Assembly (NCBI GenBank): GCA_022376925.1
Contig: JAIOJX010000032.1
Location: forward strand, 100,060,794 to 100,124,793
Origin: Tragulus kanchil
Taxonomy: Eukaryota; Chordata; Mammalia; Artiodactyla; Tragulidae
Length of the DNA stretch: 64,000 nucleotides
Reading direction: 5' to 3'
How positions within the stretch are numbered: the first letter of the stretch is position 1; each line of letters starts with the position of its first letter. Below the pieces are notes generated by a model, which had not been told where the DNA came from, made no database searches, and saw only the letters and a program-made list of their open reading frames with translations. Shown here piece after piece: positions 1-64,000 of the stretch. The translations under genes were made by a program, and so were the position numbers.

Positions 1-608
1 TACATATACATATATCTACTCTTTTTCAGATTCGTTTTCCATACAGATTATTCCAGAGCACTGAGTAGAGCCCCCTGTTCTGTACAGTAGATCCTTGTTG
101 GTTATCTAGTTTATGTACAGTGGTGTGTATATTTCTGTCCCATCCTCTTGATGTATCCCCCACCCAACACTGTCTGGACCCTTTTGGTAAGCATAATTTT
201 TATTTTTCATATCTGTGAGTCTGTTTTTATTTTGCAAATAAGTTTGTTTAATTTTTTAGATTCCACATATAAGTGATGACATATGTTTGTTTTTGGCTGG
301 CTTACTTCATTTAGTATGGTAACCTCTAGGTCCATCCATGTTGCTGCTAATGCCATCATGTCATTCTTTTTTATGGGCGAGTACTCTTCCACTGTATACA
401 CAGGTACCGTTCTTCTTTACCCATTCATCTGTCGGTGGTTGCTTCCTTGCCTTGGCTATTGTGAATAATGCTGTACTGAATGTTGGGGTGCATGTATGTT
501 TCCAAATTATGACTTTGGGTATATGGCCAAGTGTGGTATTGCTGGTTCATACAGTGGCTCTAGTTTTAGTGTTTCAAGGAACCTCCGTGCTGTTCTCCAT
601 GGTTTCTG
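1..608 (-). mobile_element. L1 LINE 3' end (old, truncated)
   Basis: Read on the minus strand this is the end of L1 ORF2 followed by the 3' UTR. On the plus strand it shows the typical antisense phrases: 'catgttgctgctaatgccat', 'ttcttttttatgggcgagta', 'ttggctattgtgaataatgc' and 'gtgctgttctccatggtttc'. The element runs off the left edge and stops abruptly near 608, so it is 5'-truncated or broken. Stops and drift show it is not active. Open frames within it are not genes. The family assignment is from recognition of L1 landmarks; the subfamily is not determined. Confidence 0.9.
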
Positions 609-2001
609 AGTGCGGCAGCCGGGGCACCGGGTCATTTTCTTTCACTGGGGTTGGTGGCTAGCAAGACGTGTTCTCACGGCCCCCTCCTTGCACCAAACTG
701 ATCTTCCTGAAGCCTAATTATGATACATTGCTATGAGATGCTCCCTCTCACTTCTTCAGCTTGCTGCTATTCTGTGCAAACCAGTGGTTGAGTCCTCTCC
801 CTAGGTTACACTGTACCCCTCAGATAAAGGTGGGCAGATGTGGCATCACAGCTGAAGTTCAGGGAGATCAGGGTCCTAGGTTCTCTGGCCGATTGGTCTA
901 CCAAGTTCCAGAACATTCTGCCCTTTCACAGCCTGTAAGGGGCAAATAAGAGGAGACAAACAGACGCTGCAGGATTGACAGCCTGAGAAGGAAGCCCTCG
1001 TAGTACCTAGCATTCTTCCTGCACACAAGAAGAATAGCTGCCCGGTTAATCTCCACTCCCACGGCATCCCCTTCCTGGCCAGGAAGGCTCCGAAGTCACA
1101 TTTCTTGAATATCTTGCTGATGGCCAGCCTACACAGGGCCTTACTTAAGTCCACTCCATCAACCTTCACAACCAGTGAAATAAGTGTTCATTAGCATATA
1201 GCCTAGTGATTGTGTTAATGTCTTCAGAATTACAAAGTGATCAGTTATCTCTGCTATTTATTAAGGATTCTGACCTTGGGCAACTTATAAATCATTTAAG
1301 CCTCCATGTTCATATGCAAAGTGGAAGCGATAGGACTCATCTCTTGGGGAGATAATTCAGACCAAGTGAAATCATATATGTAAGTGTTTGCACATATATA
1401 TGTGTGTGTATGTGTATAAAGCCCATGTGTCATGGCTGATTGTTGGGACCATAAGGTTTGTGAGATGTGGACTGTGCAAGGCCATATGTGGGTGCCCATC
1501 ACTCCCTGACTCTGTGCTGGAGGTGCTGCTGGTGGTAGAGAGATGCCACCTGCCTGCCTTTGAGGAAGTCATAGCTGAGCACTCCAGTATCACCTGTTGG
1601 TCCTCAAGCGCACCGTGTTACTTCACGGCTTCCTGCTTCACCTTGGCCTCCCTCCAGAATCACTTGTTGCTTAGAACAGAACCCACTCATAGAAGAAGTA
1701 ACCTGGAAGGCTGGGCATCCTGAGGGCACGAGCCCCACCCTGGGAAGCTAGACACTGACATGTCCCCTTTCTGTCTCCTCAACTATTTCCCTTTGCATTT
1801 TTCAGCCCTACTTCCTGCTGTCCCTCTCCATGGAACAGGTTTGCCTTGGTCACTGGGCTCGTGGCCAGCCTTACTGATTGGTTTATTCAAGATCTCAACC
1901 AAGACTGAGTCACAGAATCCCAATTCTAGATTCTAGGGGAAGAAAATCTGTAAATCTCAGCCCAGTTCTGACAGTGGGGACCCCTGGTCTCTTCAAGAGT
2001 T
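609..2001. other. Intergenic sequence, no gene seen
   Basis: I see no coding region with a recognisable protein. Short frames on both strands lack family motifs. A small TG/TA-rich simple repeat lies at about 1385-1418. The remainder looks like ordinary single-copy mammalian DNA. Confidence 0.6.
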
Positions 2002-2308
2002 AGGGACATATCAGGTTTCCTTGGCAGTCCAGTGGGTAAGAACACCACCTTGTAGAACAGCGGGCGCTGGTTCGATCCCTGGCCTGGGAAGATCCCACGT
2101 GCTGTGGAGCAGCTGGACCGATGTGTCCAGCTACCGAGCAGAGCTCTGGAGCTCACGTGCCCAGAGCCAGTGCTCTGCAACAAGAGAGGCCACTGCAATG
2201 GAAGACCCACACCGACCAAAGAACAAAGATAAATGAATGAAAGACCAATAGAAGTGGCCAAAAAAAAAAAAAGATAAATAACCCATTTAAAAAAAGAGGG
2301 ACATATCA
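2002..2308 (+). mobile_element. CHR-type tRNA-derived SINE with target-site duplication
   Basis: The head has a tRNA-like internal promoter: an A-box-like 'tggcagtccagtggg' and a B-box 'ggttcgatccc'. The body contains 'gggaagatcccacgtgctgt' and a 3' part ending in a poly-A tract near 2262-2296. It is flanked by a 12-bp target-site duplication 'agggacatatca' at 2002-2013 and 2297-2308. The perfect duplication and A-tail show L1-mediated insertion. The same family recurs at 16.4, 47.9 and 53.8 kb. Confidence 0.9.
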
Positions 2309-3540
2309 TGCGAACAGGGTGTTATAGTCTACCCTATGGGTGATGAAAGGGGATCACTATGCAGAGTAATGAGGCATGGACTGAATACATACAATGTGGA
2401 AAAAGTTCAGTTTAGGTGTCACTTCCTCCAAGCAGCCTCCCTGGACCCAGTTAAACAAAGCACAAGGATGGTTCGATCCTCCACTGTGCCACTTGAATCT
2501 GGGACTGTGGGCTCTGTTACATTAGCTCTCAGATCGTACTGCACTTTCCTCAACCCCGTGTCTGTCTTCTCACCACATCCTGCCTCCTGCATGCAGGGAC
2601 GGGATCTCGCTCCTCTTTACAAACCCTTTCTGTTGTCCAGTGCCTGCCACAAAGTAGGTGCTCCATGAATGTTTGCATAATTGAGCATCACTGGGGAAAC
2701 GGACATATAATTGCCATGTGGAATGAGAAATACTTCTTAGTGACAATACAACATGGTCCCTTGGGCAATAAAACAGTTGTACCCAGTCCTTTCCCGCCAA
2801 GGTGCCCTTGACATCTGTGAGGCCAGCAGCAGTATGGAAGGGATGGCCACCTTTCATGTACAGTCGTGTTCTATGTCTTTGATCCCAGACTCTTTAGGTT
2901 CTGAATGTTAAAGAGCCTGCTGCAGCTCCTCACTTGACAGCCATCCAGCGCCACACCCATTAGGACTAATTAGCCTGGGAGAGATGAAAACTTGGAGGAC
3001 AGAATGAGCTGAGTTGGCACCTGTTCACTCAGCATCTCGTGAGCTGCTTAAACCAGCTGGAAGGTGTCAAGATTAACCTTACTGAGAAAAGGTTTACAAA
3101 GGCATTTTTTTTAGCTTCCAATGTTCATTTTATGTTGGGTGACTGACCTAAAGTTCTTAGGGTGAAAAATCTTCAAACCCCAGGGCTCATGCCATACCCA
3201 TATGCAGGTATCCATCATAGCCCCTGCCCATGAGAGCTGAGGCACTGAAACCGAGGCAAAGTGTTAACCCTGTGCACCATACAATCATGACCTTCCCACA
3301 GATGTGGTCACTTCAGAGCAGCGTGAGAGGGCCACGTGTGGTGCCTGGTGCCAAGGTACTCCATGCCTGTTGATGGAGGGACTGTCCCCAGAACCCTGCA
3401 GTGTCGCAAAGGAGACCCTCTGCTTCCCAAGGACACTCCTGTGTCCACTCCTGTGGGACCATCCCCTCCACCAGTGCCTGGCTTATAGTAGGTGCCTAGT
3501 AAGTATTTGCTGAGTGAACAAGTGAAGCAATGATGGAAAG
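2309..3540. other. Intergenic sequence with faint MIR/L2 tails
   Basis: No gene is seen. Around 2640-2670 and 3470-3528 are phrases like those at the 3' ends of MIR/L2 ('cagtgcctggcttatagtag'). Otherwise the sequence is unremarkable and single copy. Confidence 0.5.
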
Positions 3541-3544
3541 TAAT

Positions 3545-4055
3545 TAAGTGCTCTCATGGAGAGAGACTGGGACTTGAATCTTGCCTCTCTCACTTCTGAA
3601 CGTGGTAAACACACATCCTTTACTCAGTCTCTTTCAGATCCTCATTCTTAACTGTTTGTTGAGAAGACCGGTGTCTCTTATGATTTGGGGCTTAATGGTG
3701 AAACACTTAGCTTGGTGTCTGGTATCTGGTATGTGGTAGGGCTTCCCTGGTGGCTCAGATGGGAAGCATCTGCCCACAGTGCTGGATATCAGGGTTTGAC
3801 CCCTGGGTTTGAAGGATCCCCTGGAGAAGGAAGTGGAACCCCACTCCAGTATTCTTGCCTGGGAAACCCCATGGACAGAGGAGCCTGGTGGACTATAGTT
3901 CATGGAGTCACAGAGAACCAGACATGACTGAGCGATTAACACTTTCCCTCTTTTTCTCTCATGGTTTGGGCCTTAACTGTGAAGCAGTTAGCTTGGTGTC
4001 TGGTAAGTAGTAAGTATCTAACAAATGGAGCTGTTCTTAGTAACTTCTTTTGTTC
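3545..4055 (+). repeat. MIR-derived sequence split by a SINE, with duplicated 3' segment
   Basis: Before and after the Bov-tA insertion the sequence resembles the 3' half of MIR. A roughly 50-bp segment occurs twice, at about 3674-3724 and 3955-4004, as a direct repeat of about 85% identity (shared 'ttagcttggtgtctggta'). The repeat is far longer and more diverged than a target-site duplication. It was probably present as an old local duplication before or around the SINE insertion. Confidence 0.55.
3738..3941 (+). mobile_element. Bov-tA (tRNA-Glu/BovA) SINE
   Basis: The tRNA-derived head 'gggcttccctggtggctcag' is followed by the BovA unit with 'ccagtattcttgcctgggaa', 'atggacagaggagcctggtg' and an end like 'catgactgagcgattaacac'. 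This family is confined to ruminants and is a key clue to the host. No clear target-site duplication is visible. Confidence 0.95.
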
Positions 4056-4059
4056 ATGG

Positions 4060-6100
4060 AGTAACTTTAAATACAGCACTTGATACCATGTCTCGGTCGG
4101 TTCACGTATTGAATGAAAATACTTCTGTCTGCTGCACAGGGTGAGGGCTAGTGTAAGATGGGGCACAGAGCAGTGTGCCCTGGGTCAGTGCTTGATAAAC
4201 GCTGGCTGAGACACCGTTACCTTTAGTAGAAGATCTCAAAGGCTCAGACTGTAACCCCTCACCTCCTGGAGCAGTAGACATGTTTGCAGACGGGCCCATC
4301 TAGAATGTGATGGCAGCTTTCTTGGGCAGACACCCAGTGCTCTGCCCTTTCCTTGGCCCTTCTCCCTGAAAGAACTGAGGTTTTTCACAGGCATCCAAGG
4401 CTGTATTATCAGACTTTCACCCAGCAAGCTGTTCTTTTCAGCAGCCCGACTGTTAATAATTCTCATGACCGAGCCCCAACCCTTCTTTACCGAAAACCCC
4501 TTAATCCTTTGATCTTGTCTCAGTCACAAGAAATGATTGTCTGTTACCTCTTGCCATACACGAGTTAGAGAGGATTACCAGGTGGCAGCCTCAGTCCAAC
4601 CCTGTCCTTCTTCTCCTCCAGCAGCCAGTCATTTCCTGATCTGAAATCTTCCTCCTCTCTCCAGTTGCTGGAAAATATCCTTAGGAAGAGCAGAGCAGAG
4701 GAAGGGAGCTGGGTTAGAGCAAAGGGCATATCCGGGTAAGTGACTGATGGGGATATCCCGGTGGTGGCAGGAAGGGCCACGTCTGGATAGATGGACAGTA
4801 TTGTTAAGTGAAAGGAGACAGGCCGTGTGGTTCAGGAGCACACAGGGGCCTCCCAGTTGACAGCGTACCACTGTGCAGGCCATCCCGCCGAGTCCTCAGA
4901 TCAGCTCTGGGGGTGGGCAGGGCCGGGCGTAGCAAGTCCACAGCGCTCTTCCAACACAGGCCCAGGGCTTGCGCGACTTGGGTGTGGTGAACAGTGGTCC
5001 CTTCAGGACTGGATCTGAGCTTCGGATGATGCTGTGGTGTGGTTCTGTCAGCAAGATCAAGGGCTGAGAAGTAAGGTGGGTCTTGGTATCTTGATCCCTT
5101 GCTTGTTTGCTCTCAGGTTCATCATCTGCTGACGTGTGGCAGGGTATTCTGTGTATCTCATGGAGCAGGCCTTGCAAGTGCCATCCCCTTAAGTCCTTCA
5201 GACATCGGGGCTTTCGTCTGAGCTCAGCCAGTAGGAGGTCCTGGAGGGAGACTAGAGAAGGGGGCAAGGGGCAAGGCTGGCCGCTTCTCTCCTCTCTCTG
5301 CTTCCGCTCGCGGCTCTGGCAGTCACTGTATCAGCTCTGTGGATCCAGGTCCTGTGGACAGTGGCACTCCTCTTGATGCCTGAAGCTCTCTCAAGCAACA
5401 CAGCCATGGGCCCAGCCCCCTCCCACTGAGTCCATCTCCTGCGACCTGGTCACAGCATCTCTCTTTTTTGTTGGTCTAATCCTGGGACTGGTTGCAGCTT
5501 CCTGCTTTCACTAATCCCTGGATCACTTCCTTTTCCCCTGGCTTTTCAGCTTTTCCAGCACCATTGTAAGGGTTCCCCACATTCAGTTCCCTCTTTGAAT
5601 AGCTGGCAAGGGCTCTGCTCCTCTGATTGGTCCCGACTGATCCTTTGTTTAAAACCTGGCTCCACAGTATATGAGAAATAAAACTTTGGACAAGCTACTT
5701 AACCTGCAGATCCTCTTTACTCATCCAGAAAATGAGGATTTTAGAATCAGAGATTAGATATGTATGGAATTTACCAGAGAGCTTCACACATAGTAGATAT
5801 TTAAGAAGTGACAACTCTTTGTTTTATTATTTAGAAAGAGAGTCAGAACCTCTCAAGGAAGGAACGTAGTCTTTTTATTTTTTAATTCCTAGCAGGATGC
5901 CTCACATTTAATAAAGACAATAAACTTAATAAAAATTATACACATACACACACATATATTCATATACCTCAACTGAAAGGGTTGGATGGATTGAGAGACT
6001 CCGCCACCATCATTCCACTTATTCTAGGATTCTTTTTTTGTTGTTGTTAATTAATTGATCATGTATGTGAGAGGTATTTTTCTTTTTTTTTTTTTGGTCT
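4060..6100. other. Intergenic sequence, no gene seen
   Basis: A MIR-like tail is at about 4170-4215. An A/T-rich stretch with a short CA/TA tract lies at about 5870-5965, and a T-run near 6080-6097. The open frames around 4.6-5.4 kb are short, overlap on opposite strands and match no family I recognise. Confidence 0.5.
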
Positions 6101-6104
6101 CTCT

Positions 6105-6497
6105 GTTGTGTTCTGTTGTTCTATATTTCTGTTTTTGTGTTAGTACCACATTTTTTTAGGATTATTTGTTCCTGACTGTGCTGGGTCTTTCTTGCCCCCC
6201 ACAAGCTTTCTCTAGTTGTGACAAGTGGGGAGCCACTCTTCTCTCTGGTGCATGTACTTCTCACTGAGGTGACTTTGCTTGTTGTGAGCATGGGCTTGGG
6301 GGCTTTAGCATGGACTTCAGTACCTGCTGCACGCAAGCCCAATAGTTGTGGCTCAAAGGCCATCGAGTGCAGGCTCAGTAGTTGTGGAGTACAGGCTTAT
6401 TGTTCTGTGGTATGTGGGTTGCTCCTGGACCAGGAATTGAACCCTGTGCCCTGCACTGGCAGACGGATTCTTACCCACCGTGTCACTGGGGAGGTCC
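6105..6497 (-). mobile_element. CHR-type SINE (minus strand) next to an L1 scrap
   Basis: From about 6165 to 6497 the plus strand reads as a reversed CHR SINE: 'gtgctgggtctttcttgc', 'gctcagtagttgtggagtac', 'ggaccaggaattgaaccct' and an end like 'accgtgtcactggggaggtc'. Immediately left, 'atatttctgtttttgtgtta' matches antisense L1; the same phrase is seen at about 57.9 kb. So the SINE probably sits in or beside a small L1 fragment. Confidence 0.8.
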
Positions 6498-7575
6498 TAT
6501 TCCAGGATTCTTAAAGGAAGATTCCAAGCAAATTTCTTGATGGATTTTCTAGTGGAATTAGATCACATTTTTACTTTGGGAGCCCATGGTAATGTTAATT
6601 ATCATAAAGGTAACAATTGGAAAATGTCACAGAATCCCTCGGAAGGTACTTAACAATAGCCACGTTGTCAGTTTCCTCTTTTTTTTGGAGGTGGGGTATC
6701 ACTGTTTCTTCTTTCCTGCACTCGCTGTTCAAAGCTGAGTCCCTTAGCAGTTCTCAGCGATCACAGCTGTACCTCAGGCACACTAAGACTGTCCCTGCAT
6801 CAGGACTCTTGCAAGAGTGGACAGATGTTCCCGGTTTCAGGGTAGAGGACTGTAAGGTTTCATTAGTCACACTTGCTAAAGCTGTACCACTTCCAGGGGG
6901 CTCGTCAAACATGGGGAAATCCCTGCCTGTAAATATTTATGGATTAGGGATCCCGTGTTAAATATTTACTTCAGCTTCTTGAAACTAGAAATGATTTAAC
7001 AAACCCTTTGAGGAGCTGGCATGGCTTTGGCTTAGAGCCAGCCCGTATACTTGTCTCCCTGGCCCCTACGCCCACCCCTTGTGACATAGCAGCTTTGGGG
7101 AGATGCTTGTGGAAAAGACAGAGAGCTCAGCTTTTTGGAGATTGGCTTCATTCTTTTGATTTTGCCTTCCGTGGTGCATGGTCAGTGTTTCAAGAGCGGA
7201 CACTCATGGAGCACTTTGAGGGCAAAAACCCATCCTGCAGTGTCAGCCTTCTCAACTACACTGTGTTACACAAAGCACCTGGATGTTTACCAAAAAGCAC
7301 AGGTGCCGTGGCCCTTCCCCAGATCCCGTGGGTGGCATCTTCCACAGGTAGGGCCTGAGCATCTGGAGGTGTCTGAACTTGCGCTGAGGTATTAGGAGGT
7401 GTCCCTCTAGGAGGCTACTCCTGGAAGGACCCTGTCATCACAGAGAACACAATGTCTTCAGAATAAGACGATTCAGATCTGAATCTCATCTCTGCTGATG
7501 GATAAACTGTGCATCTTGGAGAGAACCTTTCTTCTCTCAACTTCCATTTCCTCATCTTGATAGCAGAGATAAAAG
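6498..7575. other. Intergenic sequence, no gene seen
   Basis: Plus-strand open frames of roughly 110 codons occur here. They have no recognisable domain, and overlapping frames are equally open, so they look like chance. Nothing else is recognised. Confidence 0.5.
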
Positions 7576-7579
7576 TAAC

Positions 7580-8160
7580 TCTCTGTATTAGTTTCCCAAG
7601 GCTGCTATAAAAAATTGTCACAAACGTAATGACTTAGGAAAGCAACGGGAGCTTCCATGATGGTCTGGTGGTAAAGAATCTGCCTCGCGGTGGAAGGGAC
7701 ATAAGTTTGATCCCTGGTTCAGGAGGATTCCATATCTTGTGGGGCAACTAGGCCTGTGTACCACGACTAATACTCAATGCAGCTAAGTTAATTAATTTAA
7801 AAAAAGAAAGCAGAAATTTACTCTCACAGTTCTGGAGGCTAAAAGTCCGAGATCAAGGGGTCCCTGTGGAAGTTACAGAGGGGAATCTGTCACTTGCCTC
7901 TTGCAGCTTCTGGTGTCGGCTGGAATCCCTTGGTTTATGGCCACATTGCTTTCTGCTCTGTCTCCACTTCCTGTCTCTGTGTCTCTTATAAGGACATTTG
8001 TCACTGGATTTAGGACCCACTGAAATGATCCAGAATTATTTCTTTGTCTTAAAATACCTCACTTAAATGCATCCACAAAAACCTTTATTCCAAATAAGGT
8101 GTCATACACAGACAAGATCCATGGCTGAGGACCTGGAAAAGGACACTCACAGCTTCTAAA
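7580..8160 (-). mobile_element. MLT1-like MaLR LTR (minus), split by a SINE
   Basis: The plus strand starts with 'tgtattagtttcccaaggct' and continues with 'ctcacagttctggaggctaa', 'aaaagtccgagatcaagg' and 'tcttataaggacatttgtca'. This is the reversed order of a MaLR/MLT1 LTR. A tRNA-derived SINE interrupts it at 7645-7805. It is an ancient non-coding LTR remnant. The subfamily is not determined. Confidence 0.75.
7638..7812 (+). mobile_element. tRNA-derived SINE inside the MLT1 LTR
   Basis: A tRNA-like head ('tggtctggtggtaaagaatc', then 'tttgatccctggttcagg') leads to an A-rich tail near 7797-7806. Short direct repeats 'gaaagca' at 7638-7644 and 7806-7812 are consistent with a target-site duplication. 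The insertion is younger than the LTR that hosts it. Confidence 0.75.
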
Positions 8161-9477
8161 GGGTTGATATTGTCTGTCACTGGCAACAGGTCTGATTGGT
8201 CAGTACCCCTGCCATGAACTTACTTATAGCAAGCCTGTTTTGTGGAGGTACTGTCGTTGATTGAAATTATATGCCTGTACTCATATGCCTGGGGCATAGT
8301 AAACATTTATTAAACAGTAGCTTTTGCTATAGTTTATAACATATTGACATGTTTTACACATCATTGGTTTGATCATATAGCCATTCATTCCATTTGCATT
8401 CATTGAAACAGTTGACAGAGTACCTGTCTACCTGGGCCAGTCACTCGTCTGGCCCTAAAGATATAAAATACAAAGCATAGTTTGTTTCTTGAGACACAAT
8501 CCCAATGCAAAAATAGATAGTAACTATAGCTCAGTGTGACACCTTCTTGTAGGTTTTTACCAGGGACTGGAGAAGGCTTCACAGAAGAGGTGGCATTCAA
8601 CATGACTTGTGAAAGTTGATGAGTTCATTATACAAAAGGAAGACAGGTGCACGCCAGTTGTGATGCTGCGTGTATTGAGGCATAAGGAATCTTAGTGTTT
8701 TGGAGAGATGGTGAGAAAGTCAGCGTGCAGGGGACAGGGTTTACGCAGGAGAGGTGAGACAGCCATCAGAAACAAAATCCAGATTTCATGTGATGCTCTC
8801 AAAGGGGAAGTAGTATTGATCCCATTTACTGGGGAAGAAAGAGAAATGGACTTGCCCAGCATCACATACCTGGTTAGTTGAAGGGCTTGTGCCCCGCTCC
8901 TGCCTCTCCTTTTTCCTTATAAGATGAGCCTTCCTGAATGCCCTTCCACTGTCTGCCAAGATTCTCTGCTCGGTTTTTCATTCCCTCTCAGTTGTGCTCC
9001 CTTTGATTCTAGGGATCATGCCTTGTGACTAGCATGCAACCCTGGCTTGCCTTGTTCCTGGCACCCAACAGGCATCAAGCAGATCTTTGTTAAATGAGTT
9101 TCGTTGCAGCCGAAATTCTGGTATCAAGCAGGAGAGCTGGATGCAATTCTTTCTTAAATCCTCCCTGACCTCAGGCTTCTAGATTGAGTTTGCTTATATG
9201 GGAAGCTGAGATTTTCCTTGGGGGTCAAAAGACATGGATACCACCTGGGGCCGATTGTTACTTATTTCTCTGGGGCAGGGGCATATTTTTCCCTGTAGAG
9301 CCTGCTCTCCGTCTGTCATATGCCTTTTTATTGGTTTACAAGTATAGATCTATTTATGTTTGCTGTCCACGAGTGCTGCTTTCTCAATAATTCATAGAAA
9401 CGTCGCACAAAATTAATCGACAACGAAAACTTGAACTTGACTGAAGCTGAAGCCCTTGCTTGAGAATGTCTTTGTTA
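8161..9477. other. Intergenic sequence, no gene seen
   Basis: Phrases such as 'gcccagcatcacatacctgg' near 8855 look like MIR remnants. No coding region is supported. This is the last stretch before the duplication chain begins. Confidence 0.5.
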
Positions 9478-10036
9478 CTGACAGCATATCCGCCAGAGCT
9501 CTTTCCAGCATTCCCTAAGTTCTGAATTCTCCTTTAAGAAGAAGCAGATTGAGGAAATCATTAATCTCTGACAGTTGTGTAGATATAATTAAAGATATAT
9601 GAATTTAAAAATACCTGCTCTCTCAAATTACTTCCTAAAAGAACAGGGAGGGGAAGAAAGAGTTCTGTTTAAAATGTCAGATACGGACACATTAGGCTGG
9701 GTAGTCAAAGCGCTGTGTGCCTGTCACTCATGAAAACTGACAATTAGGTCCATAAATAGATTTTACAGGCTTCCACACAAGAACGCACATTCTGCGCGTC
9801 TCATCTGCATAAAGATGAGCGTGGATGGCAGCCGCTGACTCATGGGAAGGGAGCAGGGTTTCGGAGGTGCTGAATGAGACATTCAAAGCAAATTCACTGT
9901 GCCTGGGGGCTGGGTGAGGGCCTGGTGGGAGGCGGGGAGCCCACTGATGCCAGGGAAGGGCATGTGGGAGCAGTCAGTCTCGGCTCTTCCACATGGCACC
10001 CACGCAAACATGGCTGGTCTCTTCATCTTTCCTGCT

Positions 10037-10183
10037 CATGCTCTGTCACTTCAGTCATGTCTGACTCTTTGTGACTCCATGGACTGCAGCCCTCCAGGCT
10101 TCTCTGCCCATGAAATTCTTCAGACAAGACTACTGGAGCGGGTTTCCATTTCCTTCTCCAGGGCATCTTTCCTGGTGCAGGTT
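10037..10183 (-). mobile_element. BovA SINE fragment (minus), first copy
   Basis: Reversed BovA landmarks are 'agtcatgtctgactctttgt', 'gactccatggactgcagccc' and 'ccttctccagggcatctttc'. The head is incomplete. Sequence to its right (about 10184-10320) looks like MIR, so the SINE probably entered a MIR. Confidence 0.85.
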
Positions 10184-11199
10184 TATTTTCCTATGTGCAA
10201 AATGAAATTGGCAGCAACCATCTCTTCTATTCCCATGCCCTACTTCTAAGGGTTGTCAGATCAAATGAGGTTAGAGAACTCCTTGGAAACTTGAAAAGAC
10301 CTGTACATACATACACTGTTGATTTGTTGTTACTAACTGGTTGATACTGACAGCTGAAGTATTGGCATACATACCAGGAAGAGATCAAGTGGGTGATCCG
10401 AGCGATGTGAAGACTAAGACATCAGAGAATCACAGAGAAATGCCAGAGAGTATGACTGAAGTTTGCTTCACCTTTGGGAATAGGAAATTCAGCCACACCC
10501 ACATGGATGAGAGCCTGGGATGTTGGGGAGCAGGATTGGGAGACCAGGAGACCTGCTGTCACTGTTGAGGCTGCATGCTCAGGGGTCCTCACGCTCCAGG
10601 GGTTCAGTCTCCCTCTCAATAAAATAGGTCATATGGGTCTATGACAGCATATCCGCCAGAGCTCTTTCCAGCATTCCCTAAGTTCTGAATTCTCCTTTAA
10701 GAAGAAGCAGATTGAGGAAATCATTAATCTCTGACAGTTGTGTAGATATAATTAAAGATATATGAATTTAAAAATACCTGCTCTCTCAAATTACTTCCTA
10801 AAAGAACAGGGAGGGGAAGAAAGAGTTCTGTTTAAAATGTCAGATACGGACACATTAGGCTGGGTAGTCAAAGCGCTGTGTGCCTGTCACTCATGAAAAC
10901 TGACAATTAGGTCCATAAATAGATTTTACAGGCTTCCACACAAGAACGCACATTCTGCGCGTCTCATCTGCATAAAGATGAGCGTGGATGGCAGCCGCTG
11001 ACTCATGGGAAGGGAGCAGGGTTTCGGAGGTGCTGAATGAGACATTCAAAGCAAATTCACTGTGCCTGGGGGCTGGGTGAGGGCCTGGTGGGAGGCGGGG
11101 AGCCCCCTGATGCCAGGGAAGGGCATGTGGGAGCAGCCAGTCTCGGCTCTTCCACATGGCACCCACGCAAACATGGCTGGTCTCTTCATCTTTCCTGCT

Positions 11200-11346
11200 C
11201 ATGCTCTGTCACTTCAGTCATGTCTGACTCTTTGTGACTCCATGGACTGTAGCCCTCCAGGCTTCTCTGCCCATGAAATTCTTCAGACAAGACTACTGGA
11301 GCGGGTTTCCATTTCCTTCTCCAGGGCATCTTTCCTGGTGCAGGTT
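11200..11346 (-). mobile_element. BovA SINE fragment (minus), duplicate copy
   Basis: Second copy of the 10037-10183 element, carried by duplication A, not an independent insertion: the flanks are identical too. It differs by a c-to-t change in the 'gactg-agcc' stretch. Confidence 0.85.
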
Positions 11347-11546
11347 TATTTTCCTATGTGCAAAATGAAATTGGCAGCAACCATCTCTTCTATTCCCATG
11401 CCCTACTTCTAAGGGTTGTCAGATCAAATGAGGTTAGAGAACTCCTTGGAAACTTGAAAAGACCTGTACATACATACACTGTTGATTTGTTGTTACTAAC
11501 TGGTTGATACTGACAGCTGAAGTATTGGCATACATACCAGGAAGAG

Positions 11547-13830
11547 ATCAAGTGGGTGATCCGAGCGATGTGAAGACTAAGACATCAGAGAATCACAGAG
11601 AAATGCCAGAGAGTATGACTGAAGTTTGCTTCACCTTTGGGAATAGGAAATTCAGCCACACCCACATGGATGAGAGCCTGGGATGTTGGGGAGCAGGATT
11701 GGGAGACCAGGAGACCTGCTGTCACTGTTGAGGCTGCATGCTCAGGGGTCCTCACGCTCCAGGGGTTCAGTCTCCCTCTCAATAAAATAGGTCATATGGG
11801 TCTATGGTTCCTTTCTCCACAGGATCGATGTGACATCAGGCAAAATCCCAGATATGCCTTGCAAATTATAATGCTAATGTAAGCTTCTGGATTGAAAATA
11901 AGATCATAATCAAATTGGAAAGGGGTGAGAGGGCGACCACTCATCTTCCATCATTCATTCATTCATTGACCTCATTAAATCAGCATACATTTATATCGTA
12001 TGTTTCATTTATATTGATTGAATGTTAAGTTCCACAAAGGCAGAAATATTTTCATGTTTATTGTTCATTGAAGTTTCCCAAGTGCCTAGAAGAGCCCCTA
12101 TGACCTAGTAGATGAATAGTATATATTTCAGGAGTTAGGTTTGTTAATGTGTTTGGTATGAGCATGCGAGCAGGTGCTGAGGTACTGAAAAGACTGTTGT
12201 CCTTCAGAGAGTTCATTGTTTGGTTGAGGGTGTGATAGAGGAGATGCATACAAACAGATGGGTCTAAAGCAAAATGCGCAGAGCAATGTGATATATACAG
12301 AACCTATATATATGTATACACACATACTATATACTTAGAATATTGAATTGGTATATGTACATGCATATATGTATATGAAGACATATTAAATTGGTCAAAA
12401 AGTTCTGATTTTTCCACAATACCTTACAGAAAATCCCTAAGGAACCTTTTCGCCAACATGATAGATGTAGAGATATAGAGAGGAAGTAAGAAGTGAATAC
12501 AGGAGATGTATACATACTTATAGTAAATATATAGGGAACAGATGGGGAGCATAAAAGAAGGTATTCTCCAAGAGTCTGTATTCCTGAGGTCTCCAGTTTG
12601 CCCCGTGTGCTGTGTTGTGTGGCAAAGGGGCTTCCCAAGTGGCACTACTGGCAAAGAACCTGCCTGCCAAGGCAAGGGATATAAAGAAATCAAGTGGGTG
12701 ATCCGAGCGATGTGAAGACTAAGACATCAGAGAATCACAGAGAAATGCCAGAGAGTATGACTGAAGTTTGCTTCACCTTTGGGAATAGGAAATTCAGCCA
12801 CACCCACATGGATGAGAGCCTGGGATGTTGGGGAGCAGGATTGGGAGACCAGGAGACCTGCTGTCACTGTTGAGGCTGCATGCTCAGGGGTCCTCACGCT
12901 CCAGGGGTTCAGTCTCCCTCTCAATAAAATAGGTCATATGGGTCTATGGTTCCTTTCTCCACAGGATCGATGTGACATCAGGCAAAATCCCAGATATGCC
13001 TTGCAAATTATAATGCTAATGTAAGCTTCCGGATTGAAAATAAGATCATAATCAAATTGGAAAGGGGTGAGAGGGCGACCACTCATCTTCCATCATTCAT
13101 TCATTCATTGACCTCATTAAATCAGCATACATTTATATCGTATGTTTCATTTATATTGATTGAATGTTAAGTTCCACAAAGGCAGAAATATTTTCATGTT
13201 TATTGTTCATTGAAGTTTCCCAAGTGCCTAGAAGAGCCCCTATGACCTAGTAGATGAATAGTATATATTTCAGGAGTTAGGTTTGTTAATGTGTTTGGTA
13301 TGAGCATGCGAGCAGGTGCTGAGGTACTGAAAAGACTGTTGTCCTTCAGAGAGTTCATTGTTTGGTTGAGGGTGTGATAGAGGAGATGCATACAAACAGA
13401 TGGGTCTAAAGCAAAATGCGCAGAGCAATGTGATATATACAGAACCTATATATATGTATACACACATACTATATACTTAGAATATTGAATTGGTATATGT
13501 ACATGCATATATGTATATGAAGACATATTAAATTGGTCAAAAAGTTCTGATTTTTCCACAATACCTTACAGAAAATCCCTAAGGAACCTTTTCGCCAACA
13601 TGATAGATGTAGAGATATAGAGAGGAAGTAAGAAGTGAATACAGGAGATGTATACATACTTATAGTAAATATATAGGGAACAGATGGGGAGCATAAAAGA
13701 AGGTATTCTCCAAGAGTCTGTATTCCTGAGGTCTCCAGTTTGCCCCGTGTGCTGTGTTGTGTGGCAAAGGGGCTTCCCAAGTGGCACTACTGGCAAAGAA
13801 CCTGCCTGCCAAGGCAAGGGATATAAAGAA
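11547..13830 (+). repeat. Direct duplication B (period 1142)
   Basis: Copy 1 spans about 11547-12688 and copy 2 about 12689-13830. Copy 1 ends inside a SINE that is complete only after copy 2, so the second copy holds the natural continuation. About 259 bp at its start exist three times (10384-10642, 11547-11805 and 12689-12947) because A and B overlap. It includes a (CATT)n tract near 11951 and 13093, and a TA-rich region near 12300-12380. Confidence 0.97.
12626..12688 (+). mobile_element. SINE head cut off by the duplication B junction
   Basis: The tRNA-like head 'ggggcttcccaagtggcac' begins but stops at 12688 where the second copy of unit B restarts. The same element is complete at 13768-13985. 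The truncation is therefore made by the junction, not by incomplete reverse transcription. Confidence 0.85.
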
Positions 13831-13985
13831 ATGTGGGTTCAATCTCTAGATTTGGAAGATCCCTGGAGAAGGGCATAGCAGCCCACTCCAGTATTCTTGC
13901 CTGGAGAATCCCGTGAACAGAGGAGCCTGACGGACTACAGTCCATGAGGTTGCCAAGAGTTGGAGATAACTGATAGGACTTAGCA
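13768..13985 (+). mobile_element. Bov-tA SINE, complete copy
   Basis: The head 'ggggcttcccaagtggcac' is followed by 'ggttcaatctctagatttgg', 'ccagtattcttgcctggaga' and 'gaacagaggagcctgacgga'. It begins in the end of duplication B copy 2 and runs on into unduplicated sequence. Confidence 0.9.
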
Positions 13986-13989
13986 TGCT

Positions 13990-15425
13990 CACAGGTACAG
14001 CAAGGAGCCTGGGCAGGCAGGCCTGCCCAGGTGTTCTTGGAGTCTGGGATCCATATTTCCTGGATCAGAGAGCACTGCCAAGGGACCTTCTCTGTTAGAT
14101 TTGTGCTGAGGCCAGAGATGGGGGGATGGTGAGCCCCTACCCACTGCACCCAGAGGAAGTCTCTGGGATGCTCAGGATCCCACTTCACTTGATGGGCTTG
14201 GTACCTAACAAAAGGGAAGAGCAACCCCTGTGGTCTGGCTGGATGCAAATTAGCCTCTTAGAGATGCAAATGACTTTCCTACAAAGAGGAAGGGAGCTCT
14301 GGGTGTGAGCTGAGATGCTGAGTGACTGAAAATGCTGACTACTGAAAAAAAGGAGACAAACTTCCCTTGGGAATTACCAGCTCATTAACAGTGTTGGCCC
14401 TGCTTGGTGGCTGGCCTATAGATATGAGTTAACCTGTGGGCCTGGTGCTCAGTCTTTATCCTTGTGGGCAACCCTGGGGAGAATCCCTCGAGGCTAGGCT
14501 CTGGGCCATGAGGTTACAAATCACAGGGCAGCGGTCCTGTTCACAGCTCTCAGGAGAAACCAAGCTTCTCTGGGATAGTTTTGCCTAATGATTGTTGTCT
14601 GATGTAATTGCAGTCCAGCAGGCCTGGTTCAAATGTGGCTTCTGTCACAGAAAGCTGTGTGACCTTGGGTAAGTCACTGAACCTCTCTGAGCCTTGCTTT
14701 CCTCCTGGTGCTATGGGAATAGCAATGCTCAGCGACAGGAGTGGTTCCAGGTATTAACAGGTATCAACATGTTCCCTGGCATGTTGAATAACTTCTCACC
14801 CCACTGGGTACCTCCCTTCTTCCTCTCTCTGCCATGTACGCCTAGGTTGCCTTTTTTTGAGGGTCATTTCCTCTGTTGACCTGCAACCACCTCTTCCCCC
14901 ACCCCCCTTTATTCCTCCTCAAGCCGGTAAAGGACCTGAGTGAGGACCATGGCTTGCCTTGTTCATTTGTGTTCGCTCAGTGCATGTGCTAGAAGGATGA
15001 CGGGTCGATGATACTCCTGTCATTCTATCCATAAGAGCACCAATGACATTTCTGTGCTGCACTTGTGAAGAGTAATTTTACTGTTCACTTATGATTTTGT
15101 CTTCCCAGAGATTTGTGCGATGAGATGTATTATGATGATTCTACAGGTAAGGGGCAGTAACTTGGCCAAGGTCACTGGGCTGGTACAGGATGTGTCTCAG
15201 GCTTCATTCGCTCTTCACCCCCGTGCATAGAACACTTGCTGTGTGTCTGCAGAGTGAGAGCTGCCTGTGGAGCTTCCTAAGGGAGCTGGGTCTGATTCCT
15301 GCTGAGAACCACACTTAAATGGACATTTCCACCTGTTTGAGATGCACCAAAATAGACATGGATCACTGCCTTCATAGAGCTTGCTTTCAGGTAGTGGGAA
15401 GAAAGTGCGGGGATAAGCAGCACAC
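13990..15425. other. Intergenic sequence with a MIR
   Basis: About 14600-14730 reads as a plus-strand MIR ('gtgtgaccttgggtaagtca', then 'acctctctgagccttgcttt'). No gene is seen in the rest. A pyrimidine-rich stretch lies at about 14880-14920. Confidence 0.6.
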
Positions 15426-15427
15426 TG

Positions 15428-15642
15428 TGGGCTTTCCTTGTGGCTCAGACTGTACAGAATCCTCCTGCAATACGGGAGACCCAGGGTGGATCCCTGGGTT
15501 GGGAGGATCCCCTGGAGAAGAAAATGGCTGTATGCCCCAGTATTCTTGCCTTCTTGCCTGGAGAATTGCATGGACAGAGGTGCTTAGTGGGCTACAGTCT
15601 ATAGGGTCACAAAGAGTTGAACTTGACTGAGTGACTAACACT
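15428..15642 (+). mobile_element. Bov-tA SINE
   Basis: The head 'gggctttccttgtggctcag' is followed by 'gggttgggaggatcccctgg', 'gagaattgcatggacagagg' and an end at 'gactgagtgactaacac'. 'cttgcct' is repeated internally ('attcttgccttcttgcctgg'), a small duplication within the element. Confidence 0.92.
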
Positions 15643-15913
15643 TCACTTGTTGAATGAGTAAGTTGTCGAGAACATTAGAAGATGATACCAGATATAGGGA
15701 AAAAATGAATAAGGGGTCTGACACCTCTGAAAGGACTGTTTAGACTCTAACATCTCTTGTTTTCTTTGATACTGATTGTGTGCCTATCTGCACTTTGAGA
15801 AAATATATGCCAGATCCCAAGAGTCATTGCAAAGTATGAAGAATTAAGTCCAGGCAGTCTATGTTTTTTGCAAAGGCTGGGTGTGTGTGAGGATGTGGAG
15901 TGTGCTGTAGCTG

Positions 15914-16315
15914 TTGTCATGGGCAGAGTTTGGAGAATTCCTAGGAATATATTGGGCCCCAGGGTATAAAGAGACTAGTGAAGATGATTTAGATGATCCT
16001 CGAACCCCAGATGAGCTTCTGAGACCTAGAATTCGCCCCTTGGAAAGTGCTATTAGCACTGATGGAGAAGAAGACTGGGTGAATATGGTGATGCCTAAAG
16101 GAGGGATATGTATTAACCCAAAAGGCTGGAGGTTTGTGTCTAAAAGAAGCTATAGTCAAGTAAGCCAGGATTTGCCCTCTAGCAATGAGGAACTTATGAC
16201 TCACCCCATGCCGCTCCGACAGCACTCCGCTCGTAAGCGAAACCGAATCCAAAGATCTGATAGTGAATGGGTATTCTTCTGGTGCAGTGTACCTTGTGGG
16301 GTAAACACCTTATAA
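15914..16315 (+). pseudogene. Retrovirus-linked open frame of unknown function (about 133 codons)
   Basis: An uninterrupted frame of about 133 codons. It has an acidic patch at residues 20-28, proline and arginine through 29-42, a Trp/Gly-containing middle at 55-72, and a basic cluster at residues 107-114. I do not recognise the family. It lies upstream of a retroviral-looking U3-TATA-R-polyA region, so it may be the end of a 3' accessory, regulatory or env frame overlapping U3, as some retrovirus genera have. The first methionine may not be the real start. The frame is repeated at 17124-17502 by duplication C without its first few codons. An anonymous exon or a chance frame cannot be excluded. 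Confidence 0.4.
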
Positions 16316-16343
16316 CAATATTCCATTTGATTTTGTTTGCTTA

Positions 16344-16733
16344 AGAATAAGGTAGTTTATGGGCTTCCCCTGGTGGTCCAGTGGATAAGGACACCGCCTT
16401 GCAGTGCAAGGGGCGCCGGTTCGATCCCTGGCCTGGGAAGATCCCACGTGCCGCGGAGCGGCTGGACCAATGTGTCCAATTGCCGAGCCGGAGCTCTGGC
16501 GCGCATGCGCCCAGAGCCGGTGCTCTGCAGCGACAGATGCCACCGCGATGGGAGGCCCACAGGGGCCAAAAGAACAAAGACGGACGAAAATAGAGAAATA
16601 AAGGACCAATGGAAGTGGCCCACCCGCTCCCCTCCCTCCCCAACCTGACCCCCTCCCTCCCCAACCCGACCCTCGCCCAAAATAAATAAATAAATCTTTA
16701 AAAAAAAAAAAAAAAAAAGAATAAGGTAGTTTA
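16344..16733 (+). mobile_element. CHR-type SINE inserted in the retroviral region
   Basis: A full-length-looking element with A-box-like 'tggtggtccagtggataag' and B-box 'ggttcgatccc', then the GC-rich 'gagccggagctctggcgcgc' body and an A-tail near 16700-16717. The target-site duplication 'agaataaggtagttta' is at 16344-16359 and about 16718-16733. The 16-bp match shows insertion into existing LTR sequence. It is the most CpG-rich stretch of the window. Confidence 0.93.
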
Positions 16734-17118
16734 GTTTGTAGAATGAATAACCTACTCTGGTCTATCTCATGTGGAAAGTTTCATGTTATAGAATCCTTTT
16801 GAATAGGATTGACGTGATTTTATGGGCTTATTGCTAAAAAGCAGAAAAAAGTGGTGACACAAATAGCTGAGGCTAATATAAAGCGCCATTGTTTCTTCCC
16901 TTCTGAATTTTAATAATGTAAAAATAATGATGTACTGCGTATAATCTGATAAGACCAGCTAGGACACCACACCGACCAGCTAGGATACCACACCGACAGG
17001 CGTGTAGGCCATATAGAAGCAAAATTTTCTTTATATAAAGGGGGAGAAAGATTGTGAGGAGCTCACTCACAGAACTCAACTGCGCCTGAGGTGAGATTGA
17101 AGCTTCCCAGCTCTGGGG
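16734..17118 (+). mobile_element. LTR U3/R segment, first copy
   Basis: Continuation of the retroviral region after the SINE. It holds two tandem 21-bp units at 16954-16974 and 16975-16995 differing by one base ('gaccagctaggacaccacac' versus 'gaccagctaggataccacac'), a possible U3 enhancer repeat. A TATA box follows at about 17032-17040. The copy is cut off at the junction just after 'ctctggggta'. Confidence 0.6.
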
Positions 17119-17123
17119 TAAGA

Positions 17124-17502
17124 ATTCCTAGGAATATATTGGGCCCCAGGGTATAAAGAGACTAGTGAAGATGATTTAGATGATCCTCGAACCCCAGATG
17201 AGCTTCTGAGACCTAGAATTCGCCCCTTGGAAAGTGCTATTAGCACTGATGGAGAAGAAGACTGGGTGAATATGGTGATGCCTAAAGGAGGGATATGTAT
17301 TAACCCAAAAGGCTGGAGGTTTGTGTCTAAAAGAAGCTATAGTCAAGTAAGCCAGGATTTGCCCTCTAGCAATGAGGAACTTATGACTCACCCCATGCCG
17401 CTCCGACAGCACTCCGCTCGTAAGCGAAACCGAATCCAAAGATCTGATAGTGAATGGGTATTCTTCTGGTGCAGTGTACCTTGTGGGGTAAACACCTTAT
17501 AA
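17124..17502 (+). pseudogene. Duplicate of the retrovirus-linked open frame, 5' end missing
   Basis: Repeats the frame seen at 15914-16315 from about codon 7 onward, reaching the same stop. The beginning is replaced at the duplication C junction. It is not evidence for a second gene. Confidence 0.4.
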
Positions 17503-17530
17503 CAATATTCCATTTGATTTTGTTTGCTTA

Positions 17531-17910
17531 AGAATAAGGTAGTTTATGGGCTTCCCCTGGTGGTCCAGTGGATAAGGACACCGCCTTGCAGTGCAAGGCG
17601 CGTTCGATCCTGGCCTGGGAAGATCCCACGTGTCGCGGAGCGGCTGGACCAATGTGTCCAATGCCTGAGCTGGAGCTCTGGTGCGCATTCGCCCAGAGCC
17701 GGCGCTCTGGAACGACAGAGGCCAATGCGATGGGAGGCCCACAGGGGCCAAAAGAACAAAGACGGACGAAAATAGAAATAAAGGACCAATGGAAGTGGCC
17801 CACCGCTCCCTCCTCCCCAACCTGACCCCTCCCTCCCCAACCCGACCCTCGCCCAAAATAAATAAATAAATCTTTAAAAAAAAAAAAAACAGAATAAGGT
17901 AGTTTAGTTT
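17531..17910 (+). mobile_element. CHR-type SINE, duplicate copy with many differences
   Basis: The duplication C counterpart of the 16344-16733 element, in the same position with the same flanking 'ataaggtagttta' repeats. Unlike its flanks it carries many small deletions (for example 'caaggcgcgttcgatcctgg') and substitutions ('gcgcattcgcccagagccgg', 'ggaacgacagaggccaatgc'). The divergence is confined to the SINE, which suggests local mis-assembly or conversion by another SINE copy. Confidence 0.9.
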
Positions 17911-18204
17911 GTAGAATGAATAACCTACTCTGGTCTATCTCATGTGGAAAGTTTCATGTTATAGAATCCTTTTGAATAGGATTGACGTGATTTTATGGGC
18001 TTATTGCTAAAAAGCAGAAAAAAGTGGTGACACAAATAGCTGAGGCTAATATAAAGCGCCATTGTTTCTTCCCTTCTGAATTTTAATAATGTAAAAATAA
18101 TGATGTACTGCGTATAATCTGATAAGACCAGCTAGGACACCACACCGACCAGCTAGGATACCACACCGACAGGCGTGTAGGCCATATAGAAGCAAAATTT
18201 TCTT

Positions 18205-18213
18205 TATATAAAG
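18205..18213 (+). promoter_or_regulatory. TATA box of the LTR
   Basis: 'tatataaag' lies about 175 bases before the AATAAA signal, a spacing suitable for a retroviral U3/R promoter and poly(A) signal pair. The duplicate is at about 17032-17040. Activity cannot be judged from sequence. Confidence 0.6.
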
Positions 18214-18380
18214 GGGGAGAAAGATTGTGAGGGAGCTCACTCACAGAACTCAACTGCGCCTGAGGTGAGATTGAAGCTTCCCAGCTCTGGGGTAAGAAAC
18301 TTTGTTACTGTTGATTGAGTTCTGAACTTTTGAATTACTACTGCTTGTGCGTTAACTACTAACATTGCATTCTTTATGCT

Positions 18381-18386
18381 AATAAA
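18381..18386 (+). promoter_or_regulatory. Polyadenylation signal of the LTR
   Basis: AATAAA in 'tatgctaataaatctgatct' downstream of the TATA box on the same strand. It is present once, because the first copy of duplication C ends before it. Confidence 0.6.
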
Positions 18387-18608
18387 TCTGATCTTGATTT
18401 GAACTCCACGCCTTATTACTGTTGAAGTTCTATTCTCTAATGTTTGAGGGAACTACATTGTGTAGGTCGAAAGTTCTCTGAAAATAGAGTAGAGGTGATT
18501 TAGCATTTCCTTGCGTCTATTAATCAAGGATAAGTGACTGCGCAGTGCCCGCGACACTGTCTACCAGAGGACTCAGTGCCAATGTATCTGAAGAGATTAG
18601 GAAGTTGG

Positions 18609-18799
18609 AGTAGTAGGCACAGTGAATGTGTTCAGCCATGTCCGGCGAGCCATGGAATTCTCCAGGCAAGAATACGGGAGTAGGTAGTCATTCCCTTCTC
18701 CAGGGAATCTTCTCACCCCAGGGACTGAACCCAGGTCTCCCACATTGCAGGCAAATTCTTTACTGTCTGAGCCATCAGGGAAGTCCAGAGTAGTAGACA
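18609..18799 (-). mobile_element. Bov-tA SINE (minus) with target-site duplication
   Basis: Reversed Bov-tA landmarks: 'ttctccaggcaagaatacgg', 'ggactgaacccaggtctccc' and 'ctgagccatcagggaagtcc'. Flanking repeats 'gagtagtaggca' (about 18608) and 'gagtagtagaca' (about 18788) fit a target-site duplication with one mismatch. Confidence 0.9.
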
Positions 18800-18829
18800 T
18801 AAATGTAGCTGATAGTTATTGCGGGTTTA

Positions 18830-19010
18830 TGATCCAGGCACTTATCTGAGGCCCTTACACATAGTAACTCATTTAGTCTTCACAGCAAGCTTTTAGCATG
18901 AGCCTCATTTCATGAAATGGGAAACTGTAGCTCAGAGAGGTTAATAACTTGCTTAAATTCACACAGCAGATCTGGGCTGTGAACTCAGGCTGACCATCTC
19001 CAGCATGAGC
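18830..19010 (-). mobile_element. MIR SINE (minus)
   Basis: 'aactcatttagtcttcacag', 'atgaaatgggaaactgtagc' and 'tcagagaggttaataacttg' are the reversed MIR core and tail. Ancient and non-coding. Confidence 0.85.
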
Positions 19011-19921
19011 TCTGTTAATTGTGCTGCCTTGCTGCAGGGTAGAAACCAGCCCCACCTGATGGCAGAACTGGCTTTGTGGGGCCCGAAAACTGCCCATGTC
19101 TGTGGACATGGGCCACAGAGTGATAGGAGCATATGTACGGTGAAATCACTCTGAGTGTGAGGAAACAAGAACGCTGGATGCCATGAAGCTGTTTTTAACC
19201 TTCGGTGGGTTCCCTGACTGCTCTGTGCCTCCGTATCCTAATTCATACCCTGAGGGCTTTTTGGACTAGAGGATCTTCTAGAGGCCCTTTTCTGTGGTAT
19301 ACAGCCTCAGGTTCTTTAAGATGTATGCCATTTCATAGGCTCTAGTTATCAGAGGTAAAAGTTGCAAGTTTAGAATTTAAACTGATTTAAGTTTAAATTG
19401 CGATTCTACATTCTCCTAAGGGTGGGGGAGCTGGCTTGGAAATATCGCTGAAGTTGGATAACTTGAGCCTCAGTTTCTTTGTCTGTTAAATGGGTGTTCC
19501 CAAATATCCCTTCCCGTAAGGTTCTTAATGAAGTTTAAATCAGATCATGTGTATAGTGAGCTTGCTATTCTGTCTGGCATTCACTAAGCACCTAGGTAAT
19601 TGTGGCTTCATCTAACCATAATATGGAGAGAACTGTCTGTATCCCCTACCCTAAACTATGATTGCCTTGAAGGAAGACAGGGACTGCATTGTCCTTTGCT
19701 CTCTGTGTCTGGACCCCGAGGTGACACCTGGTATGGAGCTGGCCTTGGTGAGTGTGGGTAAAGCAATGAGGCCTTTGCGTTGCTGTCTCTGTGCCCGCAG
19801 AACTAGGTGGTGAGGCTGCCTCTTGGCAGAGTTTTGGTACCTGAAATTCAACGCTGCATATATTTTAGAGTTCTGAGTTTTTAAGGATGCTTTCCGCATT
19901 GAGTAGGCAATCAAGAACAAC
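19011..19921. other. Intergenic sequence with MIR and L2 remnants
   Basis: About 19455-19610 resembles a plus-strand MIR ('gagcctcagtttctttgtct'). About 19655-19760 resembles an L2 3' end ('gaaggaagacagggactgca'). No gene is seen. Confidence 0.55.
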
Positions 19922-20235
19922 CTTGGAGTTTGCAAACTTGTCTCATTTTTTTAAAAAATCACCACACTCCTTTCTTGCTCAGAATAATAGCAAATGAGAA
20001 GAAGTGGAAAATAATGTAAAACCACAACTACATCAGCTGAAACCCAAGCCTGATTATTTCAAAGCTTTGAAAACCATCTTAGATGGTTTTTGATATCCTG
20101 GTCAGTTTTTATTCATTCAGATACCACAGCAGGGTTGCAGAAACCCCAAAATTATTGGCAGTAACAGGCAAGGGAAAGAATTTCTCTTAAAACTGGTTCA
20201 CCATCTTTTTATTACTTCTTGAGCACACAAGTTGA

Positions 20236-20452
20236 GTTTCCCAGGTAGCTCAGTGGTAAAGAATCCACCTGCCAAGCAGGAGACACAGGTTCAATCCCTA
20301 GGTAGGGAAGATCTCCTGGAGAGGGAAGTGACAACCCACTGCAGTATTCTTGCCTGGAGAAGCCCATGGACAGAGGTGCCTGGAGCACTACAGTCCATGG
20401 GGTTGCAAAGAGTCAGACAGGACCTAGTGACTACATAGCAGCAGCAGCACAC
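20236..20452 (+). mobile_element. Bov-tA SINE
   Basis: The head 'tttcccaggtagctcagtgg' is followed by 'ggttcaatccctaggtaggg', 'cagtattcttgcctggagaa' and 'atggacagaggtgcctggag', ending in an AGC triplet run (about 20440-20450). Such AGC runs are common at Bov-tA tails. Confidence 0.92.
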
Positions 20453-20779
20453 TGATTGCATTGGGACCCAAGTAAATTGCACATGACAGTCCTTTCATGT
20501 CCATGTCATTTACTCTGTGTGTTCTGTGAAGTTTCTCACTGTTACTCTGCTTTGCCTCTGCCCACTAGCAACCAGCAGGACCTCGAACCTCCTGAAACCT
20601 TCCCTGCCCTCTCCTCCTTTCGGTCTTTGCAGGTGCTCTCTGCTCAACCTCAGGCACTTATCTTCCTCTCTCAGGGGCCAACTCCTGCCTGCTGGTTAAG
20701 ACTCAGTTCGTTACCCCTCATTCTAGGATGTCCTGGTGGGCTGACTCCAGTTGGAATGAGGTAATTTTCTTCTCTGCAC

Positions 20780-20960
20780 TTCTAGAATCTCCTGCTTCCC
20801 TCCTACAAGCCTCACTTCACTGTTTCAGTAACCTCTTTATTGGTCTGCCTCCCATCTAAACTGTGAGTCTCCCAAGGACAAGGTCTCGTTCTGTGGGCAT
20901 TAGGTCCCCAAGTGATGCTTAGTATAGTTTGTTGGCTGAAAGTCTCATGAATCGGAAGAG
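20780..20960 (+). mobile_element. L2 LINE 3' end (three copies through duplications D and E)
   Basis: 'aactgtgagtctcccaagga' followed by 'caaggtctcgttctgtgggc' and a 'ttggctgaa' tail matches the usual L2 3' end layout. The same stretch recurs at about 21874-22054 and 22951-23130 only because duplications D and E overlap here. Confidence 0.6.
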
Positions 20961-21329
20961 ATCAGACAGCGTCCTGAATTGAGTGAGGACCCTGTACAGG
21001 GAAGGCAGAGATAGTCTTGGAGTTTGCAAACTTGTCTCATTTTTTTAAAAAATCACCACACTCCTTTCTTGCTCAGAATAATAGCAAATGAGAAGAAGTG
21101 GAAAATAATGTAAAACCACAACTACATCAGCTGAAACCCAAGCCTGATTATTTCAAAGCTTTGAAAACCATCTTAGATGGTTTTTGATATCCTGGTCAGT
21201 TTTTATTCATTCAGATACCACAGCAGGGTTGCAGAAACCCCAAAATTATTGGCAGTAACAGGCAAGGGAAAGAATTTCTCTTAAAACTGGTTCACCATCT
21301 TTTTATTACTTCTTGAGCACACAAGTTGA

Positions 21330-21546
21330 GTTTCCCAGGTAGCTCAGTGGTAAAGAATCCACCTGCCAAGCAGGAGACACAGGTTCAATCCCTAGGTAGG
21401 GAAGATCTCCTGGAGAGGGAAGTGACAACCCACTGCAGTATTCTTGCCTGGAGAAGCCCATGGACAGAGGTGCCTGGAGCACTACAGTCCATGGGGTTGC
21501 AAAGAGTCAGACAGGACCTAGTGACTACATAGCAGCAGCAGCACAC
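21330..21546 (+). mobile_element. Bov-tA SINE, duplicate copy
   Basis: Second copy of the 20236-20452 element, carried within duplication D at offset 1094. Not an independent insertion. Confidence 0.92.
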
Positions 21547-21724
21547 TGATTGCATTGGGACCCAAGTAAATTGCACATGACAGTCCTTTCATGTCCATGT
21601 CATTTACTCTGTGTGTTCTGTGAAGTTTCTCACTGTTACTCTGCTTTGCCTCTGCCCACTAGCAACCAGCAGGACCTCGAACCTCCTGAAACCTTCCCTG
21701 CCCTCTCCTCCTTTCGGTCTTTGC

Positions 21725-23884
21725 AGGTGCTCTCTGCTCAACCTCAGGCACTTATCTTCCTCTCTCAGGGGCCAACTCCTGCCTGCTGGTTAAGACTCAG
21801 TTCGTTACCCCTCATTCTAGGATGTCCTGGTGGGCTGACTCCAGTTGGAATGAGGTAATTTTCTTCTCTGCACTTCTAGAATCTCCTGCTTCCCTCCTAC
21901 AAGCCTCACTTCACTGTTTCAGTAACCTCTTTATTGGTCTGCCTCCCATCTAAACTGTGAGTCTCCCAAGGACAAGGTCTCGTTCTGTGGGCATTAGGTC
22001 CCCAAGTTTATGATTAGTATAGTTTGTTGGCTGAAAGTCTCATGAATCGGAAGAGATCAGACAGCGTCCTGAATTGAGTGAGGACCCTGTACAGGGAAGG
22101 CAGAGACTGAAGTTGACACAGGGACTTTCCACTTTTCACAAGAGCTACTGAATCACATCATCTAGTTGTCAATTACCTATGTCCTGCCACTCTCCAAGGT
22201 GCTTAATCAAACCCAATTGTTAGTCCTCACAGAAATCATCGAAGGACGTGAGAAAGTAGCATTCTATTTTTTCTTGTTGGTAGCATAAGGAAATGAGACA
22301 TCAAAGGTCTGAACCTGTCTATACATTTGGACGTTCATACAGTTAACTCCTCAGCTCCTGGGGGAGTGGATTCAGAATCCACTCCCCTCCCTGAACCTGC
22401 TCCCATTCTCTCGCTGACACCATCCTGACACACCTCCCCTATCTCATCCTACCTCCCACCTTCCACTCCCATCTATTTATGATCCTCTATGTCACATCCA
22501 GGTTCACGGATGATTTTAGAAGTGGAGAGCGAGCAGTTTAACTAGAATCAACAGGATTTGGATCATTTGCGTAATTGGGCTAGCAGATGGTAAATGTAGT
22601 TCAAAGTACAAAAATGTAGAATAATTACAAGGGGAAAAAGTAACGCAGTTATGGATGAGGAAAACGATTTGGGAGAAAAGCTCATTGAAATCATTATCTG
22701 AATGTGTTAGAAACGAAGGACAAATAGCCCCGCTCTGGATAATAGAGACAGAGGTTGCAGAGTGGCCTGGTGATGCCCCAGCTGCTTGGAATGCAGGAGG
22801 GAGGACACTGAGGTGCTCTCTGCTCAACTTATCTTCCTCTCTCAGGGGCCAACTCCTGCCTGCTGGTTAAGACTCAGTTCGTTACCCCTCATTCTAGGAT
22901 GTCCTGGTGGGCTGACTCCAGTTGGAATGAGGTAATTTTCTTCTCTGCACTTCTAGAATCTCCTGCTTCCCTCCTACAAGCCTCACTTCACTGTTTCAGT
23001 AACCTCTTTATTGGTCTGCCTCCCATCTAAACTGTGAGTCTCCCAAGGACAAGGTCTCGTTCTGTGGGCATTAGGTCCCCAAGTGATGCTTAGTATAGTT
23101 TGTTGGCTGAAAGTCTCATGAATCGGAAGAGATCAGACAGCGTCCTGAATTGAGTGAGGACCCTGTACAGGGAAGGCAGAGACTGAAGTTGACACAGGGA
23201 CTTTCCACTTTTCACAAGAGCTACTGAATCACATCATCTAGTTGTCAATTACCTATGTCCTGCCACTCTCCAAGGTGCTTAATCAAACCCAATTGTTAGT
23301 CCTCACAGAAATCATCGAAGGACGTGAGAAAGTAGCATTCTATTTTTCTTGTTGGTAGCATAAGGAAATGAGACATCAAAGGTCTGAACCTGTCTATACA
23401 TTTGGACGTTCATACAGTTAACTCCTCAGCTCCTGGGGGAGTGGATTCAGAATCCACTCCCCTCCCTGAACCTGCTCCCATTCTCTCGCTGACACCATCC
23501 TGACACACCTCCCCTATCTCATCCTACCTCCCACCTTCCACTCCCATCTATTTATGATCCTCTATGTCACATCCAGGTTCACGGATGATTTTAGAAGTGG
23601 AGAGCGAGCAGTTTAACTAGAATCAACAGGATTTGGATCATTTGCGTAATTGGGCTAGCAGATGGTAAATGTAGTTCAAAGTACAAAAATGTAGAATAAT
23701 TACAAGGGGAAAAAGTAACGCAGTTATGGATGAGGAAAACGATTTGGGAGAAAAGCTCATTGAAATCATTATCTGAATGTGTTAGAAATGAAGGACAAAT
23801 AGCCCCGCTCTGGATAATAGAGACAGAGGTTGCAGAGTGGCCTGGTGATGCCCCAGCTGCTTGGAATGCAGGAGGGAGGACACT
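21725..23884 (+). repeat. Direct duplication E (period 1086 falling to 1075)
   Basis: Copy 1 spans about 21725-22809 and copy 2 about 22811-23884. Copy 2 lacks 9 bases close to its start ('ctgctcaacttatcttcc' where copy 1 has an extra 'cctcaggca' portion) and one T of a homopolymer further on. After copy 2 the sequence continues naturally ('cacttgctgaggctagg'). Confidence 0.97.
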
Positions 23885-24240
23885 TGCTGAGGCTAGGAAG
23901 GAAGTGAATAGGAGAGAGAAGGGTCTGGGAGAAGGGATGGTGTTTGGTCAGGCAGAAGAGCATTCATGCTCACTTTACTGAGTGCACACTTCACCTGCTT
24001 CTGTCCTACCAGTGACTCTCAGTGAAAATCCACGTCCCCCTGTTCATGCAGTAGCACTAACAGACTAATGCCTGCTTTCCTGATACCCTGAATAATATAT
24101 GAGATCACCGATGTGAGAAATACATGCAGCAGGTTGTTCTGGGAACCGAGGAACTTCACTTTTATGATATTAATATTATATTTACAATGCCACAAATGAA
24201 TCCAGCACATTCATTGAATGGAAGTTGGAATCAGGTTGTT
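23885..24240. other. Intergenic sequence, no gene seen
   Basis: Single-copy A/T-rich sequence between duplication E and an MLT1-like LTR. Nothing is recognised. Confidence 0.5.
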
Positions 24241-24244
24241 TACC

Positions 24245-24690
24245 AATATGACAGGCTGAATAATGACCCCCAAACATATCCATGTTGTAATCCTAAGAGC
24301 CTGTGAATGTTACTGCGTATGAGACTTTGTAGATGTAATTAAATTACAGACCTGGTGTTAGGGAGATTGCCCTGGATTACCCAAGTGTGGCCTCAGTACA
24401 GTCACAAGTGTCTTTTAAGGAAGGAAATTGAGGGAGATTGACATAGAAGAAGATTACGCGACCACAGAGGCAGAGAGAGGAGCGATGGGGCCATAAGCCC
24501 AGGGATGGCAGTGACCATCAGAAGCTGGCAGGGACATGACTAGGATTCTCTCCTAGAGCCTCCAGAGGGAGCACAGTGTTTCCAGTACTTTGGTTTCAGC
24601 CCAGTGAAACTGATTGTAGACTTCTCACTTCTGTAACTCTGAGACAATTAATATCTGTTGTATTAAGACAGTTTGGGGTAAATTTTTATA
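24245..24690 (+). mobile_element. MLT1-like MaLR LTR
   Basis: 'caggctgaataatgaccccc', 'tttgtagatgtaattaaatt', 'ctcctagagcctccagaggg' and 'cagcccagtgaaactgattg' follow the order of a plus-strand MaLR/MLT1 LTR. The duplication F boundary at 24534 cuts through it, so its last third appears again at 25614-25770. Confidence 0.75.
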
Positions 24691-24744
24691 TCCTCCACAA
24701 GAAGTTGATATAAGTATAGAGAAAAAAACCACCAACACAAGAAA

Positions 24745-24870
24745 GATCTGGATCAAGTCTGATTTTCACTTCAGTGGACCCCTGGGTCGTCTATCTTGAT
24801 CTCATTTTCCTTGTCTTTAAAATGGGATAATAATGTTTTCTGAATGTGGATTGTTGGGAATGCATAAAAA
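24745..24870 (+). mobile_element. MIR remnant interrupted by Bov-tA
   Basis: 'tcattttccttgtctttaaa' and 'atgggataataatgttttct' match the MIR core, which is then broken by the Bov-tA at 24877. The duplicate lies at about 25825-25950. Confidence 0.6.
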
Positions 24871-24876
24871 GATATA

Positions 24877-25094
24877 TTGCTGTGCTGTGCTTAGTCACTC
24901 AGTCATGTCTGACTCTTTGCGACCCCATGGACTGTGACCTGCCAGGCTCCTCTGTCCGTGGGGATTTTCCAGGCAAGAATGCTGGAGTCAGTTGCCATGC
25001 CCTCCTCCAGGAGGTCTTCCCCATCCAGGGATTGAACCTAAGTCTCCTGCTTTGCAGGTGAATTCTTTAGCATCAGAGCCACCAGGGAAGCCCC
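24877..25094 (-). mobile_element. Bov-tA SINE (minus)
   Basis: 'agtcatgtctgactctttgc', 'gaccccatggactgtgacct', 'ttttccaggcaagaatgctg' and 'gagccaccagggaagcccc' are reversed Bov-tA landmarks. Weak target-site duplication: 'aaaagatat' left and 'aaagagata' right. Confidence 0.93.
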
Positions 25095-25956
25095 AAAGAG
25101 ATAATACAAGTACCCTATCCACCATAGACACAGTAAAAAAAAAAAAAAAAAAAAAAAAATACTAGGCATAGTTCTGAGTTTTAAATCAGGCCATATTTAG
25201 CCAGCAGCCAGATTTCCAGAGATGCTGATAGGGCCCATTGTTATAGGTTGGAGGGTAGAGTCAGTGGTATGGAGGCAGTCAGCAGTGTGAATGACACCTT
25301 GGAGGCAGTAAGGGGCTCCAGTCTAGCTCCTGTCCTGGAGAAGGTTGGAGTGTTAGGAAAAGCAATCAAGCAGAACCCATGAGCTGGCACCATGATCAAG
25401 GGGCGGGGGTACCTCATGCTCAGAAAAGGCTTTGAGGTAGGGAACTCTTGCTGGGGACTCTTGATCCCAGATGGCCCTGCCAGCGAAAGAACCTCAAGTA
25501 AGACTGCTGGGCCCAGAGCCTAGGCTTCTAAGGACAAATAGTGCCAAGCCCTAAGATTTTGAAGTCAATGATATAAATCCTACTTTCATCAGAATGCCCA
25601 AACAAAACCAGGTACATGACTAGGATTCTCTCCTAGAGCCTCCAGAGGGAGCACAGTGTTTCCAGTACTTTGGTTTCAGCCCAGTGAAACTGATTGTAGA
25701 CTTCTCACTTCTGTAACTCTGAGACAATTAATATCTGTTGTATTAAGACAGTTTGGGGTAAATTTTTATATCCTCCACAAGAAGTTGATATAAGTATAGA
25801 GAAAAAAACCACCAACACAAGAAAGATCTGGATCAAGTCTGATTTTCACTTCAGTGGACCCCTGGGTCGTCTATCTTGATCTCATTTTCCTTGTCTTTAA
25901 AATGGGATAATAATGTTTTCTGAATGTGGATTGTTGGGAATGCATAAAAAGATATA

Positions 25957-26174
25957 TTGCTGTGCTGTGCTTAGTCACTCAGTCATGTCTGACTCTTTGC
26001 GACCCCATGGACTGTGACCTGCCAGGCTCCTCTGTCCGTGGGGATTTTCCAGGCAAGAATGCTGGAGTCAGTTGCCATGCCCTCCTCCAGGAGGTCTTCC
26101 CCATCCAGGGATTGAACCTAAATCTCCTGCTTTGCAGGTGAATTCTTTAGCATCAGAGCCACCAGGGAAGCCCC
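25957..26174 (-). mobile_element. Bov-tA SINE (minus), duplicate copy
   Basis: Duplication F counterpart of 24877-25094. It differs by one g/a change ('gaacctaaatctcctgc' versus 'gaacctaagtctcctgc'). Confidence 0.93.
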
Positions 26175-26706
26175 AAAGAGATAATACAAGTACCCTATCC
26201 ACCATAGACACAGTAAAAAAAAAAAAAAAAAAAATACTAGGCATAGTTCTGAGTTTTAAATCAGGCCATATTTAGCCAGCAGCCAGATTTCCAGAGATGC
26301 TGATAGGGCCCATTGTTGTAGGTTGGAGGGTAGAGTCAGTGGTATGGAGGCAGTCAGCAGTGTGAATGACACCTTGGAGGCAGTAAGGGGCTCCAGTCTA
26401 GCTCCTGTCCTGGAGAAGGTTGGAGTGTTAGGAAAAGCAATCAAGCAGAACCCATGAGCTGGCACCATGATCAAGGGGCGGGGGTACCTCATGCTCAGAA
26501 AAGGCTTTGAGGTAGGGAACTCTTGCTGGGGACTCTTGATCCCAGATGGCCCTGCCAGCGAAAGAACCTCAAGTAAGACTGCTGGGCCCAGAGCCTAGGC
26601 TTCTAAGGACAAATAGTGCCAAGCCCTAAGATTTTGAAGTCAATGATATAAATCCTACTTTCATCAGAATGCACCCAGGGACCAAAATGGGTTTGATCCA
26701 GGTACA

Positions 26707-27587
26707 ATGGCTGCCAGACTACCAAGGTTACGAAAGGCTGCTTTGGAAAATGGGGCCACCTAGTTAAGGAAGTCCAAGGTGGACCAAGATAGTTCTGGAG
26801 GGAGACCAAGGTTTGTCCCATTCAGGAAACAGCCGAGCTGGGCAACCAGTACACAGATTGATCAAAAAGGAAAACAAGAATACAGAGTTGTCAATAGCAT
26901 TCAAGAACTTGAGTCTGAAGGAGAGAGGAAGGTGATTGGAAGTGAGGCATGAGGTTGGGATCTGAAAAGATCAGTCATATCTAGAAATCTGGGTGCTGGA
27001 TGGGTGCACGCCAGCAGTTTGGAGACTGTGGATGAAGACGGGGCCTGATGGACCCTTGGTGTGCCTGGGTGTGGTGCTGACTGTGGCACAGGGAGGCTCT
27101 CATGGATGAATATGAAACATGAGCACCAGAAGGATTTAGCAACTTGCTTAAAGATGTGGCATGGTAGAGACAAAGCTGGACCTGGACATTTTGTCCTTGA
27201 CCAGATTTTTCACCTGATCAAATATGACCTTTTTGTAGGTCTCAAAGACTCCTTGCTCTGCAATTGAGAGAAATTAAGTTCCAGATCCTGCCTCTGTTCT
27301 AATCAGCATCCACAATTGTAACCAGAGAGCACAAAAGTTGTTCACCTCAAGTTTTTGACCATCATTTAAAGAAAGAATAAGCAGGGAGAAAGGGAGGCTT
27401 CAGGAATAAAACGTAATTAAACATAATAAGTCTCCTGAGATTAGCCATTAATTTGGATGTGAAATGTAAAATTGCCTTTAAAGTAATAAGGGATAATATT
27501 GAGCAATTGTAATATCCAGCCTGGGAAGTACCATGCTGATAACATTGCAGAGGGTGGGATAATACATGTGGCAGTTTCCTGATTTTT
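26707..27587. other. Intergenic sequence, no gene seen
   Basis: No repeat family or coding region is recognised with confidence. Confidence 0.5.
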
Positions 27588-29869
27588 GTAGAATTAATGA
27601 TGTTGGTTTCATTTCACTGCTGATTTAAGATACACATTTCACAAATGGCACATTAAGGCAAATGTATCAAAATTGCACTGAAAGAGCTGAATCGTCGGGA
27701 AATGGCAGCCCCTTGAACTTTGCAATTTGATGATATCTTATGTTTAATGGTTAATCAGTAGATATTTACAACTGTTTATTTAAATGCCTTGAAGTCCCAG
27801 TTCAATAGAATTATTGGAACTATTCGAAGAGAGGTTTGTGGGTATGCTGCGATAGCATTCTGATTTAGACAGTAGGCTGGAAAAGAGACCAAGATACTCT
27901 GTAAAGAAAAGATTTTGTTCTTTTTCTTCTCTTGTTAACAGAACAGAGGACCTGGATTTTTCTTGTCATGCTGGAAGAAGTGTGTTGTTTGGGTTTCAGA
28001 GAATACATTGGCATATAAAAATAGAATAAAATGAGTTAAGACAGTTTCATAACCAGGTTTGACACACATTGTATTAACTTCAGACTTTATTGTGATGGTG
28101 CCTTCTTCTGGCACAATGATTTCTAAGAGAAGCAGGGTGATGGTCCGGCTAAATATTTCACTGTTTTCAGGGGAAAACCCATTCATTCATTCTTTGTTTA
28201 TCCATTTATGCTTTTTCATATATCCATTCATCAGATGTTTATTGAATGCCTACTATTTGTCAGGTTCTGTTTTGAATGTTGAGGACTCAGTAATTAAAAA
28301 TGAATCAGTAGTCTCTTACATTCTATGTTATGGTCTTAAGAATAGAGTATAATATGCCATAAGGTTTTTTAAATGGTTAAGAATTTGACAAGATCCTTAA
28401 GATCTCAGTGAGAAGACAAAATGAATGTCTGATTCAATGTTAACCTTTAGTTTTATCTCTCTGTATGTATTTGGGTAGGAGTAGAGGAATTAATTATTTA
28501 AGTGAAACACTCCAAATAGTAAAATGCGTACACTCTGATGTTGTAGGTTAAGCGTGTATTTTGTTTTCATTTTTGTATTTATATTATTTTCCACAATAAA
28601 TATTCATCGCTTAGCAAGATAAGAAGAGGAAATAGTTATCTCAAATGGTTACTGGTTATATAACTGACCAGCAAGGGTATTAGAGGATCTTCGGGAGGTT
28701 AGCTAGGGTACATAGGCAGAAAAATACGTTATTTTAAGTAGAATTAATGATGTTGGTTTCATTTCACTGCTGATTTAAGATACACATTTCACAAATGGCA
28801 CATTAAGGCAAATGTATCAAAATTGCACTGAAAGAGCTGAATCGTCGGGAAATGGCAGCCCCTTGAACTTTGCAATTTGATGATATCTTATGTTTAATGG
28901 TTAATCAGTAGATATTTACAACTGTTTATTTAAATGCCTTGAAGTCCCAGTTCAATAGAATTATTGGAACTATTCGAAGAGAGGTTTGTGGGTATGCTGC
29001 GATAGCATTCTGATTTAGACAGTAGGCTGGAAAAGAGACCAAGATACTCTGTAAAGAAAAGATTTTGTTCTTTTTCTTCTCTTGTTAACAGAACAGAGGA
29101 CCTGGATTTTTCTTGTCATGCTGGAAGAAGTGTGTTGTTTGGGTTTCAGAGAATACATTGGCATATAAAAATAGAATAAAATGAGTTAAGACAGTTTCAT
29201 AACCAGGTTTGACACACATTGTATTAACTTCAGACTTTATTGTGATGGTGCCTTCTTCTGGCACAATGATTTCTAAGAGAAGCAGGGTGATGGTCCGGCT
29301 AAATATTTCACTGTTTTCAGGGGAAAACCCATTCATTCATTCTTTGTTTATCCATTTATGCTTTTTCATATATCCATTCATCAGATGTTTATTGAATGCC
29401 TACTATTTGTCAGGTTCTGTTTTGAATGTTGAGGACTCAGTAATTAAAAATGAATCAGTAGTCTCTTACATTCTATGTTATGGTCTTAAGAATAGAGTAT
29501 AATATGCCATAAGGTTTTTTAAATGGTTAAGAATTTGACAAGATCCTTAAGATCTCAGTGAGAAGACAAAATGAATGTCTGATTCAATGTTAACCTTTAG
29601 TTTTATCTCTCTGTATGTATTTGGGTAGGAGTAGAGGAATTAATTATTTAAGTGAAACACTCCAAATAGTAAAATGCGTACACTCTGATGTTGTAGGTTA
29701 AGCGTGTATTTTGTTTTCATTTTTGTATTTATATTATTTTCCACAATAAATATTCATCGCTTAGCAAGATAAGAAGAGAAAATAGTTATTTCAAATGGTT
29801 ACTGGTTATATAACTGACCAGCGAGGGTATTAGAGGATCTTCGGGAGGTTAGCTAGGGTACATAGGCAA
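27588..29869 (+). repeat. Direct duplication G (period 1150)
   Basis: Copy 1 spans about 27588-28727 and copy 2 about 28738-29869. Three transitions cluster near the copy ends ('gaagaggaaatagttatctc' versus 'gaagagaaaatagttatttc', and 'ccagcaagg' versus 'ccagcgagg'). After 'cataggca' copy 1 has a short garbled stretch ('gaaaaatacgttatttta') before the repeat restarts. It vaguely resembles the true continuation near 29880-29895. Confidence 0.97.
28170..28345 (-). mobile_element. L2-like LINE fragment (minus), with duplicate at 29320-29495
   Basis: 'tgtttattgaatgcctacta' and 'tttgtcaggttctgttttga' followed by 'ggactcagtaattaaaaatg' are the usual reversed L2 3' phrases. The second occurrence is due to duplication G. 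Confidence 0.6.
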
Positions 29870-30931
29870 CTTTGTGTAAAACAGTAATTTATTTGGATCC
29901 TTTGTTGATCCTGTTTTAAAGCCAGTAAGTCCTCTCCCTTCTTTGGCACATTCTTAACTCTGGCAAGAGCAATGATTTCTGACATGATTAAGGGATTTCA
30001 CGCTAGTGAAGGATTATTAAAAACTAGCTGCTTTTGGTAATTGATTATTTTGCATGTGTTACCTTAATGATCCTGTCTGAAGGATGAAATATCTTTTCCC
30101 CATTTTCCAAAGCAGCCTTCAATAACCCCTGGTGACACTGGGTTTTCCTCACTGCCTTTAATTACTCCATGCAGAAGCTCCTGTTCCAAGGCTGGGTGTG
30201 CTTCCCCTATGGTGAGGGGACCCAGCTGATGAACAGGCCCACAAGAGCCTCCAGAGCTAGTCATGGAATTTGGAAACCATTAGAATGCTGGGCAATTTCA
30301 TTATTCATTCACTTGAAATAATCCCGAGACTGCTTTCAGTGACATGGTTCCTTCAGCAAATAAAGATAAGCCAAATCCCTGGGCACTCAAAGAAGGAAAA
30401 GATTCTCTAAATTAATTCCAGGCTCAAATAATTCAGCAGTATTTGTAATATTCTGTGCATAAATTGGCAATTTGCTAGAGAGATCAGGAAATGATAAAGG
30501 CTTTCTCTCCCCTCCCCCTTCTCATCTTAACAACTGCTGAGGCAGCTATTGGGATAAAAGAAATGTTTTATCCTTAATAAATGTCCTATCAGGTAATGCG
30601 CTGATTAAGGGTGTCCAAACATGGCACCCTTCCCCCTTCAAAGCAATTATTTTTCACCACAGAGGCTGAAATACTGGGGGAATAGAAGAGGGTATTAATA
30701 TATTTTTTCCAGAAGAAAGTTTTATATGAAAAGTAAATGGATGAACATTATCAAGGAATATAGAAATATAAGTTCTAAACACCAGGGTTTTTCCTCTTTG
30801 CAATTGGAAGGCATTTTAGTTGTTTTGTGATGATTTTTGAAACATTGTTTTCTGGTGTACTGATGATCCAGATCCTAAATCCAGCCTTCTGTGTCTCTGA
30901 AACCTTTTTTTGTCCTTACGCCCACTGCCGT
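29870..30931. other. Intergenic sequence, no gene seen
   Basis: A/T-rich single-copy sequence. Phrases such as 'ggcaatttgctagagagatc' do not match a family I can name. Confidence 0.5.
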
Positions 30932-33126
30932 TCCTGTTGGGGAATCTGTGGAAGGACTGCTTACTTGTGTGTCCCTCTCCCTCTGCATTTTGAGCTAACT
31001 TGAAGTTAGCTTCAAGTATGACACAGGAACCTGCTAGAGGTAGGGAATACCTGCAAGTCGCTGGCAAAGGTGGCCCCGGAGCATGTGGCTTAGATCTGTG
31101 GTTGGAATCAGTCTTCCTTGTCCTTGCACTCCAAGTCTATATCTGGAGACCTGTAGTCAAAGTGAAGTCACAGTCGCCACCCGGTCAGGTGGCTGAAAAC
31201 CGCGTTCCACCGGCATCCTCCCCTTGTTTCTCCCTCTCACATACAGGGGCAGAGGCAGGGCTTGCCCTGGTTGGCCCAGTACCATTATGCTCACTCACAT
31301 CATGCAGATCCTGAAAGAGAACCCCGGATGGTCTGTGCCTCACTCCCCACATCGTTCCCAGTTTCAAGGATTGGGATCATGCACCCCTTCTCTTAGAAGG
31401 AATGAAAATAGGGATGAAAGGGCTGCAGCTCCCTTTCCATTCTTTGAAAAAAGGGCTAGGGGCTCCATTGCAAGAGTTACTTCTGCTGGATCCACCCAGC
31501 CAATCTGCCTTTCCCTTGGATGTCTGGAATCATCTGTCTAAAACACAAAACTGCTCCTGCCACTCTCCTGCTGTCTTGTCTTTCAGGTTAGCACAGGTTT
31601 AAGCCCATTCGTGACATGCCTTCTGTCCTGTCCCGCTGATTCATAACTACACTCCAGCCATGCCCCAGCTGTTTGTTGGTAGAACCTTAGAGCCTGTGCT
31701 TTCTCCGCCCTAAACCTTTGCCTTGCTTACAAGCTCGCATTCTCCTGGAGTGGGTGCCCTTCATCTGGGAGATCCAGGCATCTGCATTTATTTTACACCC
31801 ATTGTATTATCACAGCATATTTCATTGGTAGTGTCCTTTCCCCTCTCTCCATCTAGACATGTGAGATGTCATATTTGGTACATGGTAACTGCTCATTAAC
31901 TTATAGTTGGGGACGTGAATGAATGAACACGTGGACAAAAAGAGTAATTAACCTTACATCGAATCCATCTGAAAGGAGGTTGTCAAACTGAGTTGTGTTT
32001 TGCCTTGTTTTCGGGCATGATCCAGACCCCGCTTTTGGCAAAGGTGGCCTGTTGGGGAATCTGTGGAAGGACTGCTTACTTGTGTCCCTCTCCTCTGCAT
32101 TTTGAGCTAACTTGAAGTTAGCTTCAAGTATGACACAGGAACCTGCTAGAGGTAGAGAATACCTGCAAGTCGCTGGCAAAGGTGGCCCCGGAGCATGTGG
32201 CTTAGATCTGTGGTTGGAATCAGTCTTCCTTGTCCTTGCACTCCAAGTCTATATCTGGAGACCTGTAGTCAAAGTGAAGTCACAGTCGCCACCCGGTCAG
32301 GTGGCTGAAAACCGCGTTCCACCGGCATCCCCCCCTTGTTTCTCCCTCTCACATACAGGGGCAGAGGCAGGGCTTGCCCTGGTTGGCCCAGTACCATTAT
32401 GCTCACTCACATCATGCAGATCCTGAAAGAGAACCCCGGATGGTCTGTGCCTCACTCCCCACATCGTTCCCAGTTTCAAGGATTGGGATCATGCACCCCT
32501 TCTCTTAGAAGGAATGAAAATAGGGATGAAAGGGCTGCAGCTCCCTTTCCATTCTTTGAAAAAAGGGCTAGGGGCTCCATTGCAAGAGTTACTTCTGCTG
32601 GATCCACCCAGCCAATCTGCCTTTCCCTTGGATGTCTGGAATCATCTGTCTAAAATACAAAACTGCTCCTGCCACTCTCCTGCTGTCTCGTCTTTCAGGT
32701 TAGCACAGGTTTAAGCCCATTCGTGACATGCCTTCTGTCCTGTCCCGCTGATTCATAACTACACTCCAGCCATGCCCCAGCTGTTTGTTGGTAGGACCTT
32801 AGAGCCTGTGCTTTCTCCGCCCTAAACCTTTGCCTTGCTTACAAGCTCGCATTCTCCTGGAGTGGGTGCCCTTCATCTGGGAGATCCAGGCATCTGCATT
32901 TATTTTACACCCATTGTATTATCACAGCATATTTCATTGGTAGTGTCCTTTCCCCTCTCTCCATCTAGACATGTGAGATGTCATATTTGGTACATGGTAA
33001 CTGCTCATTAACTTATAGTTGGGGACGTGAATGAATGAACACGTGGACAAAAAGAGTAATTAACCTTACATCGAATCCATCTGAAAGGAGGTTGTCAAAC
33101 TGATTTATTGTTGTGTTTTGCTTTTT
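30932..33126 (+). repeat. Direct duplication H (period 1112)
   Basis: Copy 1 spans about 30932-32010 and copy 2 about 32048-33126. Between them is about 35 bases (roughly 32013-32047) resembling a badly copied version of sequence just upstream of copy 1: 'gcatgatccagacccc' beside 'gatgatccagatcc' at about 30863. Copy 2 also lost two short pieces near its start ('cttgtgtccctctcctctgc'). At least four transitions separate the copies. Confidence 0.96.
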
Positions 33127-34550
33127 TGTTTTCTTAGAAATAAGTACTTCTTAATTCAGTTCTTCATTGTTTTAAAGATAGCCAAGAGGTTTGTTATTAT
33201 GATCAGTGGACTCTAAAGCCTTTACCTCATCTTGGCTCCTTTGTGGTAAGCTGCATGAGTGCTTGGTCTGATACTTAGGTTGCAGGGACTGGTTTTACTT
33301 GCATGGCATTTTCTCTGCTTTGCTGCAGAATCAAATAGGAGAACATGGGCTGTGGGCCAGGTTTGTACTGATAATTAACAATGGATGAAAGATTTTTTCA
33401 ATGTAAGAGAAGGACAAATAATGTATCTTTGTATTGGCTGTAATTGGAATTTTCCCCTATTATTAAATGTATTCTTTGCCGTTATCGAGAGCCCTTCTTT
33501 GAAGTCTCTGACTCACTAATAATTGGGCTAACAATGACTGTGATTTCTTCTTAAGGTCTTAAAGGAAAAGGAAGACAGCCGCAGGTGTGTTTCACTTTCA
33601 TTCTGTCCCAGGAGTCTGCTCAGTTTTCAGGCTTGCCATCCAGGAGGTTTCTGTGGCTGCTGGAGGGCTCCTGGTGACAAAGGTCGTTCCCTATTAGTGC
33701 CTCCACATCAGTGAACGCGGGCCCCTCCCACACCCTCTGATCCCGTAGAAAGGCCAGAATTTTTTGTTTCCAGAATCACTGTCTCCAAAGAAAGAGAGAA
33801 AACTTCTCCCAGCAGGTTTTGTTTGGAAGAAAAGAGCTTCAGGGACTAGCAAGGAAAAAAAAACCTTCCTTTTTCTTTCAATAAGCAAGTTAAAAGGAGG
33901 GTTTTGGGGTTTTGTTTTTTTTTTTTTTTTTCCTTTGCTTTGCCTTAGTTTCTGTTGAAGTTGAGCTGATAAAAGTCCTGAAATGAGAAAATCAGGGGAA
34001 GGGCAGCAGTTTTAAGCATTTGTCTAATAATGTCTTTTTCTATCTCCTCAAGAGCATGTTTAAGCTTCTTACTGGCCATTTCAGTGTTCTTGGGGTTACT
34101 GGCTGTATCACAGGATAAACCTTTAAAATACGTCATTTACAAAATTATTCAGCTCCAGCAGGCTAAACAGTTTTACAAGGTTGGTTTCTTAAGAAGACGT
34201 CTGGGTAGAAGATGAAGCTGTGTACATCCTCCCCAAATAGTCCATAAAGCTCAGCATTTCAATAGGTGCTAAGGACACTGGTGATTAATAGTGACATCAA
34301 GGCAATATGATGACTCGGTTTCCAGAAATGACCCTAGAAGCTGGCAGCCACAAACGCCATCCTTTTTCTGCTCTACAGCAAGACCTTCCACTTAAAATAT
34401 TTCACCTTTACAGAGACAGTTGACTGTTTAAACGAGCATATTCAAGAGACAGCCATTCACAGTGGTAAGATGTAGTGTTGTTTTTGATGGCCCAGAGTAA
34501 CATGTGGACAACAAGATGTTTAAGGCCTTAAACATCTTAAGGTCTTAATG
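33127..34550. other. Intergenic sequence with a T-run
   Basis: No gene is seen. A long T-run lies at about 33916-33931. A 26-bp perfect palindrome is at 34513-34538. Confidence 0.55.
34513..34538. repeat. Perfect 26-bp palindrome
   Basis: The left arm 'aagatgtttaagg' is followed directly by its reverse complement 'ccttaaacatctt', with no spacer. It sits about 15 bases upstream of a SINE insertion site. Function unknown; could be chance. Confidence 0.9.
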
Positions 34551-34552
34551 TA

Positions 34553-34741
34553 AAATAATATAGGAGGACTTCCCTGGCAGTCTAGTAGTTAGGTTAAGGC
34601 TCTGTGCTTCCAGCGCAGAAGGCATGGGTTCAAACCTTGGTCAGGGAACTAAGATCCTACATGCAACATGCCAAAAGTTTTATTTTAAAAATTTTAAAAA
34701 GACAAATTCTTTGATAAAAAAAAATTTTAAGAAATAATATA
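34553..34741 (+). mobile_element. CHR-type SINE with target-site duplication
   Basis: 'gacttccctggcagtctagt', 'gggttcaaaccttggtcagg' and 'aactaagatcctacatgcaa' form the tRNA-related head and short body, followed by an A/T-rich tail. Target-site duplication 'aaataatata' at 34553-34562 and 34732-34741. Confidence 0.88.
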
Positions 34742-34869
34742 TGATTTTTCTATGAATTCAGGGATACCACAGTTTATTTTTCCAGCCAATTAATACTACC
34801 CCTTACCCACCCCCACTCCCAAGGCACTGCCACACACACACAGCTTTTGAACTCTGGTCTGGTAAAAAG

Positions 34870-34978
34870 AATGTATCCTTTTTTTAACTGAAGGATAATT
34901 GCTTTATGGAGTTTTGTTGTTTTCTGCCAAACATCAACATGCATCAGCCACAGGTATGCATATGTCCCCTCCTTGAAA
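34870..34978 (-). mobile_element. L1 3' UTR scrap (minus)
   Basis: 'actgaaggataattgcttta', 'ttctgccaaacatcaacatg' and 'catcagccacaggtatgcat' match the reversed end of ruminant L1 3' UTRs. Short and 5'-truncated. Confidence 0.75.
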
Positions 34979-34979
34979 G

Positions 34980-35110
34980 AACCAAGTATAAATCTTGGGT
35001 CTGAAAAATGCTGTCTGGATGACTTGTTGAGTTACTTCACCTTTATGGGTATCAGATTTCTCATCTGTAAAATGAGGAACAGAAGCATTTCCCTTAAAAG
35101 AAATAAATGA
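34980..35110 (+). mobile_element. MIR-like remnant
   Basis: 'tgttgagttacttcaccttt' and 'tcagatttctcatctgtaaa' match the MIR core. Confidence 0.6.
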
Positions 35111-35119
35111 AAGTATGTA

Positions 35120-35747
35120 TATTAAGTAATTTACTGAGGTTAAAAAAAATAAATATGCATGTTTAACAAAATAATGAGTTAATGAAAAGCTTTGAGCTGG
35201 TGAAAGAATCTTAGCTGTGGGACTATTATTCTGAATTGATAGGCATGTGCAAATTATGAAAGGCTCTAGTTTTTGCTATAATGTAAGAAAATGGAAATCT
35301 TGAAAAGATTTTTGGAGTGAGTCTTTTTAAAATAGACTTTATTGGAGCCTGGCTTTCTGTGGCAGGCTGTAGGAATGTCCCCAAAAGAACTCCCTTAAGT
35401 TTGCCTTAAAGGATCTTGCAATGGGGTAGAATGAGGAAGATAAATGTTCTAGTTTTTAGTATGTGTGTCATCTACATCTGGGTTATGACCCCCTTTGTGT
35501 AGGCATTACCTTAGTTTTACTATCTTTATCCCTTCATAATTCTAGTCTGCATACAGAAGATTGAAAGATTACTGGCACAAATAGAGTACCAAACCTGGAC
35601 AGAAGGGTGTACTGTGTTCTGCCAGTTGAGGTGAGGAGCGAACATCTGTCTCCCAACGTGACTCCTGCAAGCCACAGGTCCATGGCAATGCATTTGATTC
35701 ACTTGAGCAAAGGCGTGAGTCTGGTTTTGATAGATGATGGTAGATAG
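35120..35747. other. Intergenic sequence, no gene seen
   Basis: No coding region or repeat is recognised with confidence. Confidence 0.5.
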
Positions 35748-36650
35748 GTTACCATGAATGGTGTCCGATTCTTGATCTCCAAAGAAGATGATTTCACAAT
35801 GGGATCAAAAAGACTTGGCTTTGGTTACTCAGAGCTTCATGCAGGAGAAGATTTTATTAAGAAAAAAAAGATCGAGAAAGCTTCCAGCATAGACACTAGA
35901 AGGGGGGATAGAAGAATACCCCCAGAAGCTAGTTTAGACAAGGCATTTTGTAGTTTCTAGTTGGTTATTAACAATAGATCCAAAGAATATCTTAAGGTTG
36001 TAACGACCTTCCTAGGTCCACTTCCACAACATTTACAAAAGATTAGCCAGAGAATGGTCTTCAGACATCTAGACTAGATGAGACATTCCAATGTAAAGGC
36101 CTTGCTAGGCCCATACCCCTAACATTAACATAAGACTAAGGTATGGAAGGAGTAACATGAAAACCTACACTATCATATGTAAAAGAGATAACCATTGTGA
36201 TTAAGCTGTAAGACTGAGGAAATTTACATGGGTGCTATGCATCATCCTGGGGGGTAGGACGGAGGGAAAAGGAAGGGGGGCTTGGTTAGGAGGGGTTGGA
36301 GATACCTATGACTGTTTGGGGATAGCTATAAACAACAAAATTCTGTAAAAGACGTATAACAATAACTTTGCTGTACACAGGAAACTAATGAAACATTGTA
36401 AAACAACCAAACCCCAATAAAAAATAAATAAATAAATATGACTAGTCAGAGTATGGTCTTGGACTTCAGGCCTAAATGAGACGTTCCAATGAAAAATATA
36501 GTTTATCTCCATAAGATAATAAACTTAGCTTCAGACTGGATCCTTATCATGGCAAATATTTTACACAAGAGAATGTTTGTTCCTTTTCCTCCTCTTCCTC
36601 CTTGGGAACTGCTGGCCTCCTTATCAAATCTGCCTATTCACCCCTTTCAG
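35748..36650 (-). mobile_element. Endogenous retrovirus LTR remnant (minus) split by L1
   Basis: Plus-strand text 'caggagaagattttattaag', 'aagcttccagcatagacact' and, at the far end, 'cctattcacccctttca' resembles a reversed ruminant ERV LTR. An L1 3' end occupies about 36120-36437 inside it. The flanks at 36039-36092 and 36439-36490 are a diverged direct repeat (shared 'agagaatggtctt'/'agagtatggtctt', then 'gagacattccaatg'/'gagacgttccaatg'). The family name is not certain. No retroviral coding region is seen. Confidence 0.55.
36120..36437 (+). mobile_element. L1 3' UTR and A-rich tail
   Basis: 'gaaacattgtaaaacaacca' and 'aaccccaataaaaaataaat' are a typical L1 3' terminus. Upstream is the purine-rich G tract (about 36249-36298) typical of L1 3' UTRs. 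Strongly 5'-truncated. Its duplicate at 37260-37577 arises from duplication I. Confidence 0.8.
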
Positions 36651-37259
36651 TTTCAACTTTTTTACTAGTTCTGTGTCCTTGGATAGACACTTCTGTTTCA
36701 GTAGGATTTGATATTATTGCAGTTCAGTTGAAGACAGCAAACGTTGGCTGAATTTTTGTGGGCCAGCTGACTCTAGGCACTGTGACCTCAGGGTAGAAGA
36801 GACACAGGCCTTGCCCTCCAGTGCCACCTTTGAAGAAGAGATAGACCTGAACATCCCTAATTATGATGTGTCAAATGCTAAAGGAAGTTACTGCAAGTGT
36901 AAGACCGGTTTTAGTCTAAAGATATAGGTTATCAGAGCAATATAATAGAGGAAGAAAGGCCCAGGCAGAATTTTGAATGGAGACAGTTCTCAGATGTAGG
37001 ATGTTGAATGGATGGAGTGGAGTAATGAAAGTGCATGAGGCATTCTGGGTAGCAAGATAACATGTACAAAGTCAGAAAAAGCATGGCGTGTTCAGATCAA
37101 ATTATAAGTAGGACTGTTTTGTTGAGAGCTTCATGAGTGTGGGGGATGTTTATATATAGAGATACAACTCTAGTTCCTAGAGTAATGCCTGGGACATGAT
37201 ACTCAATAAATGAAAAATGACGGGAGTAGATAAATCAATGAAAAGGCTTGAGATACCCC

Positions 37260-37577
37260 TAACATTAACATAAGACTAAGGTATGGAAGGAGTAACATGA
37301 AAACCTACACTATCATATGTAAAAGAGATAACCATTGTGATTAAGCTGTAAGACTGAGGAAATTTACATGGGTGCTATGCATCATCCTGGGGGGTAGGAC
37401 GGAGGGAAAAGGAAGGGGGGCTTGGTTAGGAGGGGTTGGAGATACCTATGACTGTTTGGGGATAGCTATAAACAACAAAATTCTGTAAAAGACGTATAAC
37501 AATAACTTTGCTGTACACAGGAAACTAATGAAACATTGTAAAACAACCAAACCCCAATAAAAAATAAATAAATAAAT
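37260..37577 (+). mobile_element. L1 3' end, duplicate copy
   Basis: Identical repeat of 36120-36437 at offset 1140. Followed at 37578-37790 by a second copy of the right half of the LTR remnant. Confidence 0.8.
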
Positions 37578-38384
37578 ATGACTAGTCAGAGTATGGTCTT
37601 GGACTTCAGGCCTAAATGAGACGTTCCAATGAAAAATATAGTTTATCTCCATAAGATAATAAACTTAGCTTCAGACTGGATCCTTATCATGGCAAATATT
37701 TTACACAAGAGAATGTTTGTTCCTTTTCCTCCTCTTCCTCCTTGGGAACTGCTGGCCTCCTTATCAAATCTGCCTATTCACCCCTTTCAGTTTCAACTTT
37801 TTTACTAGTTCTGTGTCCTTGGATAGACACTTCTGTTTCAGTAGGATTTGATATTATTGCAGTTCAGTTGAAGACAGCAAACGTTGGCTGAATTTTTGTG
37901 GGCCAGCTGACTCTAGGCACTGTGACCTCAGGGTAGAAGAGACACAGGCCTTGCCCTCCAGTGCCACCTTTGAAGAAGAGATAGACCTGAACATCCCTAA
38001 TTATGATGTGTCAAATGCTAAAGGAAGTTACTGCAAGTGTAAGACCGGTTTTAGTCTAAAGATATAGGTTATCAGAGCAATATAATAGAGGAAGAAAGAC
38101 CCAGGCAGAATTTTGAATGGAGACAGTTCTCAGATGTAGGATGTTGAATGGATGGAGTGGAGTAATGAAAGTGCATGAGGCATTCTGGGTAGCAAGATAA
38201 CATGTACAAAGTCAGAAAAAGCATGGCGTGTTCAGATCAAATTATAAGTAGGACTGTTTTGTTGAGAGCTTCATGAGTGTGGGGGATGTTTATATATAGA
38301 GATACAACTCTAGTTCCTAGAGTAATGCCTGGGACATGATACTCAATAAATGAAAAAATGACGGGAGTAGATAAATCAACATAA

Positions 38385-40145
38385 TGCAGAAAATAGATGC
38401 TTTTCTCTGTATGTCCAAGGACCACATCAAAATTCTGTTACTGTGCTCTTTTGATTATCACATTTCACAAGTAAATCATTCTTCACCAGTAAAAAGCACT
38501 TGGAAGGTCTTAAGTAGACACGTGATAGTTGAATAATTCGCTCAAGTCTGAATCACAGTGTAAAACCTTTAGAGAAGGTCTGACCTGGCACTGCCCATGG
38601 CTAGGGATTCTGAGGTTAACATGCCTCCCTTGTTGAAGGGCGGCACAGATCAGGTGGGTTAATTCTGACGATTGTCTTGGGAAGCCTGTTAGTGAAGGCA
38701 ACACAGCATCTGCAAGAGACTTGACTGGGTTTCCTAAGGAGGGAAAAAAAGTGTTAGGGAAAAATTCATTGGAGATTAAATAACATCCCATACTATAATG
38801 AGGGCCTGAGCAAACGCAGATACCTGTGGTTAAAGAAAATCAGAGTTCCTACCTTCCCAGCACAGTTGTGGGCGTCAGGGACCTTCCTGCTTCATTATTC
38901 TAAGGAATAGCATTATCAGGGAATTGCAAAGATTTGAGCTTCAAAATCAATGTGTGCTGAGAATTACACGGCAGGAAAGCCAGGAACTATAATACTTTGA
39001 ACACTGTTTTTATAGTCAATTTTGAGAAAGTCCATGAATTCAAACTCAAGGACACATTTTCAGCCCAGACACTCGTTAACTGATATAGGTGTGGGTTTCT
39101 TCTTCTCTTTTTTTTCCTTTGTTCTTTTTTATATTTTAGAAGCGTTGGATGCATATATATCATTGGCCAAGCACTATTCTAGGCCTTTGGTATGTTGAGT
39201 GCTATGAATCTGGATGTCAAGGAGGGTACAGTGAGATTAGGGCAATTACAGCCACTCAGCCAAAATACATAATCATTCAAGAGAAAGCAGAGTCAGCTTC
39301 TTGCTCATGTAGCAGTCTTGGGCAGGTGAACTGGTTGACGGGCTTCTCTTTTCCAGGAGTCATTCAGGAGTATAGACTAGAGGAAGTTCCACCATTTTCT
39401 GTTAATAAGTCCAAGGCCTTCCTAAGACTGGTCTCCATTTCGGAAAAGTAAAATGGGCAAGGGAAGAGAAGAGTGTCCATGCCCTGCAAATGGGCATCCT
39501 TACTTCTACTGATACTTAGATTCCATGAAACCATACTTAGATACTTAGAACCCATCAGAAACCTGTACCTGACTGCAAGGGAAGTTGAGAAATGTGACTC
39601 AGCTGTGTACCCAGGGGTGGGGTACCCATTGCAGTCTCTACCATCGCAAAGAAGAAGATAAGTAGCTTCAGATCCCATGGTGATACAAGAGGAAAGAGGA
39701 CCACGTACGTTTATTGGCTACTGGCTGATAAGCCCCTCGCTTTATGTTGCCACATGATTTAGAGCATTTTGTCCTTCAGATAGCTTCAAGTTAGTATTAA
39801 AGTTATTTTAAAAAAGAAAAGGTGGAGGCTTAGAGCATTTTAAGTGACTTTGATGGTGTTTCTTTGAAGCTACAGGTACAGAATGAAATGAAGGTTTGAT
39901 GCAGGCCCCGTGTCTCTGATTTGCAGGAGAATTAGCATTATTTTCACTGGTCAACAATAACAATGTAACAAATATCATTCTATACCTCTCAGGACAGAGC
40001 TTTTAGCTGGATATCATCAGGCCTTTTTCTAATCTGCTCTTCAGCCCCTTTTGGTGACAGGCAACTTCCAGTACCAGTTTAGCTGTTGACACTCCTCTAA
40101 GGCATGGAACAGAGACTCAGTCACTTGTTTGCCTGTCTCTCCATC
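38385..40145. other. Intergenic sequence, no gene seen
   Basis: Single-copy sequence with a T-rich tract near 39105-39135. Frames of about 100 codons on opposite strands at 39.1-39.7 kb overlap each other and match nothing recognisable. Confidence 0.5.
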
Positions 40146-40149
40146 TTTT

Positions 40150-40320
40150 CATTTGTCCACTTGCTTGGTAATTTGCTCATTCTTTTATCAAACATGTCCA
40201 CTATTTAATGTGCCCATTGGATGTGTTTAGCACTGTGTGAGGTATTTGGAATACAAAGGAAAAATTAGTGCTTTGCCTTTGACAAGTTCACTGTATTCAG
40301 GTTGTCAGACATTGAAAACA
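40150..40320 (-). mobile_element. L2-like fragment (minus)
   Basis: 'tttagcactgtgtgaggtat', 'ttggaatacaaaggaaaaat' and 'gacaagttcactgtattcag' fit reversed L2 3' sequence, though diverged. Confidence 0.5.
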
Positions 40321-40751
40321 ATAATTAAAATTGTTGTGAGATTTTTGAAAATGGCATAGGGCAGAAAATGCAATTGGACTGAGAGATGGGAAAGCCAAGT
40401 GTGCCACAAAGTGGTCCAAAAAAGAGGATGCACACAAAAAAGCAATAAATAGATTTGAGGAAATGGAGAGTTTTCCCAAGTCAAAGAAATGACAGGCAGA
40501 ACATCCCAGATAGAGGACATAACACAGGTAAAGGAAAAGAGGCATGTGAAAATGAAATGTGTTCAAGGTTGGTTTAAAAATCAAAAACCATGAGATGGTA
40601 AGTGGCTTTGGGGAGTGGTAGAAGATGTGCATGGCTTGGATCTGAATGTCAAGGAAGGCACATCCTCAGGCCTGATGTCCTATTCATCTGCTTCCCCAAT
40701 GAGTTGGGATCCTGGTGGTTGTCAGGGTTGGTTTGTACCCTGATGTGGAGG
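40321..40751. other. Intergenic sequence, no gene seen
   Basis: Nothing recognised. Confidence 0.5.
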
Positions 40752-42975
40752 CTGTCCCCACAGCTGTTTTATGTCACATTGTAGACAGTGCCAGGATCGA
40801 GCTGGTCCAGTGGACCTCTCCAGAGGTCAAAGAAAAGAGAAGACCTGTCCAGTGAGTAAATTTCAGTGCATCAAAAACTGCCCGATCCAGCAGTCAAGCC
40901 TGATATGCAGACTGAGCCCTAGAGGTCAGACATTGTACAGATGCAATATCCGAGGGGCAGCAGCAGCAGAGAAGGGAGAAGGGAGGTGGGGATCCAGGGC
41001 TTTGGGTTAGAGATTGGTTAACCCACCCTTCCCTCCCCATTCCTGACATGCTTCCTCCTTCCCCCAAAATATGTATGTGCACACACATGGATCACGATTC
41101 TATCTATTGAGAGCTTAGTATGTTTATAATTTGGTTAGCTCAGTCACAAGGTAAAAACACAGACTTGGGGCAAAAACATGTTAGAAAAAGCTGCTGTGCA
41201 TATCAGGATGCGTGGGAGAGATGCACCATTAACCACTAATCCTCTATGGATTTTTTCCAAGTATGTCTCAGCTGTTATATTCATTCGCAGTGATTTCAGG
41301 GACCACTTAATTACACCAAGTAAGGCAGTCTTTAAGAATGATTAAAATGAAAACAATAACAATAAACATGAAGATATCGATCCATCATGGCTGATCAATC
41401 ATATCTTTTCCATTTAGCAGGTGGATAATTAGTGCTGTTAACAGGTGTGATGACTCAAACATAAACTAGAGTGAGTCAGTCGAAGGAACCTCAGAGCACC
41501 CACTTTATGACTCTCGCAGCTGGTGACAACCCATTTAAAGTCAATTCAACAAGTATTTATTGAGTGTCTACTAAGCACATGAATTGTGCTGCCAGAATAA
41601 CAGTGATCAAAGGATACTAATCTGAATGAAATTCTCCTTGAAGTTTTTTTCCAGTTGGTTAATTATGTTTAGAATTGTGGCTCTAGGGAATGACAAATGG
41701 AGGTAGTCTAAGACTGTAGCTCTGTTTAGATGTGTTTTGGAATGGTTAGTTGAGACTTTTGGCACTTTTTAAAAATGAAAATCAGGTTAAATTTTGCTTC
41801 AGGAATGGCTGGAAGGTTATGATCTTTAGTATTAAAATATTTGCTGGCAGAAATTAGGAATTTTAATAAATAAGGGTTCTGTCCCCACAGCTGTACAGTG
41901 CCAGGATCGAGCTGGTCCAGTGGACCTCCAGAGGTCAAAGAAAAGAGAAGACCTGTCCAGTGAGTAAATTTCAGTGCATCAAAACTGCCCGATCCAGCAG
42001 TCAAGCCTGATATGCAGACTGAGCCCTAGAGTCAGACATTGTAGAGATGCAATATCCGAGGGGCAGCAGCAGCAGAGAAGGGAGAAGGGAGGTGGGGATC
42101 CAGGGCTTTGGGTTAGAGATTGGTTAACCCACCCTTCCCCCCCCATTCCTGACATGCTTCCTCCTTCCCCCAAAATATGTATGTGCACACACATGGATCA
42201 CGATTCTATCTATTGAGAGCTTAGTATGTTTATAATTTGGTTAGCTCAGTCACAAGGTAAAACACAGACTTGGGGCAAAAACATGTTAGAAAAAGCTGCT
42301 GTGCATATCAGGATGCGTGGGAGAGATGCACCATTAACCACTAATCCTCTATGGATTTTTTCCAAGTATGTCTCAGCTGTTATATTCATTCGCAGTGATT
42401 TCAGGGACCACTTAATTACACCAAGTAAGGCAGTCTTTAAGAATGATTAAAATGAAAACAATAACAATAAACATGAAGATATCGATCCATCATGGCTGAT
42501 CAATCATATCTTTTCCATTTAGCAGGTGGATAATTAGTGCTGTTAACAGGTGTGATGACTCAAACATAAACTAGAGTGAGTCAGTCGAAGGAACCTCAGA
42601 GCACCCACTTTATGACTCTCGCAGCTGGTGACAACCCATTTAAAGTCAATTCAACAAGTATTTATTGAGTGTCTACTAAGCACATGAATTGTGCTGCCAG
42701 AATAACAGTGATCAAAGGATACTAATCTGAATGAAATTCTCCTTGAAGTTTTTTTCCAGTTGGTTAATTATGTTTAGAATTGTGGCTCTAGGGAATGACA
42801 AATGGAGGTAGTCTAAGACTGTAGCTCTGTTTAGATGTGTTTTGGAATGGTTAGTTGAGACTTTTGGCACTTTTTAAAAATGAAAATCAGGTTAAATTTT
42901 GCTTCAGGAATGGCTGGAAGGTTATGATCTTTAGTATTAAAATATTTGCTGGCAGAAATTAGGAATTTTAATATT
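40752..42975 (+). repeat. Direct duplication J (period 1127 falling to 1105)
   Basis: Copy 1 spans about 40752-41872 and copy 2 about 41879-42975. Copy 2 lacks about 18 bases close to its start, plus several one- or two-base losses within its first 200 bases ('ggacctccagagg' for 'ggacctctccagagg'). Farther in, the copies are nearly identical. Differences concentrated at the outer edge are unusual for a true tandem duplication. Confidence 0.97.
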
Positions 42976-44954
42976 AAGTGACTCCAAAATGCTAAATGGG
43001 TTGAGAAAATTCAGGTTACATAGACGAATATTTAAAGATGATCAAGCAACCAGCAAGGGGTTGTGTGTGGACCCTCTGAGGAGTTATACGTATGCTGCTC
43101 TTGTTGCTGTGAATGTCCTTGTGTTTTTCTTCCTCGTTTTCACTTTTTGTCTTGAGAGGAAAGAATAAGGAAATTGTAAGGACAGTAGGTTCTGAGATAA
43201 TACATGTTCTGAGCACCTCCTTTAGAAATGCAGGCACCTCCTGTAGCTCCCTGATATATATATACCGCCCCCACGCCCCCATCCAGGAAGGAGTCTTGGC
43301 CCTTTTTCCACTCCAGAGAAATCTCTCTCTCTCTGCCTTTGCTCCAGCAAAGTCCTTCATGACCCCTTTGCCCAGAGTTAGAAGATTAAAGGCAGAAGGG
43401 AAGCACCTGAAAATGCTTTTGTCGCCAAGATGCTCTGAATCCCCGAAGGGGAAAAACCGTGAAGATGCTTTTAACTCTTAGAAAAAAGTTCAGGGTAAGT
43501 TTGAAGGTTGCTTTTTTTCTAGGACCTTGGAGTTGGGCTTTAATAATTTCAACCATAAATCTATAGCCATTTACTTGTGGTATCTTTTTTCATAGATAGT
43601 ACCTAGAAAAAGGTATATGGAATGATGTGTATATAGAGATGAAAAGATCATACAAGTGAAACTAGCTCCTGCAAACCCAAGACGGTATGGTTGTCATAAC
43701 TTAAGCAGACTCTTATGTGAGATTTTGTAATTTTAACGTAAGATCAGGAAATAGGAATTGGGGGAAATTACTTGTCTGAGACTGAAGGCATGAACCAGCT
43801 ATAGCCATAGCTCTTGAAAACATGGGATTTTAAAGGATACTAATCTGAATGAAATTCTCCTTGAAGTTTTCCAGTTGGTTAATTATGTTTAGAATTGTGG
43901 CTCTAGGGAATGACAAATGGAGGTAGTCTAAGACTGTAGCTCTGTTTAGATGTGTTTTGGAATGGTTAGTTGAGACTTTTGGCACTTTTTAAAAATGAAA
44001 ATCAGGTTAAATTTTGCTTCAGGAATGGCTGGAAGGTTATGATCTTTAGTATTAAAATATTTGCTGGCAGAAATTAGGAATTTTAATATTAAGTGACTCC
44101 AAAAAATGCTAAATGGGTTGAGAAAATTCAGGTTACATAGACGAATATTTAAAGATGATCAAGCAGCCAGCAAGGGGTTGTGTGTGGACCCTCTGAGGAG
44201 TTATACGTATGCTGCTCTTGTTGCTGTGAATGTCCTTGTGTTTTTCTTCCTCGTTTTCACTTTTTGTCTTGAGAGGAAAGAATAAGGAAATTGTAAGGAC
44301 AGTAGGTTCTGAGATAATACATGTTCTGAGCACCTCCTTTAGAAATGCAGGCACCTCCTGTAGCTCCCTGATATATATATACCGCCCCCACGCCCCCATC
44401 CAGGAAGGAGTCTTGGCCCTTTTTCCACTCCAGAGAAATCTCTCTCTCTCTGCCTTTGCTCCAGCAAAGTCCTTCATGACCCCTTTGCCCAGAGTTAGAA
44501 GATTAAAGGCAGAAGGGAAGCACCTGAAAATGCTTTTGTCGCCAAGATGCTCTGAATCCCCGAAGGGGAAAAACCGTGAAGATGCTTTTAACTCTTAGAA
44601 AAAAGTTCAGGGTAAGTTTGAAGGTTGCTTTTTTTCTAGGACCTTGGAGTTGGGCTTTAATAATTTCAACCATAAATCTATAGCCATTTACTTGTGGTAT
44701 CTTTTTTCATAGATAGTACCTAGAAAAAGGTATATGGAATGATGTGTATATAGAGATGAAAAGATCATACAAGTGAAACTAGCTCCTGCAAACCCAAGAC
44801 GGTATGGTTGTCATAACTTAAGCAGACTCTTATGTGAGATTTTGTAATTTTAACGTAAGATCAGGAAATAGGAATTGGGGGAAATTACTTGTCTGAGACT
44901 GAAGGCATGAACCAGCTATAGCCATAGCTCTTGAAAACATGGGATTTTTTAAAG
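42714..44954 (+). repeat. Direct duplication K (period 1117)
   Basis: Copy 1 spans about 42714-43831 and copy 2 about 43832-44954, with 'aaag' microhomology. Indels fall in homopolymers ('gaagtttttttccag' versus 'gaagttttccag', 'ccaaaatgc' versus 'ccaaaaaatgc'). One a/g change is in 'gatcaagca-cc'. Overlap with J makes about 260 bases threefold. Confidence 0.97.
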
Positions 44955-46907
44955 CTCATCTCAGAATTCAGGGACTAGTACGGTAGCTGGGGCCTTGCTG
45001 CAGAAGGCATAAGCGCTGGGTGTTTGAAGCTCTGCAACTTACAGGAACAGCCTCATGGCCTCCGTTCCATGGCAAAACCCAACCAAAGAATCATAGTAAA
45101 GGGAGTAAGGCCCTAATTCCCAGGACAGGATCTGGCAGAGGCTAGCTAGACTCAGAAGTATCCTGCATATAAATGGAACCATTCCTATTTCTAATGAGGG
45201 ACACTGTGCATTTGCAATCCAGGTTGTCAATACAGCCCCATACTCTGGCCAAGTTCAGTTAACTTTGATATTACCAAGATGTCCAGACTCTGCTCTAAGC
45301 CCAGTGGGTATTGGGTCTATGTCCATATGACCAATTCTAGGCCCTCCTTTCTAATGAGACTGATGATATATTTTCTGCTCTGAATAATAAGCTTTAGACT
45401 TGATAGGCTGGCATCTGGGTGTTTCATACTCAGGCTGTATGTCCCAAAATTAAAGGAGGACTGGAGGAGGCAGGAGCAGGCTGACAAAGGTCATAGCTGT
45501 ATAGAACCATGAATTTCTCAGGACTTTATTCCTCTTCTTCTTCTTTCCCCCTATTACCAGGGATAGTTGTGTATCCCTTTTGGCTATTGTGCAACACAGA
45601 TTGTGTTGATTCATAGTTGGCAAGAAACATAAAGTAGTTAAGCTCATGAATGCAGTACACTTTTATGGAGCACCTAATCTGGGTCAGGAGATACTATGGT
45701 GAGTGAGATCATCTCTGCCAGATTTTGTACCCCACCCTTGGCTTGCTTTCTTAGAATACCCACCACACCTCTTGTGCAGAATTTTTCTAGGACCTTGGAG
45801 TTGGGCTTAAATTTTCCTTAAATAGCCATTTACTTGTGGTATCTTTTTCATAGATAGTACCTAGAAAAAGGTATATGGAATGATGTGTATATAGAGATGA
45901 AAAGATCATACAAGTGAAACTAGCTCCTGCAAACCCAAGACGGTATGGTTGTCATAACTTAAGCAGACTCTTATGTGAGATTTTGTAATTTTAACGTAAG
46001 ATCAGGAAATAGGAATTGGGGGAAATTACTTGTCTGAGACTGAAGGCATGAACCAGCTATAGCCATAGCTCTTGAAAACATGGGATTTTTTAAAGCTCAT
46101 CTCAGAATTCAGGGACTAGTACGGTAGCTGGGGCCTTGCTGCAGAAGGCATAAGCGCTGGGTGTTTGAAGCTCTGCAACTTACAGGAACAGCCTCATGGC
46201 CTCCGTTCCATGGCAAAACCCAACCAAAGACTCATAGTAAAGGGAGTAAGGCCCTAATTCCCAGGACAGGATCTGGCAGAGGCTAGCTAGACTCAGAAGT
46301 ATCCTGCATATAAATGGAACCATTCCTATTTCTAATGAGGGACACTGTGCATTTGCAATCCAGGTTGTCAATACAGCCCCATACTCTGGCCAAGTTCAGT
46401 TAACTTTGATATTACCAAGATGTCCAGACTCTGCTCTAAGCCCAGTGGGTATTGGGTCTATGTCCATATGACCAATTCTAGGCCCTCCTTTCTAATGAGA
46501 CTGATGATATATTTTCTGCTCTGAATAATAAGCTTTAGACTTGATAGGCTGGCATCTGGGTGTTTCATACTCAGGCTGTATGTCCCAAAATTAAAGGAGG
46601 ACTGGAGGAGGCAGGAGCAGGCTGACAAAGGTCATAGCTGTATAGAACCATGAATTTCTCAGGACTTTATTCCTCTTCTTCTTCTTTCCCCCTATTACCA
46701 GGGATAGTTGTGTATCCCTTTTGGCTATTGTGCAACACAGATTGTGTTGATTCATAGTTGGCAAGAAACATAAAGTAGTTAAGCTCATGAATGCAGTACA
46801 CTTTTATGGAGCACCTAATCTGGGTCAGGAGATACTATGGTGAGTGAGATCATCTCTGCCAGATTTTTGTACCCCACCCTTGGCTTGCTTTCTTAGAATA
46901 CCCACCA
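44631..46907 (+). repeat. Direct duplication L (period 1151 falling to 1141)
   Basis: Copy 1 spans about 44631-45770 and copy 2 about 45782-46907. The first 60 bases of copy 2 are scrambled ('gggcttaaattttccttaaa' where copy 1 reads 'gggctttaataatttcaacc'). After that the copies agree apart from one a/c change ('caaagaatcatag' versus 'caaagactcatag'). Overlap with K gives a threefold zone of about 320 bases. Confidence 0.97.
45640..45720 (-). mobile_element. L2-like scrap (minus), with duplicate at about 46781-46861
   Basis: 'ttttatggagcacctaatct' then 'gggtcaggagatactatggt' resembles reversed L2 3' sequence. Duplicated by L. Confidence 0.5.
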
Positions 46908-47195
46908 TGCTAGTGGTTGCCTTCATGGAACAGGTGTATGCACATGGAAATGTTGTCCATTATTTAATATACCTGGAGGTGCACAGCTCAGATAATCCTA
47001 CTGAGAGTGCAAGAAGATACGAGGTCTGTGTCTATCTTAAATAGGGCCTTTCCCAGAACAATGGTCAGTCCCAGAGGGAAGGTCGATGTAATTAAGCAAA
47101 CACTGATAGCAATGATAGTTTCTGTACTTTAATCCCATGTAATGACTGCAGTTTTAATGTCTGTAGTACTGTCATAGCCACCCTTCACCTTCCAA
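46908..47195. other. Intergenic sequence, no gene seen
   Basis: Short single-copy spacer between duplications L and M. Nothing recognised. Confidence 0.5.
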
Positions 47196-47360
47196 GCCCG
47201 TCCTCCTCATGGTATTCTATCCTATGATCATCATTCTTGCCTTTCATTAGTTAAACCATAGCTATAGAGGCAGTGCTAGCTAGTAGAAGCACCAATGGGC
47301 AAGCAGTCAGAAGGCCTGAGTTTCGATCTTGGTGCCTCTATTATTTGTGATGTTGGTCTA

Positions 47361-47570
47361 GGCTTCCCTGATGGCTCAGATGGTAAAGAATTTGCCCTCC
47401 GTGCAGGAGATCTGGGTTCGATTCCTGGGTCAGGGAGATCCCCTGGAGAAAGGAATTGCTACCCACTTAAGTATTCTTGCCTGGAGAATTCCGTGAATAG
47501 AGGAGCCTGGTGGGCTACAATTCATGGGGTCACAAAGAGTTGGACATGACTTAGCCACTAACATTGTCGC
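47361..47570 (+). mobile_element. Bov-tA SINE (duplicate at 48472-48680)
   Basis: 'aggcttccctgatggctcag', 'gggttcgattcctgggtcag', 'aagtattcttgcctggagaa' and 'gttggacatgacttagccac'. The second occurrence is carried in duplication M. Confidence 0.93.
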
Positions 47571-47824
47571 TGGTCTGGTTACAATCTTCTGAGCCTCGCT
47601 TTTCCTGATCTGTAATGATTCTGACATTCTAGGACTCATGGGTTCCATCAGATGATGTGTGAAAATTGCTTAAAAGTTCAGGTGTTTTTTCTGAATCCCT
47701 TCCACTGTGTATGACACATTGTAACAATTGATACATGCTTGCAATAAAACCATTGTGTGTCATATGCGTTGTATGAGATTCACATTTGCCTTTTTGGTGT
47801 ATTCTTTTTTGATTTGCTACATTT

Positions 47825-48115
47825 CAACTTTTCTTTTTAAATTGTGGCCTATTTATTGTTTATTTATTTATTTTCATCTATCCTTATTCTGTGGCCTGTG
47901 TGGGCCTCCCATGACAGTGGCCTCTTTTGCTGCAGAACACCCGGCTCTGGGTGCATGCACTCCAGATTACTGGCTCGCAGTTGGACACACCGGTCCAAGC
48001 ACTCCACTGCACGTGGGATCTTCCTGGGCCAGGGATCGAACCGGTGCCCATTGCACTGCAAGGCAGACTCTTGACCTACTGGATCACCAGAGAAGCCCCA
48101 ACTTGTTTTTATAAA
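47825..48115 (-). mobile_element. CHR-type SINE (minus) with target-site duplication
   Basis: Reversed order: 'gtgtgggcctcccatgacag', 'gtgggatcttcctgggccag', 'ggatcgaaccggtgcccatt' and 'ggatcaccagagaagcccc'. Flanking 'caacttttcttttt' (47825) and 'caacttgttttta' (48099) are an imperfect target-site duplication. Confidence 0.9.
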
Positions 48116-48935
48116 TGCCTTGTCTCCCTCATCATACTCTCCACTCCTTAGGGAAGTGCCTTTTCCTTTTCTTTTGTCCTTCTTTCTCCCCCTCCCAGGT
48201 CTTACCACAGTGCGGAGATTTAAGAAATGCTCAGCAAATAATAATATAGTGTTTCTCATGTCTTTTCTACCACCAATTAATAAGTGGATGTCTTATGAAA
48301 TGCATGGGCCCGTCCTCCTCATGGTATTCTATCCTATGATCATCATTCTTGCCTTTCATTAGTTAAACCATAGCTATAGAGGCAGTGCTAGCTAGTAGAA
48401 GCACCAATGGGCAAGCAGTCAGAAGGCCTGAGTTTCGATCTTGGTGCCTCTATTATTTGTGATGTTGGTCTAGGCTTCCCTGATGGCTCAGATGGTAAAG
48501 AATTTGCCCTCCGTGCAGGAGATCTGGGTTCGATTCCTGGGTCAGGAGATCCCCTGGAGAAAGGAATTGCTACCCACTTAAGTATTCTTGCCTGGAGAAT
48601 TCCGTGAATAGAGGAGCCTGGTGGGCTACAATTCATGGGGTCACAAAGAGTTGGACATGACTTAGCCACTAACATTGTCGCTGGTCTGGTTACAATCTTC
48701 TGAGCCTCGCTTTTCCTGATCTGTAATGATTCTGACATTCTAGGACTCATGGGTTCCATCAGATGATGTGTGAAAATTGCTTAAAAGTTCAGGTGTTTTT
48801 TCTGAATCCCTTCCACTGTGTATGACACATTGTAACAATTGATACATGCTTGCAATAAAACCATTGTGTGTCATATGCGTTGTATGAGATTCACATTTGC
48901 CTTTTTGGTGTATTCTTTTTTGATTTGCTACATTT

Positions 48936-49226
48936 CAACTTTTCTTTTTAAATTGTGGCCTATTTATTGTTTATTTATTTATTTTCATCTATCCTTATTC
49001 TGTGGCCTGTGTGGGCCTCCCATGACAGTGGCCTCTTTTGCTGCAGAACACCCGGCTCTGGGTGCATGCACTCCAGATTACTGGCTCGCAGTTGGACACA
49101 CCGGTCCAAGCACTCCACTGCACGTGGGATCTTCCTGGGCCAGGGATCGAACCGGTGCCCATTGCACTGCAAGGCAGACTCTTGACCTACTGGATCACCA
49201 GAGAAGCCCCAACTTGTTTTTATAAA
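48936..49226 (-). mobile_element. CHR-type SINE (minus), duplicate copy
   Basis: Duplication M counterpart of 47825-48115 at offset 1111. The sequence is essentially the same, in contrast to the diverged SINE pair of duplication C. Confidence 0.9.
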
Positions 49227-49398
49227 TGCCTTGTCTCCCTCATCATACTCTCCACTCCTTAGGGAAGTGCCTTTTCCTTTTCTTTTGTCCTTCTTTCTCC
49301 CCCTCCCAGGTCTTACCACAGTGCGGAGATTTAAGAAATGCTCAGCAAATAATAATATAGTGTTTCTCATGTCTTTTCTACCACCAATTAATAAGTGT

Positions 49399-51338
49399 TT
49401 GTCATCAGTCTGTATGATAATATTACTAGCATACCCAGCATGGTTGGGGTGAGTGGGATCTGCAGGGTTCTATAGACAAATGCAATCGAAAAATGAGTAA
49501 CAGTTCAATTCAGTATAATCAGGGTCAAGAGACTAGAAACATTCTAGAAGATGAAGGCTGTTTCCTTTCTCATTTGTGAATTCCTGGTGGAGGGACTGAT
49601 TCACAACAGGGGCTCCTTAAAAGTTTGCCAGTTGGATGGATGGATAAATTAATTAGTTAACTGACAAATGACTTGACAAACAACAGAAGTCTTTGAGAAT
49701 CAGAAGGGAGAGAATTTATCAGTGGAGTGGAATTTTTTTTCTAAAGAGGAACCTAATTAGTCTGTTTGGGTTCTTTCAAGATGAAATAATCCTTTGGGTA
49801 AATAAAAGGAGAAAAAAAAAAGAGGCGATATTTCTCTAGGCAGGGAAAACAGAACAGGCTAAACTTGTCTTTAATTTTCTTATGTGGAAATCAAATCCAT
49901 TCTTCAAGATCTACATATAATTCACTTTCCATTGTCTGAAAGTATTTTCCTTACACAGTGTAAAAGGCTTCTTGGATCAACCTGGTTTTCAGTTCTAACT
50001 TGACATTATAGAAGCTTTGAATCTCTGAACAATTTGGAGAATTGCTCTGAGCCTTTACTGCTGTAAAATGAGAATGGTGATTAGAGACTTACAAGGCTAT
50101 TGTTGGGATCAAACCCATCAGTGCATGGGAAAAGTTTCATAAACTGTGAAGTGCTATTAAACACTAATTATTTGTGCTATAATTTTTCTTAGACTTTTTC
50201 CTATATACTCAAGGCTATTAGAAAAATTACAATTAACATTTTTGCTTAGCTCATACGCAGTAGAAAGCAGGAGTGACTTTATGAGAAGGAAAAGGAATCT
50301 GCCTATTTCTTTGTGTAGAGTCATGCTGCTAAAAAGAAGGAAAGAAATTCTTTCGGTTGGATGATAAAGGAATGTAAGGATAATTTATTTTCCAACTTGA
50401 CTTACCTCTGGGCTATTAAAAACAAGTCTCAGCAGTGGTTTTTGTTTAATTGTAAAGCTTCCCTGAGAGAAGATGAATTGTCTCCCAGTGGGGAAAGGTT
50501 GCCTTTTATCTGGGCTGTGGCTGCTTCCGCTCGGCAGATGTTCCTCGTGTTAGGTTCCAAGCTGGGTGTTTTGGGTGCATTCCTGCAGAAGAGAGACAGT
50601 TCCCTGCCCTCGAAGAATTCAAGTCCAGTAGTGACAGGTCTTGCCAACATCACCACAGGGCAGTCTCTCTTATCCACATGTATTGGGAGGCTGGATCACT
50701 TGAGAAGAGGGAGTGGAGATGGAAACACCCAAGGAATTCTTACTCAGTGTTCTCCTATACAGCTGCCACTGGCCACATGTGGCAAGTTTAGATTTCAATT
50801 AATTTAAATGTATTTCCATGAAAAATTCAGTTCCTCAGTTGCTCTAGCCATGTGTCAGGAAAGCTTCCTGTGGCCAGCAGCTACCCTATCTAATGGCACA
50901 GAATATTTCCTTCATGGTTGAGGGTCTGGTTGGGAAGCTCCAGGAATCTGGCTCCTGTGCATTCTCTGGTGGACCAAGGACCTGGCAGGACCCATGGCAT
51001 CAACTTTCATGAGCTTTCTGCCCCTTTGGCTTGACCTGCTGTGGGATCATAGTGATATGTTCTGCTCTCAAATGGCAAGATTGCTCCTTTAGAAGCAAAT
51101 CAGTCCTTAACTTCCTATCCAGTGAGAAGAAAAGACAAAGTCTTCAGCATGACATAAAAAAGAGCATCCACAGGGGTCTTCCCTGTGTCATCCCTGTCCC
51201 TTGCCTCGTGTGTGCTGTTTCTGGACTAAATACACCACTTTTCAGTCACACCTTGTATTTTGATTCTCCAAGCTCTTTGCCTACCTACCCTTTCCCTCTT
51301 ATCCACATTCTTTGTGTGCATCCTTCAAGGTGCCTGTT
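49399..51338. other. Intergenic sequence with a MIR
   Basis: About 49985-50180 resembles a plus-strand MIR ('gctctgagcctttactgctg', then 'gtaaaatgagaatggtgatt'). No gene is seen. The 148-codon frame at 50361-50807 has no recognisable domain and is probably chance. No large duplication occurs from here to 55.6 kb. Confidence 0.55.
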
Positions 51339-51592
51339 AAATGTCTACTGACAGGGACTTCCTGGTGGCCCAGTGGTTAACAATCCATCTTGCAATGCAC
51401 ACGATGCAGGTTTGATCTCATGGATGGGGAATTAAGATCCTACCTGCACTAGAGCAACTAAGCCCATGTGCCGCAACTAGATAATCTGCGCAGTGCAATT
51501 AGGGAGCCTGCCCACTGCAACTAAGACCTGATACAGCCAAACAAACAAACAAACTGACTGACTTACAAAAAACAAAAAATGTCTATTGACAG
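51339..51592 (+). mobile_element. CHR-type SINE with 16-bp target-site duplication
   Basis: Head 'gacttcctggtggcccagtg', B-box region 'gcaggtttgatctcatggat' and body 'gagcaactaagcccatgtgc', with an A/C-rich tail. Target-site duplication 'aaatgtctactgacag' at 51339-51354 and 'aaatgtctattgacag' at 51577-51592, one mismatch. Confidence 0.92.
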
Positions 51593-52475
51593 TTGGTCTC
51601 TTCCTTCACTATCCTTTGGAGTTTTGCTGTGGCATTTCTCATGTCCTACCATAATGAACCTTTTATGCATCTCTCTACCTCCTCGACGGTGAACTCATTG
51701 TGAGCAAGACCGCACTTAGTCACCTTTGAAGGCCATGCTTCTGATAAAAAAGTCAAAAGTGACAAGTTAAATGAATGGGTTCCCACATGAATGAATGAAA
51801 TGCTGTTGCGTGAATGAAAGAGTACACATGAGACTTCTTAGGCCAAATGAGAATCAAAGAATTTTGTTAAACCTTGGGTATCCCCAGTCCTATTCCATTC
51901 TCTTCTTGGCTATAGGGTTCTAGGTCATTTCTCAGTATCTAGAACCTGATATCATTGAACCCAGATACCAGGGCACTGACCTCCAATGTGAGGTAATCAT
52001 CTTAAGAAAAATGTAGGTCAGGAGATAGGGAGGCATGCTGGCTTCTGTTGAGACAGATGTTGCTAATAGGCTCTATGTGTCCTCCTAATGAAGTGGACTA
52101 TCAGTTCTGCGCTGTGCACACCACAGCAAGCGGGGGCACTGGCATTGTGATGAGTCCACATTATTCTGTGAGTTTAAGGGGATTAAAATGCAAGCCATTA
52201 AATTGTGCTTACTGTGGTGGTTGCAACAGATGTGATTCAGCAAGACACAAAGCAATTGATTTTTGGAAGTTTTAGGTAGAAGACAAAGAGCTAAAGACTA
52301 AGGTCTAGGTTTGAGCATTGGCTGGCTCTGCCCTCATTTAATGAGGGCCACAGAATAAATTACTTGAACCTTTTTTACCTGTAAAACACAGGTAGTAATA
52401 ACTCATCTACCTGACATAGATTTTTGATACCTATAAGAGATGACACAACACCATGCAAAACATAGTCTCCAGGAA
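51593..52475. other. Intergenic sequence, no gene seen
   Basis: A 75-codon cysteine-containing frame at 52048-52275 was considered but shows no family pattern. Nothing else recognised. Confidence 0.5.
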
Positions 52476-52479
52476 GAAA

Positions 52480-52575
52480 GGAACTATCATCTATCAGGCA
52501 TCTTCTATGAGCCAGACCCTGTACTAGGTACCACATCATGTTTAATCCCCATCACAGTCCTCAAAACGTAATGGG
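52480..52575 (-). mobile_element. MIR fragment (minus)
   Basis: 'catcttctatgagccagacc', 'ctgtactaggtaccacatca' and 'gtttaatccccatcacagtc' are reversed MIR. Another reversed MIR piece ('cagagaggttaagtaacttg') lies at about 52935-53010 beyond a BovB fragment, possibly the same element. Confidence 0.75.
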
Positions 52576-52729
52576 ATCAGTACCACAAAACGACATCTCC
52601 TGTTTTAACCCTACTCTCCATTTCTGACCGTTGACTGTATCAGACATTAGTTAATTTCTCAGGTGAAATGTCAGTACATTCTACCAGGTAAACTGGCTCA
52701 TAATATCCTCTACTTAACTATGATGAGCT

Positions 52730-52925
52730 GACTCATCAGAAAAGACCCTGGTGCTGGAAAAGATTGACGACAAAAGAAGAGGGCAGCAGCAGATGGTTAC
52801 ATAGCATTGCAGACTCAGTGCACATGAGTTTGAGCAAACTCCAGAAGATAGTGAAGGACAGGGAAGCCTGGCATGCTACAGTTAATGGGGTCCCAGAATT
52901 ACTTACTGGCTGAACGACAACAAAA
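52730..52925 (+). mobile_element. BovB LINE 3' fragment
   Basis: 'gactcatcagaaaagaccct', 'gagtttgagcaaactccaga' and 'gaagcctggcatgctacagt' match the 3' end of BovB, the RTE-type LINE that mobilises ruminant BovA SINEs. It is diverged, non-coding and strongly truncated. Confidence 0.8.
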
Positions 52926-53084
52926 CTATTATGAGAGAGTGTTCCAGAGAGGTTAAGTAACTTGTCTAGAGGCAGAAGCTAAATGGCAGAGTGGGGGTCT
53001 AACCCAGTGTTGCAACTAAAACTGAAACTTTTCTGACCCACTTGATTGGTTGTAGTTCTGTGCAAGGCAGCATTTCTAAAATGA

Positions 53085-53640
53085 TAGCCCACCTATCATG
53101 CCCTGATGTCTAATATCTGTGACTCAGATGAGATGCCAGTCTAGTGATGCATTGTGTTATGTGCAGAGTTTCTGTGAAGAAGGGAGATTTTCCAAGTGGG
53201 CATGATCTAATAATCAGTCAAACCCTAAAGAGCAGAGAGACTTCTGCCTTTAAGTCAAAATTTTAAGATGTCTGGTTTAGAAAAGAAGTCAGAGAGATTC
53301 GAAGCACACAGAAGATTTGCTGTGACGCTGCTGTCTTAGAGGTGAAAAAGGGCTCCTGAAAGAGATTCAGGTAGGCTTGAGGAGCTGTGAGTGGCACCAG
53401 CTTACAGGTATAACTATAGAGAACCAAATTCTGCCAACAACCTGAATGTGTTCAGAAGTAGGTTCTTCTCCAGCACCCCAGATGAGAACACCTCCACTAG
53501 CATGCTGATTTTGACCTGGTGAGACCCTGGGCCTCCCTGGATTGTAGACAACTGAACTGTGAACTCATAAACAGGTGTGAGATAAAGCTGCAAATTTACG
53601 ATAACTTGTTGCTTGGCAATAGGAAACTAATACAAATGTT
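53085..53640 (+). mobile_element. MLT1-like MaLR LTR
   Basis: 'atctgtgactcagatgagat', 'gattttccaagtgggcatga', 'tgagaccctgggcctccctg' and the end 'aataggaaactaatacaaat' follow the order of a MaLR LTR on the plus strand. Diverged. Confidence 0.65.
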
Positions 53641-53724
53641 TTCGATTCGTTTCTGTTAGTTTATAGCACCTGTCTGATGAAGTTCTGAGCTGGGAAAAAA
53701 AAAAAAAATCAAAACTATAAAGAA

Positions 53725-54055
53725 CTTACGCCATTCTTTTTTTTTGCGGGGGTGGGGGGTGGGGAGGGAGGGGGCAGGCGGGCCACTTCTATTGGTCTTC
53801 CGTTTGTCTATTTTCATCCATCTTTTTGTTCTTTTGGCCAGTGTGGGCCTCCCATCGCGGTGGCCTCTGTTGTCACAGAGCACCGACTTTGGGCGCATGC
53901 GCTCCAGAGCTCCGGTTCGGTAATTGGACTCATCAGTCCAGCCGCTCTGCGGCATGTGGGATCTTCCCAGGCCAGAGATCAAACCGGTGCCCTTTGCACT
54001 GCAAGGCGGTGTCCTTACCCACTGGACCACCAGGGAAGCCCCTTAGGCCATTCTT
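53725..54055 (-). mobile_element. CHR-type SINE (minus) with target-site duplication
   Basis: Reversed order: 'cacttctattggtcttccgt', 'gtgtgggcctcccatcgcgg', 'gggcgcatgcgctccagagc' and 'ctggaccaccagggaagccc'. Target-site duplication 'cttacgccattctt' (53725-53738) and 'cttaggccattctt' (54042-54055). Confidence 0.93.
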
Positions 54056-54061
54056 GACATT

Positions 54062-54285
54062 TTGTTCTTATTGTTATTCAGTTGCTAAGTCACGCCCCAC
54101 TCTTTAGTGACCCGGTGGACTGTAGCATGCCAGGGTCCTCCTTCCTTCACTATCTCTCAGAGTTTGCACAAATTCATGTTACTGAGGTGGTGGTACCATC
54201 CAGCCATCTCCTCCTCTGCCGCCCCTTCAGTCTTTCCCAGCATCAGGGTCTTTTCCAATGAGTCAGATTCTTAACATTTAGGAAG
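54062..54285 (-). mobile_element. BovA2/BovB-type element (minus)
   Basis: 'ttattcagttgctaagtcac', 'ggtggactgtagcatgccag', 'accatccagccatctcctcc' and 'cttttccaatgagtcagatt' are reversed BovB-derived sequence. Confidence 0.85.
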
Positions 54286-54304
54286 CACTTAAAAAGTGTT
54301 AGGT

Positions 54305-54400
54305 CTTTCTTTTACCATCATGCTGATTTTACAGATTGGGAAACTGAGGCTCTAAAAGGTTAATAGCATACCCAAAGCCATAGAACTGGTGGGAGTCACA
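54305..54400 (-). mobile_element. MIR fragment (minus)
   Basis: 'gattttacagattgggaaac' and 'tgaggctctaaaaggttaat' are the reversed MIR core. Confidence 0.75.
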
Positions 54401-54644
54401 GTGAGAATATGAAGGAAGGACTGCATCTTATACAAGTGGGCTCTTGGTTCACAGACCAGTGATTCTTAACCAGGAATGCACATTGGAATTTTTGGCAGAA
54501 TTGGCTAAAATACCAATCCCAGTCATTATGACTCAAGGTCTTTGGTGATCCTGGGGAGCTCTCTTTTGTAATATAAACCTTCAGTGATGTTTTTAAGGTA
54601 TACACCAGCAGAGTTATTGCACTAGCGTCTTGAGTTAGAGACAT

Positions 54645-55380
54645 TGTATTTTTTTTAATTGAAGTATAGTTGATTCACACTGTGTTAGTTGAAGGTAGAC
54701 AGAAAAATGATTCAAATATGTTTTTCAGTTTTTTTCCACTATAGATTACTATAAGATATTGAATATAGTTCCCTGTGCAATACAGTAGGTTCTTGTTTAT
54801 CTGTTTTATATATAGTAGTATGTATCTCTAAATCCCAAACTCCTAATTTTTCCCTTCTTCTGCTCCTTCTCCCTCAGATAATCATAAGGTTTTTTTTTCT
54901 ATGTCATGACTCTGTATTTTGCATGTGAGTTCACTTGTATTAACTTGTATTATTTTTTAGATTCTGCATATAAGCGATTTCATATACTGTTTTTGTCTGA
55001 CTGATATCACTTAGCGTGATAATCTATGGGTCTGTCCATATTACTGCAAACTGCATTCATTCTTTTTTTATGGCTGAGTAATTGTCCATTGTATAATTTT
55101 ACCACATCTTCTTCATCCATTCATCTGTGGATGGACATTTAGGTTGTTTCCATGTCTTGGCTATTGTGGATAGTGCTGCTATGAACAGAGGTGTATGTAT
55201 GTGTCTTTTCAAATTAGGGTTTTTATCTCTTTCAGATACACACCCAGGAGTAAAATTGCAGGATCACATGGCAATTCTTTTTAGTTTTTCTAAAGAGCCT
55301 TCATACTGTTCTCCATAGTGACTTTACCCATTTACATACAGCCAACAGTGTTGGAGGGTTCCCTTTCCTCCACACCCACA
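54645..55380 (-). mobile_element. Old L1 LINE 3' end (minus)
   Basis: 'attgaagtatagttgattca', 'ccctgtgcaatacagtaggt', 'tctttttttatggctgagta' and 'catactgttctccatagtga' are the reversed 3' UTR and ORF2 end of an L1 like the one at 1-608. It ends where the younger L1 begins. Confidence 0.9.
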
Positions 55381-55588
55381 AAGGGTCTTTTTTTTCTTTA
55401 ATCTTTATTTTACTTTTAACTTTTACAGAGTTTTGTTGTTTACAGATATGCATGTTCCCAGATTAGTCATATGTATATCCCCCCTTCCCACCCCTCCCGA
55501 CCATCACACAGCACCCCTGAAGGATCCCCTTTTCTCACAGAGCAATGACTATAGCTGTTTTCTTCACTTATCACAGCACAGGCCTTCA

Positions 55589-57757
55589 TGCTATTCCTTT
55601 ACGCCTCCCACCCTCTGTTCCTTCCCCACAATGTCCACTGTCCATGTCTGTCTTTCCGTCGCTTCATTGCGTGTGCCATCATCACCATGCTACTAGATTC
55701 CATATATATGTGTTAATATACTGTATTTGTCCTTCTCTTTCTGACTGACTTTTGATGATACGTTCTAGATCCAGCCACCTCATTAGGGCTGATTCTTCTG
55801 CATTTCTCTTTACAGCTATGTAGTATTCCATTGTATATATGTACTAGAGCTTTTGTATCCATTCGTTCATCGATGGGCATCTAGGTTGCTTCCATGTTCT
55901 AGCTATTGTATAGAGAACTGCAATGAACATTGGGGTACAGGTGCTTCTTTCAGATTTGATTTCATCAGGGTATAAGCCTAAGAGTGGGATTGCTGGGTTG
56001 TATGGTGCTTCTGTTTTGAGTTTTGTAAGAAATCTCCATCCTGTCTTCCATAGAAGCTGTATCAATTTACATTCCCATCAGCAATGCCAGAGTGTTCCCT
56101 TTTCTCTGCACCCTCTCCAGCATTTATTGTCTGTCAGTTTGTGGATGACGGCCATTCTGACAGGTGTGAGGTGATATCTCATTGTAGTTTTGATTTGCAT
56201 TTCTCTAATTATAAGTGAAGTTGAGCATCGTTTCATGTGCTTTTGGGCCATCTGTATGTTGTCTTTGGAGAGGTGTCTGTTTAGGTCCTTTTCCCATTTT
56301 TTGATTGGGTTGTTCATTTTTCCAGTGCTGAGTTGTCTGAGTTGCTTGTAGATTTTGGAGATTAATTCTTTGTCTGTTGTTTCATTTGCTATGATTTTCT
56401 CCCATTCTCTGGGGTGTCTGTTCAGCTTTTTTGTGATTTCTTTTGCTGTACAAAAGCTTTTAAGTTTCATTAGGTCCCACATGTTTATTTGTCTTTTTAG
56501 TTCTGCTATTCTAGTAGGTGGGTCAGAGAAGATCTTGCTTTGATTGCTGTCCTTGAGGGTTTTGCCTATATTCTCCTCTAAGAGTTTGATGGTTTCTGGC
56601 CTTACACTTAAGTCTTTAATCCATTTTGAGTTGATCTTTGTGCATGGTGTCAGGGAATGTTCCAACTTTTTGTGCTATTCCTTTACGCCTCCCACCCTCT
56701 GTTCCTTCCCCACAATGTCCACTGTCCATGTCTGTCTTTCCGTTGCTTCATTGCGTGTGCCATCATCACCATCCTACTAGATTCCATATATATGTGTTAA
56801 TATACTGTATTTGTCCTTCTCTTTCTGACTGACTTTTGATGATACGTTCTAGATCCAGCCACCTCATTAGGGCTGATTCTTCTGCATTTCTCTTTACAGC
56901 TATGTAGTATTCCATTGTATATATGTACTAGAGCTTTTGTATCCATTCGTTCATCGATGGGCATCTAGGTTGCTTCCATGTTCTAGCTATTGTATAGAGA
57001 ACTGCAATGAACATTGGGGTACAGGTGCTTCTTTCAGATTTGATTTCATCAGGGTATAAGCCTAAGAGTGGGATTGCTGGGTTGTATGGTGCTTCTGTTT
57101 TGAGTTTTGTAAGAAATCTCCATCCTGTCTTCCATAGAAGCTGTATCAATTTACATTCCCATCAGCAATGCCAGAGTGTTCCCTTTCTCTGCACCCTCTC
57201 CAGCATTTATTGTCTGTCAGTTTGTGGATGACGGCCATTCTGACAGGTGTGAGGTGATATCTCATTGTAGTTTTGATTTGCATTTCTCTAATTATAAGTG
57301 AAGTTGAGCATCGTTTCATGTGCTTTTGGGCCATCTGTATGTTGTCTTTGGAGAGGTGTCTGTTTAGGTCCTTTTCCCATTTTTTGATTGGGTTGTTCAT
57401 TTTTCCAGTGCTGAGTTGTCTGAGTTGCTTGTAGATTTTGGAGATTAATTCTTTGTCTGTTGTTTCATTTGCTATGATTTTCTCCCATTCTCTGGGGTGT
57501 CTGTTCAGCTTTTTTGTGATTTCTTTTGCTGTACAAAAGCTTTTAAGTTTCATTAGGTCCCACATGTTTATTTGTCTTTTTAGTTCTGCTATTCTAGTAG
57601 GTGGGTCAGAGAAGATCTTGCTTTGATTGCTGTCCTTGAGGGTTTTGCCTATATTCTCCTCTAAGAGTTTGATGGTTTCTGGCCTTACACTTAAGTCTTT
57701 AATCCATTTTGAGTTGATCTTTGTGCATGGTGTCAGGGAATGTTCCAACTTCATTTT
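55589..57757 (+). repeat. Direct duplication N (period 1084), inside L1
   Basis: Copy 1 spans about 55589-56672 and copy 2 about 56673-57757. Differences include c/t ('ttccgtcgcttc' versus 'ttccgttgcttc'), g/c ('accatgctac' versus 'accatcctac') and one lost T ('gttcccttttctctg' versus 'gttccctttctctg'). The natural continuation ('aacttcatttttttttgcat') follows copy 2 only. Confidence 0.97.
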
Positions 57758-58230
57758 TTTTTGCATGTAGCTGTCCAATTTTCCCAGCACCATTTGTTGA
57801 AGAGGCTGTCTTTGTCCCATTTTATATGTTCTCCTCCTTTGTCAAAAATAAGGTACCCATAGGTGTGTGGGTTTATCTCTGGGTTCTCTGTCTTGTTCCA
57901 TTGGTCTATATTTCTGTTTTTGTGCCAGTACCATACTGTCTTGATAACTGTTGCTTTGTAGTAGAGTCTGAAGTTAGGGAGGCTGATCCCTCCAGCTCCA
58001 TTCTTCTTCCTCAGGATTGCTTTGGCTATTCGAGGTCTTTTGTGTTTCCATATGAACTGTGTTATTCTTTGGTCTAGTTCTGTGAAGAATGTCATTGGTA
58101 GTTTGATAGGGATCACATTGAATCTATAGATGACATTTGGTAGTATGGTCATTTTCACAATATTGATTCTTCTGACCCAGGAACATGGAATATCTCTCCA
58201 TCTGTTTAAGTCTTCTTTAATTTCTCTCAT
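55844..58230 (-). pseudogene. L1 ORF2 C-terminal region, broken and partly doubled
   Basis: Minus-strand frames encode recognisable L1 ORF2 text downstream of the reverse transcriptase core: '[20 protein letters not shown]' at about 58140-58175, '[20 protein letters not shown]' within 57146-57820, and the Cys-containing end '[18 protein letters not shown]' at about 56960. The frame breaks near 57.8 kb and again near 57.15 kb. Because of duplication N the segments at 55844-56665 repeat those at 56928-57750. There is no endonuclease domain or catalytic reverse transcriptase motif in the window, so it cannot be active. Confidence 0.9.
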
Positions 58231-58264
58231 TAGTGTCTTGTAGTTTTCTGTGTTGAAGGGTCTT

Positions 58265-59464
58265 CTTAATCATCATAATCACAAGAAGACCTGGGCTGAT
58301 AAATATTTAGGTATATATGTTACATATTATCCTTCCAATGGGTTGCTGGGACTTCACTGTTTCGACTAAGGTCTCACTGACCTTGTAATGGTTGTTGGTG
58401 AATATACCACTCTACCTTTCTTCTAAATTGCCCCATCCTGGTGACTGGGAGTGTGAGCCCAGCGTTTATTGTATCTGACAACTCTCAGCCCTTGTGAATC
58501 AGCTTCTATGGGCTCTACCTCCACACTCATATTCACGTCTGTAGTTTCTCTTTTTTCTTAGTTTGCAGAGGAGGGCTTGCCACTCACCTGACAGCAGCAG
58601 GTTTAAAATAAGTGTCAGAATAGGAGTAGCAAAAACAAAGACAAAAAAAAAGCATAGGATCAGAAGCCAGCAGCTGCATTGCTGCGATGCGCAGAGTTGC
58701 TGGAGAAAGGCGGTGAAAAGACAGGGTGGAGCAGGAGCAGGGCAACCCAGAGAGGGAGCCCAGCTTGGTGTTGGCCCTTGGTTTTTCCTTTCAGTCTCAG
58801 AGGTGGGTGCCAGTCTCCTTTGTGGTTTTTTTCCTACTCAATTTTATTTTTAAAACAGTTCCCTTTTCTCCAGACAACCCACACAATTAAGTTGGTAACA
58901 AACCATGCTGTGAACACCTTCCAGGAGACAAAGGAAGGCTACTGCAAGTCCTCGGAGGCATCAGCCGCCTGCAGAATGTTTGACTGGACATGGTCGTGGT
59001 AATGATAGCCCTGTTCTAAAAAATTTATATTGCTTCTACTGTCTTTCCAAAGAAACTGCACTCTACTGTCAAATTAGTTTCCACTGCTTCTGGGGGAGTT
59101 GCTGACAGTGAAATCCAGGACTTAAAAAATCTCCATCTCTTGAATGCCAAGCCTTTTGAAATGTCCCTGCTTTCATGGCGCCTAATAAATGTCAGCTCAC
59201 ATGTTGCTCATCAGATGGGCGCCATCTGGTGTATTGGAAAGAGATTTTGTTTGGGAACAGCAGAGAAACAGGCCTTTACTAGCTGTTTGACTTCTGGGCC
59301 TGAGTTTCCTCTCTAAAACTGGGGAAGTGTGTTGAGACTATCTCTAAGGTACATTTCGTCGGTTAGAGCTCAAGAAACATATTAAGGAGGGAAGGAAGCT
59401 TCATGAGGGGCGACCATCTGTCTTGTTCATTTTGTATTCCCATTGCCTGGCATGGCGACCAGCA
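58265..59464. other. Intergenic sequence with MIR and L2 scraps
   Basis: About 59285-59345 resembles a MIR ('gggcctgagtttcctctcta') and about 59415-59530 an L2 3' end ('cattgcctggcatggcgacc', then 'gtggaataaacgactgactg'). Plus-strand frames of about 100 codons at 58.56-59.0 kb overlap each other and match nothing I recognise. Confidence 0.5.
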
Positions 59465-61624
59465 GGTAGCGGTTGTAGAATCAATATTTGTGGAATAAAC
59501 GACTGACTGACTGGATGGGTGAATAAACTAATGAAGAAATCACGACAAATATTATTATCTTTTATGCTCATTTTAACGGGTTTGTGGGGGAAAAAAGAAC
59601 AGAAAAAGGAAAATGGCAGCTGATATATGATATAGTGCCTTTGACAAGTACATTAGCTGTGATGGTGTGGGAGTGATAATAGATTTGTTACTCTTGGGTC
59701 ATCAAACCCCTTTACAGTTAGCCTTATTATTGGTATTGGGTGTTGCATAAAAACTTGGGGTGTTGATCAGCCTGTGAATTACATGTGCATATGGGGTATG
59801 CTTGGCAGTGACCACCAAGGGTGGTAAGAGAACTCAGAATTCAGAGGCTTCCCTTAGACCTCGGGTTAACTATGGCTTCCCTTAGATCTCAGTTTAAGTT
59901 GCTAGGGGGCTTCCCAGCTGGCACAGTGCTAAAAAATTTACCTGTCAATGCAGAAGATGCAAGAGACGAGGGGTTTGATCCTTGTGTTGAAAAGGTCCCT
60001 GGAGGAGGAAGTGGCAACTCTCCAGTATTCTTGCCTGAGGAATCTCATAAGACAGAGGAGCCTGGCAGGCTGTAGCCTATGGGGTTACAAGGAGTTGGAC
60101 ACGACTGAGCGACTAACACTTTTAAGCTGCTAAGAGCCAAAATCTAGGGAAGTCAGACAAAATAGAGAAACTCTACAGGTTAGGGGAGATGGTGTCCAGA
60201 CCCACTGAGTGAGAAACTCAGGAGAAACAGTCAAGGAATAGGGAGCTTGATACCTGATATCAGAGTGAAGGTTGGATGAGTCACAAACAAATGCTTCATT
60301 CTAGGATCCCACATGTGAGGGTCTTCATCCTAAAACTTTCAGTTTGCCTCCATTTTTTTTCCCAAAAAGAGTTTGTTCTTGAAGGTGGGTGATCTAGATG
60401 GATAGCGAGAGTAAGTTTTAGAATGAGACTGAAGTGAATTTGAGAGCTGGTGCCATCATTTAGTACTTTCATATTCTGGAATAGATTCTTTCTTTGAATC
60501 CTGATTTTTCTGTCTTTAGTATGTAGTTAAGAACAGTGCCTAGGGTAGCGGTTGTAGAATCAATATTTGTGGAATAAACGACTGACTGACTGGATGGGTG
60601 AATAAACTAATGAAGAAATCACGACAAATATTATTATCTTTTATGCTCATTTTAACGGGTTTGTGGGGGAAAAAAGAACAGAAAAAGGAAAATGGCAGCT
60701 GATATATGATATAGTGCCTTTGACAAGTACATTAGCTGTGATGGTGTGGGAGTGATAATAGATTTGTTACTCTTGGGTCATCAAACCCCTTTACAGTTAG
60801 CCTTATTATTGGTATTGGGTGTTGCATAAAAACTTGGGGTGTTGATCAGCCTGTGAATTACATGTGCATATGGGGTATGCTTGGCAGTGACCACCAAGGG
60901 TGGTAAGAGAACTCAGAATTCAGAGGCTTCCCTTAGACCTCGGGTTAACTATGGCTTCCCTTAGATCTCAGTTTAAGTTGCTAGGGGGCTTCCCAGCTGG
61001 CACAGTGCTAAAAAATTTACCTGTCAATGCAGAAGATGCAAGAGACGAGGGGTTTGATCCTTGTGTTGAAAAGGTCCCCTGGAGGAGGAAGTGGCAACTC
61101 TCTCCAGTATTCTTGCCTGAGAAATTCATAAGACAGAGGAGCCTGGCAGGCTGTAGCCTATGGGGTTACAAGGAGTTGGACACGACTGAGCGACTAACAC
61201 TTTTAAGCTGCTAAGAGCCAAAATCTAGGGAAGTCAGACAAAATAGAGAAACTCTACAGGTTAGGGGAGATGGTGTCCAGACCCACTGAGTGAGAAACTC
61301 AGGAGAAACAGTCAAGGAATAGGGAGCTTGATACCTGATATCAGAGTGAAGGTTGGATGAGTCACAAACAAATGCTTCATTCTAGGATCCCACATGTGAG
61401 GGTCTTCATTCTAAAACTTTCAGTTTGCCTCCATTTTTTTTCCCAAAAAGAGTTTGTTCTTGAAGGTGGGTGATCTAGATGGATAGCGAGAGTAAGTTTT
61501 AGAATGAGACTGAAGTGAATTTGAGAGCTGGTGCCATCATTTAGTACTTTCATATTCTGGAATAGATTCTTTCTTTGAATCCTGATTTTTCTGTCTTTAG
61601 TATGTAGTTAAGAACAGTGCCTAC
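59465..61624 (+). repeat. Direct duplication O (period 1079)
   Basis: Copy 1 spans about 59465-60543 and copy 2 about 60544-61624. Differences include one C in a run ('aaggtccctgg' versus 'aaggtcccctgg') and small indels in the Bov-tA ('gcctgaggaatctcataaga' versus 'gcctgagaaattcataagac'). The natural continuation ('gtgcctacttctcggtgttg') follows copy 2. Confidence 0.97.
59893..60132 (+). mobile_element. Bov-tA SINE with target-site duplication (duplicate at 60972-61212)
   Basis: 'gggggcttcccagctggcac', 'agtattcttgcctgagga', 'agaggagcctggcaggctgt' and 'ttggacacgactgagcgact'. Target-site duplication 'tttaagttgcta' (59893-59904) and 'tttaagctgcta' (60121-60132). Duplication O carries a second copy with the same flanks. 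Confidence 0.93.
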
Positions 61625-61720
61625 TTCTCGGTGTTGCTATGAGGACTGGATCAGGTGACAGGCGTGCAAAGCACTGGCTCTGTGTCTGGCATGTGGCAAG
61701 TTATCAGGAAATACTTGTTT
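61600..61720 (+). mobile_element. MIR-like remnant (duplicate at about 62802-62922)
   Basis: 'cggtgttgctatgaggactg', 'gcgtgcaaagcactggctct' and 'tggcatgtggcaagttatca' match the 3' half of MIR on the plus strand. Confidence 0.65.
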
Positions 61721-61744
61721 TATTTTTCTCATTCCTAGTCAGTC

Positions 61745-61880
61745 ATTGATTATTCACTGAGCACCCAGAGTTTGGTAGGCACTGTGCCTGATTCAGGTGA
61801 TAGAGACATGAAAGAGATGTCCACTCTCCCCTGAAGCTCACGGCTGAGTGGAAGGAGCAGTAAAAACAGGAAAGGACAAC
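61745..61880 (-). mobile_element. L2-like fragment (minus; duplicate at about 62947-63082)
   Basis: 'attcactgagcacccagagt', 'ggtaggcactgtgcctgatt' and 'gatagagacatgaaagagat' are reversed L2 3' phrases. Confidence 0.65.
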
Positions 61881-61922
61881 ATAAAATAGTATGGTGGTAT
61901 CTGAAATATACTGGAAATTTAT

Positions 61923-61942
61923 ACACACACACACACACACAC
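61923..61942. repeat. AC dinucleotide microsatellite (second copy 63125-63146)
   Basis: Ten AC units here and eleven in the duplicate copy. A one-unit difference is what two alleles, or slippage, would give. Confidence 0.9.
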
Positions 61943-62274
61943 ATATATAGTATGAACTGGGGGTATCAAAAAAAAGAAATGCTCAGTTCTGTCTTGGGGA
62001 GTCAGATAAGCTCCCCAGATAGGCTTATCCATTTCACTCTAGCTCAGCTATTTTGAAGATACCTGTCAAGATCCCCAGTTTGGGGAAAGAAAATATTCTC
62101 TTATATTTTGAACGTTGTTTTTAAAGGTTTTCATTCAACATTTGAGTGGTAGGAACCAGGAGCACTTGATTGATGGTCCGTTGAAAATAGCAAGGTCTCA
62201 CCTGTGTCGATTATGTGTGGCAAGTGATAATAATAATAGTTAATATGTGTGGCAACTAAGACTATGACTAATAA

Positions 62275-62530
62275 TTACTAATTCATCTTTATGTGACAAG
62301 TGTTTTTCTAAGCCCTCTCATTCATCATATCAATTAATTCTTCTCAGATTCCCATAATATCCATTTTATTATTCCATAACACTTTCATTATCCCCATTTT
62401 ACAAAGGAGGAAAGTGGAGCTTACAGAAGTCAGGTGATTTCTCCAAGGGCACCTGTTAATCATTTACAGAGTTGTTTGTGACTTGAACCCATTTTTGTCT
62501 GGCTTCAGAGCTCATGCTCTACAAGAGAAC
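62275..62530 (-). mobile_element. MIR (minus; duplicate at about 63476-63731)
   Basis: 'tttcattatccccattttac', 'aaaggaggaaagtggagctt', 'ctccaagggcacctgttaat' and 'gacttgaacccatttttgtc' are the reversed MIR core and tail. Confidence 0.8.
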
Positions 62531-64000
62531 AGGCTGCCACCAGAAATCTGTTTATTTAGAAAAGAGAAATAGCATGGCTGAGTTTAACTTCAGTTCCACA
62601 TTAGGATATTGGAAATGATGTTTCTACATAATCATTTAACTGTAATGATCCTATTTCCTTATCAGGATGGCATTCTTTTTGAAGATCTGATGAGTAAGTT
62701 TTAGAATGAGACTGAAGTGAATTTGAGAGCTGGTGCCATCATTTAGTACTTTCATATTCTGGAATAGATTCTTTCTTTGAATCCTGATTTTTCTGTCTTT
62801 AGTATGTAGTTAAGAACAGTGCCTACTTCTCGGTGTTGCTATGAGGACTGGATCAGGTGACAGGCGTGCAAAGCACTGGCTCTGTGTCTGGCATGTGGCA
62901 AGTTATCAGGAAATACTTGTTTTATTTTTCTCATTCCTAGTCAGTCATTGATTATTCACTGAGCACCCAGAGTTTGGTAGGCACTGTGCCTGATTCAGGT
63001 GATAGAGACATGAAAGAGATGTCCACTCTCCCCTGAAGCTCACGGCTGAGTGGAAGGAGCAGTAAAAACAGGAAAGGACAACATAAAATAGTATGGTGGT
63101 ATCTGAAATATACTGGAAATTTATACACACACACACACACACACACATATATAGTATGAACTGGGGGTATCAAAAAAAAGAAATGCTCAGTTCTGTCTTG
63201 GGGAGTCAGATAAGCTCCCCAGATAGGCTTATCCATTTCACTCTAGCTCAGCTATTTTGAAGATACCTGTCAAGATCCCCAGTTTGGGGAAAGAAAATAT
63301 TCTCTTATATTTTGAACGTTGTTTTAAAGGTTTTCATTCAACATTTGAGTGGTAGGAACCAGGAGCACTTGATTGATGGTCCGTTGAAAATAGCAAGGTC
63401 TCACCTGTGTCGATTATGTGTGGCAAGTGATAATAATAATAGTTAATATGTGTGGCAACTAAGACTATGACTAATAATTACTAATTCATCTTTATGTGAC
63501 AAGTGTTTTTCTAAGCCCTCTCATTCATCATATCAATTAATTCTTCTCAGATTCCCATAATATCCATTTTATTATTCCATAACACTTTCATTATCCCCAT
63601 TTTACAAAGGAGGAAAGTGGAGCTTACAGAAGTCAGGTGATTTCTCCAAGGGCACCTGTTAATCATTTACAGAGTTGTTTGTGACTTGAACCCATTTTTG
63701 TCTGGCTTCAGAGCTCATGCTCTACAAGAGAACAGGCTGCCACCAGAAATCTGTTTATTTAGAAAAGAGAAATAGCATGGCTGAGTTTAACTTCAGTTCC
63801 ACATTAGGATATTGAAAATGATGTTTCTACATAATCATTTAACTGTAATGATCCTATTTCCTTATCAGGATGGCATTCTTTTTGAAGATCTGATGAGTAC
63901 ATTTGATATCTTTGTTGTCATTTAATTCACTTAACAACTGGAGCAGCTGTTTTACTTTTTTTTTTCTGAAGGAGTGGTAGTTGTCATCTTTGGGGGAAAT

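What the first reader, a model, noticed from the sequence alone, without database searches (positions are those of the whole stretch)
9478..63898. Sixteen consecutive head-to-tail duplications of about 1.1 kb, each of a different sequence
Directly visible: sixteen direct duplications with periods 1163, 1142, 1187, 1094, about 1077, 1080, 1150, 1112, 1140, about 1106, 1117, 1141, 1111, 1084, 1079 and 1202. The units share no sequence with each other except where neighbours overlap, and are unrelated to repeat class: they cut through SINEs, LTRs, L1 and unique DNA alike. Only length is conserved. About 18 kb of the window is redundant. I know of no genomic process that tandemly duplicates successive unrelated 1.1-kb blocks. 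Contig ends overlapping by about 1.1 kb and joined without merging would give exactly this. A real structure would be extraordinary, so it needs testing before anything else here is interpreted.
Basis: partly seen in the sequence, partly recalled or inferred. Interest (0 to 1): 0.92.

Follow-up and report, generated by a model that had tools for sequence, protein, structure and literature searches.

The report
Genome-wide assembly error, unmerged overlapping pieces
The repeated 1.1-kb blocks are real in the file but almost certainly not in the animal: the assembly was built from overlapping pieces laid end to end without removing the overlaps, so roughly a quarter of the sampled sequence is counted twice.

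Summary
In detail: all sixteen head-to-tail duplications are in the window (shifts 1077-1202 bp; 17,805 of 64,000 bases are second copies). They are not local: 17 of 17 delivered 10-kb loci from 13 of the assembly's 32 contigs carry them. Over 52 complete junctions the shift is 1112 +/- 40 bp (1022-1202), median identity 99.65%. In all, 64,065 of 234,000 bases examined are second copies. Conserved exons are doubled in place: 12 of 15 hits to the RNA-polymerase largest-subunit domain have a twin 1072-1177 bases away, at each of three loci, which a living animal could hardly tolerate. Differences between copies pile up at both ends of the overlap (114 of 226 in the outer fifth), as in consensus pieces with poor ends. 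I add a likely source: floors at 1022 bp (overlap) and 1811 bp (piece) fit the default node geometry of a fuzzy-Bruijn-graph assembler such as wtdbg2 (1024 and 1792). That geometry is recalled, and a 256-bp periodicity test was not significant. No raw reads or second assembly were available. Not a biological feature; low interest except as a warning.

The parts
9479..11806 (+). junction 1: copies 9479-10643 and 10642-11806
   Evidence: 99.7% identical, shift 1163
11542..13832 (+). junction 2: copies 11542-12690 and 12684-13832
   Evidence: 99.8% identical, shift 1142
15934..18298 (+). junction 3: copies 15934-17124 and 17121-18298
   Evidence: 97.7% identical, shift 1187; 21 of its 22 differences lie at positions 476-783 of the copy
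19922..22106 (+). junction 4: copies 19922-21011 and 21016-22106
   Evidence: 99.7% identical, shift 1094
21750..23884 (+). junction 5: copies 21750-22809 and 22827-23884; the 17 bases between them nearly repeat the sequence left of copy 1
   Evidence: 99.5% identical, shift 1077
24529..26672 (+). junction 6: copies 24529-25597 and 25609-26672
   Evidence: 99.3% identical, shift 1080
27582..29868 (+). junction 7: copies 27582-28718 and 28731-29868
   Evidence: 99.6% identical, shift 1149
30933..33103 (+). junction 8: copies 30933-31991 and 32048-33103; 56 bases between, partly resembling the sequence right of copy 2
   Evidence: 99.2% identical, shift 1115
36113..38379 (+). junction 9: copies 36113-37238 and 37253-38379
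   Evidence: 99.8% identical, shift 1140
40785..42973 (+). junction 10: copies 40785-41868 and 41895-42973; 26 bases between, a degraded copy of the sequence left of copy 1
   Evidence: 99.4% identical, shift 1110
42714..44948 (+). junction 11: copies 42714-43831 and 43832-44948
   Evidence: 99.5% identical, shift 1118
44631..46907 (+). junction 12: copies 44631-45765 and 45782-46907
   Evidence: 98.8% identical, shift 1151
47196..49397 (+). junction 13: copies 47196-48286 and 48308-49397
   Evidence: 99.9% identical, shift 1112
55589..57751 (+). junction 14: copies 55589-56668 and 56673-57751
   Evidence: 99.7% identical, shift 1084
59465..61623 (+). junction 15: copies 59465-60542 and 60544-61623
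   Evidence: 99.4% identical, shift 1079
61490..63899 (+). junction 16: copies 61490-62696 and 62692-63899
   Evidence: 99.7% identical, shift 1202

Best explanation
These are false duplications made by the assembly pipeline. The sequence consists of consensus pieces whose ends overlap their neighbours by about 1.1 kb; at each junction here the pieces were written one after the other and the overlap was never collapsed, so the overlap appears twice, head to tail. Shown: the doubling, its presence in every sampled locus, its narrow length, the concentration of differences at the ends, the doubled conserved exons. Inferred: that the cause is unmerged overlap. Inferred with less confidence (about 0.5): that the pieces are the 'edges' of a fuzzy-Bruijn-graph layout (wtdbg2/Redbean), which share one node of 4 x 256 = 1024 bases with each neighbour, and that the consensus step failed to join them; scaffolding into 16 large sequences would then have carried the error through. 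The stated confidence is for the artefact, not for the assembler.
For: Same pattern in 17 of 17 delivered 10-kb loci on 13 contigs. 52 complete junctions (of 61; the other 9 are cut by an end of the stretch read): shift mean 1112, sd 40, range 1022-1202; median identity 99.65%. 64,065 of 234,000 bases are second copies. Conserved exons doubled at the same distance: 12 of 15, 10 of 19 and 79 of 127 hits have a partner at 950-1300 bp; 55 such pairs, against 3 same-exon pairs at any other distance under 20 kb, those at 2100-2304 bp, twice the unit. Differences between copies: 58 and 56 of 226 in the first and last tenth of the overlap, 7-21 in each middle tenth. For 8 of 26 junctions with 10 or more stray bases between copies, those bases resemble the outer flank at p <= 0.05, as for the noisy end of an overlapping piece. 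Assembler geometry: shortest shift 1022 (1024 expected); shortest step between junctions 1811, with 5 of 39 steps at 1811-1825 (1792 expected for two 1024-base nodes overlapping by at most 256).
Against: No raw reads, read depth or second assembly was available. 18 of 26 stray junction segments do not significantly resemble the flanks. For the wtdbg2 part: a 256-base quantisation of piece lengths was sought and was not significant (best period 262; 19% of null sets as strong). One exon pair lies at 969 bp, below the floor. The geometry is recalled, since the wtdbg2 paper is not held, and mean overlap (1098) exceeds 1024 by 7%, which needs net-deletion reads or jitter of node ends. Ordinary wtdbg2 output is not known to me to look like this; the passages seen of a paper that includes a wtdbg2 assembly mention no such fault (PMC9668749). 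The window has no junction in its first 10.6 kb and one step of 8.4 kb, so either some joins were merged or some pieces are long; steps were measured mostly within 10-kb stretches, which favours short ones.
Confidence: 0.98

Rival explanations
1. Short contigs from a short-read or linked-read assembly overlap at their ends and were scaffolded or gap-filled without noticing the overlap.
Against: No N lies at any of the 16 window junctions (0 N in 64 kb). Such overlaps would be expected to vary with repeats and k-mer size rather than hold at 1112 +/- 40 with a floor near 1022, and a sharp minimum step of 1811 looks like a design parameter. Whether junctions favour repeats was not tested.
Confidence: 0.2
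2. Contigs were cut into chunks overlapping by about 1 kb for parallel polishing and pasted back without trimming.
For: A narrow overlap near 1 kb fits a chunk-overlap setting.
Against: Chunks would have one fixed length; the 39 steps measured range from 1811 to 8365. A fixed overlap would also hardly vary between 1022 and 1202.
Confidence: 0.03
3. The two copies are the two parental haplotypes placed side by side (heterotype false duplication).
For: Copies differ at 226 places in 57,028 aligned bases, 99 of them substitutions.
Against: Haplotype duplications have no reason to be 1.1 kb each; differences are concentrated at the ends rather than spread, and 75 of 127 indels are homopolymer changes; some pairs are 100% identical.
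Confidence: 0.01
4. A real genomic process tandemly duplicates unrelated 1.1-kb blocks throughout the genome.
For: The duplications are in the sequence and cover unrelated DNA.
Against: It would have to act about once per 3.8 kb (61 in 234 kb), within 1022-1202 bp at all 52 complete junctions, mostly at over 98% identity, and would double exons of the catalytic subunits of RNA polymerases in place. Differences would be spread along the unit, not piled at its ends.
Confidence: 0.001

Closest known systems
Homotype false duplication at contig boundaries, as described by the Vertebrate Genomes Project (PMC8081667, passages seen)
   Same: Near-identical head-to-tail copies at piece boundaries from overlapping sequence that was not collapsed; that paper mentions a case caused by a FALCON bug.
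   Different: There the duplicate is often about one read long with a gap between; here it is about 1.1 kb, the copies lie within 80 bases of each other with no N at the window's junctions, and it recurs about once per 3.8 kb in all that was sampled.
False exon gains and false gene gains from duplication errors (PMC9516828, passages seen)
   Same: Conserved exons appear twice inside one gene.
   Different: There 4-24% of coding genes are affected in the older assemblies; here 12 of 15, 10 of 19 and 79 of 127 hits of three families have a twin.
Edge/node layout of the fuzzy-Bruijn-graph assembler wtdbg2 (recalled; paper not held)
   Same: Neighbouring units share one 1024-base node; nodes may overlap by up to 256 bases, so the shortest unit is 1792.
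   Different: In normal output the consensus step merges the shared node; here it would have been written twice. Piece lengths are not significantly quantised at 256.

Membership tests
Homotype false duplication at piece boundaries | near-identical copies from one locus, head to tail and adjacent | tested here: met
   52 complete junctions, median identity 99.65%, distance between copies -49 to +80 bases
Homotype false duplication at piece boundaries | not confined to one locus or one sequence family | tested here: met
   17 of 17 loci; cross matches of 300 bp or more between blocks only among neighbours; repeat class as such not tested
Homotype false duplication at piece boundaries | consensus quality falls towards piece ends | tested here: met
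   114 of 226 differences in the outer two tenths of the overlap; the way BLAST sets alignment ends may add to this
Homotype false duplication at piece boundaries | read depth per copy below normal, k-mer copy number above expectation | not testable with these tools
   no reads held
wtdbg2-type layout concatenated unmerged | overlap of at least one node (1024 bases) | tested here: met
   minimum shift 1022 in 52 junctions; but one exon pair at 969; the expected value is recalled
wtdbg2-type layout concatenated unmerged | shortest piece about 1792 bases (two nodes overlapping by at most 256) | tested here: met
   shortest of 39 steps 1811, five at 1811-1825; overlaps between neighbouring blocks at most 362, which exceeds 256; the expected values are recalled
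wtdbg2-type layout concatenated unmerged | piece lengths in multiples of about 256 bases | tested here: inconclusive
   best period 262, reached by 19% of null sets, n = 39
wtdbg2-type layout concatenated unmerged | assembly records name that assembler | not testable with these tools
Genuine tandem duplication | compatible with intact essential genes | tested here: not met
   exons matching RNA polymerase largest-subunit (C26, C6, C17) and second-subunit (C3, C8) domains are doubled in place; the two second-subunit hits on C26 are single

The most novel reading that the evidence does not exclude
The internal layout of a fuzzy-Bruijn-graph assembly was printed into a chromosome-scale genome: most graph edges kept both copies of their shared 1-kb node, so the assembler's node map, and two independent consensus readings of more than a quarter of the sequence, can be read straight from the finished file. 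A biological duplication process is excluded for practical purposes (about 0.001).
Probability: 0.5. Interest if true: 0.25.

Novelty: not a real feature. Interest (0 to 1): 0.1.

Why it matters
Biologically it is nothing, but it is a serious warning. If the sampled rate (64,065 of 234,000 bases) holds, about 27% of this 3.17-Gb assembly is false duplication and the sequence behind it is nearer 2.3 Gb. Gene models, exon counts, gene-family expansions, segmental duplications, repeat content, read mapping and variant calls taken from it would be widely wrong, and automated scans will keep reporting spurious tandem duplications from it.

Tried and rejected
Chunked polishing was rejected because piece lengths vary from 1811 to 8365. 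Side-by-side haplotypes were rejected because differences lie at the ends and lengths are nearly fixed. A real duplication process was rejected on density and doubled essential exons. A 256-base periodicity in piece length was sought and was not significant. Paper searches for guesses among mammals with few chromosomes (recalled karyotypes) led nowhere: mouse-deer and eland with wtdbg2 gave no paper holding all terms; looser searches for giraffe and mouse-deer listed no such genome paper among the 12 and 15 rows shown. Searches for a description of the wtdbg2 geometry (listings only) and passages of two benchmark papers (PMC10673639; PMC8178825) did not show it. A search for wtpoa-cns with false duplication listed two papers; passages of one (PMC9668749, 12 of 20 places) describe no such fault. 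One search was used as a listing to find the false-duplication papers. Rfam on the window gave 0 matches at gathering. Pfam on the 10 ORFs I chose of 50 listed gave one match, below its cut-off. Tandem Repeats Finder cannot see 1.1-kb periods (limit 500).

Full report
A self-comparison of the window shows sixteen direct, head-to-tail duplications with shifts from 1077 to 1202 bases and identities from 97.7 to 99.9%, at the coordinates given. Twenty shuffled versions of the window gave no match of 300 bases or more, and there are no inverted matches at the same word size. Of 17 cross matches among 52 duplicated blocks, the four of 300 bases or more are all between neighbours. Second copies make up 17,805 of 64,000 bases.

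The pattern is not a property of this locus. The window lies at G000:C2:100060794-100124793 of a 3,167,203,957-base assembly in 32 sequences. I asked for twenty 10-kb stretches on other sequences and positions; 17 were delivered, three positions being beyond short contigs. All 17 of 17, from 13 contigs, contain the same kind of duplication, 45 in all at about 1.1 kb plus three second-order matches at about twice that. Taking the window and the 17 loci together, 61 duplications were found, one per 3.8 kb; 52 are complete and 9 are cut by an end of the stretch read and were left out of the length statistics. The 52 have shift mean 1112, sd 40, minimum 1022, maximum 1202; median identity 99.65%; spacing between the copies from -49 to +80 bases. 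That script kept only shifts of 900-1350; the unfiltered list for the 17 loci shows no others of 300 bases or more except the three second-order ones. Second copies are 64,065 of 234,000 bases. Scaled to the assembly this is about 0.87 Gb, leaving roughly 2.3 Gb; that scaling is an inference from 234 kb.

Essential genes are affected, which argues against a real duplication. A search with the Pfam domain RNA_pol_Rpb1_2 gave 15 hits on three contigs, evidently the largest-subunit genes of the nuclear RNA polymerases (the gene assignment is inferred); 12 of the 15 have a twin of the same exon 1072-1177 bases away. RNA_pol_Rpb2_6 gave 19 hits, 10 with such a twin, none of these on C26, where its two hits are single. 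The SNF2 domain gave 127 hits, 79 with a twin; there 124 of 169 candidates were scored, so counts are lower bounds, and pseudogenes are not separated from genes. Over the three searches 55 same-exon pairs lie 950-1300 bases apart (mean 1110, sd 39, 969 to 1189) and only three lie at any other distance under 20 kb, at 2100, 2201 and 2304 bases, twice the unit. An animal in which catalytic-subunit exons of several RNA polymerases are doubled in place is not credible; an assembly in which they are is.

The anatomy of the junctions points the same way. Comparing copies over 57,028 aligned bases gives 226 differences: 56 transitions, 43 transversions and 127 indels, 75 of the indels being homopolymer changes. 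They are not spread evenly: 58 and 56 fall in the first and last tenth of the overlap, against 7 to 21 in each middle tenth. This is what two consensus pieces with poorly supported ends would show: copy 1 is bad at its right end, copy 2 at its left end; the way BLAST sets alignment ends may add to it. Where 10 or more stray bases lie between the copies, 8 of 26 such segments resemble the sequence just outside the pair at p <= 0.05 (1.3 expected); the other 18 do not. The clearest in the window are at junctions 5 and 10. One junction (15934-18298) has 21 of its 22 differences in a stretch of about 300 bases in the middle and is an exception.

What made it? Two numbers are informative. The shift has a floor near 1022 (1022, 1025 and 1025 are the lowest), and the distance between successive junctions has a sharp floor at 1811, five of 39 lying at 1811-1825 and none below, with the longest at 8365 (most were measured within 10-kb stretches, which favours short ones). 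From memory, wtdbg2 builds its graph from nodes of 1024 bases (four bins of 256), lets neighbouring nodes overlap by at most 256, and writes its layout as edges that include both end nodes, so adjacent edges overlap by one node and the shortest edge is 1792; its consensus program then has to merge them. Pieces concatenated without that merging would look as observed. This is recalled; the paper is not held and searches for a description failed. Results that weaken it: the expected 256-base quantisation of piece length is not significant (best period 262; 19% of null sets as strong), overlaps between neighbouring blocks reach 362 rather than 256, and one exon pair lies at 969. I give the specific assembler about 0.5 and the general artefact 0.98.

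Sixteen of the 32 sequences exceed 73 Mb; the other sixteen are at most 10.7 Mb, three with round lengths of 200,000, 242,000 and 225,000, as Hi-C scaffolding debris often has (recalled). The species was not identified and 'ruminant' was not tested.

Known counterparts exist. The Vertebrate Genomes Project describes homotype false duplications at contig boundaries, including tandem copies from overlapping ends and a case due to a software bug (PMC8081667, passages), and a later paper describes false exon and gene gains from such errors (PMC9516828, passages). The present case differs in density and in the narrow 1.1-kb size. It is not a biological feature.

Noticed in passing
G000 contigs C14 (200,000), C16 (242,000), C25 (225,000): Small contigs of exactly round length beside 16 sequences over 73 Mb, suggesting scaffolding debris cut at round positions.
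   Followed up: no
window 15934-18298: The one pair with low identity (97.7%): 21 of its 22 differences lie within about 300 bases that by eye are G+C-rich and hold a 21-base tandem repeat, so consensus accuracy there is locally poor.
   Followed up: partly
window 1-9478 and 49398-55588: Two stretches without any duplication, one over 9 kb and one over 6 kb; either long pieces or joins that were merged correctly.
   Followed up: no
window 2027-2229 and 16376-16580: A dispersed pair of about 205 bases at 83% identity, presumably an interspersed repeat, unrelated to the 1.1-kb duplications.
   Followed up: no
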